Below, piece by piece: positions 1 to 64,000 of a stretch of DNA of 64,000 nt; position 1 is the stretch's first letter; each line of letters opens with the position of its first letter. Source of the DNA: Paramacrobiotus metropolitanus. Lineage: Eukaryota > Tardigrada > Eutardigrada > Parachela > Macrobiotidae. The notes beneath the pieces were generated by a model that was given only the letters and a program-made list of their open reading frames with translations, was not told the DNA's origin and did not search any database. A program made the translations under genes and the position numbers. The DNA is taken from NCBI RefSeq assembly GCF_019649055.1, contig NW_026570482.1, positions 1 to 64,000 of the forward strand, in the 5' to 3' direction.

Positions 1-467
1 CCTTAATGGGATGCCGCGCAGCAGCCTTTCCATGTCCTTCGTAGTCATTAGCATTTCAAGATTTTATTACCCTAATTAGATTTCATTAGAAACGCTTGCT
101 AGTCTGTGGTGCAACAAGCCTGACTTTTATTACTCTAGAATTAATTGGATTTCTGCTTGTACAATACAGGGTGTGGGCTTCTGTTTGGTTGACAGTTATG
201 CCGTAATAATTTCCGGTTATGCGAAACTCCTAATGGTGTTGGTTCTCTTCCAGCAACTGCTCTATTTCCTTCTACAGAGAATTAGTTACAAACAGCACGG
301 ATACCTCCAAGACTAATTAATATTTCTGCGTATAGATACATTTCCCAATTTATATTTGCGTTGGCATATCACCACGTTCATGGGACATTTTAATAAGAGG
401 ACCATACAGTTCTATCTCCGAGCGCTGTGATGTTTTATACATTGAAATACTTCTTCTCTGTGCTAAT
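1..467. other. Upstream region of GPCR gene, no gene seen
   Basis: No coding exon is visible. The stretch is AT-rich and runs up to the GPCR start codon at 468. Promoter elements cannot be assigned with confidence. Confidence 0.4.
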
Positions 468-2413
468 ATGTTGAACACATCCAGCAACGTTTCGAGACCG
501 TCATTTTTGCGTACTTCTCATAATGTCTCCTCTAACGACTTTCATCCTGTCAACGCTTCTTCTGCATTTATCAGCCAGTTTGGTCTGAAAATTTGGATAT
601 CGTTGACTTTAACGATATGTTACACTGGCGCGTTTCTGTTGTTTCTCTTTTTGTGGCCGATGCTGAAAATGGACAAGCATCGCACCGGCTCAAGGATGCT
701 GATTATTCATCTGGTTGTTCTGGAACTGGTCATGTGCTGCGTACACATCCCACTGACCTCCGTTATTACCTACATTGGGCAGTACGACGTATTTCCGGTC
801 AACGGCTGTGTGTATGTAGTCTTTCTCTATAACGTCACGAATTACGCCGGGCAGTGGTCCAGTGTCTGCATCGGAATCAACCGTTTTGTGGGGATCCAGT
901 ATCCGCTGATTTACAAAAAATGGTCCAGTAAAAGGACAGTCATATGATGGTAACACAAGTAACATACATAAAAACTCTAGCCTATCGCTGGAACATCTGT
1001 ATAGTTCCCGATTCCAATTTCGATCATTTAGTTGGTGGATTTGATTCAGTTTATATTTTTATCATGGTTTAGTTACGTATAACATGGTTTATTTAACTCT
1101 TCGCTTACAACAAATTGTTGGTAGCTCTTGGATCAATATATCTCCGCTGAAACAAAGCTTGTATTTTTTGTAGATGTGCACATGTTGGATCCTTTCGTTC
1201 TTCCTCAACTGCCCATTCCTATCCGATGTGCGCGGTCAATACGTCGTCGTCATGCCATATAAAGGCTGTGGATTTCGTCCCACGAAGCATAATGTTTCAT
1301 ATTATCTTTCCTTCCTCGCGATCGGCATTTATGTCCCTAATTTACTCCTGCTGACCATTTATACATCCGTTTCTGTTCTGACAACATGGTGGTTTGGGAA
1401 ACATCGTGATGCAGCGGCAGAGAATGCCGCTTACAACCGCATTACGCGGCGGCAACTGAAGACTGCCAAGGTGCTGTTTGCTGTCTCGGTGTGGTATTCT
1501 GCGTGCTACATTCCTATCGCCGTTCTGGGGCTGATGCTCGTCCCGGTGTATTTGCAACACGTGTTGCTGCTCACCAAGACCATCTATGCTGCCGGTTATG
1601 CAGTAGCACCGGTAATTAATAGATTTTATTTTTAGGTTTCTTGATATTGGCTCTTAAGGGATTTGGTCCGGTACATAGTGCCGAATTCGGGCACATACAC
1701 GGGAACTTTTGCTGTCACGCACTCCTAAACACTTTTTTGCAGTGCTTTATGACATTTTGTACCCAAAAGAAATTTTAAAAATTAATTTAAAATTTGAAAA
1801 AATTGGTAAAAAGCTGGTTCGGTATTAAAACGATCTTCATAGTAATGAGAGTTTACGTGCAAAATTTGAAGAGCTTCGGTTCATAATGAGACTTTTGGCA
1901 CACCTCCGCGCGTTTAAGCTTTCGGATTTTTATTTCATTAATAACTCCCGAACCGGATTTTGCGCGCACAAACGGTTTTTTCGCTTATGTAAACGAATCT
2001 TTTGGCTACAAAACATCATAAAGAATGCAAAAAAAGTTTTTGGGAGTGTGCGACTGCGAAACTTGCCGTGGATGTATAGAAATTTGGTGCTATATACCGG
2101 ACTAAATCCCTTAAAAGTTTTTGATTTTTTCTTTTCAACGTAATTGTCAGTTAAATAATTTCAACGATTTGTACACATTTGACAGATTGTATTTTTTGTG
2201 CTGGGACGAGACTACCGCCGTGCACTAACTGTTACGATGTCGAAGATTTGGTGTAGACCACAAGGCGGATCCAATCGTGTGCAGCAAGGTCTAACGGCGA
2301 GACCTTCGTCTAACGCACAAGCCCATAGCCATACCGGCACGGCAAAAGTACGGAGGCACAGTAAGCAGCAGTCTTTGGCTCAGCCAAACGCCAGTCCATT
2401 ACAGCCAAATTAA
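468..2413 (+). CDS. Rhodopsin-class G protein-coupled receptor, three exons
   Basis: Putative seven-pass plasma-membrane receptor; ligand unknown. Exons inferred: 468-938, 1174-1611, 2186-2413, about 378 aa. Exon 1 has an N-terminus with several N-x-S/T glycosylation sites, then TM1-TM3; the TM3 end reads INRFVGIQYPL, where DRY would normally stand. Exon 2 opens with TM4 (CTCWILSFFLNCPF) and carries TM5-TM7. Exon 3 completes the NPxxY region as AP|IVFF and gives helix 8 (LGRDYRR) plus a basic, Gln/Ser-rich tail. Intron 2 (donor CCG|GTAATT, acceptor GACAG|ATT) is phase 0 on both sides and holds a TTAA-flanked MITE. The exon 1/2 border is weak: the phase-0 donor is ACA|GTCATA, and an in-frame TGA follows if it is not used. 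The start is ATG 468. The family is clear; full function is uncertain because of that donor and the atypical motifs. Confidence 0.7.
1658..2110. mobile_element. TTAA-flanked foldback MITE, copy A
   Basis: Flanked by TTAA at 1654-1657 and 2111-2114. The ends are inverted: GGGATTTGGTCCGGTACATA on the left and its near-complement on the right, and the arms extend over much of the element. Same family as the elements at 10941-11606 and 43137-43806. It lies inside GPCR intron 2, so it probably does not interrupt coding. The TTAA target suggests piggyBac-type mobilisation, but no transposase is encoded. Confidence 0.75.
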
Positions 2414-3440
2414 CAGTCACCCGGCAAGTTTCTGGACATCATGAGAAGGAGCGATTTGCTGGAATAGCGGCATTTCAGTAGGCCAGCAGGGTAAAGGGCG
2501 GTATCGTACAGATGTTAAGGGGAGCTTTTACAAAGGGCATTCCAAAAATAGCTTTCCTTGATTTGCCTCTTTGTCATTTGAAGTACAGTACTTAATGCAC
2601 AACTGAAATATTTTTTGTTGCTTAGACCATTATCTAGGATATCGAAGAAAATAAAAATCTTAAGCTTCGGTGAAGAAATGGAGAAAAGAAAAATGAAAAA
2701 TGTCGAGCTACGTTTGCTGATTTTTCATGGTCGTTCTTTCAAAATTATTCTTTTTGTTGGCACACGCGTTGCTGGAAACTTTTCAACGAAATTTTTGAGT
2801 GTTAACTACAAGCATTGTGGTTAGTATTACAATAATGGCAAAATGTCTTAAAAGGTTTAGAGACTAATGTAAGCTATTTTTTTCCAGAAGGCACCAGATT
2901 GCTGTATGTTACAACTTTCCCGCTTCCTTGAATTCAATACTCTTCGCTCCAATAAATAGTACAATTTATGGCTTTACTTAGATAATCTCATGCACCCATA
3001 AACGTTGGTTTAACTTTGCACCGTCAAAAGCAATTTGTTTCAAGCGTTTTGCCGTCCGGCTGTTGCTTTTCCTTGTTGGTATCTAGTTCCTTATGGTTTT
3101 TATTTTCCTAAAAAAAGGCGTCTCAGTAGACTGTTTTGTTTATTAGTCCTTATTGGAAGGTAAAAGATTTCTTAAACAAACTACATTTCGTGCTACCCAA
3201 AAAGTAAGCGGGAGTATTGAAAAAAATTCTAAAAACTGCTCAAGAAATCACGAGAAAATGGCAAAGGTTCTTTCCGGTAATTTTTCTCAATTTGAATATA
3301 ACAAACCCGAGTCATCTGCTATTTCATTCCCTAATGAAAGACGTATGTAGCAATATGGATTTTAGCAGCAGAAGGCGTTTCTGACGGGAGATACAAATTA
3401 GGGAAAGTTACTTCTGGAATGCCCTTTGCATCTATCGTAG
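2414..3440. other. Intergenic, no supported gene
   Basis: AT-rich sequence with short chance open frames. I see no family signature, repeat array or clear exon between the GPCR stop and the BACK-like exon. Confidence 0.4.
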
Positions 3441-3607
3441 TATTTCAAGCGCACGATACATTACAGACACACTTTATCTGAGGCTCGCTTCCGTCGAACA
3501 GCCGCTGAAACTAAATAAATTCGTCTCAGGACGGGAACAGCTTTGGCGTTTTAGAAACTACGATTTTCTGAAACTCAGTCCCGATCTTATCTTGGAACTA
3601 CAGAGCT
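3441..3607 (+). CDS. Possible BACK-domain exon of a BTB-Kelch-type gene
   Basis: An open frame follows the acceptor CTATCGTAG| (phase 2) and ends at the donor T|GTATGT. It reads SSARYITDTLYLRLASV and continues to LWRFRNYDFLKLSPDLILEL. The second half matches the BACK pattern (aromatic, F-L-x-L-S, acidic, L-L), the helical adaptor between BTB and Kelch domains in Cullin-3 substrate receptors. The next acceptor (TTTGTTGCAG) lies only 34 bases downstream, short compared with other introns here. Neighbouring exons were not found, so this may be a gene fragment. Confidence 0.35.
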
Positions 3608-4719
3608 GTATGTCTTCCATTTGTTATTTTTTTTGTTGCAGCAGCAGCGGTTTCTATGCAGGCGTTCAAGTTAAACAACAGCATGCAATGTGGGCGGTAT
3701 TTTTGCATCAGCACTGAAAATCATCGACAATTTTTACTCGTAGAGCGTTTGCAATAGCACAATAAGCTACACGGATTTGAGATCGCCCCAAATGTAGGTT
3801 TGTCCACGAAGTAATGAAACTGAGATAGACTGATGGGTCTAGCAAGAAACGATGCGCTACGGATAACCCGGAAATATGCCTGGCTTCTCCTGCACTTAGG
3901 TGTTCTAGAAAGCAAATTCTCATCAGATTATGTACGGTAGATGACTTTCAAATGCCATTCGTAGCCATTGACCTGCGTGACGTTGATGGCGCTAATGCCG
4001 GTTTCAGCGCCGGTGGCGGCGCGAGCCAGTTCCGCAAAGACCACCAGAGTGCTTAACAGAGCGGTTCACACCTGTCGGAAATACACTCATCATTACTGCG
4101 TGTTATCTCACGTCAGCCGGAGCCAAAATGGAAGCAGCAAACAACACTTATTGACCAGCTACGCCACTGACAGCCCCTGAGTAACAGGAACGCACAGAAA
4201 TCGCAAATCGATGAATCGCAAACTTGCACCTGCATGGCGCTCTCCCTCGTGATTACCACGCCCGCCACAGTGAAACACCCCGGTGCGCAGCGCCTGCCAC
4301 GGTGATACATGGTCTTCCGTTCATCCTTTTTCCACTCCTTTTCGAAGGCAAATTTGGGCAACTTGGACCAGTTTTTGACCCTACAAAAAAGTATAGTACG
4401 ACTTCATACGAAATGTTGAAAACGTTCAACAAAAATTAATAAAATTTTAGAAGCAGTACCTGTTCGCATGAATACGCGCAGGCGAAGATTAGAAGAAAAA
4501 AAGAGCAGACGCAATCGATCAGAGCGATGATAGCGGTTACCGCAGGCGGCTGACCGGCCGCATTCCGGCTGCACGTGAAGGTGAAGATGATGGTGCCGGC
4601 TAAGGCATTATAGCACTGCAGGCCCACGATCAGCGACAAATGCGCATCCAAATGTCGGACACGTGTCGTTATTTATATCCGTTGGGAATACTCAGCCACA
4701 CCCACTGTTTCCTTCTTAA

Positions 4720-5678
4720 GGCCATGGCTATTTTGGCTTTAATGCTAAATTGACATTTTCCGTAAAAACTCAAACATACTAAACGAAGAGTGCTTTATTA
4801 GTTGGAAGAAAGTTCAAACCGATAACATCAGTACACTTCGAAATATGAATTTTTGAAGTACGCGACCTAAAGTGGTCACCACTGCATCTAATGATTGGCT
4901 CGGCTTACCATTACGTGAGTATATGCAAGCTAGCGAATATGTGATATAAAGTCAATGGAAACATAAATTTGCGATCTACATCTTTTGTCATACCGAGCCA
5001 TAAAACGTCGCTGGACATCGGTAGAATGAAAGCAAACACAGAAAGACAATAGGTTTTGATCACACGCAAGTGTGATCAAAGCGGACACTCGGCTGTCTGG
5101 ATAGTCTCTGTTGCGGGATGCATGTGGTGAGTGGAATCAGCCAACATGTGCACAGGAGACATAAACTTGCATGAACTTTCGAAAGGTGCCGCTAAAAATG
5201 CAGCCAAATAACTTTGAAAATTAACTTCTAATTTCAGAGTTATAAGACTTTTTTGAAACTCGGGCAACAGATGCAAGAACATCTCAAAAGCTTAATTGCG
5301 AGAGCGAATTAAAAATTTTCGGTTTCACTAGAGTTATAACGATAACCAGCAAGTGTAAAAGTGTTTTTTAAAGGCGGTAAATTTAAAAATTTGTTTTTTG
5401 AAAAAAGCCCTCGCAAGGTGCAAGAGGACCATGTTCTGGATTTTTTGGTTGGTTAGATGGAATTTTCCCACTAGCGTGTGCAGACTAGTTCCTTTTTTAG
5501 TGGAATTATTTTATTTCAAATTTTAAACCGCATCGTTTAAGTTGCGTTTGGGCTGGTTCGTACTGAATTTTTCTTAATTTTCACTGGATACATAGATAGA
5601 CCTAAATTCCATGTACGTTTCGAAGCAGAAGGAAAAACTGCTCATTTCAAAACGATTAAAGCCAAAATAGCCATGGCC
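4720..5678. mobile_element. Non-autonomous TTAA transposon with 24-bp perfect TIRs
   Basis: The 24-bp ends at 4720-4743 and 5655-5678 are exact inverted copies, beginning GGCCATGGCTATTTTGGC. TTAA lies directly outside each (4716-4719, 5679-5682). No transposase is visible; the only longer minus-strand frame resembles nothing I know. A perfect 11-bp stem lies inside. Ends differ from the GGGA-type TTAA family found elsewhere in the window. piggyBac-like mobilisation is inferred from the TTAA target only. Confidence 0.8.
5055..5080. repeat. Perfect 11-bp stem-loop inside the TTAA element
   Basis: TTTGATCACAC, loop GCAA, GTGTGATCAAA. Could be a transposase-binding or structural site; it could also be chance. 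Confidence 0.5.
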
Positions 5679-6419
5679 TTAACCAGTCGACCATCCAAGT
5701 TTAGAGCAGTAGCACGCTTTCCTTTGCTGCTCAGCAACATGATGGTCAGCATGAAACCCACCAGAAAGTCGTATCCCATGTAGAATATTCGGTCCAAAGC
5801 ACAGTAGAAGCGGTACACGTATTCCGCAATAACTGGCGATTGAATAAAAGGATAGCGCTGCTGAAAATTCTCGATGCCGCGGGCGACAGAAGGGTCAAAC
5901 TGTTTGGCGTAAATTCGATACGCATTTTTCATTAGTACGATCAGCAAGAATAGCGCCATACCAAGAGCAACGGCACGAAGCCGTGTTTTGGCTATACGAA
6001 CGGCAAAACTTTCGTCAAGTGCATGTATCAGTTGCGCAATGCGTCGACCAGACAAGCAGAGCAGGATCATCGCCAGTACATTACCACAGATCTGCGTCAC
6101 GTCCAGTAGTTTCATAATCTGGGAAGTGAACCAGTTGGATAGATCCCCGTAACCCGACCGGATTGCATCAACCAGAGTAAGAGCCTTAGCGGCCAATATC
6201 AACGCAAAGTAGATGGCCAATATGCATTGTAAAAACTTCTTCCATCTCGATGGCTTTTCAGTGGGAGCAAAAACGTAGCCGCAAACGCGCAAGTGCACCA
6301 TCCATACCATGGTCGCCTCCCAGACTACACCACGGATGTGGCAGCCGTTGTAGAGCGGCACCGCTTGTTTCATTGCCGAAACCATGATTGTCATCCTTTT
6401 TTCGAGCTCTAAATGTATT

Positions 6420-8185
6420 CTGCAAGGAAACAAAGGAATATGGTCTCGCCCGATCAAGGCAGAGAGATGCTAGTGTGTTATTGCCTGCACCTGCCCGACT
6501 TTGTTCACGGAAATGATCGATTCAGTACCTCAAATGATCCAGCGTTATCATCATCGAATGCAACTTAGCGTGAACACAGAGACCGGGATAACGGTTGATT
6601 GTATGTATTTCAGTATTGCAGTATGCGGATTTTTTAACCAATGCCAGCTACGGTGCCAGGCTGCCAGCTGAGATACCATACGACTGTATTCACACACGTC
6701 AAAGAGCCATAATTGTCTTCAGGTTCGATTAGGCCACACAGCTGGCTTTGCACAGAAAGAGTTGTTACTATGAGAAAGCGACCATTATAAATCGTTCGAC
6801 GCAACCAACCCACTAATAACCCGCCCGTGACTGGTGAAGGCGACTTATTACAGTCTTTTAACGGAAATCAGAGCATTGGATGTCGTGCCACTGTTCCCAC
6901 AAAAACCCTCCATGACCGGTAAGTTCCTTGTTAAGAACGTTTCCGGAACGTCTCCAACGGAAACCGTAATACGGAGGCGCGGGAATTGGTTTGATTATAA
7001 ATAAAAACGGAAAAACAGCACACTTTATGTTTCGGTGTTGTGAGTACGGTCGTAGGACAATACGAATGCAAGTATGTTGCGCTCCCTTCATACGATGATA
7101 CAGTTTCTAATTGCCCTATGAAATTACGACTGGTGTGGACTGTGGAGTACTGTCTAGCTTTGCGATACAACGTCTTTTCAGTAGTCCTCACAACTCGAAT
7201 GGTAGTGCGACACAGAATCGGCAACTGACCAGCCGGATGGAAGGCTGAGGCTAACCTTTAGAGTCCTTTAGTTCCCATCTTTTCCCCTTTAAAGGACAGA
7301 CAGTCGAAAAAGCACCAAACGACGGTTAAGAGTAATTAAGAGTCGGACACTAGACTAACATAATATATACCTAGACAGACTTCGTCTGTTTACATTAGAC
7401 TTGCAGGTTAGAACCGCACAGCATCTACGTAAAACGACAATATCTATGAGAAAGCAAGACGGGCGTTGCACGGGTTGGTAGTTACGGCCACTTTTTATCG
7501 GTTCCCTGCGAACGAATCGGCTTCGACGTCCCAATTTTTGAATAAGAATGAGCGTTTTGACGAGAATACATATTATAACGGAGTTTAATCTGAAAAAAGC
7601 GTAGAATGTTTCTCGGTTGGATTTCGTGGAGAACGTACCGAAACCCGTCCCCTCTCCTACCTAGCCAAAATTATGCTTTTCTCCTCCCTCATTTTCGCTT
7701 TATGAACAATTTGCGTCCTGCTGGAATATATCTCTTATCTACGCGGTGATCACGAATATCGTGTTCTGGCTATGCATGTTATGATGCATACTGTGCTGAA
7801 TACAGCCGCTCCAAACCATCAGGGAAATCGGCTCGAATGAGCAGCATCTATAGCATCACTTAAGCAATTGCTTTTGTTTTAATTATCTGCATTTCGTTGC
7901 TTTATACGGATCTTTCGTTTGCTTTTAACCAAAACTTTTTGTTAGGTTTCTGCAGTTCACAGATAAGACTCATCCCAAACGCGCTGTCATACTAGCTGAC
8001 TGACAACTTCACGCCAGTTTCTGCGTTATGCATGCACTTGGTAATATACTCGTACATGTACGGAAAGTATTACTGTAATTAAATTTGTATAATTTGTAGC
8101 TGAATATTTTGAATCATTATCTCAAGAACCATGCGATGAGTACGTCCGGGCGTTCACTTGTCTGCGTCCGCTTAATAATACAGCT
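6420..8185. other. Upstream of the receptor pseudogene, no supported gene
   Basis: The 5' exon of the gustatory receptor pseudogene should lie here if the gene was once complete, but I could not place it. Several 60-100 residue frames overlap at 6858-7228 without family signatures or consistent splice sites. Confidence 0.35.
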
Positions 8186-8342
8186 TAGGACAAAATGGTC
8201 GCATACCCAACATCTCCACATTCAGTACGAATGCAGCGCAGTGCACTGTACGACTGAGTTCAAAATATCCGTTTCGTACAAGTGCACTGCACCGCTTGCG
8301 TACAGAATGCTGGGTATGGGGCTATGCGACCATTTAGTCCTA
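8186..8342. mobile_element. Small TA-flanked MITE
   Basis: Inverted ends: TAGGACAAAATGGTCGCATA at 8186 and TGCGACCATTTAGTCCTA at 8325-8342 (one mismatch over the outer 18). Flanking TA on each side suggests a Tc1/mariner-type target. The interior is also partly palindromic (GTACGAATGCAGCGCAGTG against CACTGCACCGCTTGCGTAC). No coding capacity. Confidence 0.65.
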
Positions 8343-8666
8343 CATTGTACTTGTACATTGCAAAAATATGAACAGCCCGTTATACAGATATCTGTACACC
8401 CGTACGCGGTGTATTTTATTTCACTTTCACTACAAATTGAATACTGCACGGAAGAACTGAAAAACCCACACTATTCCTAGATATATTAGAATGCCCGTTG
8501 AGGACACTTTTTTTATTTTAGAATTGCTTTACATTTATTCTGTAAGATGGAGACGATTGAAAGGGTTTTTGGGGCTGTACATCAAAGTCACTGGACCAGC
8601 CAAGAACAACTTGTTCAGTTTTTCTCGTTTGTTCCGGCGTCTTTGATGCACAGCTCCTACTGTATG

Positions 8667-9112
8667 TCAACCAACGCATGTTTTCGTTTGCCATAATGGC
8701 CCAGGATATTTTTGTTGCGGCTCTGGAGAACAGCAAATCTTTCGCAACAACCACGGCGAGGCACGGATCCACCAACAAGTGTTGAACCTAAAGATCCACA
8801 CTAAAATGTTCCATTCAGGTTCAATACTTGTTGACCTTCGCAATGAGGTACTGGATGAGAACGACGAGCGCCTTCCCTGAGACGCTTTTCAGTTTTCGGA
8901 ATCCAGACTCTCCAAAAATATCTATTCGCGTTTCGGACGCCAGTCACACGGTGTTTTCCGCATTGTTCCACATCAAAAACTTGAGAAATTTTTATAGTCT
9001 CGTGCATTACCTTGATGGTACCAGTAAAGATCCGAACTAACTCTGCATGCTGGTGCACCACTGGTGCATGCACCGTATGTTTTGTGCACCGTGCACCTTG
9101 AGGTATTTTACT
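8667..9112 (+). repeat. Diverged dispersed duplication, copy 1
   Basis: Related along most of its length to 63137-63610, starting at ATGTTTTCGTTTGCC and ending in a GTGCA-rich patch. Shared blocks include ACTTGTTGAC, CTGAGACGCTTTTCAGTT, GGAATCCAGACT and CCTTGATGG. Both copies have a short open frame around LVDLRNEVLDENDERLP / LVDVRNEELDEDDGRLL, each ending at the same relative stop. It could be a decayed gene segment or an old transposon. No family is recognised. Confidence 0.5.
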
Positions 9113-10940
9113 ACTGTATATTCTGTAGGCGCTCCTTCCCCGATTCTTGCACTGCAGCAAGGACAGGTATTTATGCCTCGTGCACAAATTGTGGATGTTA
9201 GTTACAGTTTTGTGCACCAATGGCGCTTGCCGTACTTGCACTAGTATTTGCGTTCTGTTAATTATTTTAATTAACTTGCCTGTTGGCGTCGAGCGAAACT
9301 GGTGCATATGTATTCGCGGTTTTACTTTATACTAGTAAAGAACAACGGATAGTAAAACGTCGGTAGTACAACAAGTCAACAACTGTAATACGGTAAAACG
9401 CAGAAAACATATTGAGATTAATTCTTAAAAAATAGGGAATTAATTTTAGAAATTAACAGTTAAGTAACAACGCACACGAAGTCAATTTTTAAAACCAAAA
9501 TCAAGTGCCCAATTATCGGATGGTAATTTACGCAAAACGTTGAAAGAAATACCGTAAACGATCGACCCGCCTACGACTGGAATGCAAAAGTTTAAATTAT
9601 GCATATTCTCAAACCACAGAAAAAATGGTGAAATTTGATTCTCAAAACAATTTAGGATTAATTCTCGTAAACACCAAACAAAAATATGACATAAACAAAA
9701 AAGTCAGTTAACAGCTAACAAATAATAAAATACCAAACTGCCGAAAATAATTTATGTAAAATGATTGTAAAAAAATAAGAATACATTCAACCAGCAAACA
9801 AATAGTCAAATAGTAGTCGAAAATTCGGAACTTTTAAATCTTTGAAAATCATATTTAGAAATACAAGTATTTATTCGTTATAATGAAACTTAAACTGGAT
9901 TGAGTACACCAAAACAGGACGAAAATCCGCCTGCAAGCATTTCAATTACGTAAAAAAATAAGTTCGATTTTCAAGAAAGAAATAGGTTCAGTTTTCAATT
10001 CAAAAGAAAAAAATAAGTTCAGTTTGAAGAATTTTCAAACTAAAGAAAAACCTTATTAGAAATTAGAAAATTAATAGCCAAATTCATAGCGTAAATTTAA
10101 CAAATGAGTTAAGTCGATCTTATCTCGTCTATCGTTTTAAGTCGACCTATATCAGCAGTAGAAAAAAATATTTACTGGAAATAATATCCAAAAGAATAAT
10201 TTGCTGGAACTTCTGTACTAAGAATGAATTGACCAACCATTCTGTAGGCGCCTGCAGCTGTCGCCGAATCAACATGTATCTTTGGCAGATGCCTTCCGTA
10301 CAGCAGAATGACGTTTCTCCTTTTAGAACCGGAAATCATCCCAGAATCCTATGGACACCGACAATTATAATTTTTAAAATACAAAAAACGATAGAAGCTG
10401 CAAACATACGCCAAAATTATCGTCGGTACTGAAGTGCAATAACACCTATTGAGACCTGGTAATGTTAAAATGTTAACAGCTTTTCGTAGATGCAACGTGG
10501 CTTTACTACTAAGCCATGTTAACGTGGCTTGCAGATGTTTGACAGCACGATTATCTTAAAAACCGGTTTTGCGCGATGTTGATAAGCGCAACCAGAATGA
10601 AAGCAGAAACGTACTCGTAGTCACGCACAAGACATGTACTCTCGAGTGAGCGTTAAATGCGAAAACAGGCCATTGCCGACACAGGAGTACGAGTACTTCA
10701 AAGTTCAAAGCCCTTCACACTGGTTAAAATACGAGTAGTTGTGTTCCGACTTGCAACGTAACAACTAGGAAATTGCACCAATTGGGTTTGTTGATAGACC
10801 GGAGCACAGCGTTTGTCTTTTTCGGTGACTTATGTAGCAGCGCGTCTCTACTTTTTGGCCTATCACATCAATTCAGCATAAGGCTATTTTTTAATAATTA
10901 GGTTACGAATTTTCCTCATAAAACCAGCACCACCACTTAT
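9113..10940. other. AT-rich intergenic, nothing recognised
   Basis: Long A-rich tract with no exon or element that I can support. The region 9400-10200 is notably poor in open frames on both strands. Confidence 0.5.
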
Positions 10941-11606
10941 GGGACGTGTGCCGGTACCTGGCACCGAAATGCGGTACATGTGCTAAAGCTTTCGCTATCG
11001 CGCACTTCTAAGCACTTCTCTTTACTTTGTTTTCTGAAAGTGAATTCTACAGCCAGATGATTTGTATACGTGGCCTGAAAACCGTTTGTATGCGCAACTT
11101 CCGGTTGGGGAGTTGCCGGTGAGATAAAATTCATAAAAGTTTAAATGCATTCAGATACCAAAAGTCTCACTATAAACAGATCTTCAAATTTTGCACGAAA
11201 ACGCACAACATCGTTTTTTACCAAACTACCTTTCTAACATTTTTTTCGATTTGAAATGGGTTTTGTAAAAATTTTGAAATTCATTTTAAAATTCCAAAAA
11301 AAATATTTAAAGCTGATTCGGTGTAAAAACGATCTTCATGGTAATGTGCGTTTTCGTGCAAAATTTGAAGTGGATGGGTTTATAATGAGACTTGTGGTAC
11401 GTGAATGCATTTAAACTTTCTGGAATTTCTAACAGCCATAACTCCCGAACCGGATGTTGCGCGCGCACACGGCTTTCAGTTAACGTATACATATCATTTG
11501 GCTACAGAATGCCATAAAACAAGACAAAAAATTGTTTTGGTTTGCGCGAAAGCGAAAGTTTTAGCACATGTATCCGAATTTTCTACTTTGTATCAACACA
11601 CTTCCC
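10941..11606. mobile_element. TTAA-flanked foldback MITE, copy B (degraded)
   Basis: Left flank TTAT (10937-10940), right flank TTAA (11607-11610). Ends GGGACGTGTGCCGGTACC and, on the other strand, GGGAAGTGTGTTGATAC. Internal blocks such as GATTTGTATACG, AACCGTTTGT, GATCTTCATGGTAATG and ATAACTCCCGAACCGGATGT match copies A and C. More diverged than copy C, so older. Confidence 0.7.
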
Positions 11607-11610
11607 TTAA

Positions 11611-13615
11611 ACAAGTTTTCGTCTGTACAGTTCTTCCACGATGATCGAAACTTTTTTTCGATAGCTTGAAAAATAAGGCGTAGACAAAAATACATGTATG
11701 TCGTTCGAGTACCACTGTAAACGCAATCTTTCACAATACTCTTCATCCAGAAAGCTGGACACTCACCTCAGGCTAGAGATACTGTTAAACTAATTTTCGA
11801 AACAGCTCGCTGAATAAAACTACCTGTGTTCTTTTAAAAAATGGCGGAGATCATAATGGAATAGCCGTTTCCTGTTTCGCCTTTCACTGCCTTCAAGTAG
11901 CCCTTAGCTACCCATATTTTGCCGCAGGTTTCGATAAATAAACAAGCTGTGACGTATGTATCCGAAAGTGCACGAAGTGGTTATTTTGCCGCACTAACAA
12001 ATTGCGGCAGAATAGCTTTAGCCGAATGTTTATGGCGATCTGTAAATTTTTCTTTCTTTATTTTCATTTTTATTTATGAACGCAACCTTATAATATTATC
12101 GCATCATTCGCATACACCGTAATCTCAGTTCGTAAAGAAGAGCAGCCGTGTGGCAGTTATTTAATTTTTATCAGTTATCAGACAAATTTTGTCTGATTTT
12201 TGCCTTGAACATGGGTCCGAAGTGCAGGTCGTGGTTGACCACGTTCGGCAGCGACATCGAGAAATCTCCGTTTCGGTTTGAGTGTCCGGTTGAACGAAAA
12301 TTTTGTCGTGGTAATCAAGCTAATCGAGCGGAAGTGAGTTTGACGACGGTTACGTAATCCATGTTGCCAGTGTCCTGCAGCACGTTTTACGTAGATGGTC
12401 CCGGGAGGAGGGTGACGACCGGGAATGATTTTTATTCGTCGGAAGTGCTGTTGTCGCCACCGTCATCGAAGCCTTATTATTGCTGGAAATCCCGTCCTTC
12501 CGTTCTACCCCACAATCACCTGGTCGACGAACCTTCGGAAAATCTGTAGGTACTTCGGTTGTGTAGCTCTGTAAGCCTTTGTTGAAAAGTTTGTCGCAAT
12601 CGAGCGGCACCGCCGCTTAGGCCAGTGGTCCACGGTGTGAAGAACGACATGATATTTTTAACAGTGAGTTCCAGTGCTGCGTTATTAAATTTTCGATATT
12701 CGCCGAATGCGGTTCGATATCGGGATAGTGGACGCTTCGGCTCAAGGTAAAACTCCCATATTTCACACGTGCGACAAAGCTGAATGAAGCCTGTGTGTTT
12801 TCCTGGACTATGTATAATGAATTGATACGGATTGAGCCATGGATTCGGAGCGTGAATCGAGAAGCAGTTCATCCTAGATATTCCTCATCTGTGTTTGTGA
12901 AGACGGGATAAATGTACATCGATATCATCCGCAATTAGAAGCGAGTATAGAATTTGTACTCAAGGCCGATTTTATACTGGAAGCTTCACGCGGCGGGAGA
13001 TGAGATGCCGTAATGTACAGAGTAGCCCTATGTTATTATCATGTTACGATACCAAAAAAGTACTCCTGGTCGCTTCTGATCGGTCGCGCTATATAGCTCA
13101 AAAGAATGGAAAGAATTTTATGGGTTTAGATGGTAAAATTTTAGCCAAAAAAAGCAGTATAAATTTATAGTGGTTTGAATTTACGGATCACTGCGTAACC
13201 TGACAGTCCAGTTATCAGGCATGCATAAAGTCTGTCCTGATCTAATACTTCACGTGCTAATATTTGCACTTTTTCTGACAATCTTTTGCGAATATAGTTG
13301 TTTGTACACAACAACTTAAGGCTCCAAAGTTTTGTGCAATTAAGTAAGGCCGCACCGGTTGGGATGTACGTAAACCAATTGTATTTGTTTTAATGTTCAT
13401 TCAATTGATCGAAATCCCAGTACTCTCCTCTGTTTGTCAAACATGTATCAGTTTATGTAATGCATGGTTGGCGCTGTGCTGAGTCGGAAAAAAAGACCAT
13501 GAAAATGGTATCAAGGGTTCCAGAAGACTCTACAATGCATTCTCTGTACTAAATTACTTTATTATTTCAGCATTATTCGATTCATTACTTGTTCGTGCGC
13601 AATCAGTTAGCTTTC
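11611..13615. other. Upstream of gustatory receptor; one doubtful open frame
   Basis: Mostly without recognisable genes. From ATG 12208 a plus-strand frame runs to 12549 with one in-frame TAA at 12355-12357. It starts MGPKCRSWLTTF and resembles no family I know; it may be a decayed exon or chance. An acceptor-like TTATTTCAG at 13562-13570 precedes the receptor start and might mark a 5' untranslated exon. Confidence 0.3.
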
Positions 13616-15079
13616 ATGGACCCCCGCATTCGACCGGAGCAGATATTGGCGTTGACCGGCTACTTACCACCTCTTACAGTGTTTCCACGACTGCGTAAAT
13701 GGAAAGACATCGGAAAAGTAGTATCTTTATTTCCGTTTGTACTTGTATTAGGAGGCTTTGCACACGCAATGCTGAACACGGCTGCCGTAGCCGCCGAAAG
13801 CTTACAGACAACCCACAGCCCGGACGAAAACCCCATACTTTACGCTATCAGCGTCCTGTGGGACTGTTTCTATGCTTTGCAACCTTCTATGGTTTCCTTG
13901 GCCTACCTCGTGACCAGGCATCACTGGCACACCTGTCAAAGCTCTTTGAGAAAGGTAATTAATTTAGGCTCCATTCCAACTGACGCGGTGAAGCGATGGA
14001 AAGCAACAGCTGCTGGTTTGTCGGCGCTGATTTTCGTGATGGTTGCTATCTGGGAGTTCATCTCCTGGTGGACATACTTGAATGATCCATACTGGCAAGA
14101 AATTGACGGGGAGGGATATTTTGCACCATTGCCCATACCGATCACTGTCCTACAAGGTATTCCTTTATGGACAGGCTTCTGCACGATTCCCTATTACTTA
14201 GTGCAGCAACTGCAAATCTGTGCCATTACGAACGCCTTTATGTTACGCGATACGTGTAAGGAAATGCAAGCTCGTATGAGGGCTGTTTGTGAAAATATGC
14301 CTAGCAGAACGCCCGTGGACGTTTTCCGGCTTGTGGAGAACTTTCAGAATTTCCAGATCGCATTGATGGAATGCGCCGATTTCTTGAACCGCGTTTACAG
14401 CTGGACATTGGCTGGCTTATTTGGATTCAGCATGGTTCTGGCTTGCTCGTTCCTGGCAGTGCTTTTGTACAGCAGACCGGAAACTGTGGATAGCGTTGTG
14501 TTTAAATACCTGAGTTTTTTTACCTTCTCCGTTTTGCTAGCGCTGTTTACAATCCCGCTTGTATTAGCTAACGAACAGGTAGTGTTTTAACATGGATGTA
14601 TGTTATGACATTTTCTCTCACGGGGAGTTGCGTGAATTTGTTGTCAGCGTTTTTATTGCAGATAGGCGAATCTCCGCTGGCCATCTACCGCTTGCAAATG
14701 TTTGTGGAAGATTATATGCAGACGGTGCCGGCGTATGCAAGAGTAAGGCGCACTATGCACATAATTTCATATGTACTTGCGTGCGCTACGCTGCTTAAAG
14801 ATTGTCCTTCACCAGGAGCTCCAGAATCTATTGGATCTGCTCGACGTTATGGAGCAAGCTGCGAACAATTACCCCTTAAGATTGTCAGGAGGAGGGCTAT
14901 TCGTATATTCAAGACATCTTTTAGCTAAAGTAGGCGGCGCAGTGTATTTTCTTACAGTTCTGACAAACGGTCAATATATGTTCCAGGCATGCACGATTCT
15001 CATATCCACGGCAGTCATTGTTCAAGGAATCGTTGACCGAAGCCGACAAACAAAGCTTGTCGTTTCCAGAGATATGTGA
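13616..15079 (+). CDS. Gustatory receptor (7tm_7 family), three exons
   Basis: Insect-type gustatory receptor, expected in the plasma membrane of chemosensory cells. Exons 13616-14578, 14662-14742, 14816-15079 give 435 aa, a normal length for the family. Exon 1 carries six hydrophobic segments (residues about 35-55, 75-97, 127-150, 175-200, 262-285, 300-320). Between them lies the usual hydrophilic block with RLVENFQNFQIALMECADF. The donor ANEQ|GT is phase 0, followed by an acceptor TTTTTATTGCAG| and a 27-codon exon. The second intron (73 bp) uses AGA|GTAAGG and TTCACCAG|GAG. Exon 3 holds the C-terminal helix with YPLRLSGGGLFVYSRHLL, in the place of the TYhhhhhQF region. ATG 13616 is chosen because the frame upstream has no ATG. 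The frame is intact. A giant LTR element begins 116 bp past the stop and may remove its native 3' end. Confidence 0.8.
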
Positions 15080-15194
15080 GAGGTTGTTCCACTTCGTCCT
15101 GTCAAGTCCAAAAAAAAACCAATGGCTGCAGGTGGCAGCCAAAAGATTTCTTGGAGCTAAGAGGTCATTATGCTGAAGCCTGCAGCAATTGTAC

Positions 15195-15535
15195 TGTGAG
15201 CGGGGGTTCACTAGCGTTCACGTCCGCAACGCTGCGCCACTCGGATTACGTGTCTGTGTTGTGTCTCGCTTCTGATTGGCTTGCGTTTTGTTAGTGGGCG
15301 CGGCATAGCACGTGCTGCACACTGTTGAATTGGCTCTACGATTTACGATCGAGCTGCGCCGATCAGTATGTTGATTTCTGTTGTGCAGACTTTCAATATT
15401 ATTAAAAGCTAGCAATTAGCTGTGTGAGCGTCGTGTGTTATTGCATTGCTCGCAATACTTCCAGCATTTCTCGCTACGCAGGATCTATCCCGTTTAGGTC
15501 TCTGTATCTGGATCACAGTTGGGTCTAGCATTAGA
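15195..15535 (+). repeat. 5' LTR
   Basis: Begins TGTGAGCGGGGGTTCAC and ends GGGTCTAGCATTAGA. Directly followed by a primer-binding site, which fixes its 3' end. GTAC precedes it. Matches the 3' LTR over the full 341 bp. Confidence 0.9.
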
Positions 15536-15549
15536 TGGTAGCAGAGCCG
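15536..15549 (+). promoter_or_regulatory. Primer-binding site, initiator-Met tRNA type
   Basis: TGGTAGCAGAGCCG starts immediately after the LTR. TGGTAGCAGAG is complementary to the conserved animal initiator tRNA-Met 3' end (CTCTGCTACCA), the primer for minus-strand cDNA. Eleven bases match; the rest cannot be tested without the host tRNA. Confidence 0.75.
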
Positions 15550-16922
15550 ACAGCGGTTCTCTGATTTGATTTGATTTGATTTGTGTCAGGCAAATTTGGC
15601 CTGTTATCAGTGTGACCAGTAAGGCACAGGTCTGTGGAACAGCAAAGGGCACACCACAAGCGGTGAATCGTCCCACCGATCGGGATTTCCAGCTTTGGTT
15701 TTCGGTACAGTGTCTTCAGCGAAGACCTGTGCTGTTTCCTCAGCTGTGCAAGAGTTCAAGAGTTCAGTCAGCAGTGTTCCTCGGTGTAGAGTCTTCAGCG
15801 AAGACCTACACTGGTGTCACTGTTACTCGGCAAGGATTCAGCGAATCCTAAGCCGTGGGTCACAAGCAACGAAGCGCCGAAAGGGGCGCACGGGAAAAGA
15901 CAGATCAGACTCCTCCAAGCTGGCAGTAGAGCACTACTACTGTTGCTACGGCAGTCAGCCGGCACAGTAGCAGACAAAAAGCGTGCGGCACAACCGCTAC
16001 GGAAAAGCGGCAACGCGGGAGCGGAGTGTGGAGAAAAACTGGATCATTTGGAACATTTCCCCGCGGAAAAGGACGGTCAACAGGTAGAAAACCGTTATTA
16101 ATTACGGGATTGGCTAATTGGTAAAATTGGCAATTTCTATTGGTCCGTACTGAGCTGAGCGTAGACGTAGGCGGAGTTTTGCACACGGTGCGCAAGTCTG
16201 GCCGTTGACCGTGACGTCAGGCAGATATAAATTTTAAATGGACTAACGTGATTGGTCAGTTATCCGAACTGTGATTGGTTGAAATTTGAACTGAATATTT
16301 TGAGCTAGTGAACCAATCAGAACGAAGTAAACAACGTGAACGGGGATTTTCCGCTGAACTTGAGTTGTAATGAGAATTTCGATTTGAGACTAGATATTTG
16401 AAAAGGAAAGTGACCTTTTGAGTTAAGACAAAGGAAATGTGACCTTTGATTGAATTGAGCTGGAAAGTGACCTTTTGAGTTCAGACGAGTGGGAAAGTGA
16501 CCTTTGACTTCAGAAAGTGACCTTTACTAAAAAGCTGGAACTGATTAATTTGACCTTAAAAGTGACCTCTAAGACCTGAAATTGACCAAAAGTGACCTAT
16601 TAACGAAGTTGAAATCGAGTCGATTAGTAGTTCAGCGATATCAGCAGCTGTAGAATTTCATTCGTAAACGTGTTCTGAACTGTAAAAACGCTCTCGAAGT
16701 TTTGTCCGAAAAGTGACCTTTAGAGCAAATCTCTCGAAGTTTTTATCGAAAAAGTGACCTTCGAAGCGGAACTTAGTTGAATTTTTCAATCGAAAAGTGA
16801 CCTTTAATAAGGACTTAGAAAATTTCGTAAGAACGAAAGTGACCTTTAAGACAATTGAACAAACCATACAATAACGTGTGTGTGAGAACAATTGGCAGGA
16901 GCGTCCAAGTTATCCAATCAAC
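15550..16922 (+). other. Retrotransposon leader with hairpins and a TGACCT cluster
   Basis: Non-coding leader. It contains four TTTGA units in tandem (15562-15583) and two identical 15-base inverted repeats GTCTTCAGCGAAGAC (15712-15726 and 15791-15805). Between 16408 and 16845 there are about twelve TGACCT sites, mostly as AAAGTGACCTTT. Short open frames here overlap in many frames and have no signature. The hairpins could serve packaging or dimerisation of the RNA; that is inference. Confidence 0.6.
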
Positions 16923-17648
16923 ATGGATAAAGACAAGGAAGAACCAACGTCTATCGGCAGTCAGGGAAGCACAAGCTCCCGAAGTTCACAGCAAGGCGCA
17001 CTAAATCCGTACAAAAAAGATTTGCACACGTACTCACGTCCAGTTGGACATGAGCGGAACACTCGAGCGCCTAAGGCATTTGAGAAGAAGGATTCGCGAG
17101 GCTCTGATAGCACCTCTCAGAAGGCGCTCGAGGCGGCCGCCAACCAGGAAAGTTCCAGCGACGTCCAGAAGCACACTCCCGCGTCTGCGGCGGGAGGAAA
17201 ACCGATGAACCAGACAAAGGTCACTGGGGAGGAAAAATCCACAGAGAAATGAGCGGAAGCAGTCGGAGCATCACAGTTGGATGCTACCACTGTCAAAATC
17301 GACGAGCAGGATAATAATATGAACCTGGCTCAAACGGAAGATAGAAACACAAAGGTCACCGAAGAGGAACTAGCTGAACTGGGATTGAATGACCTCTCAC
17401 TGAATGACAAAGCTGCAGACGATGACCTTTGGGCAACTCCAATGGTCTCAGATGAATCAAATGAATCGTATTTCACGGATGATGAGACGACGATGCACAC
17501 GTCTTTCCAAACGGCAATAAGAGAAGCCGACCGTGCTGAAGGGATTACACCTTTTAAGGACATACCTGAGCATCTTATTGAACGGACAAAGAATAGAGAG
17601 GTCATCAACGTACGACCGCCGTCACCGAACAGCCCACGTCAACTTTGA
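16923..17648 (+). CDS. Element ORF 1: acidic, Ser-rich protein (one in-frame TGA)
   Basis: Starts at the first ATG after the leader and reads MDKDKEEPTSIGSQGSTSS. It is Ser/Gln-rich first, then strongly acidic with DDDLWATPMVSDESNESY. An in-frame TGA at 17250-17252 separates the parts; the same frame reopens at once. It stops at 17648, where the coiled-coil frame overlaps it by four bases, one base back. Possible readings are readthrough plus -1 frameshift, or decay by mutation. It may be the N-terminal part of a long Gag-like precursor. No known domain. Confidence 0.5.
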
Positions 17649-18903
17649 GGAGACGTGTCAGTGAAATGGAAAATGAACTTGAAGTTAACGAACGCCAGGC
17701 GGACAAGAGGAAACAGGAATATCGAGAAAGATTGACGGCACTTGACACCCGCCTCTTCGATCTGGAGCAGCAACAAGGTGACCTTCAAAGCGCTGCAGAC
17801 GGTTGGAAAATCAAATATGAAAGACCGAAGGAATTGGCAGATGAATATCTGAAAATGGTAGATGACAGAGAAATGGAAGGTCAACTTGCAGTCAGTGACC
17901 TTAATGAGAGTATGTCGGAAGAATCAGCGGAAAGGTCACGACACTTGGCAGAATTGAAGGACGAATGCGACTTATTGAAACTAAAGTTCACCGAAGCTGA
18001 GGCTAAGAGTATATTTTTTGAATAATGCTCGCATGCAATTTCGAAAAATTGCACGCGTATATTTTTTGAAAGAATGCTCGCATACATTTTTGAAAAAATA
18101 ACGAATACGTGACCAAACTCGCCGAAGCCACTCAGCGATTGTTGACGAACACTACCGAAGTATTCAAGCTCAGGAATGACCTGAAGCTGCGAGACGAGAA
18201 TATCGGAACCCTCCAGAAGGAATCACAAGATCATCAAAGAAGAGCTGACGAAGCGGTCCGGACAGCTAAGGACCGGCGAGATCTTACAGTCACCGAAGGC
18301 GTACGGTTGAGCAACGAAATAAGACAAGTGATGGAAGAGAATAAGGTGTTGAAAGAAGGTATCGGAAAGGTCACCGAGGAAAACAAAGAGCTGAAAGAAA
18401 CCGCCAAGACCGTGGCCGAACAGGGCTTACACTGGGAGCGAGAAGCACTCCGGTTTGACGTACTGGCCACGGCGCTCGAACGGAAAGATAAAGAGTGGCA
18501 ACAAACGGTTCATCAGAAGACGCAGAAGATCATCAAACTCAACACAGAGTTGATCGATATGACGCAAACAGTAATGACAGGAGAAGATGAGGTGACCCAG
18601 ACAAAGCAGCAGCTGAAAGCAGCAGCTGAAGAGTACACAAAGTTAGAAGGAGAAGTGACCCAGTTGGTAGAACACATCAAAAAGGTGGAGAACAATACAG
18701 AGAAGACGATTCAGGAGAAGACCTTCCAACTCCATCAGCATATGCTAAAGGTCAACCAAGAGAACCAGAACTTGAAAACCGAGAAGGAGGAACTACAGTT
18801 TAAAATCAGACGCATCGAAGATGAGAATAAGGCGCTCAATATGCCCAACAAGCATAAGGATGAACAGCTCCTGCAATACGGGGTCAAGACGGAAACGGTG
18901 TAA
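17645..18903 (+). CDS. Element coiled-coil protein, interrupted by a short duplicated insertion
   Basis: Two open stretches (17645-18025, ATG at 17669; 18109-18903) encode an almost uninterrupted heptad-rich coiled coil, about 390 residues, with blocks such as VMEENKVLKEGIGKVTEENK. Between them lies a roughly 50-bp AT-rich unit present twice (18009-18105, each starting GTATATTTTTTGAA), which brings a TAA and shifts the frame. A long coiled coil upstream of Gag is unusual for Ty3-type elements; it could serve multimerisation of the particle or cytoskeletal binding. The function is unknown. The second part ends at a clean TAA before the Gag ATG at 18967. Confidence 0.55.
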
Positions 18904-18966
18904 TCGCTCCCGCCCAGTTACAGTAAGGCACATGAAACGGGCACGGGCAAAAGCTTCCACTTTGAA

Positions 18967-20778
18967 ATGCCATTACGAACCGGCATGGGTAACGGGAGCA
19001 TCAAGACAGAACGAAACGGTGAAAAGGTCAACGACAAAAGAGTGCAACCATCGGAAAGTCACCCGCATATGAGTCGAGGTGACCCTTCCCAGTTCCCTCC
19101 ACACATCAAAACAAATGTCTTTATCGATGAAGGACGACGAGACAGACCGTCGAGTCGCCAAGAGCGCCCAACTAGATCCCGCTATGCGAAGGCGAGACGA
19201 AATCCAGATGATGACAAAGGTAGCGAAGAAGAAGAAGACCCGAGAGGAGGTTTTGCATTAGCAAAAGCATTCAACTCCATGGCACGGAAAACACCACTCG
19301 TGACCTTTGACGGCAGCCGTGATACCGTGAATGGTTGGACAAGACTGGTAAAAGACACTCAAAGAACCTACCAGCTCACCGACGATCAAATCATGATCGA
19401 GATAGCCAGTGCGGTGAAAGGTCCTGCTAAAACATGGTTCGAAAGCGAAAAAGATATTGCATCAGAGGATGGAATTGAATATTCGGTAACAGAATGGATG
19501 GACAAATTTAAAGACGAATACGGTGATCGGAACGAAGAAGTCTTAGGCTTACGCGAGGCCTATGCAAGGAAATTTGAACTAGGGAAAGAATCGCTTGACC
19601 AATATTATCAAGCGATAATGCGGTTCAAAGCAATGAGGATCATAACCGAAAAACAAGCAGTGGGTTTCTTAATCCAAGGATGTAGAGCGGATAATGAACT
19701 CTACAAAGCCCTGCGTACACAAAAGTGCAGAACGCCGACCGACGTAAAGGACTTTTTCAGACATTGGGCAACGGGAGAGGAAAAGTACAAGGCGCCAAAA
19801 GGTCAACGTAATCAGGAATACGTGACCATCCGCCAAGGTCAAGTCGAAAGTATACCGCAACAGAGAATGGCAGCCGCACCAGTTCAACAGCCGGTTGAAT
19901 ACCGCGTGGAGACTCCGGTCAGAGAGGTCACAGAAAAGGTGACCTTTATCGACAGCCAAACGGGGCAACCGATAACGTACGCAATGGTAGCGGCGATACA
20001 GGCGGCAGCTCAAGTGAGACCAGCACCACAGAATGTGGTTCCTCCGAATGTAGGAGTACCACAACAGGGAATGGCGAATGGAAACTTGGGTGGAAATGGA
20101 TATGGAAATGGAAATTGGAATGGAGGTCAAGGGAACTTCCAGAATCAAGGTCAAGGTCAGGGCAACTTCCAGCCAAACAGAGGAAACCAGAACTTCCAGC
20201 AGAACCAAGGGTCACGAAAGGAGTTTAAGTTCCAGCTGATTGACGGATGGGTAGCGAACGGAATGCAGATGTGTCAGCACTGCATGTATGGAAATCACCA
20301 AACACAAGGATGCAAGTTTGCCAACACACCACCGGATCAGAACCCAAACCTGTTTGCCTTCAGGGAATGGCAACGACTGCGCGGATTAGGTGGTTGGCGC
20401 CTAGCGGTGACAAACGGATACGACCTCATCGCCCAATGGTATCAGCACAAAGCCAACTTCCAGAAACAACAAGGGAACGGGAACAACGGAAATGGCGGAG
20501 GCCAAAATGGCGGCTACGGTCGTGGTGGCTACGGCCGCGGCGGCTTCAGAGGAAGGGGTAGAGGATTTGGCCGCGGAAATTACGGCAATAACCAAGGTGG
20601 CGGAAACGGAGGTGGCCAAGGAAACTACCAACAGGGTGGTGGCCAATACAATAATGGCGGCGGACAGAATCCTAACCCGGCAAATGATATCGGACAACAA
20701 CAAGGAAATGTGCAAGGAAATGTGCAAGGCGCGCAACAAGGTGGGACGCCGGTTCAGGGAAACGAACAAGATCAGTAG
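18967..20778 (+). CDS. Gag: capsid, CCHC zinc knuckle and RGG box
   Basis: 603 aa from ATG 18967. Residues about 110-290 match the retrotransposon Gag capsid fold: TPLVTFDGSRDTVNGWTRLV, then WFESEK, EWMDKFKDEYGDRNE, LDQYYQAIMRF and the helical tail before KAPKGQ. Then comes a Gly/Asn/Gln-rich linker and a canonical knuckle CQHCMYGNHQTQGC (C-x2-C-x4-H-x4-C) for RNA binding. The C-terminus is an RGG-type tract (GRGGYGRGGFRGRGRGFGRG) and a Gln/Gly tail. Expected role: assembly of the particle and packaging of element RNA. The frame is intact. AGGTCA sites occur both in the capsid and in the linker-coding DNA. Confidence 0.85.
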   Translation: MPLRTGMGNGSIKTERNGEKVNDKRVQPSESHPHMSRGDPSQFPPHIKTNVFIDEGRRDRPSSRQERPTRSRYAKARRNPDDDKGSEEEEDPRGGFALAKAFNSMARKTPLVTFDGSRDTVNGWTRLVKDTQRTYQLTDDQIMIEIASAVKGPAKTWFESEKDIASEDGIEYSVTEWMDKFKDEYGDRNEEVLGLREAYARKFELGKESLDQYYQAIMRFKAMRIITEKQAVGFLIQGCRADNELYKALRTQKCRTPTDVKDFFRHWATGEEKYKAPKGQRNQEYVTIRQGQVESIPQQRMAAAPVQQPVEYRVETPVREVTEKVTFIDSQTGQPITYAMVAAIQAAAQVRPAPQNVVPPNVGVPQQGMANGNLGGNGYGNGNWNGGQGNFQNQGQGQGNFQPNRGNQNFQQNQGSRKEFKFQLIDGWVANGMQMCQHCMYGNHQTQGCKFANTPPDQNPNLFAFREWQRLRGLGGWRLAVTNGYDLIAQWYQHKANFQKQQGNGNNGNGGGQNGGYGRGGYGRGGFRGRGRGFGRGNYGNNQGGGNGGGQGNYQQGGGQYNNGGGQNPNPANDIGQQQGNVQGNVQGAQQGGTPVQGNEQDQ

Positions 20779-20864
20779 GCACCGGTGAGCCTACTGATCG
20801 ACCCGACCCTAAACCACCGGGTAAAAAGGGAACGGAAAGGTCACCACTGCAGAACGGTACTGCA

Positions 20865-21353
20865 GTGAGAGTGACAAAGGAAACGGCTATAGGGATGCCG
20901 CCACAGCAAACTGAAACGGCTATATGGATGTCGTCATTGCAAAAGAAAATTGAAACGGCTATAAGGATGCCGTCACAGCAGCAAAGCGAACTGGTTATCG
21001 GGAAACCAGTACAAGCGGATAAAAGGTCACCGCAGAATGGTACTGCGAGTGGAAATTGTCGTGACGGTAGCGCGACACTGCAAAAAGTGCAGCCAAACGA
21101 AAGGTCACCGTACTGCAGCGAAGAGGTGTTAGCGCAACGACGCGCACAACGAAATGCGAAGATTCAACAAGCGCTGCTGAATCAAAAGAAATCGCAGAAC
21201 GATACTGCACACGAAGAAAACGAACAACATGCGAAATTCCGAAAATATTTGGCAGAAAACGATAAAGCGAATGAGCCACGTTGTGACTGTTACGGAGAGA
21301 TAAATGGATGGAGCAGAATATCACTGGTAAAGATGGCAGGTCACCTTGAGTAG
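20865..21353 (+). CDS. Element linker ORF with ETAI repeats
   Basis: 162 codons without a clear ATG at the start (first codon GTG/ATG region near 20865). Begins with three imperfect repeats of ETAI-x-MP, then charged Gln-rich sequence with NERSP. No known domain. Lies between Gag and the protease-bearing ORF in yet another frame, so it was probably expressed by frameshifting or is a decayed part of the polyprotein. Confidence 0.4.
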   Translation: MRVTKETAIGMPPQQTETAIWMSSLQKKIETAIRMPSQQQSELVIGKPVQADKRSPQNGTASGNCRDGSATLQKVQPNERSPYCSEEVLAQRRAQRNAKIQQALLNQKKSQNDTAHEENEQHAKFRKYLAENDKANEPRCDCYGEINGWSRISLVKMAGHLE

Positions 21354-21364
21354 GAAAAGTCCAA

Positions 21365-24118
21365 GTGAAAGGTCAAGGAGCAAGTGCGAACGCTAGAGGT
21401 CACGGTGAAAGCGCCGTGTTAAAAGGTCAAGAAACCGACTTGACACTGCGAACAGCGCAGCAAAAGAATAGCGAACAGGCACAACAGAACTCCGATGACT
21501 CACTTGTTGATGCAATAACGCTGCAACGGAAGGAAATCTGGCGAAAAGTGGCCTACAGACCAAACGGGAATCACGGGATGTGGATACCCGTAACCCCGAA
21601 AGCGAAACAGAAAGCGGGAATGTCACAAGAGGATTACTGGGACATGCAAGAATTGCGAACACAACATGAGAGGAAAAGATTAGAAGAGTTGGTTACCGGG
21701 AAACCAACGAAAGGGTCACCGAATCCTGTCCCAGTATTCAACGCAACTGAATACAAGAATGCACAAGCTGAACTGAATAACCCGCGAAATGCACCGCCGG
21801 AAGATAAACCGCAGAATTATGGAGAAAAAGTTACCATAACGAAGTTACCGAGTGGCGGGTTTGTCATAAACCGAAACGAAAAGTCATCGGGCATAGAAAA
21901 GGCCATGCTGAGAGCTGCTGATGAAAGGTCACAGGACTTGGCGCAAAATGAACAAAAAGGACGGTCAAATGAGATGGCGCAAATGCAACAGAGTAACGCA
22001 GTTGAAAGGTCACGGGACTTATCGCAAGCACTGCAAAAGGATGCCAACGACAAGTCACCAGCCCGAACTGACGGGATGTCTTTGCAAACTGATCCAACGA
22101 AAACGAACAGCGAAGTGTCAGCGAAGGTGATTGAATGGATGACCCAAAAAGGATACAATATGGTTACATATGAAAGGTCACCAGATGAGATGAGAGATAG
22201 CAAAGAAGAGGAACTGAAGAGAGCTGACCAGATAACAAATAAAGTTATTGAAAAGTTACAAGATAAACGTAAAGACGATCGGAAAGAGGAAGTGTTGTGT
22301 CGGACGATAACTGAGGTGACAAAAGGTCACACGACCGGCACAAAAGCAAATGAGCAAGTGCAGAATGTTGAGAAGGTCACCAGTGGTAAAATGGCTGCAG
22401 AGAAGCAAGCAGACAGGAAAAAACCGCGGAAATTTTACGACGTCCGAACTGACGTGCCACACAGGATCGATAAGCTGAGCGAGATACTGAAAGGTCACAG
22501 CACTCCAGCGAAAGGGCAAGTGCTTCCCGATATGAATCCGGGACCAGTATCGTTAATTCCTGTGAAGTGCAAGATTCACACATTAAAGATTCAAAACGGA
22601 AAATTGCCCAAGAGAATTGAAGCGTACACTCACGAAGTGAAAGCGGGAGACATAAAGGTCAACGCAATGCTGGACACCGGCGCTGAGACGTCGCTGATCA
22701 GCAAACCGTTTTGCGAGAGGAATGGACTTCACATGCTCCCATTACCACCAGATAGATTGGTGAAGATAAATGGAATTAGCGGAACGTCAGGATTCCTGGT
22801 GACACATTACTGTGTAGCACCAGTGACCTTAAGGAAAAAGACTAGTGAACATTCTTTCTACGTCCGACCGAAGTGTGATGACGTACAGGTGTTACTGGGA
22901 TTTGACTTCTTAGAGAAGAAGTTCGTACTGATGGATAACGAAGGCGAAGAAGAGAAAGAAGATGACCCGAAACCAGTTGCCAAAGTACAAGTCGGAATTG
23001 TCACCGAACTTGCAAAACAGACGGGAAGTGCTCAAACGGATAATAAAACGCTGATCCCAGTACCAGAGGCACAGGGAAAAGAAAAGAAAAAGATGGCGCA
23101 AAAAGAATCGTCGACATTCGAGCAGTTGAAAGCGATTCAGCAGGAAATTGAGAACACATTAAATCGGACACTGCTGACACAAAAGGGAAGAGAAAAGGTC
23201 ATCCCAGTACCAGAGGCACCGGGAGTAACGAAAGTGCAGCAGAACGCGACAAAAGCGCAGCAGGAAGAAATTATCTCAGTACCAGAGGCACTGGAAACGA
23301 AAAATGAAAATGGAAAGGTCGAAAAAGTTATCCCAGTACCAGAGGCACTGGGAAAGAAAGATGAAAGGTCACCGGCGACACGAGCTGAGAACTTGGCGCC
23401 AGAGCCGGATCCGAAAAGCGTCAGCAAGACCTTTTTCGAACCACAATCTGCAACCCAAAATGAAAGGTCACCAGCCAAAGTTAAAGAAGTAACGGGGCGT
23501 GATTATCAAAAAGACGTGGAAAAAACCCTTGTAATTGAAGAAAGAGATTCGCAAAGAGTACCAGAGCGTACATCGAACCTTTTCAAACCACGATCTGCTA
23601 CCCAAAATGAAAGGTCATCGGATAAAACTAAAGAAGAAGTAACAGACCGTGACTCTCGAAAGGAACCCCTTTCCGAACCACACTCTCCTATTAATGACGA
23701 AAGGTCACCAACGTTTGAAGAGATAGCTGCCACACAGGAAGAAGCGACAGCTGCAGCGAAACAATCGCTCATGCCTGGCTTGGAGTGGGCAGAGCCTATC
23801 CCAGTACCAGAGGCACTGGGAATAAAGACGGCTAAAGTGTGGAAGGGTAAAAAGAGTGAAAGGTTACGGGTATTGAAACGAATAGCCGAAGAGGAACAGA
23901 TGTTTACGAGTGAAATCCGCAACAAGGCGCTTGAGCAGTTAAAAGGTCACAGAACAGAGAAAGAACCAGAGGTCATCGAAATATCCTCTGAAGAAAAGAG
24001 CGCGACTCCAATCGAACGAACAAGATGCTACAGCACAGGAAGATGTCACTCCGCAAACGAGTCACAAGACAGTAACTCCAGAAGAACGAGCCGGGAGTTG
24101 TCACCACGGTTACTATGA
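21365..24118 (+). CDS. Pol N-terminal part with retropepsin-type protease
   Basis: 917 codons, intact. Mostly a low-complexity charged spacer with repeated ERS(P), KGH and DLS(Q). Residues about 425-525 form an aspartic protease: KVNAMLDTGAETSLISKPF (D-T-G-A active site), a glycine-rich flap region, and VLLGFDFLEKK (the LG-D-hh motif). This would cut the polyprotein. After the protease the spacer holds five copies of a PVPEA(L/P/Q) unit, four of them as IPVPEA. Three copies of a second block, E/K-P-x-S-A/P-T/I-x-(N/D)ERS, also occur. The spacer is far longer than in compact Ty3 elements and gives this element much of its size. The many ERS and KGH words come from the DNA motif AAAGGTCA read in two frames. 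Confidence 0.8.
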   Translation: MKGQGASANARGHGESAVLKGQETDLTLRTAQQKNSEQAQQNSDDSLVDAITLQRKEIWRKVAYRPNGNHGMWIPVTPKAKQKAGMSQEDYWDMQELRTQHERKRLEELVTGKPTKGSPNPVPVFNATEYKNAQAELNNPRNAPPEDKPQNYGEKVTITKLPSGGFVINRNEKSSGIEKAMLRAADERSQDLAQNEQKGRSNEMAQMQQSNAVERSRDLSQALQKDANDKSPARTDGMSLQTDPTKTNSEVSAKVIEWMTQKGYNMVTYERSPDEMRDSKEEELKRADQITNKVIEKLQDKRKDDRKEEVLCRTITEVTKGHTTGTKANEQVQNVEKVTSGKMAAEKQADRKKPRKFYDVRTDVPHRIDKLSEILKGHSTPAKGQVLPDMNPGPVSLIPVKCKIHTLKIQNGKLPKRIEAYTHEVKAGDIKVNAMLDTGAETSLISKPFCERNGLHMLPLPPDRLVKINGISGTSGFLVTHYCVAPVTLRKKTSEHSFYVRPKCDDVQVLLGFDFLEKKFVLMDNEGEEEKEDDPKPVAKVQVGIVTELAKQTGSAQTDNKTLIPVPEAQGKEKKKMAQKESSTFEQLKAIQQEIENTLNRTLLTQKGREKVIPVPEAPGVTKVQQNATKAQQEEIISVPEALETKNENGKVEKVIPVPEALGKKDERSPATRAENLAPEPDPKSVSKTFFEPQSATQNERSPAKVKEVTGRDYQKDVEKTLVIEERDSQRVPERTSNLFKPRSATQNERSSDKTKEEVTDRDSRKEPLSEPHSPINDERSPTFEEIAATQEEATAAAKQSLMPGLEWAEPIPVPEALGIKTAKVWKGKKSERLRVLKRIAEEEQMFTSEIRNKALEQLKGHRTEKEPEVIEISSEEKSATPIERTRCYSTGRCHSANESQDSNSRRTSRELSPRLL

Positions 24119-24220
24119 GGATCCGTGCAGAGTACAGCCTCAATGGGAATGTGCTGAATGTCGGGAGAATGCCTCTCAAGATGACCTTTCGGAATGGCCA
24201 AAATGTAACGCCGCAATAGC

Positions 24221-24973
24221 ATGTATGAGACAATCCCAGGTGATGACTGGGTCACCGAAGAATTGATGGCAAATTGCGTCTTCGTTGGTCCCAAACGACC
24301 CAAAGGTTATGAAACGGTCCAACAGGACGAAGTCGATAAAGGGGCGGTAAAGGAAGCAGAGAAGGAGGAACCAGTTAAAGAGATGAATGAAGGAGGGTCG
24401 AACGAAACAGAAGAAAGTCCAAAGTCGGCTTTCGACATTGCACAGATGTTAACGGACAGAGGCGAAATGTGGAGAAAATTTAAAGAGGAGGTGGAAAGGA
24501 TATCGAGTGGGCAGCAGAACCCAGTAACTGAGGCAAAAAACGGGGAAAGGTCACTCGATAACGGCGAGGAATGTCCGCCGGTCGAGTTGACCGAAAAGCT
24601 ATTAATGAGCCTTGAAGAAATCGATGAACTGGAAAAGTCAATCAAGAGGAACAAAGGTCAAACTCTAATCAGTCAGAAAGGTCATCAACAAGAATACGGG
24701 TAGCAAGGAGTTACCCCAGAATCGCCGCACGAAATGAACGAAAGGCAAAGGAAGCGGACAAACCCCTGCTCAAAAACTCGAAAGCGAAAAAACTTAGCGA
24801 TTCGCGGGAAAACGAAAGTGACCTTTCATCAGAAGACGAAGGAGTTGACGAACGTCCACTTGAAAAAGCTGACAAAGGTCAAGCTACTGCACAAGAATAT
24901 GAGAGCAGTAACTCGGACTCAGAATGGACGAGTTCAAGTGATAACTCAACGACTTCGGAAGACTCAGGTGTAA
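24221..24973 (+). CDS. Element acidic spacer ORFs between protease and RT
   Basis: Two open stretches in the same frame (24221-24703 and 24734-24973) encode Glu/Lys-rich sequence such as KEAEKEEPVKEMNEGGSNET, without a domain signature. TAG at 24701-24703 separates them. Probably a decayed continuation of the polyprotein spacer. Confidence 0.4.
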
Positions 24974-24996
24974 GTGACCTTTCGGAACAAGAAGAC

Positions 24997-25443
24997 TTGC
25001 TGGACTTGGACGAAGATGACGAAGTTGACGAAGAAAAAGAACAGGAGATAAAAGTCAGGAGAGTTAAAATACAACGAGCAAGATTGTCAAAAGATGTGAT
25101 TAAAATCTACAGTGACCAACGAATCAGATTGAAACCCTCAAACTGCACACGCGTAAAGGTCAAGATGGGAAAATACGCACCAGCTCAAAACAAGTTGATG
25201 TTCACACCAATCCCACAAGTTGAGACTGATGTACAACCGCTGGCGGGTGTGACGGAACATAGAGGGAAATATTTCGAAATCGTCATTGCGAATCACAGTA
25301 GCAAATACCAAATCGTGAAGAAAAATCAGCTTCTCGGCTACGTGGAACCTTATGAACACATGGAGAATGTAAAGGTCAACGCTGGCACAGTAAAGAACGT
25401 ACTCGAAGACCCGAGGTGGATGATACGACGAAAGCTGAATTGA
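24997..25443 (+). CDS. Element pre-RT beta-rich domain
   Basis: 148 codons: an acidic start (LDLDEDDEVDEEKEQEI), then a domain with alternating strands, RLKPSNCTRVKVKMGKYAP and later YFEIVIANHSSKYQIVKKNQ-LLGYVEP. This resembles the small beta domain that often precedes RT in Ty3-type Pol. It ends overlapping the RT frame by 28 bases; RT is in the -1 frame. This may be a programmed shift or a mutation. Confidence 0.5.
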   Translation: MLDLDEDDEVDEEKEQEIKVRRVKIQRARLSKDVIKIYSDQRIRLKPSNCTRVKVKMGKYAPAQNKLMFTPIPQVETDVQPLAGVTEHRGKYFEIVIANHSSKYQIVKKNQLLGYVEPYEHMENVKVNAGTVKNVLEDPRWMIRRKLN

Positions 25444-27633
25444 CAAAGATAATTGGAAATCTGAAATTAGGACCTGACCTCACTGAGGAACAGAAGAACG
25501 ACGTGTATAACGCGTTCTGGGAATTCTGGAAGGTCTTACCGACATCAAAGAAACCGTATGGAGATGTAAAAGGGGTCACTCACGTAATTGATACGGGAGA
25601 TGCGAAACCGGTTAAATGTAACCCGGCCAGAACGAGTTGGACAGGCCGCGAGTTTATAACAAAGAATATAGAAGAGATGTTGGCACAAGATGTAATCGAA
25701 CCGTCAGACTCCGAGTGGAGTTTCCCAGTCGTGCTAGCAGTCAAGAAAAACGGTGACGGAACAATGGGAACGAGATTTTGCGTCAATTACATCATGCTTA
25801 ACAAGCTAACGAGAAAGAACAACTATCCGTTACCGAACCCAGATGAGTTGCTCGACGCGTGCGCAGGCAACAAATACTATGGAAAAATGGACTTGCAAAG
25901 TGGATTTTGGCAGATCCCAATGGATCCAGCGTCGATTAATAAGACGACGTTTGTAACTCAAGACGGAATGTTTCGCTTTAAAAGAATGCCGTTCGGAGTG
26001 TGTAACGGACCTGCAACGTTTCAATTGTGCATGGATAAAGTACTGTCGAAAGGGAAAGAAAAGGTTGCGTTTTCGGGTACATAGATGACGTCATCTTCGC
26101 TGGAAAGACTTGGGCGATTTTCATGCAGAATCTGAGAAACGTCCTAATGAGCCTAGTTGAAGCGGGATTCACGATTAAACCGACGAAATGTGAATTTGAA
26201 TGAGACAAATGGGATTTCTGGGTCACATACTCAGTGAAGATGGAATTCGAATGGATCCTGAAAAGGTCACCGCAGTCTCAGAATTTAAACGACCTCAAAC
26301 AGAAAGGCAGTTAAGGTCATTCCTTGGACTGGCGAATTATTATCGCAAGTTCATAATGGGATATGCACAGAAGACTTGCCATTTGTATGAGCTGCTGAGA
26401 CAGGACAAACAAGTAAAGAAAGACTGGACAAAGGTTCACGAAGATGAATTCAACAGTCTGAAACAACTGCTATGGGAAGGCCCAGTATTAGCGAAATTTC
26501 ACCCGGCAAAGCCGACCGTTATTGAATGTGACGCGAGTAAAGAAGGAATCGGAGCTGTTCTATCACAAGAAGGTCATCCGATTGCGTACGCCAGTCGTGT
26601 CTTACACGGAGCTGAGAAAAATTACGGCGTAACGGAATGGGAATGTCTGGCAGTAGTGTTCGCTGTCAGGAAATTTAAGCCGTATATCGATTATGCAGAG
26701 TTCACCGTAAGGACGGATCACCAGGCGCAGACCAATCTGTTAAGGTCAGAGACGAATAAGGTTGGAATGAACCCGCGCTTGACGAGATGGGCAATGGCGT
26801 TACAAGGTCATCAATTCAAGATTGAATACAAACCGGGGAAATATTGCGATAATGCGGACGCGTTATCAAGAGCGCCAATTGAAGGCCCAACGTGTCAGGA
26901 GGAAGAATTTGATGAGATTCCGAATTTCGAAGACTATAAGAAGGAATTCGATACGAAGAAACCAGCGATAGAAATTGGACAGTTGTTCTTACAGATGGTG
27001 GAACAAAGAGAAAAACGCTTAAAGGTCACTTCAGCTACGGCGAATGAGTCGGCTGAAACAGAAGCCAAAGTGAACCGGGTAAAAAGTTGGCTGCCCACCA
27101 TTAGTGACTTAAAGGTCACCGGACTTGAAGTGGGATCTGAAGCTCAAAATGGAAAGGTCACCGGACTTGACGAAGCAATGGAGAATAGAGATGACCTTTG
27201 GGAAACGGACAAAGTGGCACAAGCGTTGAACGAATGTCCGATTAAGCTGTTGAGATTCCCGAAACAGATGAAAAAGAGATATAAGCCATTACCGCGGTGC
27301 AAGATCATCAAAGATTGGAACGAACTCAGTACGGCAACAGTTCGCATCGTTAACCTACAAGGCGATGAGGAAGACGAGGATGATTCGAACTTGCAGTTGC
27401 GGAATAAACAGTTAAAAGATCCCCACCTGGCGATGATAATAGACGAGTTGGAACATTTACCAGATGCTGAAACAAGATCAAAATTCGAAGTGCATTACCA
27501 GTTATGGAATGGCATATTATACCGAGTAAAGGATAAAAATGGCAAACTTGAAAGGTCATATGTGGTACCGTTGTCAATGCGAAGAGCGATAATCCACGCA
27601 TTACACGACGAGAAAGCGGCAGGACATCTGTGA
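25416..27633 (+). pseudogene. Reverse transcriptase and RNase H, frameshifted
   Basis: Ty3-type RT. Conserved blocks: VIEPSDSEWSFPVVLAVKK, RFCVNYIMLNKLT, YPLPNPDELL, KMDLQSGFWQIPM, FKRMPFGVCNGPATF. The open frame runs off at 26084, and the catalytic box GYIDDVIFAGK is one frame away (from 26078). A second shift at about 26198 restores the thumb (MRQMGFLGHILSEDGIRMDP). RNase H follows with its acidic residues in ECDASKEGIG, TEWECLAVV, VRTDHQ and NADALSR. A 200-codon linker with four AGGTCA-derived KVT/DLW words leads to the integrase zinc-binding region. With two frameshifts in about 130 bp this copy cannot make active RT. Its normal role is copying element RNA into cDNA and removing the RNA strand. 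Confidence 0.85.
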
Positions 27634-28106
27634 TTTGAAAAGACATTGACAGCAATCCGACTCCGATATTACTGGGACAGGATGAGTACAGACGTGAAGA
27701 ATTACATACTCGCCTGTCAAGGGTGCCAATTTCGTAAGACACCGAGGAAATGCCCACCCGGTAAATTGCAAGAGATAAAGGTCGGACATCCGTTCTTCCG
27801 AGTCTACGCGGATCTGAAAGGACCGTTGTTACCAACGAAGAAACGAGGATACAAGTATATCGCGGTATTTATCGACCAGTTAACGAAATACGTGATTGCG
27901 GTACCAATGAAGACGGCAACGGCTAAAGAGTTCGCAAAAATGTTCGTGAAGCATGTGATATTGGTACACGGAGCACCGCACATCCTGCATACGGATCGTG
28001 GACGGCACTTCACAGCTGAAGTATTGGCAAAGGTCACCAATGTGTTTAAGATTAAACACACATTCGGAACAGCATATCATCCAGATAGATATGGACAGGA
28101 TAGTAC
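27430..28106 (+). pseudogene. Integrase, nonsense codon and truncated by insertion
   Basis: The zinc-binding part shows H-x4-H (HALHDEKAAGH) and C-x2-C (CQGCQ). Between them is an in-frame TGA at 27631-27633, where a glycine codon is usual (GH-L-G). The DDE core follows: first Asp in VYADLKGPL, second in HTDRGRHF. At 35 residues past the second Asp the reading is GQ-D-S, where x-E is expected. The frame then meets the 19-kb insert at 28107. Beyond the insert (47365 on) the frame continues through TNRAIG, which looks like the ER-x-NR-A/T block after the catalytic Glu, then drifts into basic low-complexity sequence with no integrase C-terminus. Normal role: insertion of cDNA into host DNA. Confidence 0.75.
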
Positions 28107-28130
28107 ACGATAAATTTTTCAGGACACTTT

Positions 28131-28915
28131 CTAACGGATGTATCCATAGTATCCCACAGTATCCGTACGTATGCCACCGTATCCCGTAAGCGACTTTTCT
28201 GTATCCGCATCGCTCACTTTAGAGACCCCGCTGTACCCGCTCCGTATCCCACAGTATGCGTACGTATGCCACCTGTATCCCGTAAGCGACCTTTCTGTAT
28301 CCCCACCGTTCACTTTAGAGACCCCGCTGTACCCGCTCCGTATCCGACAGTATGCGTACGTATGCCACCTGTATCCCGTAAGCGACCTTTCTGTATCCCC
28401 ACCGTTGCTCTGAAGGACTCCGCTGTACCCGCTTCGTATCCGACAGTATGCGTACGTATGCCACCTGTATCCCGTAAGCGACCTTTCCGTATCCCCACCG
28501 TTCACTTTACAGACCCCGTTGTACCCGCTCCGTATCCGACAGTATGCGTACGTATGCCACCTGTATCCCGTAAGCGACCTTTCTGTATCCCCACCGTTCA
28601 CTTTAGAGACCCCGCTGTACCCGCTCCGTATCCGACAGTATGCGTACGCATGCCACCTGTATCCCGTAAGCGACCTTTCTGTATCCCCATCGGTCACTTT
28701 ACAGACCTCGCTGTACCCGCTCCGTATCCGACAGTATGCGTACGTATGCCATCTGTATCCCGTAAGCGACCTTTCTGTATCCCCACCGTTCACTTTACAG
28801 ACCCCGCTGTACCCGCTCCGTATCCGACAGTATGCGTACGTGTGCCACCTGTATCCCGTAAGCGACTTTTCTGTATCCGCATCGTTCACTTTAGAGACTC
28901 CGCTGTACCCGCTCG
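28131..28915. repeat. Left 96-bp tandem array (about 8 units)
   Basis: The word GTATCCCGTAAGCGAC recurs at 28179, 28275, 28371, 28467, 28563, 28659, 28755 and 28851, exactly 96 bp apart. 96 is divisible by three, so several frames on both strands stay open and mimic a 32-residue repeat protein. I treat these frames as artefacts. The last unit breaks off at about 28915. Confidence 0.9.
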
Positions 28916-28920
28916 GTAAA

Positions 28921-29469
28921 ACTTTAATAGCCAAACGTATAAGAGAGTTCTCCTGAACATGGAAACTCGAATATTCTTCAACAGTAAATAAGCAATGCAT
29001 AAAAGAAAGCTAAGAAAACATCCACTCCTCGAAATTTATTATTCGCTAAATAAAATAATTTATTACCAAAAACAAAATAACTTTGAAAAGCGAGTAACAG
29101 AACTTAAGAATTTCTATAAAAGCGAGATTGGATAATAAAAGCAGTTAAACGGGAGTACGTAGGAGTTGGTATTCCAATCAGACCGGTCATTCACTTTCGT
29201 CGACGTTTCGTCCGCCTGCAGAGTACAAGTTTTTAATTTTGTAAATGTTGATTCTTTTAACGATGTCCAAGACAGCAGAGCACAATCAAAAGACTGAAAT
29301 ATTTATAGAGAATTTAATAAGCAACAAAGTTTGTACAGGTTGCCGGAAGAGCTGCTTAGAAAACTGAATTTGATATCGGTGACGCCATTACTTTTTTATG
29401 TATTCTTACCGAGTCCAGCTTTTTATTAACATTACTAAGTATCGAAATTAACATAGGCCGTCACTTTAG
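28921..29469. other. Inside insert, no gene seen
   Basis: AT-rich sequence between the left repeat array and the membrane-protein gene. Nothing recognised. Confidence 0.4.
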
Positions 29470-30129
29470 TTAATCTGCTAACGTACCGGTTCTTTTCTTG
29501 CCAAAAAGGCAGCATGTGATCACTGCCAGCAATCCGAAGCTTCCGGCAAATCCAATAGCAAAATAGATCGTTACATTAACATTTCCATCCTTTTCCTCTA
29601 GCTGGCGCGGGTGAGTGCTTGTAGGGCCGGACGCTGAAGGAGATGTTGGAACTGTCTCGTGTGCAAAAGGTCCAGTACCACGATCACTGAGATCGACATA
29701 GGGGCTGGCCGCCTCCGATCCAGCTGGATTAAAAGAAGCTGCCACTGCGCCAGCTACGGCTGCTCCAGCAACTACGGGAACCATTCCTTTGAGTCCGTCT
29801 TTTGCAATTCCGCCCAAACTAGATTTCCAGGTTACCTTGTTACCGTGTACTGTTTCTGGGGGGTCTTTAAAACGGTCAGCAAGAGCAGAGAGGGCGTCAT
29901 TCGTGTGCGTGGCTGTGGAGTCGCGTCCCTAAATTCTTCGTCCACCAGCAGTCATGCGTTCGGAACCAGAAAGCAGTCTCGATTGATGAGCAGGAACCTG
30001 TCGATTGCTGTGTCCATTTACCCGTTGGCCTCCCATCAAATTACTCCTGGGCATCACTGGTGGACAGAAGCGAAACTTGCTGGAAACAAGCCCTGCTGCT
30101 AGAATCATGGATATCAATTTCAAATGCAT
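29470..30129 (-). pseudogene. Putative secreted/single-pass membrane protein with one in-frame TAG
   Basis: From ATG 30129 the frame starts with a signal peptide (MHLKLISMILAAGLVSS). It stops at a TAG near 29931 (GRRI-stop) and continues in the same frame as GRDSTATHTNDALSALADRF to 29470. The second part has a small-residue hydrophobic segment (GMVPVVAGAAVAGAVAASF), a Ser/Thr/Pro-rich stretch, a hydrophobic segment (TIYFAIGFAGSFGLLAVITC) and a short basic tail. No family recognised. The stop may be a real mutation, a sequencing error or readthrough; no plausible intron removes it. Confidence 0.45.
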
Positions 30130-31505
30130 GGCAAACAGATTGGTTGATGCAAAGTTGCTTAAAAACACTTATAGAAAGCAGTCATTAGAGTAAGTTACGC
30201 AAACAACGATTCGACAGTTTGTAAAAGGTCAAAAATGGATACAGAGGAATTTATACAAAATATACATCAGATTTTTGCACTTCGCTGTTCCTTTAGCAGT
30301 GAGGGTGGCAGAAACGTCGATGAGCTGCTTAAATACTGTAACTGACTTCAGATCTGTGACTCACGCGAAAAATTTCCATTAGCTTTTCTTGCGTAAATCG
30401 TTTTCCACAATTTGTCAGCTTTTTTATGACTCATAGCTTCTGTCCGTCCGTTGTGCTGTAAGTCAGGTCGGCATAGTTAAGCGCAATGTGATGTCTGAAC
30501 AGTACTGAGCGGCCGTGCTGAGCGGCGGTATGTATTGTCATGTACAGCAGTGCAGAAGGTCATGTGCAGTATAGTCGTTTGCAGTGCATTATCGCTCCAT
30601 TTTTTCACTGGATTCTGGATTTAGAAACTGGGCGGTAATGATTTTAAAATGTACACTTTGAAAATAAATTACCGCCCGCCGTATACTGTGTCCTTTGCGC
30701 TGGACTGCTGCAAAAGGTATTGCATGCTCGAAAATGCAAAATGATACTCTGCATGAGCACCATAGCGAGAAAACACATATAATGTCTTTTCAGTGATCCT
30801 ACTTCTCATAGCAGCCGAATAAAACAAATCTTTTCGTAATGAAACCACGAAGTCGAGATGGCCTTATTTGTGCGGCAAAATTGCTATGCAAACTCATTCT
30901 GCAGCGGGACACTTAGGGAAATTGAAAGTACATTCAACTACATTGTCCACAAAACCAGATACGCGAAGGCTTCTTGGCTAGAGAATACTCCAGCCGAACA
31001 GTGCTCGCTGTCTGTAAAGGCATACTTTGAACGCTTTATTAAGCTCAGCCGCTGAAAATATGCTTTTTAAACATGCTGCTATATTAACAGCCTGTCTAAA
31101 AAGACCTAAAAGATCTAAAAAGAGAGATTTTGTTTACTTCGCAGCCGACCTGTGTTACCTGTAAGTTGTATTGCTTTCCAACAGCAGTAGGTTTGCGGAA
31201 ATGACTTATGCAGTTATCATGGTCAACTTAAAGGTAATTTCGTGACCTCTAATCTGCAACCTCCCCCCACCTATCACTTGCTGTACAACCTTCTCGGCAG
31301 CACTTTCACTCTGTGCACTACCTTTGCTCGCACATTAAAATTAAATCTGTTATACGTTTTTCATGCATCACCATTTAACATTTCTTTTTTAACCGAAGTT
31401 TGTAGTTTATTTAAGAAATATTTGGAATTCGTTTTACGCATCATAATCTTGCACGCCACGAAAAGGTTTTGTAATATTATTCTGTACATCCCCAGAATCT
31501 AGATA
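30130..31505. other. Inside insert, no supported gene
   Basis: Only short chance frames. A 9-bp inverted repeat GGCGGTAAT...ATTACCGCC (30628-30678) may be a remnant of a small element. Confidence 0.4.
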
Positions 31506-31513
31506 CTATGTTC

Positions 31514-31807
31514 CAGACCTGGGCAGTTATAACTTAACTCTATATATAACTTAACCGTCTTAACGCGAGTTATTTTCGAGTTATCGAGTTTTAACGTAAC
31601 TCTGTAGCGTAACTCGCTACCCAAAAAACTTAACTCTGACGTAACTCGCCTGAAATTTGTATACAATGTCAATGGTAGCGTAACTTGCGGTATAACTCGA
31701 AACTCGGTTTTACTTGCATAAATAGCGTAACTCGTAGCGTAACTCGCACGCTACCTGTAACTCATAACTCTAACGGTGGGTGCATTTTCCATAACTGCCC
31801 AGGTCTG
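31514..31807. mobile_element. hAT-type MITE with clustered GTAACTCG words
   Basis: Terminal inverted repeats CAGACCTGGGCAGTTAT at both ends and a perfect 8-bp target duplication CTATGTTC (31506-31513, 31808-31815), diagnostic for hAT. The interior is almost entirely made of imperfect GTAACTCG/TAACTC words in one direction. No coding capacity. Inserted within the 19-kb insert, so younger than that sequence. Confidence 0.85.
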
Positions 31808-31815
31808 CTATGTTC

Positions 31816-32515
31816 TTCACTTGCCACGATTAGAGTATAGGTGTCAAAGTGTCGAGCATACGAGTACTGCCTTTCGCCAGAGCCGATTTTCTACAATATA
31901 TTTAATGTAAGCTTTCAACCCGCTCAGCCGATCACTCTGTAAAAAGCAATAATATTATGACATTAATTGATTAATGCTGAATGTATGATGATACCGCAAC
32001 CTAACAGTTATTATTGCAATGCTCACTAAAAATAGACTGACAGATGTACGTACTGTATGTGCAATGTACGCACAGTTCTGCACCACTGATGTCCAAAGTG
32101 CACATCCGTAACTGATCTTGGGCAGACTGCACATGGAAATATGTGCAATATGCACACATAATGAGGCGCACATGCCGGTAATAAATAATATTTGAAGCTG
32201 ACCAGATCCCTTGTACGGTAACTTGCCACTCTTTATATAGCTAGCGCGGAAGTTGTATTTGTATTAATTATTGTCTGTTAGCGCATGCTGGAGACATTTC
32301 TCTTCATTCAGGAATTCTTGCTTGTCAGTAAACCATTATTCCAGTTCCGAATGGAAACAAGTCCCTTCTAGAACCCCATCTTTAATTTCCAAAATTCATA
32401 ATTTCGAAGAATTTGTACAGTTTCCGGTACATTTTGATCGCGTTTTCCTGTCACTATCGAGGTCATTGATTCAGAATTTGCGAGATCTTAACCATTTCCG
32501 TAATACGTTGTGATT
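31816..32515 (+). promoter_or_regulatory. Upstream region of the SINA-family gene with possible TATA box
   Basis: CTCTTTATATAGCTAG at 32230-32245 is a good TATA-box candidate about 280 bp before the start codon. The rest is AT-rich without coding signal. Transcription start is not shown. Confidence 0.35.
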
Positions 32516-34333
32516 ATGGATGAATTATCCATTCAAAATTCGGAACTTGTCATTCATTTTGAGTGCGCCGTGTGTGGAGACTATGCTACTCCACCGATTA
32601 TGCAGGTAAGCGACAATTTGTTTCTAATTATTTTAAGCATATTGAAGCCGTATTCACATTTGATAGTGCTTAAACGGACACATATTCTGCACCCCTTGTA
32701 CCTCTCGCCTAAACAACTCTTGTGGAATGTGTAAAGAAGCACCAGGTTAGTGAAAACCTGAGCGTAATAATCGCAATTACAATAACTACTATCGATAACA
32801 TTATAACCGTTATCGATGACACCCTATGTAAAAAAGTTTTTTATCGTTAAAAATTTCAAATATCTTGCAGTTTTATTTATTGTAGTTATTGCAAGAAACC
32901 TCGTCTTAGGCAGACTAGCCGACCAGGTAATGTTGCCTTGTCGCTACCGAAGAGACGGGTGCTTGGAGAATTTCAAGGCATCCCAGAGGGATCAGCACCA
33001 GCTGCAATGCGTATTCCAGCCTTACGTCTGTGTGTTCCCCCAGTGGTCGTGGACAGGAAAATGCACGGATTTGTTTCTTCATACAGAAGGTGCGCATGGC
33101 TTAATGAGTCGCCTAATGGCTGACACGTATCGTGTCGGGGAAGGTGCAAGGCCAGGTAATTACTATTGTTCATAGAGTAATCGCTCGAAAAAAAAGCAAT
33201 AAATCAACTTGTTATATTAACTTTGACAGGAAAGCAAACATTAGCCTTTAGCTCTCTTACCCAAATGAATTGCGGGTTCATCGTGCAGTTATTCGCATAT
33301 GGACAGGAAAACCAGACTTTTATCCTGTACGTCGAAAAAGAGCCTATCCAGAACCAGAGTCCTGATTACTACTTCGGATGTTTCATCGTGAACACACCAG
33401 ACGTAGCTGCAAAGTTCAGATACAGGTTTGTTTATTTTCATATTGAATCAATATTCATTTTAAGACCATTAACCAGGCCTTCGTTACTGGCTGAAAAATC
33501 TACAAAAATTTGTATTTTTCATGAATACAGTAGAAGCTAGGAATTTCGAGTTTTACACTGTGCTGTAACCACATGCAGCTAACCGCATCATATGACTGCT
33601 ATAAACGTTACGGTCAGTTTGTAGAAATTATGAAATCATTTTAGAAGCTTGTTCAAAATATTGACCAGCACCGTGCTGCTCGTTTATGGAAGCCCTTGCA
33701 CGCTACTAATTGTTTTGAAATCTCGTACAGCTACACTTCCGTTTTCTAGTTATTATGAACAGGTTGCTGCTCGCAGATTATTTTTGTTGTGTTAGCAATT
33801 TTACCATTGACCTTACACAAATTTTTTTTTATTAAATCACAAATTTGTAACATTTGTAAAAATTCTAGACGTGTTATTTGTAAAAATTCTAAACGTGTTC
33901 GGTTTAACTCGCTTCGCGCAATTGTCCAGTAGCGAATGAACGTAAGATGCGGACAATTCTTATAGGCTACAACTTTGTGTAATTTATTATCAAATTGCCT
34001 TCACCCAAAAGACAGAGAAAATTATTTGTTTATGATTATTCCAACTTTGTTCCGGTTTTTGGAGCACTGTGAAGGTTTTTTCTATTTATGACCGGTGACA
34101 AGGCCCTTGTAGGAATAAAACTGTTATATTTTCTTGTCAGGATCAAAGTGGCGGCCGACTCTTCCCACAACAGTGCGTCATGGGGAGGCACTCCCGTGTC
34201 CTTTCGAAATGGATTTCACCCCGCGATTAATAGAAAAAAATGCATGCGCTTGACAGAAGAGCAATTAACGCTTTGCGAAGAAAAAAATACGTTGAAAACT
34301 GTGGTGACCATATACATTTACCCAGTGGAATAA
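32516..34333 (+). CDS. SINA/SIAH-family RING E3 ubiquitin ligase, five exons, intact
   Basis: Exons 32516-32605, 32667-32745, 32886-33155, 33230-33425, 34141-34333 join in phase to 275 aa, the normal length for SIAH proteins. The RING is C3HC4: C17-AVC20, C31-LNGH35-IFC38-TPC41, C49-GMC52. The SIAH zinc finger follows (LPCRYRRDGC, DQHQLQC, PYVC, H-x4-H region). Then the substrate-binding beta domain (GFIVQLFAYG, YYFGCFIVN, KFRYR) ends in CMRLTEEQLTLCEEKNTL-KTVVTIYIYPVE. All borders are GT/AG. These enzymes tag partners for proteasomal degradation. It sits in the middle of the foldback-like insert inside the LTR element, so it may have been carried there. Intron 4 (715 bp) is the only long one. 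The third acceptor has two in-frame choices (TTGCAG at 32870, TTGTAG at 32885); I prefer the second because ARNL then follows as in SIAH. Confidence 0.88.
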
Positions 34334-35487
34334 ATTCGGTTACCACTGTGGCATTTACCCTGTGGCATTTTCCCACATTATAAGGTTTTTGTACAACCGT
34401 TTTCTTCTGCTGTATTAGTGCATTTGACACGGAAAAATAATTTAAATTTTTAGCTCAAAGACTGCTGTGGGTCGAAATTTGTTGTTTAACTAGTGCTCTG
34501 TACTGAATGAATAGTTTTACGCGGCCGGAATTTTGTTTGTTAATTACCGTAGTGCGTTAAAATAAAGATCAAAAACAGCTGGTTTTGCAATTAAATTTGT
34601 ATGCGGAAAGTTTTGTGGAAGCCAGGCTGGAAACTATGCCGGTTGACCGTCTTGAAAACTATGCAAATTGTTTCTGGCACGAAATATCCGAATTGTCTCT
34701 GTTGGAAATGCGGTCAATAAACACGAGTTAAATGATGCGTTCAAATAATATGCGATTATATTACAAAAAATGTGCTAAATTAACACTCAGTTTTTAAACC
34801 CTATGAAAATTTAATTTGCATTGTTGTGCCACCGCACCCGGGGTTTATTTTGGTCGAAACTCTATAACTGCAACGGACTACATTTTTTAGTGCACTAAAT
34901 ACCGTACAAATAAAAGTATATAAAATTTGTATTACGGTAAGTGCGTTATTTACTGGGGCACGTAGTCCACCTCCAAATTCAGAAGACCGTCATTTCTTGT
35001 TATATGGTAGTATATTACCGTAGTGCGTTTGGAAAATATTCTGATCTGCCTTGGTAAAACGGTCACGGCCAGACAAAACAACAGTTTGAAATTGAAAGTT
35101 TAACGCGAAGATTGAAACGAGCGCTTAATGTTTTGCTGAACTCTGACTTTAAATCTTCAATCACAAGACAACAACGCGCATTGTGTGATGGCGTGAATCA
35201 AGACGCAAATTCCAGTGCAAAGTGCTTACTGCAATTTGCAGTGGAATTTATAAATTGACTTGGCGCATTTAAAAGATAACGTTGATAATATATGGCTTTC
35301 GTTTTACGTGAATCACATCCTTTGAAGTTGTCGGCAACTCTGTGACACTTACAACGCGGGCAGATGCGAGTGAATATATACGAGGCCAAAACATTCGGCT
35401 AGTCCGGTTTGCAAATGCAAGTTGAATTTGTGTAAACACAGTTAGGACTGCATCAATATCTTACACTTCTTAAATTATAAAACTGAA
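34334..35487. other. Inside insert, intergenic; promoter candidate at its end
   Basis: No exon seen. TTACCGTAGTGCGTT occurs twice in direct orientation (about 34545 and 35021), perhaps an old element. GAATATATACGAGG at 35372 is a TATA-like site about 115 bp before the small gene at 35488. Confidence 0.35.
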
Positions 35488-35793
35488 ATGGGTGAAGACA
35501 ATCGTGCTGATATTTCGCTGGATTTGGTGACCTTTAGCAGATTATTCCCTCGGGTGACTGGGGTGTTCATTATAAATCCCCAATCGGGATTCGACGACTT
35601 TGTTCCAATTGCAGCGCCACAACCCGGAATTCCAAACCAGCATCTTTTGCCTGTTCCTTCCATCCCCGCTCCAGGATTGGAATTTAATTTCGGTGTTCCC
35701 AGATTCAGTAAGTGTGGAAGAAGTTCCGACGTAAACGTAAAACTTCCTAAAAGCATACAACTGGTCGCGGGCTTTTCTGCAGGAAATCACTAA
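35488..35793 (+). CDS. Small two-exon gene of unknown function
   Basis: ATG 35488 follows a TATA-like site. A strong donor (TTCA|GTAAGT at 35708) and acceptor (CTTTTCTGCAG at 35782) define a 75-bp intron. Splicing gives a 76-residue protein that starts MGEDNRADISLDLVTFSRLF and is Pro/Phe-rich, ending VPRFRNH. No family recognised. The good splice sites support a real transcript more than the protein does. Confidence 0.4.
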   Translation: MGEDNRADISLDLVTFSRLFPRVTGVFIINPQSGFDDFVPIAAPQPGIPNQHLLPVPSIPAPGLEFNFGVPRFSKCGRSSDVNVKLPKSIQLVAGFSAGNH

Positions 35794-37134
35794 GAAAATA
35801 TTACAGCGCTGATCAGGCAGTTCAAACTAAATATTAAAAAATTAATATTAAGTTAAATAATAAATATCTTCTAATAATTATTTATTTTTATTATTAATAA
35901 ATATTTTTATTAAATTAAATATTATAAATAATTTTTTAATTAAATATTTTGCTCAACCTTTCGCTTTTTTTTTCCATTTTTCGTGTGTGCTTTTTATGCA
36001 ATTCCAAAACTATCAAAACGGATATGCTTTGGTGTGTAAATAGCGATTCCAGTAATGATTTGGGGGATGGGGCGTCGAATGCGCTTAATATGCTTATTAA
36101 TGCTGGTTTAAAATTGCCCATTCATATCTTTGCGTGGGCTTTTATGAAAACTTGTGCGTGAACCAAAAAGTCAGTAAAGACCAAAAATAGAAAAACTACT
36201 ACCAGGACGGTGAGTAAAAAAGCGGTTGCAATGCAGCTAAATATTGAAGAATGGATCTCATACTAATTAAAAGCGGCGTCCGTCGCACAGAAATCGTGGC
36301 CATACAGTTAGCGTGCCGTTAGCGTGAAGGTTAACGGCACAGTTGGACTTATAAATTTTTGTAAGATATGCAGCTTTTCAGGATGCCGGTTTCTAAACAG
36401 ATCCTTTGGTTCGTTGCTAAAGACTGCATATTTGCATATCTAAATTTGTGTAATATAATGATAAAAATTCCAATCGCACTAAAACGGAGGCATTAGCCAT
36501 TGCGCTACAGCCAAGTTAGACATCGTAAAAATACTGTAAGACGCTTTGATTTTCTTACTGGCGCATTTTTAAACAGAATTTTTTGGTAGCTTCAATCCGG
36601 TTTTATTTTTTTATCGAATGGTTTTACCGAATGGTTACAACCAGTATTTACATACGTCTTTTGTCGAAGTCTGGCACTGTAAGAGCGAGTCAGCGACTCG
36701 CTTTGCTGCTTTGCTTCGCTTTGGCTTATAGTTCACGGATATAAGCACTGTTGTTTTTTGGAGACTAGCACAAAAAAACTGCACAGTGCAGCGCGGCATG
36801 TGCACGCGTATCGTATGCTTAGTTATTCAATTCGCAGCAAGGAAAGGTCAAGCTAGGCAGAACACTTGGTAGTGGCTGTTATTTACCGGGCATTATGCAG
36901 AAGAAATTATTTGGGCGTGTAAAGATGCTTCAGTTTTTGACACTTCCCAATACTGGTAACTGCTTAATGCTGGCGGCAGCAAGGCCATTCAGGAGGCACA
37001 TAGGGTTTATGTTTCAGATGTCATTTACGTCGACAACTTTATGCTTTTTTCTTCAGAGGCAGGCAACCACTCCAAAATTATACCTCAGTTTAGAAACATT
37101 AACTTTAAAATATCTTTCATGCCTTATTTTGCAG
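35794..37134. other. Inside insert, AT-rich; possible 5' exons of zinc-finger gene
   Basis: 35815-35950 is nearly pure A/T. From about 36982 to 37134 a frame reading KAIQEAHRVYVSDVIYVDNF is open into the zinc-finger gene exon, but its 5' border cannot be placed. The frame at 36895 in another phase has no support. Confidence 0.35.
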
Positions 37135-38539
37135 TTTACAGACCACCGGTTGTCCATTATAATGTCGGCGGGGTTAGCGGAATTAACTTTTTGCACCCAC
37201 CTGCGCCACTTGACCATAACGTTGGGCAACGATTCATCGGCAGCTACGTCAACCATAATCAAGGGATTATGCGCTTTCCAAGCCAAACGCAACCGCCACA
37301 CGATACTGCAAAACGGGTTGCAAAATTTTCGTCGGATCAGCAGGCAGAAGGGGCTAGAGCAAAGTTTCCGAAACGTAGGCATGAAACGAATACTACCCGT
37401 ATGGTCGCTTAAGTGAAACACTATGATAAGTGAATGGGCGATGGTCGTTTATGAAACACCCGAAATAACATTTTCCACAAAACGATTTTCGTTTGGATTT
37501 TTTCTCATACGATTAAACAAGATGTACCCTTTACAGAGTACTTGAAATTTTTAAAAAGCTTGAACCGTTTTCTTGCCTCGTAAAGAAATCAGTGACGAAA
37601 GCGTTTAGCCACGCCACGACTGCCACTGCACTACGCTCAAACATTTGCCATCACCGCCATACATGGGTGGCTGTACCATCGCCGTGTAAGAAGTTTATTT
37701 AAACCAAAATAAATTTAGTTCGAAGACACCAGCTTCAAAGAACGAAAAAAAATTCCGTTGAACATAAATTTACCTGAATTGAATTAACAGCCGCAAATGC
37801 GGTGATGGTACAGCCACCCTTGTATGGCGGTGATTGCAAATGTTTGAGCGTAGTGCAGTGGCAGTCGTGGCGTGGCTAAAACGCTTTCGTCACTGATTTC
37901 TTTACGAGACATTTGCAAGAAAACGGTTCAAGCTTTTTTAAAAATTTCAAGTACTCTGTAAAGGGTACATTCTGTTTAATCGTATGAGAAAAAAATCCAA
38001 ACGAAAATCGGTTTGTGGAAAATGTTATTTCGGGTGTTTCACTTAAACGACCATCGCCCATTCACTCATCATAGTGTTTCACTTAAACGACCATACGGGT
38101 AGATAAAAATGCGAATGATTAAACAACAATTTTTCTGCAGGAGCCAAAGACGATGCTATGCAAACACCTGATATCCTAGTAATGCCTAAGATTCTAAAGA
38201 CCCACACCACTGACTCAGACCGGCCGACTGGGGGGAAATGCAATGGTTGCTGGACCGTCTGCTTCCGGACACCATGTGTGTGAGGTACGAGTATATACAA
38301 AAAATTGTTGTGTGGTATCCTTACGTATTTACGTCTTAAAACTGTTGCAGTTATGTGAGGTGTGCGGAATGAGATTCCCTACATCTTCATCATTAAGGAT
38401 TCATAAGTCGTTAGCTCATCCAGCCGAAGAAAAACTGAAGCGCTGCCGGCGTTGTGGGAGAGGGTATCTGCGCCACGATTTCTTGCAAGCCCACGAATCG
38501 AAATGCGACGCTACCGAAACGAAACCGGATATTAAATAA
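37135..38539 (+). CDS. C2H2 zinc-finger gene (3' part) with a transposon-containing intron
   Basis: Exons 37135-37398, 38141-38277, 38351-38539 keep phase (1, then 0). Exon A follows TTATTTTGCAG| and is rich in Pro/Asn/Arg (RPPVVHYNVGGVSGINFLHP). The last exon has a classical finger CEVCGMRF...H-x4-H and a C-x2-C...H-x3-C half-finger (CRRCGRGYLRHD...HESKC), so probably a nucleic-acid binding protein. Intron A (37399-38140) is almost entirely a TIR transposon whose fifth base starts the GT donor (ACTACCC|GTATGG). The acceptor TTTTTCTGCAG lies 40 bp past its other end. The donor after exon B is weak (TGT|GTGTGA). The 5' end is not resolved. Confidence 0.55.
37394..38101. mobile_element. TA-flanked TIR element forming most of an intron
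   Basis: Inverted ends TACCCGTATGGTCG / CGACCATACGGGTA, with TA at each border. The arms reach about 300 bp each and are near identical, with the word ATGGTCGTTTAAGTGAAACA present twice per arm (one copy changed). A spacer of about 130 bp separates them. No coding capacity. A Tc1/mariner-type or related target is suggested by TA only. Confidence 0.8.
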
Positions 38540-40458
38540 TCATACTGTGGATTGGAGGCAGTGCACCTGCTAGCATTGGTCATCGTCACCATTTTATGCT
38601 TCAGAACTTATTACTTTTCCTTTTTTATCCAATTTGTGCCATTTTCCGCTTTGTATACCATGTTCTACGCAGGCATTTTGTACTCAGTTTTTACGTTACT
38701 GGGCTTGGCCAATAGTACCTAACCAATTTCTCTTTGTCATACGCAGTTTCTAGTTTTAATGTTGGCGGGGGAAATTGTAATTGTGTCTGAAATTAATGTC
38801 TTTTACCTTTTTTCCATAATTATACCCCACTTTCAATTGCAAAGTTATAACCGTTCCAGGAGATTGTTTCACTTGTAAGCCTTGTGTTGATATACTGTAT
38901 ATCGTATAGGGCTCTAAATAATAAAAAATTAATTTCATCGAAACCCTATTTACATATTTTACGTTTTTCTCTCAAGATATCAAACCCTTCATACAAGGTA
39001 AGAGCACGCATCAGCTTACAATCTAGTTAATAAAGAACTTAATTTTACAGCCAGGAAAAGTAATAACGTTCACAGCATAGCGAGTATTAAAGAAATCTTT
39101 GCTTATAGTGAGAAGGGTGTAAATAGATGTTTCGGGGAAACATCTGTTTGCTTTGCTGAAATTTTCAAAACAAAGCTTGATTTTACAGACAGTTCAGGGG
39201 CGAATTTAGGGAGGGGGCACGGGGGCACGTGCCCCATCCGAAATCTTCGGAAAAGTGGGTACTTCAAAAAAGTAAAGGGGGGACTACTGCTTGAAAAAAT
39301 TTACCGGCTTTGGGAAAAACTGCAGAAATTGCTGTTTTTTATTGAATTTCTAGCGAATTTTCAGTCAAACCGTTTGTTAGCTTCGCGCTCCGCGCGAAAG
39401 TGCCTCTGTTTTGCACTTTACCGAATGTAACTCACAATCACTGCGCAAAATTTGGTTGTACAGTTCACGGTCTTCCACGAAGCGCACATTATCTGGGAAT
39501 ACATCTTATTCTTTTATTAATAAACCATGTTTCTAAAGGAGTTTTATCAGAAACTCGTAATATTTTACTATTTTTTATCGAATTTCTAGCAATCTCAGGT
39601 GGAAAAGCGTGCATCGGCTTCGCGCTCCGCGCGAAAATTTACTGTTTTTCTGAACTTTGTACATCATATTGCATTGCTGTTGTTCCGTTAAACATCCGCT
39701 GCAGAAAAATTCCAATGACGTATCTGTATCTTACTTATTTTTACAAATTTTTATATAATTTGTAGCAGTTTCTACGATGAAATCGTACGCCGAAATAGAT
39801 GAAATAGCTGTAATCAGGCGATCTACATCTCCTGTACTTCAGAACTCATGAAATTATCTACTTTCTTAGCAAAGCTTATTAAAAAAAATCTAAAATCAAG
39901 CGGCAAGCCTATGACAAAGATGACCTGTTTTGAGACCAAGCTTTACTAAAACAGACGACGAATCCATACCCACGGCGCACACATTCGCGTTTTTCGATAA
40001 TAGTGTATGAAAATTGGTAAGATTTATGTTCGGTAAGATTATTCTAGCGATTTTGTTCACTGGGAAGTCGTGGTAGCTCGGTTACTCGCTAAGTTCAAAA
40101 CACTTCGAACGTTCAATGATATACGAGGATATACGATATATTGAGAACAGTTACCAAAAAACCATTTCTTTGTTCAACAGTAATAAAGTTTAAAAATTGT
40201 GAGGAACCGTTGGAAAGCCATATATTTCTAAAAGCGGCTCGAGTAATTGTTTGCGGAGCGGTCCTAGCAAAATTACACGGTACGGTAATCTTCAAGTACT
40301 GCAAATTCTAACGTACGGTGTGGTCTGAGCATTGGGATGAGTTTGCGCTTGGTGTGGCACGAAAACACGTAAGTACACTTAACTAAAATTTATTTTTGCT
40401 TACTGTTTGTGCAAATTATTTGTTAAGTACTGCATCCATGCAAACGTTTTAACGTCAG
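38540..40458. other. Inside insert, intergenic with a hAT-like end
   Basis: CAGGGGCGAATTTAGGGAGG at 39195, followed by GGGGGCACGTGCCCC, resembles one terminus of hAT elements; I see no matching other end, so it is probably a fragment. The hairpin word TTCGCGCTCCGCGCGAA occurs at about 39384 and 39619 within it. No host exon recognised. Confidence 0.4.
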
Positions 40459-41286
40459 GTTCAAAGTGGGTTGGATCGTTTGCGGCCGAACACGATTCTG
40501 GTAGATGGCGTCGCGCCGGCACGGTTCTGGCCAAGCGAATTTAAAAACGAAGACCATGTGAGCCAGTTGTGGATCGAGACCGATCTATTAGCTAGACTCG
40601 AAAGGCACTTTAAATGCGTTCTGTACGATACAGAGCCGGAAGTTCTGTAATTTTTCGATCACACCCCCCTACCTCTGATTGGACGGCCGAGTTAAAGTGT
40701 TCTGTATCTAAAAGGAACTCTCCTGGCTCCGTTACGATACAGAACTCGCATTTCTTGCTAGGTCAAAGTTATTTTTGATGTGGATGCACAGTCCGCTGTC
40801 CGTCTAAGTCCTATTTTAATTTTTAAGTTTTGAGGATGTAAATAACGGGAGTTTAATTGTTTCTATCGAATCAACATTCCAGTTCTGCTTTGTTCACTGA
40901 TTTTAGCTGCCTCCGACTGTGCATGTTTGAATTTGTATCGTGGCAAAAAGCAACTTTGCCATAGCTGTCAGCGCGAGGAATACCTCAGCGTACTTTACAT
41001 GCAATGGCCTTTCGTTTTTTCACCAGTCGTTTGATTTCTTAACTTAACAAAACTTCAGATTGCCAGAAAAACAGAAAGGAAACTGCCACAAAATTGTTGT
41101 GAAAAATGAATAAATCGTTGACCAATTCAACTACGGTAACTGGGCGCTTTTAGAAACGGTGGTCTCGTTGCTCTGTAACGCTCTATAAGATTCAGCGCTG
41201 TACCATTGGTAGATTCACTTTTACAGAACTCCCGGCTCTGTATCTTACAGAACACATTTAAAGTCCGTTTCGAGAAGAACTATTGA
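40459..41286 (+). pseudogene. 3' exon of an unknown gene, split by a TTAA element
   Basis: After the acceptor TTTAACGTCAG| an open frame reads VQSGLDRLRPNTILVDGVAP and on to LLARLERHF, where a 644-bp element sits in a TTAA. Removing the element and one TTAA keeps the frame (KVRFEKNY, stop at 41284-41286). The open frame and restored stop suggest a genuine exon before the insertion. No family recognised. The frame also ends inside the element (stop shortly after 40640), so a truncated product is possible. Confidence 0.4.
40614..41257. mobile_element. TTAA-flanked element, second type
   Basis: Inverted ends ATGCGTTCTGTACGATACAG and, on the other strand, ATGTGTTCTGTAAGATACAG, continuing through AGCCGG(A/G)AGTTCTGTAA. 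TTAA stands at 40610-40613 and 41258-41261. The word GTTCTGTA recurs inside. No transposase. Confidence 0.7.
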
Positions 41287-43136
41287 TAGTGTCAGTCTTA
41301 AAAAATGATTTGGTTAATGAGATCCCAAAACTATGCGACGCCGCGCGTAGTACAGATCTCGTACTTATTATAAGGATTTCGAATGACGGACGGTAATATT
41401 GGACTTACCTTGAAAGCCGGTATCTATGTATCCCCAATATTCTCCGTGATCGTATCATCATGTTAATCACGCTGTACACTGGGCAGTAAGCATTTTTTCT
41501 GGTACTCTCTACGATTTCAAGGCCTGGTAATATTGTCTTCTGCCAACTGCTTTATTAAAAACAAATAGAAATCAAGTTACAAATCTGGGAAAATATGGAA
41601 TTTTTCCAGAGCAAGCTTGAATAAAACTGACCAAGCGATAACGGGTCCATAGAAATGGCGCATAAACACGTTCTGGGCGGTAAGATTGAATGAATACAAG
41701 TGTTGGTCGCGCTGGCGCTCCCAGTTGAGTTTTAGGTATGGAATTGTGATTTAAAAAGTTGGAATGTGGAAATACGTTGCTTATTTTGCTGAATTATTTC
41801 GTATAATACTATTTCACTGTTGTAATTATTGTAATCTTTATCAATTTTTATTTCAAATTTTTTTCAGACGTAGAAATGCTGAAATATCGAGGTATTGGCC
41901 CCGCTGCGCGGAGCCAGCTTTGGAAACAATTAGAAATTTTTAGAAATTTTTAAATACAGAATTCCAAATTTTTGAAGTATTTTAATAAATATTTTCAAAC
42001 AGTGCTTTGCAAATATGATATTCCGAAATGTTTAGAAATATTTGAAGGTCCTAAAATCATATCGGTGTGATTCCTTCGCGGTTAATGAAGTCCAGTACTA
42101 GGAGGAGTTACCTTGGCCCGATCAAAGGCATAAGCGCGACCGTGAACCGATCACCATTCCCGTGTATGTGCACAGTGCACCCTGGGCCACGTGACAGTAC
42201 AACACGGCTAGCCAACCAGCGAAGGCGGCACAACCTACCCAGCACCAAAATTTAAACACCCCATGCTTTTGCACTCTTTTCCGAAACTGACTTCCTGAAT
42301 TTTTGACGTTCTGACGTTTTAAATTTTTCACGTTTTAAAGTTCTACTAGCTGTAAATACAGGAACACGCATGACTGGCTTCTGTTTTTGCAACTTATAGA
42401 ACAAATTTTAAAAGAACGAAGCAGTTGCTAAGCTGATCATGCGATCCATATCTGTAAGAGCCTTAAGTTATTCTAAGGGAAATTTCTAGAAGCTTTTGGA
42501 AAGTACTGCCTAAGTACTGCGAAAACTTCAAAGATTTTTAGAAACTGTTTGCAAAGCTGAAAATTTTTCAAAACTGCAAATGAATCTCTTCTGACATGTG
42601 CCTGAATCTTTAATAAAATTATGAGCTAGAATGTATGAGTATGAAATTAGTTCAGGAATTACAAATGTAAAAAGACGTAATAGTATATAACTTTTAAGAT
42701 AAAGAAGATACGGTGAATAATAATTAAGATACGGTGAATAACTTTTAAGATAAGAAGATACGGACCCTCTTACAGGGAAATAATAAAAGCCCTGACGTAG
42801 CCAGTCTCAAACTGGAACGATAATACATCCATAAAGCTTTTTGTTACATTTTCTTGCCACTACTTTTTAGTGGTCACTACACCGTGTATACAGTAGTGTT
42901 GTGTACGTTGCTTTTCTAGCAACTACTGTTTTACTTCTTACTTCTTTCTGCTGTACTTTCTGTCACTCAACCTGCTGCGCAGTTGCTGTTGACATCATTA
43001 ATTATGTAGTATTAACTAACTATTAAAGTATTACTTATACAATACTTCACAAGTAGAAAAGCACCGCTTAAACTAAAACAAAAAAGCTACTTGCATGGTC
43101 CGAATAAAGGTTCACCAGGTTGACACTGGGTCTTAA
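41287..43136. other. Inside insert, no supported gene
   Basis: AT-rich. A short local duplication of AAGATACGGTGAATAA lies at 42705-42775. No exon or family match. Confidence 0.4.
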
Positions 43137-43806
43137 GGGAAGTGGCCCGGTACATGGTACCAAAATCGTGTACATGCACGAAATCTTTCACTCTCGCGCA
43201 CTCCCAAACCCTTTTTTCTCTTGTTTTATGACATTCTGTAGTCAGATGATTTGTATACAGGCGAGAAAACCGTTTGTGCGCAACATCGGTTCAGGTTGTA
43301 TTCTTAGAAAATTCCGAAAAGTTTAAATGCATTCAGGTGTACCAAAAGTCTCATTATGGACCGATCTCCTTCAAATTTTGCACGTAAATGCACATAACCA
43401 AGAAGAACGTTTTTACACCGATCCACTGTTCTAGCATGTTTTTCAAATTTTAAATGAATTTCAAAAAATTTAAAATTCATTTTAAAATTCGAAAAAAATC
43501 ATGGAACTCTGGATCGGTGTAAAAACGATCTTCATGGCTATGTGCATTTACTTGGAAAATTTGAAGGAGATCGGTCCATAATGAGACTTTTGGTACACCT
43601 GAATGCATTTAAACTTTTTGGAATTTTCTAAGAGCCATAACTCCCGAACCGGATGTTGCGCGCATAAACGGTTTTCTCGCCTGTGTATACAAATCATCTG
43701 ACTACAGAATGTCATAAAACAAGAGAAAAGAGGGTTTGGGAGTGCGCGAAAGTGAAAGATTTCGTGCATGTACACGATTTTGGTACCATATACCGGGCCA
43801 CTTCCC
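43137..43806. mobile_element. TTAA-flanked foldback MITE, copy C (best preserved)
   Basis: TTAA at 43133-43136 and 43807-43810. Ends GGGAAGTGGCCCGGTACATG and its complement; the two arms pair over about 300 bp each, so the single strand could fold into one long hairpin. Same family as 1658-2110 and 10941-11606. Open frames inside are products of the symmetry. Confidence 0.85.
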
Positions 43807-44151
43807 TTAAAGTCCTTCGATGATCTGTTGAAAGCACAAGAAAAGGCGGGTACGCAAATAGACAGTGCAGATTGTCGATGCGGGCATACGCACAAGACGT
43901 ACCTATGGACACCGTATTTTTCTGCATGCTTGCGCAAGAGCGATATACAAGTGGCAGTAATTATTTTATCTCATATTTAGTACTGCCATATCCTTTACTG
44001 TAAAATACTATTGATGTTACTGTGTTATTGATTTGCGTAATGCTTTCATTGGTTAAACAAACAAAGAAAAGAACTCGAAGACATCTGCAACGTTCCAAAC
44101 AACAAACCGCAAATTTTTCAAATTTTTACGCTTTCAATCGTATTAGCTGTC

Positions 44152-45261
44152 TGTCAGGATGCATGGCAACGTGTGCCAGCACACCTGCATTATGTTGTAT
44201 TATTTGCTTGTTTGTTTTGTTGTTGTATTTAGTTCACGATCAATTAAAGAGCAGTACGCTCCTTTGATACATGACAGAATTGGCGTGAAGATGCAGTATT
44301 CTTAACTCATGAAGATGTCGTATTAATCTAAACATTTGAATATATCATATTAATTTCTGTGAGGAATGTTACTCCACAACACAAATCGTTTGTTTTCGAT
44401 GGGAGGAGAACGGGTATAATGGACCCCGCCCATGCGATATTTGGCCGTAAACTATGCTGCCAGATTCCCCAAGGCGGCGGAGTAGCTGTGGCCAGACTAT
44501 CCTGCCAGACTTTCCAACGAAGCAGAGCAGCAACCACTACGGTACATGAAACTGCCAGACTCATCAAACGGAAGCAGAGCAGCACAGTCTGAAGTCTGAA
44601 ACCCAACTTCTGCGCAGTCCTTAGTTAAGGACAGCAGCAGTTTTATCCGAATATGTCAAGCTTGCCGGTGCGTACTTGACGGACCCAGCAGCTCAATTTG
44701 CCCAGTATCCGGAACGAGCCGATCCGTCATTCTACAGACGCCCTTCCCACAGCGAGTTCCTACGCTAAGGTCATCCCCTGGTAGTTATACCATGTTCCCA
44801 CGGATACTGACTGCATTGCAACGTACTTCCACTTCCATTACACGGCATTTCCATTGCAACGAAACGGAATTACGAGAATTCAATGGACAGCGGATAACGA
44901 TGTCAACTTTTGGAAAATTTAATTGGGCTAATAATTGCCTTGAATTTATTCAGTTTTTGCTAAATTAGAAAAATGTTTTTAAAGGAAATTATTCCAAATT
45001 TAAACTTTTGAGCATGCTGAATTTATTTACCATCAATTTATTACATATTACTAATTTACTAGTGCTATAATGCGTATTTAATTCTTGTATATCCTAATTT
45101 TTGTCTGTTAAGAAAGTATTTCTTAACAAAGGAAGGTGTCAGGATGCATGGCAACGTGTGCCAGCACACCTGCCTTATGTTGTATTATTTGCTTGTTTGT
45201 TTTGTTGTTGTATTTAGTTCACGATCAATTAAAGAGCAGTACGCTCCTTTGATACATGACA
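44152..45261. mobile_element. TRIM-like miniature LTR element
   Basis: Two 125-bp direct repeats (44152-44276, 45137-45261) begin TGTCAGGATGCATGG and end GATACATGACA; I find one difference (GCATTA/GCCTTA). CTGTC duplicates outside (44147-44151, 45262-45266), the 5-bp duplication typical of LTR insertion. A purine run AACAAAGGAAGG precedes the 3' repeat. The 860-bp interior has no gag or pol. It is a young, non-autonomous element inside the 19-kb insert. Confidence 0.85.
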
Positions 45262-45266
45262 CTGTC

Positions 45267-46540
45267 CAGTTAACTGCATACAGGATTGCCTGTTCTGTAA
45301 AATAACTTTCCTTCATGATTTTATGCCCAAACGCGAACCGGGAGGTCAGTTGTCGCTTAATTTTTGACATAAAGTGCATCTTACTTTTTGTATATTATTG
45401 GCCATTTTCGGGATTTGTCTTCTTTGATTTTTTTCGCTTAACCTGACTTTAAACACTTCCCTAAACCAGAGGTAGCTGGGATTATTTTTGAGCAACAACT
45501 TCCTGAAGTAAACGATCAAAACACTGGGCCTGATCAATTCTAGCTAATCTTCTCAAGAAAGATATCGCGAAATAAAATGTGAAAGCAGAATGCGTCACCG
45601 ATTGATGACACACAGCAAAAAATACAAATGCGTTGGACCAGTAATAAGCAGTGGATCACCACAGAAAACGCAAGCACTGACTGTTAAATGAATCGTGCTG
45701 CATACACACAAACGAATTGTCAGCAGGGCCGCAGGCGCGTTTTAATCCGCATGCTTGAGGTGTCATTAATTAACGCAATAATTTACAACTTAACTGAAGA
45801 AAAGAATGTATCCATTTAGTCAATGTAACTTAGCTAATTAATACGCGTTATTAATTAATGTAATTAGACTTAATTACAGTAACGCAACCTGCACAATATT
45901 ACAAATGTCCATTGATAACTGTAATCACTAATAATAATTACTTTAATTACTAATCGTAATTACTAAATTAACAATCACTAATAGTCTGGTAACAACAACT
46001 AGTAACAACTTTTCAATCTAAGTGAGGCTAAATTATTAATGCGGATTAATACCTGACCACATTTTATTAACAAATTAGCAATTAGAATGCTTTAATATTT
46101 ACTATATGTTACGGGTTCCGGTGACCACCGTGTAAAGCTCGGTTGGCTATGCACAACAACGGAGGTGAATGTGTATGTGAAATTGAAAACGCAGTTTCGA
46201 AGCTGCGTTTTGTAATTCATCTGTGGATCACGTAGCGGACCAATGAGCGCAGCCGTTAGCTTTCGGCTTGAGAATGTTGTGGTGACTAACTCGCGTTATC
46301 TTTCACGGGCGCGCTGAGCGTTGTGCCCTACTTCAGCAAAAACATCTGCCAAATGTTTAGCCAGGTCTGATCAGCACTACTGACGTTAATCAGACGGGCG
46401 GAATAAAAACAGCATGATGATGCTTGACGAATGCAGCAAACCCACTTAGACATACCGAGATAGTGTCGAAAAAACAGCGGCACTGGCATTGACGGTCAAA
46501 ATAACCAAAGGACTCTTGCAGATGAAGTCGGCATCCGTAT
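45267..46540. other. Inside insert, no supported gene
   Basis: 45750-46020 is dominated by TAATTAC-like words. Nothing coding is recognised up to the right repeat array. Confidence 0.4.
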
Positions 46541-47336
46541 GCATACTGTGGGATACGGAGCGGGTACAGCGGGGTCTCTAAAGTGAACGATCGGGATACA
46601 GGAAAGTCGCTTACGGAATACAGGTGGCATACGTACGCATACTGTGGGATACGGAACGGGTACAGAAGGGTCTCTAAAGTGAACGGTGCGGATACAGAAA
46701 AGTCGGTTGCGGGATACAGTTGGCATACGTACGCATACTGTGGAATACGGAGTGGGTGCAGCGGGGACCTTCAGAGCAACGGTCGGAATACAGAAAGGTC
46801 GCTTGCGGAATACAGTTGGCATACGTACGCATACTGTGGGATACGGAACGGGTGCAGCGGGGGCCTAAAGTTAACGTAAGGGATACAGAAAGGTCGCTTA
46901 CGGGATACAGGTGGAAGACGTACGCATACTGTGGGATACGGAGCGGGCACAGCGGGGTCCTTCAGAGCAACGGTCGGGATACAGAAAGATCGCTTGCGGG
47001 ATACAGTTGGCATACGTACGCATACTGTGGGATACGGAGCGGGTACAGCGGGGTCTCTAAAGTGAACGATCGGGATACAGAAAAGTCGTTTACGGAATAC
47101 AGGTGGCATACGTACGCATACTGTGGGATACGGAACGGGTACAGCGGGGTCTCTAAAGCGAACGGTGCGGATACAGAAAGGTCGCTTGTGGGATACAGTT
47201 GGCATACGTACGCATACTGTGGGATACGGAGCGGGTACAGCGGGGACCTAAAGTGAACGGAAGGGATACAGAAAGGTCGCTTACGGGATACAGGTGGCAT
47301 ACGTACGCATACTGTGGGATACTATGGATACATCCG
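46541..47336. repeat. Right 96-bp tandem array, inverted (about 8 units)
   Basis: The word GCATACTGTGG(G/A)ATAC recurs at 46541, 46637, 46733, 46829, 46924, 47020, 47116, 47212 and 47307, 95-96 bp apart. It is the complement of the left array. Unit differences between arrays show they have not been fully homogenised. Confidence 0.9.
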
Positions 47337-47512
47337 TTAGAACGTGTCCTTAAAAATTTACCGTGTACTAACCGTGCCATAGGTGCATCCAGAAGGTCAA
47401 GGCCAAGTCGAAAGACAAATGCAGATGATAGCGAGGGCACAGGCACCGGGAAAAAGAAGGAGAGAGAAAGAAAAAGGATAAACCGTCTTCTCCCGATGTC
47501 GAAATTCCGAAT

Positions 47513-47923
47513 GTGTCTGTCGCCGAAGTTGAAGAAAGGTCATCGACACCTACAACTTCAAAGAAATTTGTTATCGAATCGGCTACATCGAAGTTAAAGG
47601 TCACCGAGCCTGAATCGCTAACACCCAAGGGAAAGGTCATAGCTGTGAAACAGATTGTTCCAGTCGTCATCTCGGCACCCACTACGAAAGAAGGTAGGGA
47701 GAAAGGAAAGCGTGAGAAAGCAAAACGAGAGACGTCTCGCGAGTCAGAAGCATCGGAAGTGAGCTTACCAAGTACTTCGACGGTTAGTACAAGGTCACAC
47801 ACGGACCCGAAAACGACTCGATCAAGGACCACAGAATCAAGAAGCCTAGCGGAGGCTCTGGATAAAGGAAAAAAGCGAAGAGCGAACCCGTCAAGTCGAA
47901 AAAGAAGGGGAAGGAGGCCATGA
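47513..47923 (+). CDS. Element accessory ORF A: basic Ser/Thr-rich protein
   Basis: First clear open frame after the insert; no ATG at its start, so probably a continuation of a longer frame. Lys/Arg/Ser-rich (REKGKREKAKRETSRESEAS) and ending in a basic KKRRANPSSRKRRGRRP tail like a nuclear localisation signal. AGGTCA occurs four times. Its TGA overlaps the ATG of the next ORF (ATGA), suggesting coupled translation or a shared polyprotein. Confidence 0.45.
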   Translation: MSVAEVEERSSTPTTSKKFVIESATSKLKVTEPESLTPKGKVIAVKQIVPVVISAPTTKEGREKGKREKAKRETSRESEASEVSLPSTSTVSTRSHTDPKTTRSRTTESRSLAEALDKGKKRRANPSSRKRRGRRP

Positions 47924-48459
47924 AAATCGATGCACTGGCAATGGCCACCTACACCGAACCGGACGGCGATAGCGAACTTGATTACTCGGGAGATGAAGTG
48001 GAATTCGATGACCCAGATAACGACAACATGACCACGATAGATGAAATCGTTGATGCGTTCGATGGAGCCGAGAAAAACTTTACCCGGATAAGAACGACAC
48101 CGGTGACATCGAAATTTAGAACGGGTCTTAAGAAATATTTGAAAGAAAAACGCCGCAGTTTCACCAAACAGAAATTTGACGTAGTATTGAAGTATGCGCG
48201 GAATGCGGGAAAACTAATTCAGAAACATCCGAACTTCGCATATAAGGCCAAGCTTTTCAGACCGACGAGTTCAGACAAGGCGTTGACAACTCCAAACGAA
48301 GACATTCCAATGCGAGTGGAAAGGGCAATTGCGGGAATGACAAGCCCGTTGGGATCAACGAGTCACCGGATCAGCCAATATATCAACGCAGTCTGGAACG
48401 ACGGAAGAGGAATGATAAGGAACTTGACGCGGCCACCGAGCGCGTATTGCCGCGGATGA
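47920..48459 (+). CDS. Element accessory ORF B: acidic then helical protein
   Basis: 179 aa from ATG 47920. Acidic N-terminus (EPDGDSELDYSGDEVEFDD) followed by a basic helical region (TGLKKYLKEKRRSFTKQKFD) and a C-terminus with SPLGSTSHRISQYINAVWND. No family known. Overlaps the ORFs on both sides by a few bases in other frames. Confidence 0.5.
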   Translation: MKIDALAMATYTEPDGDSELDYSGDEVEFDDPDNDNMTTIDEIVDAFDGAEKNFTRIRTTPVTSKFRTGLKKYLKEKRRSFTKQKFDVVLKYARNAGKLIQKHPNFAYKAKLFRPTSSDKALTTPNEDIPMRVERAIAGMTSPLGSTSHRISQYINAVWNDGRGMIRNLTRPPSAYCRG

Positions 48460-49724
48460 TTAGACAGAGCATCCTTTCGACAACGAATGCACATAAAGGA
48501 CAGCCGATTAGATATACGCGAGTAGGTCTGATACCGCCGGAAAGACAAAGCCACTGCCATATGTCCGACAGCCAGGACATGGAAAAGGTCACAGTTCCAT
48601 TGAGTGGAGACCCGACAACACCCATACTGAACCGGATCGCACAGCTAACGGCTGAAGAAGAAGCCGCTCGGGTTAAATCACACGCCCCGAGAGTGTCGAA
48701 AAGGAAAGGACCAATGGATGAGGAATCGGAAGAAAGTGAAGATGACACTACGACACAAACGCCTCTCGACCCAGCAACAGGAAAGGAGGGTCAGTCGAAA
48801 GGTCAAGAGACATCTGGAATTGTGGCAGAAGTTCAAACGAAAGGTCATGAGACTCCGGCAAAAGGGGAGAAAGAAAAGGTCATGCTCCCAATGGAGAAAG
48901 CGGCAGCGGAAGCAGAAGCAGCTGCAGCCTCCGCGCGTCAGGTGTTTCAGAGGTCATTGTTCGTATTATTGAAGGACGCCTTCGAGAAAGAACGATCAAA
49001 GTCGGCAGGTGAAGTGGGAGGTCACGAGACCTTGCCACTGAAGGAGAAAGCTGATGAACCGAAATCGGCTCAGTCATCATCAGGCTCGCTGGCAAAGTTA
49101 AAGATTGTCGAGACAGAAGAAGCGGACCCAACGGACTCGGCACTATCCCCCCAGAAAACGGAAACCAGCGGTACGAAGACAAAGGAGGCGACAGATTATA
49201 CGTTAGGAGCACCGTTAGATGTGAATAACCGGACATGGAACGAAGTCCAGGCTGCGATTCAGAGTACTAGAGAACACGAAATGCTCGGGACGGAACTAAA
49301 AAGACAAGTCGCCGAAAACTCGAAAGGAAGATCGTCACTCAGCATGAGCGAGCGAGTCTTGAAACGAGCGTATAAGGAAGGAAAGTTGGGATGTAAATAC
49401 AACAAGGACAACAAAGTCATTTACTACCTTCCGAAACAGGGCAAGGATCGCACACCCAGACTTAAAATGGAGCTGGAAGCCTGGAAGATAGCCATCACAG
49501 ATGTGGCTTTGGACGCCATTGGCGGCACCAATGGAGCGTCATGGGGCGACCTTTCGAACTTCATGGCTGTCCACTATGAACTGGGAGAATTGAATATTGA
49601 GAACGACAAAGAATGGGTCAAGAATGCCGTCGAAGCCTTGATCGCAGACGAAGCGCTTCATATTAACAAGGATGGCCGGGTTGACTTTAAGCCGTATAAC
49701 CCGCCGGCGAAGGAGTCTGAGTGA
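48456..49724 (+). CDS. Element accessory ORF C: possible winged-helix DNA-binding protein
   Basis: 422 aa from ATG 48456. The N-terminal two thirds is charged and low in complexity with KGH/KVT/ERS words. The C-terminal 75 residues read like a winged helix: VALDAIGGTNGASWGDLSNF, then WVKNAVEALIADEALHINKD-GRVDFKPY. The pattern (helix, G-A-S, helix, helix, G-x-(h) strand) recalls linker-histone H15 domains. A second module, SERVLKRAYKEGKLGCKYNK, precedes it. Function inferred at most as chromatin or DNA binding; profile search needed. Confidence 0.5.
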   Translation: MIRQSILSTTNAHKGQPIRYTRVGLIPPERQSHCHMSDSQDMEKVTVPLSGDPTTPILNRIAQLTAEEEAARVKSHAPRVSKRKGPMDEESEESEDDTTTQTPLDPATGKEGQSKGQETSGIVAEVQTKGHETPAKGEKEKVMLPMEKAAAEAEAAAASARQVFQRSLFVLLKDAFEKERSKSAGEVGGHETLPLKEKADEPKSAQSSSGSLAKLKIVETEEADPTDSALSPQKTETSGTKTKEATDYTLGAPLDVNNRTWNEVQAAIQSTREHEMLGTELKRQVAENSKGRSSLSMSERVLKRAYKEGKLGCKYNKDNKVIYYLPKQGKDRTPRLKMELEAWKIAITDVALDAIGGTNGASWGDLSNFMAVHYELGELNIENDKEWVKNAVEALIADEALHINKDGRVDFKPYNPPAKESE

Positions 49725-50086
49725 ATGGGACGAGTGTAATATGCAGCGAGTAATGAACCCTGCATATTACAGAAAAAGCATAAAATAATTAAAAACGAAA
49801 GAGAAAAGCTGTACGGAAAATTGAAAGTGAAAAAGTCACCTCGAGAAGTAGCGTCGATAAGACTAACAGAAAAGGTCACAGTAGTCAGAAAGCGCTAATA
49901 ACGTGAAAAAGGTCACCACGTTACAGTGATAGAAAGGGTAGCACGAGCTAGGAAAGTCTCAGCTCAGTAACGGAATAGGCGTAAAAATGATAGAAAAGCC
50001 TTGATAATGGATAGGAATGGAAAAGATTAACGCGGAAAGGTTACTATGATGGATTGTTGTCTGATTTCAGATTTAAAACGGAGAAA

Positions 50087-50983
50087 ATGGCACAAAAAGG
50101 TCAAGCCACTCCTAAAAGCTCAGGAACGGCATCAGATATAGGCAGATCTACGGGCTATAATCCAAGGTGTCCGGACTGTAAGCGGAATAACATCAGGAAA
50201 GACGGGAAATATCCATGTTGGTCATGTGCGACAAAACTTGAGAATCCCATGTGGATTGTGACGAGAGAAGCCATTCGGGGCAACATGGAAATCTTTCGGA
50301 TACTGATCACCAAGGCACACTACCAAAACGTCGGACTACCAGACCGAATGTTGGTCGAAGATCGATACCGACAGGCCATGAAAGATGAAGAGCCTGGCTG
50401 GGACATAACAATGGAACCACCGCACGATCCCTTAACAGATGGTTATCGCCAGCAGTTCAATAGGGACCAAGAGCGGATGCAGCGGCAACGACTTGAAGAC
50501 GAACTGCGCGCCAAAATTGAAGCGGATAATAGACGGGCAAGCGAACAAGCTGCACGTGAGGGGCTGCCTAACTCATCGAACCCAGCCGTACCGACAGCAA
50601 GTATTAACGAAGCAGAGGCGCAGCTTACACGTCAGTCGCTGATTATTCAGATTGACACGTTGACGAATGACCCGGCCGCAATGCAACAGGACTTATTCGA
50701 TGCGCTGTTGCGGGAAAAATTGAGACTGCAGAAGGGATTCGCCCCAGCGCCGTACATTAAGAAGGAGATTGAAAAACGTATGGAGGAGCTACGTAAAGCC
50801 CGTCAGAACGAGAGTAATGTCTTACAAGCGCTCAGAGGATTTAAACGGGACGAAGGCTTCATACGACCCCGGTCTCCTCCGCAAAGAGAAAGGTCACGCG
50901 GACATTCACGCGAAACCGAACGAACTTCTGAACGACGAAATGAAAGGTCACGCGAATACTCTCGTGAAAGGACACGTGATTAG
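50087..50983 (+). CDS. Element accessory ORF D: zinc-ribbon N-terminus, RS-like C-terminus
   Basis: 298 aa from ATG 50087; a splice-acceptor-like CTGATTTCAG lies just upstream (50061-50070), so it could be made from a spliced RNA. Residues about 28-47 have CPDCKRNNIRKDGKYPCWSC, a four-Cys zinc-binding motif. The middle is helical and Gln/Arg-rich. The last 30 residues alternate Arg, Ser and Glu (RERSRGHSRETERTSERRNE) like an RS domain; this stretch is encoded by repeated AAAGGTCACGCG-type DNA. No family recognised. Confidence 0.5.
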   Translation: MAQKGQATPKSSGTASDIGRSTGYNPRCPDCKRNNIRKDGKYPCWSCATKLENPMWIVTREAIRGNMEIFRILITKAHYQNVGLPDRMLVEDRYRQAMKDEEPGWDITMEPPHDPLTDGYRQQFNRDQERMQRQRLEDELRAKIEADNRRASEQAAREGLPNSSNPAVPTASINEAEAQLTRQSLIIQIDTLTNDPAAMQQDLFDALLREKLRLQKGFAPAPYIKKEIEKRMEELRKARQNESNVLQALRGFKRDEGFIRPRSPPQRERSRGHSRETERTSERRNERSREYSRERTRD

Positions 50984-51223
50984 CGTAGTGAAAGGTCACG
51001 TGAACGCTCTCACGATCGGGATTACCGCGGCGGAAGAGGATGGGTACGCCATAGCAATGAAGTTACGGAAACCAGTATCCAAAGAAAGATAGATACTGCA
51101 AAGATTTCGGCAGCGACTAGAGGACGCGAAGAACAACGGCGTGCGGAAACTTACCGTACAGAGCCTGAAAAGAGAGGTCATCAGGTGCCGTTGGGAGTTG
51201 CATTTTGTAACCGTAATGTCAGA

Positions 51224-52813
51224 ATGTCAACACCCGAAAGGTCATGGGACAAGAGACGCGAACGTACGCGGAAACGAACGCCAGACCCACAGGATAAGAG
51301 ATGGCAGGAGAGAGCCAAGTATTATGCGGGTTTTGAATCTGGCGCGAGCAAAAGGTCATCGAGCGCAGAACGCGAAGATACACCCCCGAAGCATCAGCGA
51401 CTGGAGTCGACAGTCCACGTAGTGGATCCAATTGTAAATGCCGTGCAAGAAGACGACACGATGGAAGGGGTCAGCTCAGTCGTAGAAGCATCCCAAGAAA
51501 ACGTGATTCACCGAAGGAACGTGGTTCTTGATAGTGACCCTCGACCGTCTACATCGGCGAGCAATGAACCGCCGCAGTCGGAATCGATAGAACGAAGCGG
51601 ACAAGAAGGTCAACGCGAACCGGATGCACGTCGCGAAAGCAATCGACGAACGACCTCCAGATTTAACAACCGACACCCTGACCTTATTGATATGGATTAC
51701 AACATGAATGACATTGATGAACAAACGCTGGAAATTTGTCGATACTTTGGAATCGAATCTGATTCGGTCGAAGCTAACAAGATTGGCACAATTCTGAATC
51801 AGCTGCGCAAATTCCTACTTGATTCGGGCTATGCTAAAGAGATTAAACAGGGAGTAGAAGAAGGAAATTTCCATCGGTTATACATTCCCTGTGACTCTGC
51901 AAGGGATTGTTATCTCCCTATCCGACGGAATGGATTACACAGTTTGGTGGATTTGAGTCTATTGGATGTGCCACTGGATACGACTGACCCAGTTGGGATG
52001 ACACAATTTTATTACACAGACTATCCTGAACGACAAGAATATGTGGCTCAGTTCGTTTTACGACACGTGAATCCAGCTTTCAAGTTGCTTGCAGCAAGGG
52101 CATCGATAGGACTACAAGTGGATCCTAAAGATTATGCCGCAAAAAGGATGGGGCAGAAGGTCTTTGCTGCACGGCTGGCACATTACAAGACACAGAATCA
52201 GTTGGTATCCAATACCATGAAGGATGATATCCCACCGTTCTTCCCACCTTATGTGGCGAAACTGGGAGAGCCTATGGAACATATAGGAATTGCTCACACG
52301 GCTCGCAAGGCGCTGAAGAAGTGTAAGACACGAACGGAAAAGGGCAATCTTACACAACGACATGCCTCCCAGGTTGAGGAGAGGATTAATCGGATTAAAG
52401 ACACCATGGGGAGCGACTATGTTGAACCAGTGGACGGAGTTGACGTCTACATAACGGAATTCCTGGTGAATAAAGGCGACCGACGCCCGGAACGTGCTCC
52501 TAACCAGATAGGACGACGCGGCCTACGAAACCAGCAGCTCCGAGATAATCCCGCCGATGTACAACGTCGATTAGCAGATGACCCTAATAACCGAAAACTG
52601 CGGTTGGAAGAAAATGACGCACGCCATCGAGTAGAGGCAGTCAAGCGCAGTCGCCAAGGGAAAGGTCGCGGTCAGCGAGAAGTTGACCCGGAAAAGGTCA
52701 TGGAAGTCGATTCCACGGAACCAATTGACCGAACCTCCGACCAAAACCAACCGAAAAGCACTAAGAAGCGCCCGCCGAGAGACGGCAAGGGCGACTCAAA
52801 TGAAATGGAATAG
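51224..52813 (+). CDS. Element accessory ORF E: large protein of unknown function
   Basis: 529 aa from ATG 51224. The Arg-rich start (RSWDKRRERTRKRTPDPQDK) is followed by a Ser/Glu linker. A folded-looking core of about 280 residues contains DEQTLEICRYFGIESDSVEA, RNGLHSLVDLSLLDVPLDTT and YVAQFVLRHVNPAFKLLAAR. The C-terminus is basic and repetitive. No transmembrane segment, so it is not an envelope protein. AGGTCA density falls within the folded core, where I find almost none between about 51690 and 52690. It could be a structural or replication accessory protein; that is speculation. Confidence 0.5.
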   Translation: MSTPERSWDKRRERTRKRTPDPQDKRWQERAKYYAGFESGASKRSSSAEREDTPPKHQRLESTVHVVDPIVNAVQEDDTMEGVSSVVEASQENVIHRRNVVLDSDPRPSTSASNEPPQSESIERSGQEGQREPDARRESNRRTTSRFNNRHPDLIDMDYNMNDIDEQTLEICRYFGIESDSVEANKIGTILNQLRKFLLDSGYAKEIKQGVEEGNFHRLYIPCDSARDCYLPIRRNGLHSLVDLSLLDVPLDTTDPVGMTQFYYTDYPERQEYVAQFVLRHVNPAFKLLAARASIGLQVDPKDYAAKRMGQKVFAARLAHYKTQNQLVSNTMKDDIPPFFPPYVAKLGEPMEHIGIAHTARKALKKCKTRTEKGNLTQRHASQVEERINRIKDTMGSDYVEPVDGVDVYITEFLVNKGDRRPERAPNQIGRRGLRNQQLRDNPADVQRRLADDPNNRKLRLEENDARHRVEAVKRSRQGKGRGQREVDPEKVMEVDSTEPIDRTSDQNQPKSTKKRPPRDGKGDSNEME

Positions 52814-54257
52814 TGCTGATCGTTAGGATCACACTATTAAAAGAGCGTCTACGGCATATGTCGGTACGTCACAAAAATGAAAAATGGTGTTGTATATAAG
52901 GGCGACGTGACATATTAACATAAACTGTATTTGTGTATTTGTTGTTTTCAGCGTTTATAGCACAGAACCGCAATGGATAAAGAAATCATGTGGAGCATCT
53001 ATTGGGGTTGAAATTGATTCGGTCTACAAAGCCGGCCCCAAGGAGTAGTTACGGCAGTTAGCCGGCTCTCCTCCTTAAGCGATTCAGTGTTATAAATTGG
53101 CAAGAGAAACTACGGTAATCAAGCCGGATCTCTTGAATACGAAAGGGGGCCACAAGCGGCGAAAAAGAGAAAGACAATAGGTGGAATGTTAATGGGGTAA
53201 ACTTAATGCGGCAGTCAGCCGGCCTCATTAGAGTTGCTACGGTAAAATGCGCCGGCCATCTCTCCAAGCGATTCAGTGTCAAAACTCAACGAGAGAAACT
53301 ACGGTAGTCAAGCCGGATCTCTCGTACCGAAGGTGGGCCACAAGCGGCGAACAAGAGTAAAAGATTGAATGTGGAAAAGTAATGGGGTTAATTTAATGCG
53401 GTAGTTAGCCGGCCCCATCAGAGATGTTACGGTAAACTTTGCCGGCACTCTGGCCGCTCGAGGCATATTGAAGTTGGATGTGCGACGGAAAGGTCAAACT
53501 GAAAGTTTTACCAGGGAGGCAAGCGAAGAAGTGCTTGAAAGTCGTCAAAAATCGGCTAAGTTCCTCCATGACCTTTACTGGAAGTTTGAAAAGAAGTCGG
53601 ATGACCTTTGGAATCACTATTGCCCAACAGAGTCACCGTACCGGAATTTATGTCGCATGACCTTTTGGGACCATTAACCCAAACAAGTCGCACATCTCAA
53701 CGGATCATCTCAACAAAGGATGACCTTTACCAGAGAGGAAGCGAACTACGCTTGTCTACACGACGTCCCTCCATGACCTTTATGGATCTCATTTTCAAGT
53801 CGTACAAATTGATACGCACCTTATTCCAAAGATTGAAGCAGTATTCCTAAGTCGTACTTGATACGCACCTGATTCTCAAAGCGGATTGTGATGATGTCGC
53901 ACTACGGATGCGCGGAATTGCTCAACAGAGCGGAATGGGCCAAAAGTGCGGAAAACGGTGGACAGGACCTGTGACCTTTACGAGTCAAAAATGGAGGATC
54001 CTAGTCTACATTTGATTAAAAATTTCTGTTGATCTGTTAACTGTTGATCTGTTTTATGTTGATTTGATAGTATTTTTATAAATGGATCTCTTTATTCACA
54101 CCGTGTTAAATGGAATTGTGCTTTATGGAATTGATGTGATAAATGGAATAAGAGAATTTGATGTTTTTGAGCACGCACAGACACCGGCGACCGTCGTCTT
54201 TTCGTGGATTCGGGAGTGTGTTGGGCCTCAACGGAGCTCGGCATCCCCCCAGAGGCA
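52814..54257 (+). other. 3' untranslated region of the LTR element with repeated modules
   Basis: Non-coding. 53041-53440 contains about two copies of a 182-bp unit and seven occurrences of a CGG(T/C)A...GCCGG word. From 53480 to 53980 TGACCTTT sites recur (seven hexamers). A start-like TATAAATGG at 54076 lies near the 3' LTR. I do not see a clear polypurine tract; AGAGGCA is directly before the LTR. Confidence 0.5.
53041..53440 (+). repeat. Tandem 182-bp unit with CGGTA..GCCGG words
   Basis: AAGCGATTCAGTGT recurs at about 53077 and 53267, and AGAGAAACTACGGTA recurs with it. Words such as ACGGCAGTTAGCCGG, ACGGTAATCAAGCCGG, GCGGCAGTCAGCCGG and GCGGTAGTTAGCCGG appear seven times, spaced 30-100 bp. 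Confidence 0.7.
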
Positions 54258-54598
54258 TGTGAGCGGGGGTTCACCAGCGTTCACGTCCGCAACACTGTGC
54301 AACTCGGATTACGTGTCTGTGTTGTGTCTCGCTTCTGATTGGCTTGCGTTTTGTTAGTGGGCGCGGCATAGCACGTGCTGCACACTGTTGAATTGGCTCT
54401 ACGATTTACGATCGAGCTGCGCCGATCAGTATGTTGATTTCTGTTGTGCAGACTTTCAATATTATTAAAAGTTAGCAATTAGCTGTGTGAGCGTCGTGTG
54501 TTATTGCATTGCTCGCAATACTTCCAGCATTGCTCGCTACGCAGGATCTATCCCGTTTAGGTCTCTGTATCTGGATCACGGTTGGGTCTAGCATTAGA
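54258..54598 (+). repeat. 3' LTR
   Basis: 341 bp, same ends as the 5' LTR, followed by GTAC at 54599-54602. About seven single-base differences from the 5' copy. Confidence 0.9.
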
Positions 54599-54901
54599 GT
54601 ACGATCGTAGCACATGCCATTTCTAATCTGCTGGTATTCTTCGTGTTTTTTTCCCCATACAATACCTCGTAGTCGTACGAACAGCAGCGCCGACCGTGCC
54701 CGTATTCCCGCTCTGTCAAATAAATCGCCCGAACAAATGTTTCAAAATGCGTGACAGCACTGTTAATTTGCCGGGTTAGACCGCATCTGGGAAGCCAGTT
54801 TCCGCTGAATTAGTTGTAACTGACCTTTCACCAAACGATATTTTTGGGAGGACGTTTCGGGAAACGGCGAAATGGTCAAGGAAAGCGTCAGTTACCAAAG
54901 G

Positions 54902-55752
54902 TAGAGCCCTGCACGAGCCGAGCCGCTCGGCTCGGCTCACGAGCGCTCGCCGCTCGCGAGCACTTCGAGCGAGCAGGCATCGCTTTGCGAATTTGCGAAC
55001 GAGCAGAGCAACAGAAAAAAAATTGCGAGCGAGCCGAGCGAGCGGGATGGCCGGGTGCGAGCGATCGCGAGCCTACAGGCTGACATTGTGCGAGCTGGAG
55101 AAGTTTCTAGTGCAAAATTACACTGACCGACCTGAAAACGGTCTTAAACCACCGTCACATTCGCGCTTCGCGCGAAGTGATTTACTAAATTTTCTAGACC
55201 GGATGGGACTCGGGACTGAGTTTTGATATTCTGTAGCCAACAAAAACATTATTTGACGGGTTTATGAATAAGTTGAATGCTTCCTAAGAAAGGTGCATAT
55301 GTAGGTGGGTCTGGGCTGCATCATCCATTTTCGGGCATTCTATTATATATATTTGTTTCAGAATAAATTAAGAAAACTACATCCAGTTGAAAATTAGAGA
55401 AAGGTATTAGCGAAAAAATGAAACTGTAAGGAAACGGACTACCAGTATGGAGATATAAGTGATTGTCTCTGAACATCCTATTACACTTACTGAGTTTTTG
55501 TGTTGGTGAAAAGTTTGGTATAATTAATTCGTGCAAAAAATTTATACTTGAATTTTTGCCGATCTCACGAGCGAGCCGATTTGCCAAAATAATATTACGA
55601 GCGAGTTGAGCGAGCGGAAGCAAAGAAAAATTGGAAAACGAGCGAGTTGAGCGAGCGGCGGTTTGGGCGCGAGCGAGCTGAGCGAGCAGGAAGTTTCAGA
55701 AAGCTGAAACGAGCGAGTCGAGCAGCACTTTTGGTGCTCGTGCAGGGCTCTA
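54902..55752. mobile_element. hAT-type MITE with GAGCGAG repeats
   Basis: Ends TAGAGCCCTGCACGAGC and GCTCGTGCAGGGCTCTA are perfect inverted copies. The 8-bp target duplication ACCAAAGG is exact (54894-54901, 55753-55760). Both sub-terminal regions are crowded with GAGCGAGC words. The centre is AT-rich with no transposase. It lies about 300 bp outside the 3' LTR. Confidence 0.88.
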
Positions 55753-55760
55753 ACCAAAGG

Positions 55761-56210
55761 ATCCTTGCACAATTCGTTCTCCTGGTGACCTCTGAAACTT
55801 ACTAGTAGTGGGTTAGAAAGATTGCATCATATGACTTAAGACTTGTTAAAAATGATCGACCGAGGCCTGTACTCGTAGATGGCTGCTGTGCGCAATGATC
55901 GCTGTGAGAGTTTTGTGTTAACACAACAACGAGGAACAGTACCGATGCGGAAGAAACTTTCCAGTTCTAGCTACGTAGGAATGTCCGCATTTAGTTCTCT
56001 AAAATTGTTCTAATTGAAATTGCGGAGAAGCGGTCACTCGCGCTTGATAGATCTTGTCGCAGCGTTGCGTGTCCAGCCTTCGAGAATGCGGGCTGGTTCG
56101 TACGGGGCCGTGTACTGTACACTAGCTGGGCGTCTGACTGGCAGACTACTGCCATATAACAGTGTATAAACAGCGGCTTTCGTTCTCGGTTCTGAGCAGA
56201 ACCAGGACCG
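55761..56210. other. Intergenic, no supported gene
   Basis: No exon or element recognised between the hAT MITE and the secreted-type exon. Confidence 0.4.
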
Positions 56211-56477
56211 TTACAGAAAATTTCCCGGAAATATAAAGGCGATTTCGCTTACATAATTGCTAGTAATTTGATTTGTACCGTACAAGTACGCCAGAATCAT
56301 AGCGATCATAAACAGTACATTTACAAATTTACAATTTAAATGTTCGCGAAAAGTATAACTGCCTGGATTTTCTTGAATTTTATTTTCAATGAAATTACAG
56401 CCGTAAAGTTTATATGGAGGCCGACAGTTAAGTATGAATCCAAACCAACTTAGCAAGAAAAGTAAGAGTAAATTGAT
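56211..56477 (-). CDS. Exon of a small secreted or membrane protein, paralogue 1
   Basis: Follows the acceptor TTTTCTTGTAG| at 56478. A hydrophobic start (INLLLLFLLSWFGFILNC) is followed by PPYKLYGCNFIENKIQENPG. The plus-strand frame at 61420-61635 is clearly related (VPYKLSGLNIIDNTLQ) and lies at the same distance past a related Kelch gene. Could be a signal peptide plus mature start, with further exons not found. No family known. Confidence 0.4.
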   Translation of the reverse strand: MNLLLLFLLSWFGFILNCRPPYKLYGCNFIENKIQENPGSYTFREHLNCKFVNVLFMIAMILAYLYGTNQITSNYVSEIAFIFPGNFL

Positions 56478-56739
56478 CTACAAGAAAACACCAATGCATA
56501 CAAAATTCCTCGATCATTGAAGATACCGGCAAAACTTAAAAACAGGTGCACGGACTGGTTAGGACAACGCGGACATCTGTTTTACCATCAGCGGTTCAGC
56601 GAACTTATCTACCGCTCCGACGGATAAAAGACAGGTCGCTTATTAAAAAAATGCCAACAGAAGCGAATAAACTAGGTCCCGTATTAAAACATTCGAAAAT
56701 GCGATGGTCAACAACCATAGCAAAAGTGAACTGTCGCAT

Positions 56740-58529
56740 TCAACGTCGCAGCATTTTGTGGTGGACGGTGAGCGTCACACAAGCCGACACAGGGGAGGAA
56801 GAAGCCTGGGGATCCTCCAGCGGGTGCACGACACTCCAACGATTCGCCGCAACGTCGTACTTCTCCCAGTGGGCCAGCGGTACCCCGAGGCGGCTGGATC
56901 CCCCGCACACGAACAGCTGGTCGTTCAAGGCGAACATGCAGTGTCCGTAGCGCGACACTGCCAGGTCGGGCAGACGCTGCCACTGTGCATCGGCCGCGCC
57001 CAACTGCAGCCGTTCGCAGCTGCTAAGGACGGCTGCCTCTGGGCCCACACCGCCCGCAACGTACAGGTAGCCGTTTAGGACTTTGGCGGCGAAACTGCAG
57101 CGTGCATGCAGCATCGCCGGCAACTCGCTTCATTGGTTGGTTACGGCGTCGTACATCTCGGCAGTGGCCTGCACAGGCTCCTGGGTCAGGTAACCACCCA
57201 GGATGATGAAATACCGATTGTTCCACATATCAAATGCCGCTTCTTTCCTGCTGATTAAAAACCAGATTACTACGATACTTCTTCTGTATACTGGCGTTCA
57301 ATGATTCATGCATATTGTTGGGAGAACAAACTAACCGAATGCCGTCGGGATTCCGCACATTACAGCTGAAGTTGCGTATGTCGGGATCAAACTTGAAACT
57401 AGGGAGGTTGGGACGTGCTGTGGTACTGACCTCACCACGTAAAAATGGATGTACTGACAATTTTTTATAAGCAAAAAGGCTAAGGTCTGTACATGTACTG
57501 CAACTGATGGAGCAGTTCAAAATGCAGAAAGAAAAGCATCGACGCAAACTGTCTAAAATGAACACATTCCCCCGTACGGCTGCTGACAGCAGCGGCCAGT
57601 TTGCTTACCAGATACAGTGCCATTTCAGTTGAGGAGGGAATGCAATCCTGCCGAAGAAGCGCCAGCAAAGCGCCCAGTGTCAGATCATCACTCATGGTCA
57701 GGTGCGCGTCGGCGTCGGCCACGGAGCGATCGGCCGGAGGTGGCGGCTGGCTGGTATTTGCTGCCTGAGCGCTGTCGGTGGTGCTCGACGCCAGGGTCAA
57801 AGGCGGCGGCCCGCTTTGGAAGATTATTGTATCTGTTCCCAGATCGGCGGTGATAGTGCAGGAGACCACGGTACGGCCACTGGCCCGCAGCTGGGCGGTA
57901 ATCCAGGAAATACCATCCTGGCCAACTGCGGAAGCCGTTGGCTGCGGCGTTCCTAAGTTGCAAAAAACACAGACACATCATTAAGGGTATCAGGCTATTA
58001 GCCTTTAATATCATAATTATCATATATACGCATTCGGTTGCCTGTAAGACGGTTCAACAGCCTAATACTACTACCGTTTTTTATGTTAACGACAAATTGG
58101 TATAGTCCTTGTATTAGCGCAGTACTTACGGTCGGCTGCGCGCAGCACTCTAGGCAGCGGGATCTTGAGGAAGGCCGAGGCCGCCAGCAGCTGATCGGTG
58201 GTGGCAGGGCCACCGGTGCCGCAGCAGTCGTTACATGCGTCAAAGGGATACAATGCCGCGTGCAGGACGAGGTGCGCCGCCCAAGGGTCTACGTTGGCCG
58301 GCAGAATGACGTGGTATTCATTGTTTTGCCGGCGCAAAGGCGGCGCCAACGCCTCCACCGCCCACCAGCGGCGGTAAACCACGAATGTTCCCGTAACCAC
58401 GGCTACCAGCTGCTTCGGTGCGATCCGTTCCTTCTCTCCGCTACCGCTGCCGCTGTCGGGCGTAATGCGGGGGATCTTGGTGGTACTGTCGCCACCGTCG
58501 TCCGTTTTTCGCTTCCCCACACGGTCCAT
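56740..58529 (-). pseudogene. BTB-Kelch family gene with a nonsense codon in the Kelch part
   Basis: Putative Cullin-3 adaptor type. Exon 1 (58529-58130) from ATG reads MDRVGKRKTDDGGDS and has a BTB-like region (AVVTGTFVVYRRWWAVEALA ... TDQLLAASAFLKIPLPRVL). Donor C|GTAAGT and acceptor CTTAG|GA fit phase 1 into exon 2 (57952-57609), which ends at CTG|GTAAGC. A middle exon ending at 57336 (FDPDIRNFSCNVRNPDGIR) joins in phase 2 to the Kelch exon (57247-56740). That exon shows RYFIILGGYLTQEP and LYVAGGVGP, FVCGG repeats. At 57132-57130 a TGA stands where the paralogue at 60172 has Trp (TNQ-stop versus TNQW). The start of the middle exon could not be phased to exon 2. Truncated or dead, unless this is a sequencing error. 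Confidence 0.6.
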
Positions 58530-60171
58530 GATTGGTCTAGCTGTAAATGCCAGCTAAATTATTAGTGATGGTTGCTTTCATTTTGCTCTTTACTATTTTA
58601 CACCTGCTCAACAGCAGGCTGACATGGACACCCAAGAAAACTTACAGTCCCAAAATTCAAGAAAACTTCAAAATTTCAAGAAACGTCAGACCTAAGATTA
58701 AAGTGGGTCACGCAGGTAAACGATCGAATCTTAGACTGCGGTGAAATAGCAAAATGCTTATATGGCTTCGTATCTGTACACAAACGCTATTTGCAGAGGA
58801 AGCAAAACATTTTGGCAGGACAACTTCCTTTCGCACAGTTATGCAAAAAACTGGAGATAATCGCCCACAAGAACAAGCTTGAAGGGAAACTATGTCTCAA
58901 TTAATTAACATGAGATAGTATAGTTTAACCGCCAAAACAAGAATCAAGTGGAGCAAGCGACAAATCCACATGTGATAAAAGGCCACACGTACTTACCAAA
59001 ATATTATATCAATTTCCTTAAAGAAAGCGAATGCAAAATTGCACGACGTGCCAAATATTTGACAAGCAATATTGAAATAAGTGATAAACAATCAGCGATC
59101 TATTTATACTTCGACTGCTGAATTGTACGTTGAAGTTTAACTACAGTGAAACCTCTGAAATACGTACACCTCCGTACGGAAAATTTCGTACGTAATTCAG
59201 GGGTGTACGGAATTCAGATTAACTACCCCCAGCCCCCCTGGGGGTGACTGAGTTTAACTTGAAAAATTAAATCGGCAAAAACAACCAGCCAAGTCGGTTA
59301 AATTTGAAAAAATAATGATCTACGCAATACACACGCAGCACGAACTCAGCGAGCGGTGTCTGTGGAGGCGGGCAGCATGCAAACCTGACGTGGGAATGGG
59401 CGTAGCCGATACAGCCTCTCAGACAGCGATTGGTTGACGCGTAAGGCACCGCGCCGCTTTGCACTAGCTCGCTCCTTTATCAACGCAGATTCAAGAGATA
59501 AGCGCGCGCCACGCGCACAGGTTGCAAAGACGGATTCGACTGACAAGCGCGCTCACAGATGGGAAAGGCGACCCTGGATTACGAGCCTGGAAACTCGCTC
59601 GCCGCCGCTCGATGACTCTACTGTGCGTGGGAACGACCTGAACAAAGGCAGTTGCTGGTGAACCGCAGAATGAGAGAACAGCCGTGCCGGCGTTTTTCTC
59701 CGGTAGACGTAGTTAAATGCGGGCTTCTTGACCCCAATTTATGCTTTCTTACGACCGACTCTCTACAGAAAAATTAAAACAACGTCAACTGAAAATTTGC
59801 CGTTGTATTAATCAAATAAAATAAAATAAAATAAATTAAATTAAATTAGACGCTGTATTAAATTAGTGTGTCCGTGTGATTTTGTGATCTCTAATTTTCG
59901 TTCTGATCTGTATCGTTATTTGATCACAAACTAATAAACGAATGCTGGCCGCCTGCACACTCCACGGGCAGCGTTCGCTGATTTGGTGCTCCATGTGTTT
60001 TTGGCAGATAATTCGGCAGAATTTCGTCTACGCGGTTGGCTGTCTTTGCCGATTTATTTGAACTTTAAACTTCAAAAACGTAAAACCCAGAAGAGCAAGT
60101 ACTGCTTGAACTCTGATCGTTGCTCACTTTTTGTGATGAAATGGTGATGAAACGATGAAACGCAGAAAGTG
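58530..60171. other. Spacer between the two Kelch genes; pogo-like end and simple repeat
   Basis: CAGTGAAACCTCTGAAATAC at 59144, preceded by TA, matches one end of pogo/Tigger-type elements. No matching other end is seen, so it is a fragment. AAATA/AAATT units run at 59814-59848. Upstream BTB exons for the Kelch gene at 60172 were not found here. Confidence 0.45.
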
Positions 60172-61155
60172 ATGAAATGGTTGCGCGTGCACTACCCGTC
60201 GCGCTGGACTGCGGAGAACTTCCGGGCCGTCCTGCCGGAGCTGCGATGGGATCTAATTGCCGACATGCTGCCACCGGGCCTCCTCATCGCCACCGAGCCG
60301 CTGCGCCATGTCTTATTGGATCTGCAGACGCGCCTCTTCCCGCCCGACGCCGTCCGCTTGACCGCCGCGCCACGGGAACGTCACTTCGCCGTGGTGGCCT
60401 GCCTCTTCTCCGCCGACCAGCACCAAGCCAGTCTGCGACTGTATGACGCGCGCCGGAACACCCTGCACCGCATCCCGTTGCCGGCGGAACTGCAAACGTG
60501 GAATGTCGTGAAGGAGATGGGTGCGGTGGTGGACAATCGGGTTTGGTTCCGGGTGCGCGGCGCGGAGATCCGAACGTACGCCCCGAGGATGATGGTGAAT
60601 GAGGATGCTGGTGGTGGTCGCGTGACGACGGAGATGAAATTCATGTTCAAGGAGCAGCCTCAACGGTCTGGTCTACGGCTGGAACATCGCCAGCAAGCGC
60701 AGCACTGTTTCTTGCAGCTTCACGTTCGATCCTTACGCATGTACGACGCGGTGACGAACCAGTGGACTGAGCTGCCGGCAATGCTGCATCCGCGCTGCAG
60801 TTTCGCCGCCAAAGTCATCAACGGCTGGCTGTACGTGACTGGCGGGGTGGGTCCTGAGTCGACAGTTCTTCGCAGCTGCGAACGGCTGCAGTTAGGCGTG
60901 GCCGGCGCACAATGGCAGCCAGTACCCGACCTGGCCGTGCGGCGCTACGGACACTGCATGTTCGCCTTGAACGACCAGCTGTTCGTGTGCGGTGGTTGCG
61001 GTCGCCTCGGGATGCCGCTGACTTACTGGGAGAAGTATAACGCTGCGTCGAATTTGAGGAGTATTGTGCGCCCGCTGGAGGATCCTCTAGGAGCTTCATC
61101 CCCGGTGTCGGCCTGTGTGACGATCAACGTCCACCACAAAATGCTGCGATGTTGA
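60172..61155 (+). CDS. BACK-Kelch protein, single open exon
   Basis: 327 aa from ATG 60172. The first 60 residues match BACK (MKWLRVHYPSRWTAENFRAV, LPELRWDLIADMLPPGLL). The rest is Kelch propeller with blades around ASLRLYDARRNTLHRIPLP, KVINGWLYVTGGVGP and QLFVCGGCGRLG. GG doublets and the Trp (TNQWTELP) are kept. No BTB domain precedes it in frame, so either an upstream BTB exon was missed or lost (AAACGCAGAAAG before the ATG is a weak acceptor), or the protein works without BTB. Close paralogue of the minus-strand gene at 56740-58529; the two face away from a shared spacer as an inverted pair. GC-rich compared with its surroundings. Confidence 0.7.
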   Translation: MKWLRVHYPSRWTAENFRAVLPELRWDLIADMLPPGLLIATEPLRHVLLDLQTRLFPPDAVRLTAAPRERHFAVVACLFSADQHQASLRLYDARRNTLHRIPLPAELQTWNVVKEMGAVVDNRVWFRVRGAEIRTYAPRMMVNEDAGGGRVTTEMKFMFKEQPQRSGLRLEHRQQAQHCFLQLHVRSLRMYDAVTNQWTELPAMLHPRCSFAAKVINGWLYVTGGVGPESTVLRSCERLQLGVAGAQWQPVPDLAVRRYGHCMFALNDQLFVCGGCGRLGMPLTYWEKYNAASNLRSIVRPLEDPLGASSPVSACVTINVHHKMLRC

Positions 61156-61419
61156 AAGCGACAGTTCACTTTTGGTATGGTTGTTAGCTATCGCTGCATT
61201 TTCGGATGTTTTAGTACAGGACCAAGTTTGTGGGCTTCCGTTGGCATTTTACAATTTGCGACTTGATTAATATTCTGTTTTCCCCCGGACCGTCAGGACA
61301 GTAGATAGGTTCACTAAAACGATAATGGTACAGTAAAATAGATGGCTTACAGTAACCAGTACGTCCACTTGGTTTTTTTAGTTTTGCTCGGTGTCTTCGA
61401 TGATTGATTTCTACATGCG

Positions 61420-61882
61420 TTGGTGTGTTCTTGTAAATTTACTCTTTTGTTGGCTTCCTGCTTGGTTTGGGTTTCTACCTGTGTAGTTCCGTATAAACTT
61501 TCCGGCTTAAATATCATTGATAATACACTTCAAATAAGTTCAAGCAGTTATGTAGTTTCCGAACGTATCGGCGCGCATATCCGAACACGGAACAGAGCGA
61601 ACATGTACTTTGACATCAATGGAGCCGACGCCTAGTGCGGACGGTTCTGGGGATTTCTCTGTCCCTTAATATCGTGTAAATACAGTACATGCACAAATAT
61701 TGCAGCTGCTGCCAAATCCCAATCCTGAGGAACCGTTATAGAAAACTGCATAATTTGCATAACCTATCCTATCACCTACACCACCAATAAGGACGGAAAA
61801 TGCCCTGACGGCACGACGCTATTCCTGTCCTTCAATGTAGATCAAATAGTTTGGTACGTAACGAATTGGTGTACGATCGCAG
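61420..61882 (+). CDS. Small secreted-type gene, paralogue 2
   Basis: A frame from 61420 (no ATG; TTTCTTGTAA-like site stands where the paralogue has an acceptor) reads a hydrophobic segment (FTLLLASCLVWVSTC), then VPYKLSGLNIIDNTLQ and stops at 61635. A second open stretch at about 61746-61882, NCIICITYPITYTTNKDGKC then DGTTLFLSFNV, ends at a donor GCAG|GTATAAAG and is Cys/Thr-rich, as in secreted proteins. Linkage of the two is inferred from position. The lost acceptor (GTAG to GTAA) may mean this copy is decayed. Confidence 0.35.
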
Positions 61883-62525
61883 GTATAAAGACACCGGAAG
61901 TTTGGCTCGGTCGACCGAAAGTTCCAGATGTTAGTCGTCCTTTTTGGAAATAGGCATTTTTATCCTGAAGTGGTTGAATGCTTGGAGTTTTTGGCTCGGC
62001 TTTATATGAAGTAATTTTATCCGTTTCATGGGTCGTAAATTCGGGATGTAACTGGAGAAGCTGCGTTCAAGCCTTGCTGTTATTGAAAGAAATCCTACGT
62101 CCAGTTATCACTGCCACTTACACATCTTATTTTTCTACGGCGAACACTTTTCGTACGGGCAAAACCCCATATGCTGCTGTAGAAGACTTGTGCTGGTCAC
62201 GGTGAGCAACCGATCGGTGTCAATGTCATCACATGTGTAATATCTATTAATCAAAATATGTTGTTGATCTCACGAATTCGAGTTTTCGTTTCCCCTTGGG
62301 TTTTTGATGTACACCACCAAAGCCCAGCAAACCGTCTCCATCTTATAGAATAAAGGTAAAGTAGTTCTAAAATAAGAAATGGCGTCTTTAACGGGCATTT
62401 TGGTGTAGAAGTAATGTTGGGGGTTGAAATTCTTCTGTGCAGCACGCAGACGATGCGAAAGTCAACTACACTATATGTAAAATACACCGCGTACGTGTGT
62501 ATGACGGACTGATTCTATTAAATTC
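61883..62525. other. Intergenic, no supported gene
   Basis: Short chance frames only. The stretch ends in an acceptor-like TTAAATTCTTGCAG (62518-62531). Confidence 0.35.
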
Positions 62526-62613
62526 TTGCAGTTTTGCATTAAGCGGACGCAGTCAAGTCAAGGAAGCTGGAGGAACGAACGCCGTACGGTCGCTCACTTG
62601 ACTCACGAGAATA

Positions 62614-62864
62614 ATGTGTCACCTGCTGCCCATCGACCACTCCTTCCCTACTCTAGCGTTCTACCGGGCCAACCGATTCACAACTTCCGCTGGATATACC
62701 GAAGTGCAGTTGGGACATCTGACGTCTATGTTTGGGTTGCGTGGACTGACCACGGGAACACAGCATGCAGGACTGCATCGTATCCGGCAGTCCACATTGC
62801 CGGAAACCATGCTGTCCCGTATGCCTTGTACACTGATCGCCCTTTACTTAATAATAGTCTCAAG
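62614..62864 (+). CDS. Possible exon, unknown protein
   Basis: ATG 62614 opens MCHLLPIDHSFPTLAFYRAN and runs to a donor (TCAAG|GTAACA). The composition is protein-like, and a good acceptor lies upstream at 62531. No family recognised. Could be a first coding exon whose partners lie outside what I can resolve. Confidence 0.3.
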
Positions 62865-63136
62865 GTAACACTTTCGAAATGAGTCTCAGGAGTGCGTAAC
62901 TGTACAGCAGGGCTAATAGAAACGACTGTTTGCAATTGTGCAGCCGCTAGAGTAGTGCGTAGTGCGTACAATTTTTGGTAGACATAAATTCAAAACCGAG
63001 AATGTTTCTAACTAAAGATGTGTAACTTGTTTTTTTAAATTCTGATCCAAACAAAAACGGTTTTACGAAATACCTACTCGAAAAGACAACCCAGCTGAAA
63101 TGCACCGAAATCGGGAGTTCCAGTCTTGCAAGTAAT

Positions 63137-63610
63137 CATCGCATGTTTTCGTTTGCCCCTGGGTGGTACTTGACTTTTTCTCTGTTTGGTCGCCACCGCC
63201 CCGGATCACAAATCTTTTGCACAGCCACTCGAACGCACTGATCCATCAACAAGTATGGAAGCTCGGAATGACACACTAGAATTACACTGGGTGTTGCATT
63301 CCCAGCTTCCGTACTTGTTGACGTCCGCAACGAGGAACTGGACGAGGACGACGGCCGGCTTCTCTGAGACGCTTTTCAGTTCTACCCGGTAGGAATCCAG
63401 ACTATAAAAATACAAACCGGCGGTTCGGACACCGGTCGCACGATATTTTCTGCATGGGTCTACATTTGACATCTTGATAAATTTTTATAATTTCGTGTAT
63501 TGCCTTGATGGCACCAGTAAAAATCCGTAACAGTGGTGCATGTATGTGCAGCATTGGTGCATTTCACCGTAGGTTTTGCGCACCGCGAACCTGACCTTTA
63601 AGTACTTTAA
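63137..63610 (+). repeat. Diverged dispersed duplication, copy 2
   Basis: Partner of 8667-9112; see that entry for shared blocks. Here the first third is more altered. The last part keeps the GTGCA-rich patch (GGTGCATGTATGTGCAGCATTGGTGC region). Confidence 0.5.
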
Positions 63611-63750
63611 CATCAGTCGTCGTCCCATTGCCGCTTGATACGTTGCGCCACGGGCAGACTGAGACTTATGCCGCATACACTCATGGTGCAGATATACTAA
63701 TACATATGTGACTACACAGATATACTCATACATATGAAGCGAACCCGATC

Positions 63751-63843
63751 ATGGACAAAATGGGGAAGCGAAAATCGGACGACGGTGGCAACAGCACCGC
63801 CAAGAGCATCAAGTCCGACCCCAGCTATAGATGTTACGGATGA
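63751..63843 (+). pseudogene. N-terminus of a third BTB-family paralogue, broken
   Basis: ATG 63751 opens MDKMGKRKSDDGGNSTAKS, matching MDRVGKRKTDDGGDS of the minus-strand BTB gene at 58529. A TGA at 63841-63843 ends the frame after 30 codons, where the other gene continues for 133 codons without an intron. So it is probably a fragment. The DNA match continues only to about 63810. Confidence 0.5.
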
Positions 63844-64000
63844 AGATAACCAGTTTACGGCATCTGTATCCGTACCAAATTTCGTGGCATACATTTGTTT
63901 CAAAGTTTCACAATTTTTATTATAAAATATATACGAATCTTATGAACCTAACGTTTTATGAAATTAAGAATCGTAAGAAGCTCAAGAATCCTAAGAGACC
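63844..64000. other. Right edge, no gene seen
   Basis: AT-rich with a local AAGAATC/TTAAGAATC repetition near the end. Nothing coding recognised. Confidence 0.3.

Follow-up and report, generated by a model that had tools for sequence, protein, structure and literature searches.

Transcription-factor sites are known in the LTRs and leaders of mobile elements, and in bacteria short words such as DNA uptake sequences, Chi and KOPS recur genome-wide and mark cellular genomes for uptake, repair and segregation. The Su(Hw) insulator of Drosophila gypsy is described as a set of twelve repeats located in its 5' UTR (PMC2493044), while in insect endogenous retroviruses host-adapted cis-regulation by the LTR and 5'UTR is reported to decide the site of expression (PMC12992720). 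A further signal, the Periodic An/Tn Clusters (PATCs) of C. elegans, is described as protecting a transcription unit from germline silencing (PMC7725773). The retrotransposon of the tardigrade Paramacrobiotus metropolitanus analyzed here is, like Drosophila gypsy, of the Ty3/gypsy type, and resembles it in having an array of some twelve sites between the LTR and the first gene, which in gypsy bind a zinc-finger protein of the host; its own leader array, 12 AGGTCA sites at 16411-16847, would by analogy be read by a single host protein. However, its word is a nuclear-receptor octamer that continues through gag, pol, the 3' genes and the 3' untranslated part and is constrained at synonymous sites, the comparison with Drosophila gypsy being one of leader arrays alone. 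The cis-regulatory sequence is borne by the element itself in the insect retroviruses too, but there it lies in the LTR and 5' UTR, whereas here it extends to coding DNA. With the bacterial words it shares the recurrence of one short word inside and outside genes, whatever the frame, under DNA-level selection; those words mark whole cellular genomes, whereas this one is a receptor-type word in an animal retrotransposon. PATCs may be an analogue as a dispersed DNA signal, but they are non-coding periodic A/T runs, unlike the sharp octamer without regular spacing of the element.

The window is the whole analyzed stretch of 64,000 nucleotides (contig NW_026570482.1), to which all positions refer. 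The element occupies 15195-54598, or 20.1 kb once a nested 19.3-kb insert is subtracted. Its 5' and 3' LTRs (15195..15535 and 54258..54598, plus strand, 341 bp each) differ at 7 of 341 positions (98% identical) and are flanked by a GTAC target duplication, directly after the 3' LTR on that side, as in Ty3/gypsy elements. A candidate primer-binding-site-like stretch (15536..15548, plus strand) is suggested by its position next to the LTR alone. The order of domains along 21350-28113 (PF13975, PF00078, PF17917/PF17919, PF17921/PF00665) is the protease-RT-RNase H-integrase order of Ty3/gypsy elements. All on the plus strand, these comprise a retroviral-type aspartyl protease in an open stretch with many octamers (21350..24118; PF13975 7e-8, PF13650 3e-7), a reverse transcriptase (25356..26084; RVT_1 3e-14), an RNase H (26200..27633; RT_RNaseH 8e-33) and an integrase with H2C2 zinc-binding and catalytic core parts (27634..28085), whose downstream part is broken by the insert (matches on 27634-28113: rve 2e-13, Integrase_H2C2 1e-10). 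The 120 matches listed for the RT/RNase H contain RT and RNase H domains, often together with rve; the source gives the name Ty3-gypsy to one of them (P0058), and most are nameless. Gag-like open stretches at 18094..20778 (plus strand) also contain octamers and show, by eye, a coiled-coil-looking stretch and then a tail rich in RGG that includes a zinc-knuckle-like CxxC stretch; the sole Pfam match there, SWIRM-assoc_3, scores 22.4 bits against a cut-off of 27, and the probable assignment as Gag comes from place and composition. This frame is unbroken over 1268-1277 aa in the copies L044, L047 and L048. The 3' coding part (47394..52812, plus strand), where octamers are chiefly on the plus strand, has open stretches in several frames within 47432-49724 and then at 50015-52813, with no match in Pfam, envelope domain included. 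Its last frame is open without a stop over 912-937 aa in 23 of 81 aligned rows, and this last gene is present at at least 72 loci of the genome. The insert (28086..47385) is DNA-transposon-like, with inverted ends built of ~96-bp tandem repeats and an 8-bp target duplication, CATCCAGA.

Within the element 106 copies of AGGTCA/TGACCT are counted where 12.8 are expected, and 74 of these 106 sites are the octamer AAAGGTCA (1.6 expected), which ranks above every other octamer there (z 57.6, order-2 Markov null). The initial annotation had estimated by eye about 76 hexamers in 16.4-28.1 kb, about 30 in 47.4-54.0 kb and about 9 in the insert; exact counts, AGGTCA plus TGACCT, are 51+25=76 (16400-28100), 22+7=29 (47400-53980) and 8+4=12 (28101-47399), the insert standing outside the carpet. 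The flanks hold 1+3 (1-16399) and 0+4 (53981-64000), the window minus the element has 5 octamers against 1.3 expected, and neither insert nor flanks show an excess comparable to that of the element. The initial description of the sites as mostly extended to AAAGGTCAC was too strong: in either orientation this holds for 34 of 76 and 8 of 29, and the common core is AAAGGTCA. The base that follows the octamer is C, then T, then A, with G rare; at position -2 of the 106 sites A stands in 83 and C in 5, and no base is strongly preferred at positions -3 to -6. Site spacing is no more regular than random, with a mean gap of 61 bp in the leader versus 257 and 293 bp elsewhere, and the site list contains no AGGTCA in either 341-bp LTR.

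The 12 leader sites are all on the TGACCT (minus) strand, which had been noticed as the dominant one there; eight of them are the full TGACCTTT. A leader tandem repeat with a unit of ~28-30 bp (16402-16514) overlaps part of this array, and tandem duplication could yield such a uniform orientation. In the 3' untranslated part (53489..53979) one plus site is followed by six AGGTCA sites on the minus strand. Coding octamers use all three forward frames (11, 18 and 14 sites), in line with the several frames reported initially. In 11 open reading stretches AAAGGTCA ranks first among octamers with 43 occurrences, against a mean of 4.2 and a maximum of 12 in 2000 codon shuffles; the enrichment thus survives the null that had been named beforehand as able to refute it.

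The word is likewise retained in other copies of the family, the second such test: 26 loci contain 570 occurrences of AAAGGTCA against 11.5 expected. The octamer is 56-fold enriched there, while its 24 single-base variants range from 0.3- to 5.2-fold, and AAGGTCA is followed by C, T, A and G in 409, 196, 121 and 13 cases (expected 7.8, 8.2, 10.6 and 9.1). Across three aligned regions the word is kept at rates of 0.764, 0.839 and 0.846, versus 0.279, 0.364 and 0.325 for permuted words of the same composition, and it is the most-kept among 67 octamers present in at least 15 columns. The footprint of conservation is sharp and covers exactly eight bases; fourfold-degenerate sites inside the word show 4.5- to 10-fold fewer changes. 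Kept rates are 0.845 for coding minus sites, 0.814 for coding plus sites and 0.813 for the leader, in counts that omit instances split by alignment gaps. Octamer columns are retained in the copies for both the leader and the 3' untranslated part, where six of the seven columns common to window and copies are minus; the plus site appears in this column listing and is absent from the kept-rate counts, presumably as gap-split. Close same-strand pairs of the word number 2907 genome-wide, against 12 for the reversed pattern. Internal branches account for 0.47, 0.03 and 0.19 of the changes in word columns of regions A, B and C, versus 0.20-0.32 in other column classes, a count in which word columns, being picked as common to at least 60% of rows, are biased to few changes. 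Strong selection acts on the octamer at the level of its nucleotides, whatever the reading frame and, within coding DNA, in either orientation. The idea that the DNA word has shaped the protein is supported by the codon shuffle and by the constraint at fourfold sites. A second conserved word, TCCCAGTA, appears tied to a repeated peptide, IPVPEA, and its conservation is read as acting at the level of protein.

Coding octamers are distributed 43:5 between plus and minus strands, and codon usage alone predicts 7.2:1. The stop that the word carries in one frame, to which the strand bias had been tentatively ascribed, contributes within codon usage but leaves the all-minus leader unexplained. Since coding sites are kept equally both ways and their bias is that of codon usage, double-stranded DNA is the form in which the word most likely acts, and the packaging signal in RNA suggested at first is unlikely.

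The monomer site of NR4A receptors (NGFI-B/Nurr1), the NBRE, is given as AAAGGTCA (PMC10419244), and the JASPAR model for NR4A2 as AAGGTCAC (PMC9067626). All eight bases of the NBRE are identical to the word of the element, C is favored at the ninth position in both, and the sites have the arrangement of monomers without regular spacing; the match, made at the level of sequence, differs in the whole-body carpet on a mobile element and in the shunning of G at the ninth position. In the host, two zf-C4 exons (C45), the part of the gene covered here, encode a DNA-binding domain of NR4A type with best PDB matches to NR4A1/NGFI-B (6lc1, 1cit; 2e-39). In 28 host nuclear-receptor gene loci (88 kb), which lack matches to element DNA at 1e-6 and from which the overlapping L033 and L038 were removed, AAAGGTCA ranks second of 27,614 octamer pairs (21 vs 2.5). 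These receptor loci, a non-random sample, and the window outside the element make up the host sequence considered. A paper on tardigrade C4 zinc fingers contains no mention of 'NR4A' (PMC12941274).

The nuclear-receptor character of the word, as proposed in the initial annotation, holds for the monomeric type, but the receptors named there (ERR, SF-1/FTZ-F1, ROR and HNF4) are disfavored by the flanks and by word counts. ERR, SF-1 and FTZ-F1 prefer TCAAGGTCA, which would call for T and C at positions -3 and -2, respectively, where mixed bases and a predominant A are observed; this form makes up 19 of 727 AGGTCA sites in the copies (2.2 expected). ROR and Rev-erb sites have an AT-rich 5' arm, and the A/T preference expected at -3 to -6 is not strongly seen. 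For the HNF4 word, CAAAGTCCA, the copies show no enrichment (3 vs 2.3).

That the word is retained inside genes points to a dependence of the element on some DNA-binding protein, probably of host origin. The explanation we favor, at somewhat less than an even chance, is recruitment of a host receptor, most likely NR4A, over the full length of the element. The 74 perfect NBRE octamers across leader, gag, pol, extra 3' genes and 3' untranslated region would serve as docking sites for a monomeric nuclear receptor that recognizes them in double-stranded form. The leader array might work like the Su(Hw) array of Drosophila gypsy, as enhancer, insulator or anti-silencing device, and the carpet through the genes would spread this effect over the whole 20-25 kb unit. 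The integrated element could thereby stay open and transcribed, perhaps upon induction of NR4A. In favor of this proposal are the word counts in element and copies, the signs of selection, the retention of both coding orientations, which points to double-stranded DNA, the host NR4A-type domain, the genome-wide pairs, and the presence of the word in host receptor loci and in distant gypsy loci. Several observations fit it less well. In host loci AAAGGTCAG and AAAGGTCAC are equally enriched (8/0.6 and 9/0.5), whereas the element shuns AAAGGTCAG (4/2.5), so the reader of the word may differ between them. The excess in the window outside the element is small, and the ERR/SF-1 form is also above chance. 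Orientation-blind binding predicts neither the all-minus leader nor the 3' untranslated bias, the LTRs lack sites, and the spacing shows no regularity beyond chance.

Other gypsy-type loci also bear on the recruitment of a host receptor. Among the distant ones, AAAGGTCA occurs six and seven times in L064 and L065 (0.2 expected; one family, copies 99.7% identical), four times in L061 (0.1), three in L060 (0.2), two in L059 (0.2) and once in L063 (0.4), and is absent from L062. However, when AAGGTCA is ranked against codon shuffles in four gypsy frames, it is the first 7-mer in L061 only, fifth in L059 and outside the best six in L060 and L063. A sister family (67% protein identity in RNase H, 63% in RT) has no AAAGGTCA in 8.5 kb and is enriched instead in a word of its own, AGGTCGG (28 vs 2.7), which is the first 7-mer against codon shuffles in the L062 frame (10 vs 1.3) and the second in the L066 frame (18 vs 5.8), with AGGTCG present in several frames and on both strands. 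To our knowledge AGGTCGG is no NR4A site, and it is not enriched in the host receptor loci (2/4.6).

This raises the possibility, a rival to be taken seriously although we regard it as rather unlikely, that a protein encoded by the element reads the word, each family carpeting itself with the site of its own protein as a self-mark on cDNA or provirus for cis-preference, protection, compaction or control of integration. Both the different word of the sister family and the CPDC...CxxC zinc-ribbon-like stretch and RS-rich part of the extra 3' protein favor such a reader. Against it, the scanned element proteins contain no known DNA-binding domain, the one structure prediction for the 3' protein (mean pLDDT 43.4) is too low in confidence for use, and the enrichment of AAAGGTCA in host loci and distant gypsy families is unexpected of a private code. 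Moreover, AGGTCGG itself modestly exceeds its expectation in those parts of the window that lie beyond the element (5 vs 2.1), and part of its excess in L066 lies within a repeated peptide.

Plasmids with transcription-factor sites are imported into the nucleus through those sites, and an NLS-bearing receptor might similarly bind the many sites on a long linear cytoplasmic cDNA and carry it into the nucleus. This would give a reason for sites in genes and not just near the promoter, and accords with a word along the whole body kept in both orientations; yet the denser leader cluster is unneeded for import, and we judge import improbable. Still less probable is a signal in RNA, either a repeated word serving packaging or export through an RNA-binding protein, or a pairing of UGACCUUU in the untranslated ends with AAAGGUCA in coding parts. 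The nearly all-minus untranslated parts and chiefly plus coding sites would indeed be complementary within one RNA, but minus coding sites are kept as well as plus ones, codon usage leaves no orientation preference over, and wobble-compatible changes are not in excess (28 of 44 base changes are transitions, against 5 of 8 positions). Conservation without an effect on fitness, with a bound protein shielding its sites from mutation or the word seeding gene conversion, would equally give a sharp footprint; it leaves the ~50-fold over-representation unexplained, and we give it very little credence. Regions A, B and C have 5, 2 and 2 sites found in a single copy, which may be gains, versus permuted-word means of 0.71, 0.47 and 0.75, a weak signal against such neutral conservation as single permuted words reach 6, 8 and 6. 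That the word is a by-product of protein repeats, codon usage, base composition or chance can practically be dismissed, for although some sites lie in repeated peptides (ERSRE stretches at ~50891-50993), the shuffles, permuted words, footprint and fourfold sites rule these causes out, three frames and untranslated arrays are used, and insert and flanks have no comparable excess.

A more general and tentative reading, on the whole doubtful, is that giant gypsy-type families of this tardigrade each carry their own double-stranded DNA 'password' (AAAGGTCAH in the present family, AGGTCGGW in its sister), repeated roughly every 200-300 bp, in every gene and kept at synonymous sites, by which a sequence-specific protein would coat or mark the whole element. 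If true, this would be a new genome organization, with the whole coding capacity of a eukaryotic mobile element under a DNA-binding word, comparable only to the bacterial uptake and Chi words. Searches of one open library, covering titles and the starts of abstracts, found no such carpet described and nothing joining Paramacrobiotus metropolitanus with 'retrotransposon'; a paper on tardigrade transposable elements covers two other species and does not name Paramacrobiotus (PMC11071193). As far as these searches reached, what is new is selection that keeps dozens of factor-type sites inside the genes of the element itself. The family offers a natural experiment in which a mobile element trades codon freedom for a function at the level of DNA, with its last-gene loci open to comparison. 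It makes testable why a retroelement needs a protein along its full length, be it for transcription over 20 kb, anti-silencing or import of cDNA, and likewise whether the words of sister families diverge to suit distinct readers.

The giant Ty3/gypsy-type retrotransposon occupies positions 15195-54598, with 341-bp LTRs that show 7 differences between them and GTAC at both outer flanks. Protease, reverse transcriptase, RNase H and integrase follow in the Ty3/gypsy order; the 5' part is Gag-like and the 3' coding stretches are unnamed. The element is split by a 19.3-kb DNA-transposon-like insert (28086-47385). Tandem repeats of ~96 bp make up the insert's inverted ends, its target duplication is 8 bp long (CATCCAGA), and the one inner open stretch that was tested returned no Pfam match. 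Palindromic repeats, ~700-bp stretches that match themselves in reverse complement, lie in the insert (37393-38102 and 43133-43810) and in the left flank (10936-11611), those at 43133 and 10936 being related (74-76%). Without the insert the element measures ~20.1 kb; its full-length form may be nearer 25 kb, because the interval corresponding to 24118-48246 is, with the insert discounted, ~4.6 kb longer in a copy on contig C1 (C1:1786494-1795944) than in the window. The difference may reflect a loss from the window copy or a gain in the C1 copy. Copies are numerous: searches of the 169.8-Mb assembly that contains the window (533 contigs) recovered at least 40 rows for the 5' stretch, at least 45 for the 3' stretch and, with 72 of 554 candidates scored, at least 81 rows at at least 72 loci for the last protein. 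Among the matches listed for the RNase H stretch, the closest named proteins are from the tardigrade Paramacrobiotus metropolitanus (3 of 120 listed; 86-92% identity over 18-42% of the query). An extra 3' protein (window 50015-52813, equivalent to 3253-6063 of copy L058) matches no Pfam family, shows a zinc-ribbon-like stretch (CPDC...CxxC) and a part rich in RS/RE, and forms an open frame of 912-937 aa in 23 of 81 rows. A repeated peptide, IPVPEA, is found in window 21350-24118 with conserved DNA TCCCAGTA/AGTACCA, and as IPIPEA in the sister family (L062); these repeats are possibly protease cleavage sites.

The carpet of AGGTCA described in the initial annotation is confirmed and strengthened: its counts for the two element halves were right (76 and 29 sites), and that for the insert rises from ~9 to 12. 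Over the element AGGTCA occurs 106 times against 12.8 expected, and the octamer AAAGGTCA, 74 times against 1.6 expected, ranks first of all octamers. Its 24 one-base variants stay near background (0.3- to 5.2-fold, compared with 56-fold for the octamer itself). The window's two LTRs are without the word, which in the window outside the element occurs 5 times against 1.3 expected (rank ~400 of 20,916). When the synonymous codons of 11 open stretches (13.6 kb) are shuffled 2000 times, the enrichment survives, with 43 plus-strand octamers against a shuffle mean of 4.2 and maximum of 12; codon frequencies outside the word predict only 0.46. All three frames are used by these plus-strand copies (11, 18 and 14).

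Conservation was examined in 26 copy loci, aligned with the window in three regions (A, L039-L048; B, L002-L008; C, L050-L058), some loci of different regions being parts of one insertion. They contain 570 octamers against 11.5 expected. In ungapped row-to-row comparisons, which are not independent of each other, the octamer is kept unchanged at rates of 0.764 (A), 0.839 (B) and 0.846 (C), whereas 839 permuted words with identical composition reach 0.279, 0.364 and 0.325. The word gives 18, 24 and 22 conserved columns (common to at least 60%), where permuted words average 0.07, 0.10 and 0.11, with maxima of 4, 5 and 4. Divergence is 0.04-0.07 on exactly eight bases and 0.13-0.24 on the flanks of both sides. 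The window was also compared with the copies at fourfold sites in codons that keep their first two bases. Here the change amounts to 0.082, 0.035 and 0.033 within the word but to 0.371, 0.167 and 0.323 outside it, and the difference holds within single codons (inside versus outside: GGT 1/70 and 106/293; TCA 2/83 and 46/208; ACC 0/20 and 151/305; GTC 8/54 and 85/240). Retention above permuted words, the eight-base footprint and the fourfold-site constraint together establish that the nucleotide word itself is the target of selection.

ERR, SF-1 and FTZ-F1 sites have C at -2, and ROR sites have an AT-rich arm. The flank counts of the 106 AGGTCA sites do not fit these as the main word: A stands at -1 in 92/106 and at -2 in 83/106, further 5' bases show no strong preference, and the base directly 3' is C in 54, T in 28, A in 20 and G in 4. 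The ERR/SF-1 form TCAAGGTCA does, however, occur 19 times in the copies against 2.2 expected. The octamer is the NBRE, the NR4A monomer site, in an excerpt of PMC10419244, and the preference for C after it fits the JASPAR NR4A2 model AAGGTCAC as quoted in a passage of PMC9067626. A DNA-binding domain encoded by the host has NR4A1/NGFI-B as its best solved relatives. Thus, of the initial interpretation, a receptor-type word acting at the DNA level stands, whereas in place of the receptors it named the sequence evidence points to NR4A, rather than ERR, SF-1/FTZ-F1 or ROR, as the candidate binding protein. The host itself probably uses the word, possibly for regulation, because among the 27,614 octamer pairs of 28 host nuclear-receptor gene loci (L009-L037; 88 kb without a hit to element DNA at 1e-6) AAAGGTCA ranks second (21 against 2.5 expected). 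This reading is weakened by the non-random sample and by the base after the octamer, which in the host loci is G or C about equally often, whereas the element avoids G.

Genome-wide, close same-strand pairs of AAAGGTCAY number 2907, as against 12 for the reversed pattern, and several C1 word clusters lie outside the copies listed, which are a minimum. Seven other gypsy loci, picked non-randomly from an RNase H search by score and open frame, gave octamers above expectation in five (L059 2, L060 3, L061 4, L064 6, L065 7), L064 and L065 being copies of one distant family; a single octamer occurs in L063 and none in L062. Against codon shuffles AAGGTCA ranks first among 7-mers in L061 and fifth in L059, and falls outside the top six in L060 and L063. 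In L064 and L065, 4/6 and 5/7 of the octamers lie on the strand opposite the RNase H frame and form a cluster (3765-4149 and 176-716) ~3 kb upstream of it, resembling the giant element's leader array. The sister family on contig C25 (L062 1-4501, L066 394-3999), whose L062 RNase H protein is 67% identical to the element's, lacks AAAGGTCA in its 8.5 kb and has AGGTCGG 28 times against 2.7 expected. This is the first 7-mer against codon shuffles in L062 (10 against 1.3) and the second in L066 (18 against 5.8), behind the overlapping ACCGACC; AGGTCG uses several frames and both strands, AGGTCGG being partly inside a repeated peptide. The part of the window not covered by the element has 5 AGGTCGG (2.1 expected), and the host receptor loci have 2 (4.6 expected). 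A reader encoded by the elements themselves, with family-specific words, survives as a rival explanation, as does receptor-assisted nuclear import of the cDNA.

Orientation bears on whether the word is read in DNA or RNA. In coding DNA the plus:minus ratio is 43:5, with 7.2:1 predicted from codon usage outside the word, and kept rates are 0.845 (coding minus), 0.814 (coding plus), 0.813 (leader, all minus) and 0.710 (3' untranslated, minus). RNA pairing between untranslated and coding parts could also keep both orientations equally, but wobble-compatible transitions are not in excess (28/44 versus 5/8 positions). A single-stranded RNA word read by a protein, such as the packaging signal initially proposed, is unlikely because plus and minus coding sites are kept equally. 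The word is frame-independent, selected and spread over the whole body, and orientation-independent in coding DNA. A double-stranded DNA word accounts for the one-sided leader (minus 12/12) and 3' end (minus 6/7) only as inherited duplication; the leader holds a ~28-30 bp tandem repeat.

We propose that the word would be bound, in double-stranded DNA, by a monomeric nuclear receptor of the host, with NR4A the most likely candidate. In place and number the leader array resembles the Su(Hw) repeats of Drosophila gypsy; according to an excerpt of PMC2493044, these twelve repeats form an insulator that blocks enhancers and keeps heterochromatin from repressing. By analogy, the leader array may act as an insulator, and the carpet through the genes would extend this over the whole unit.
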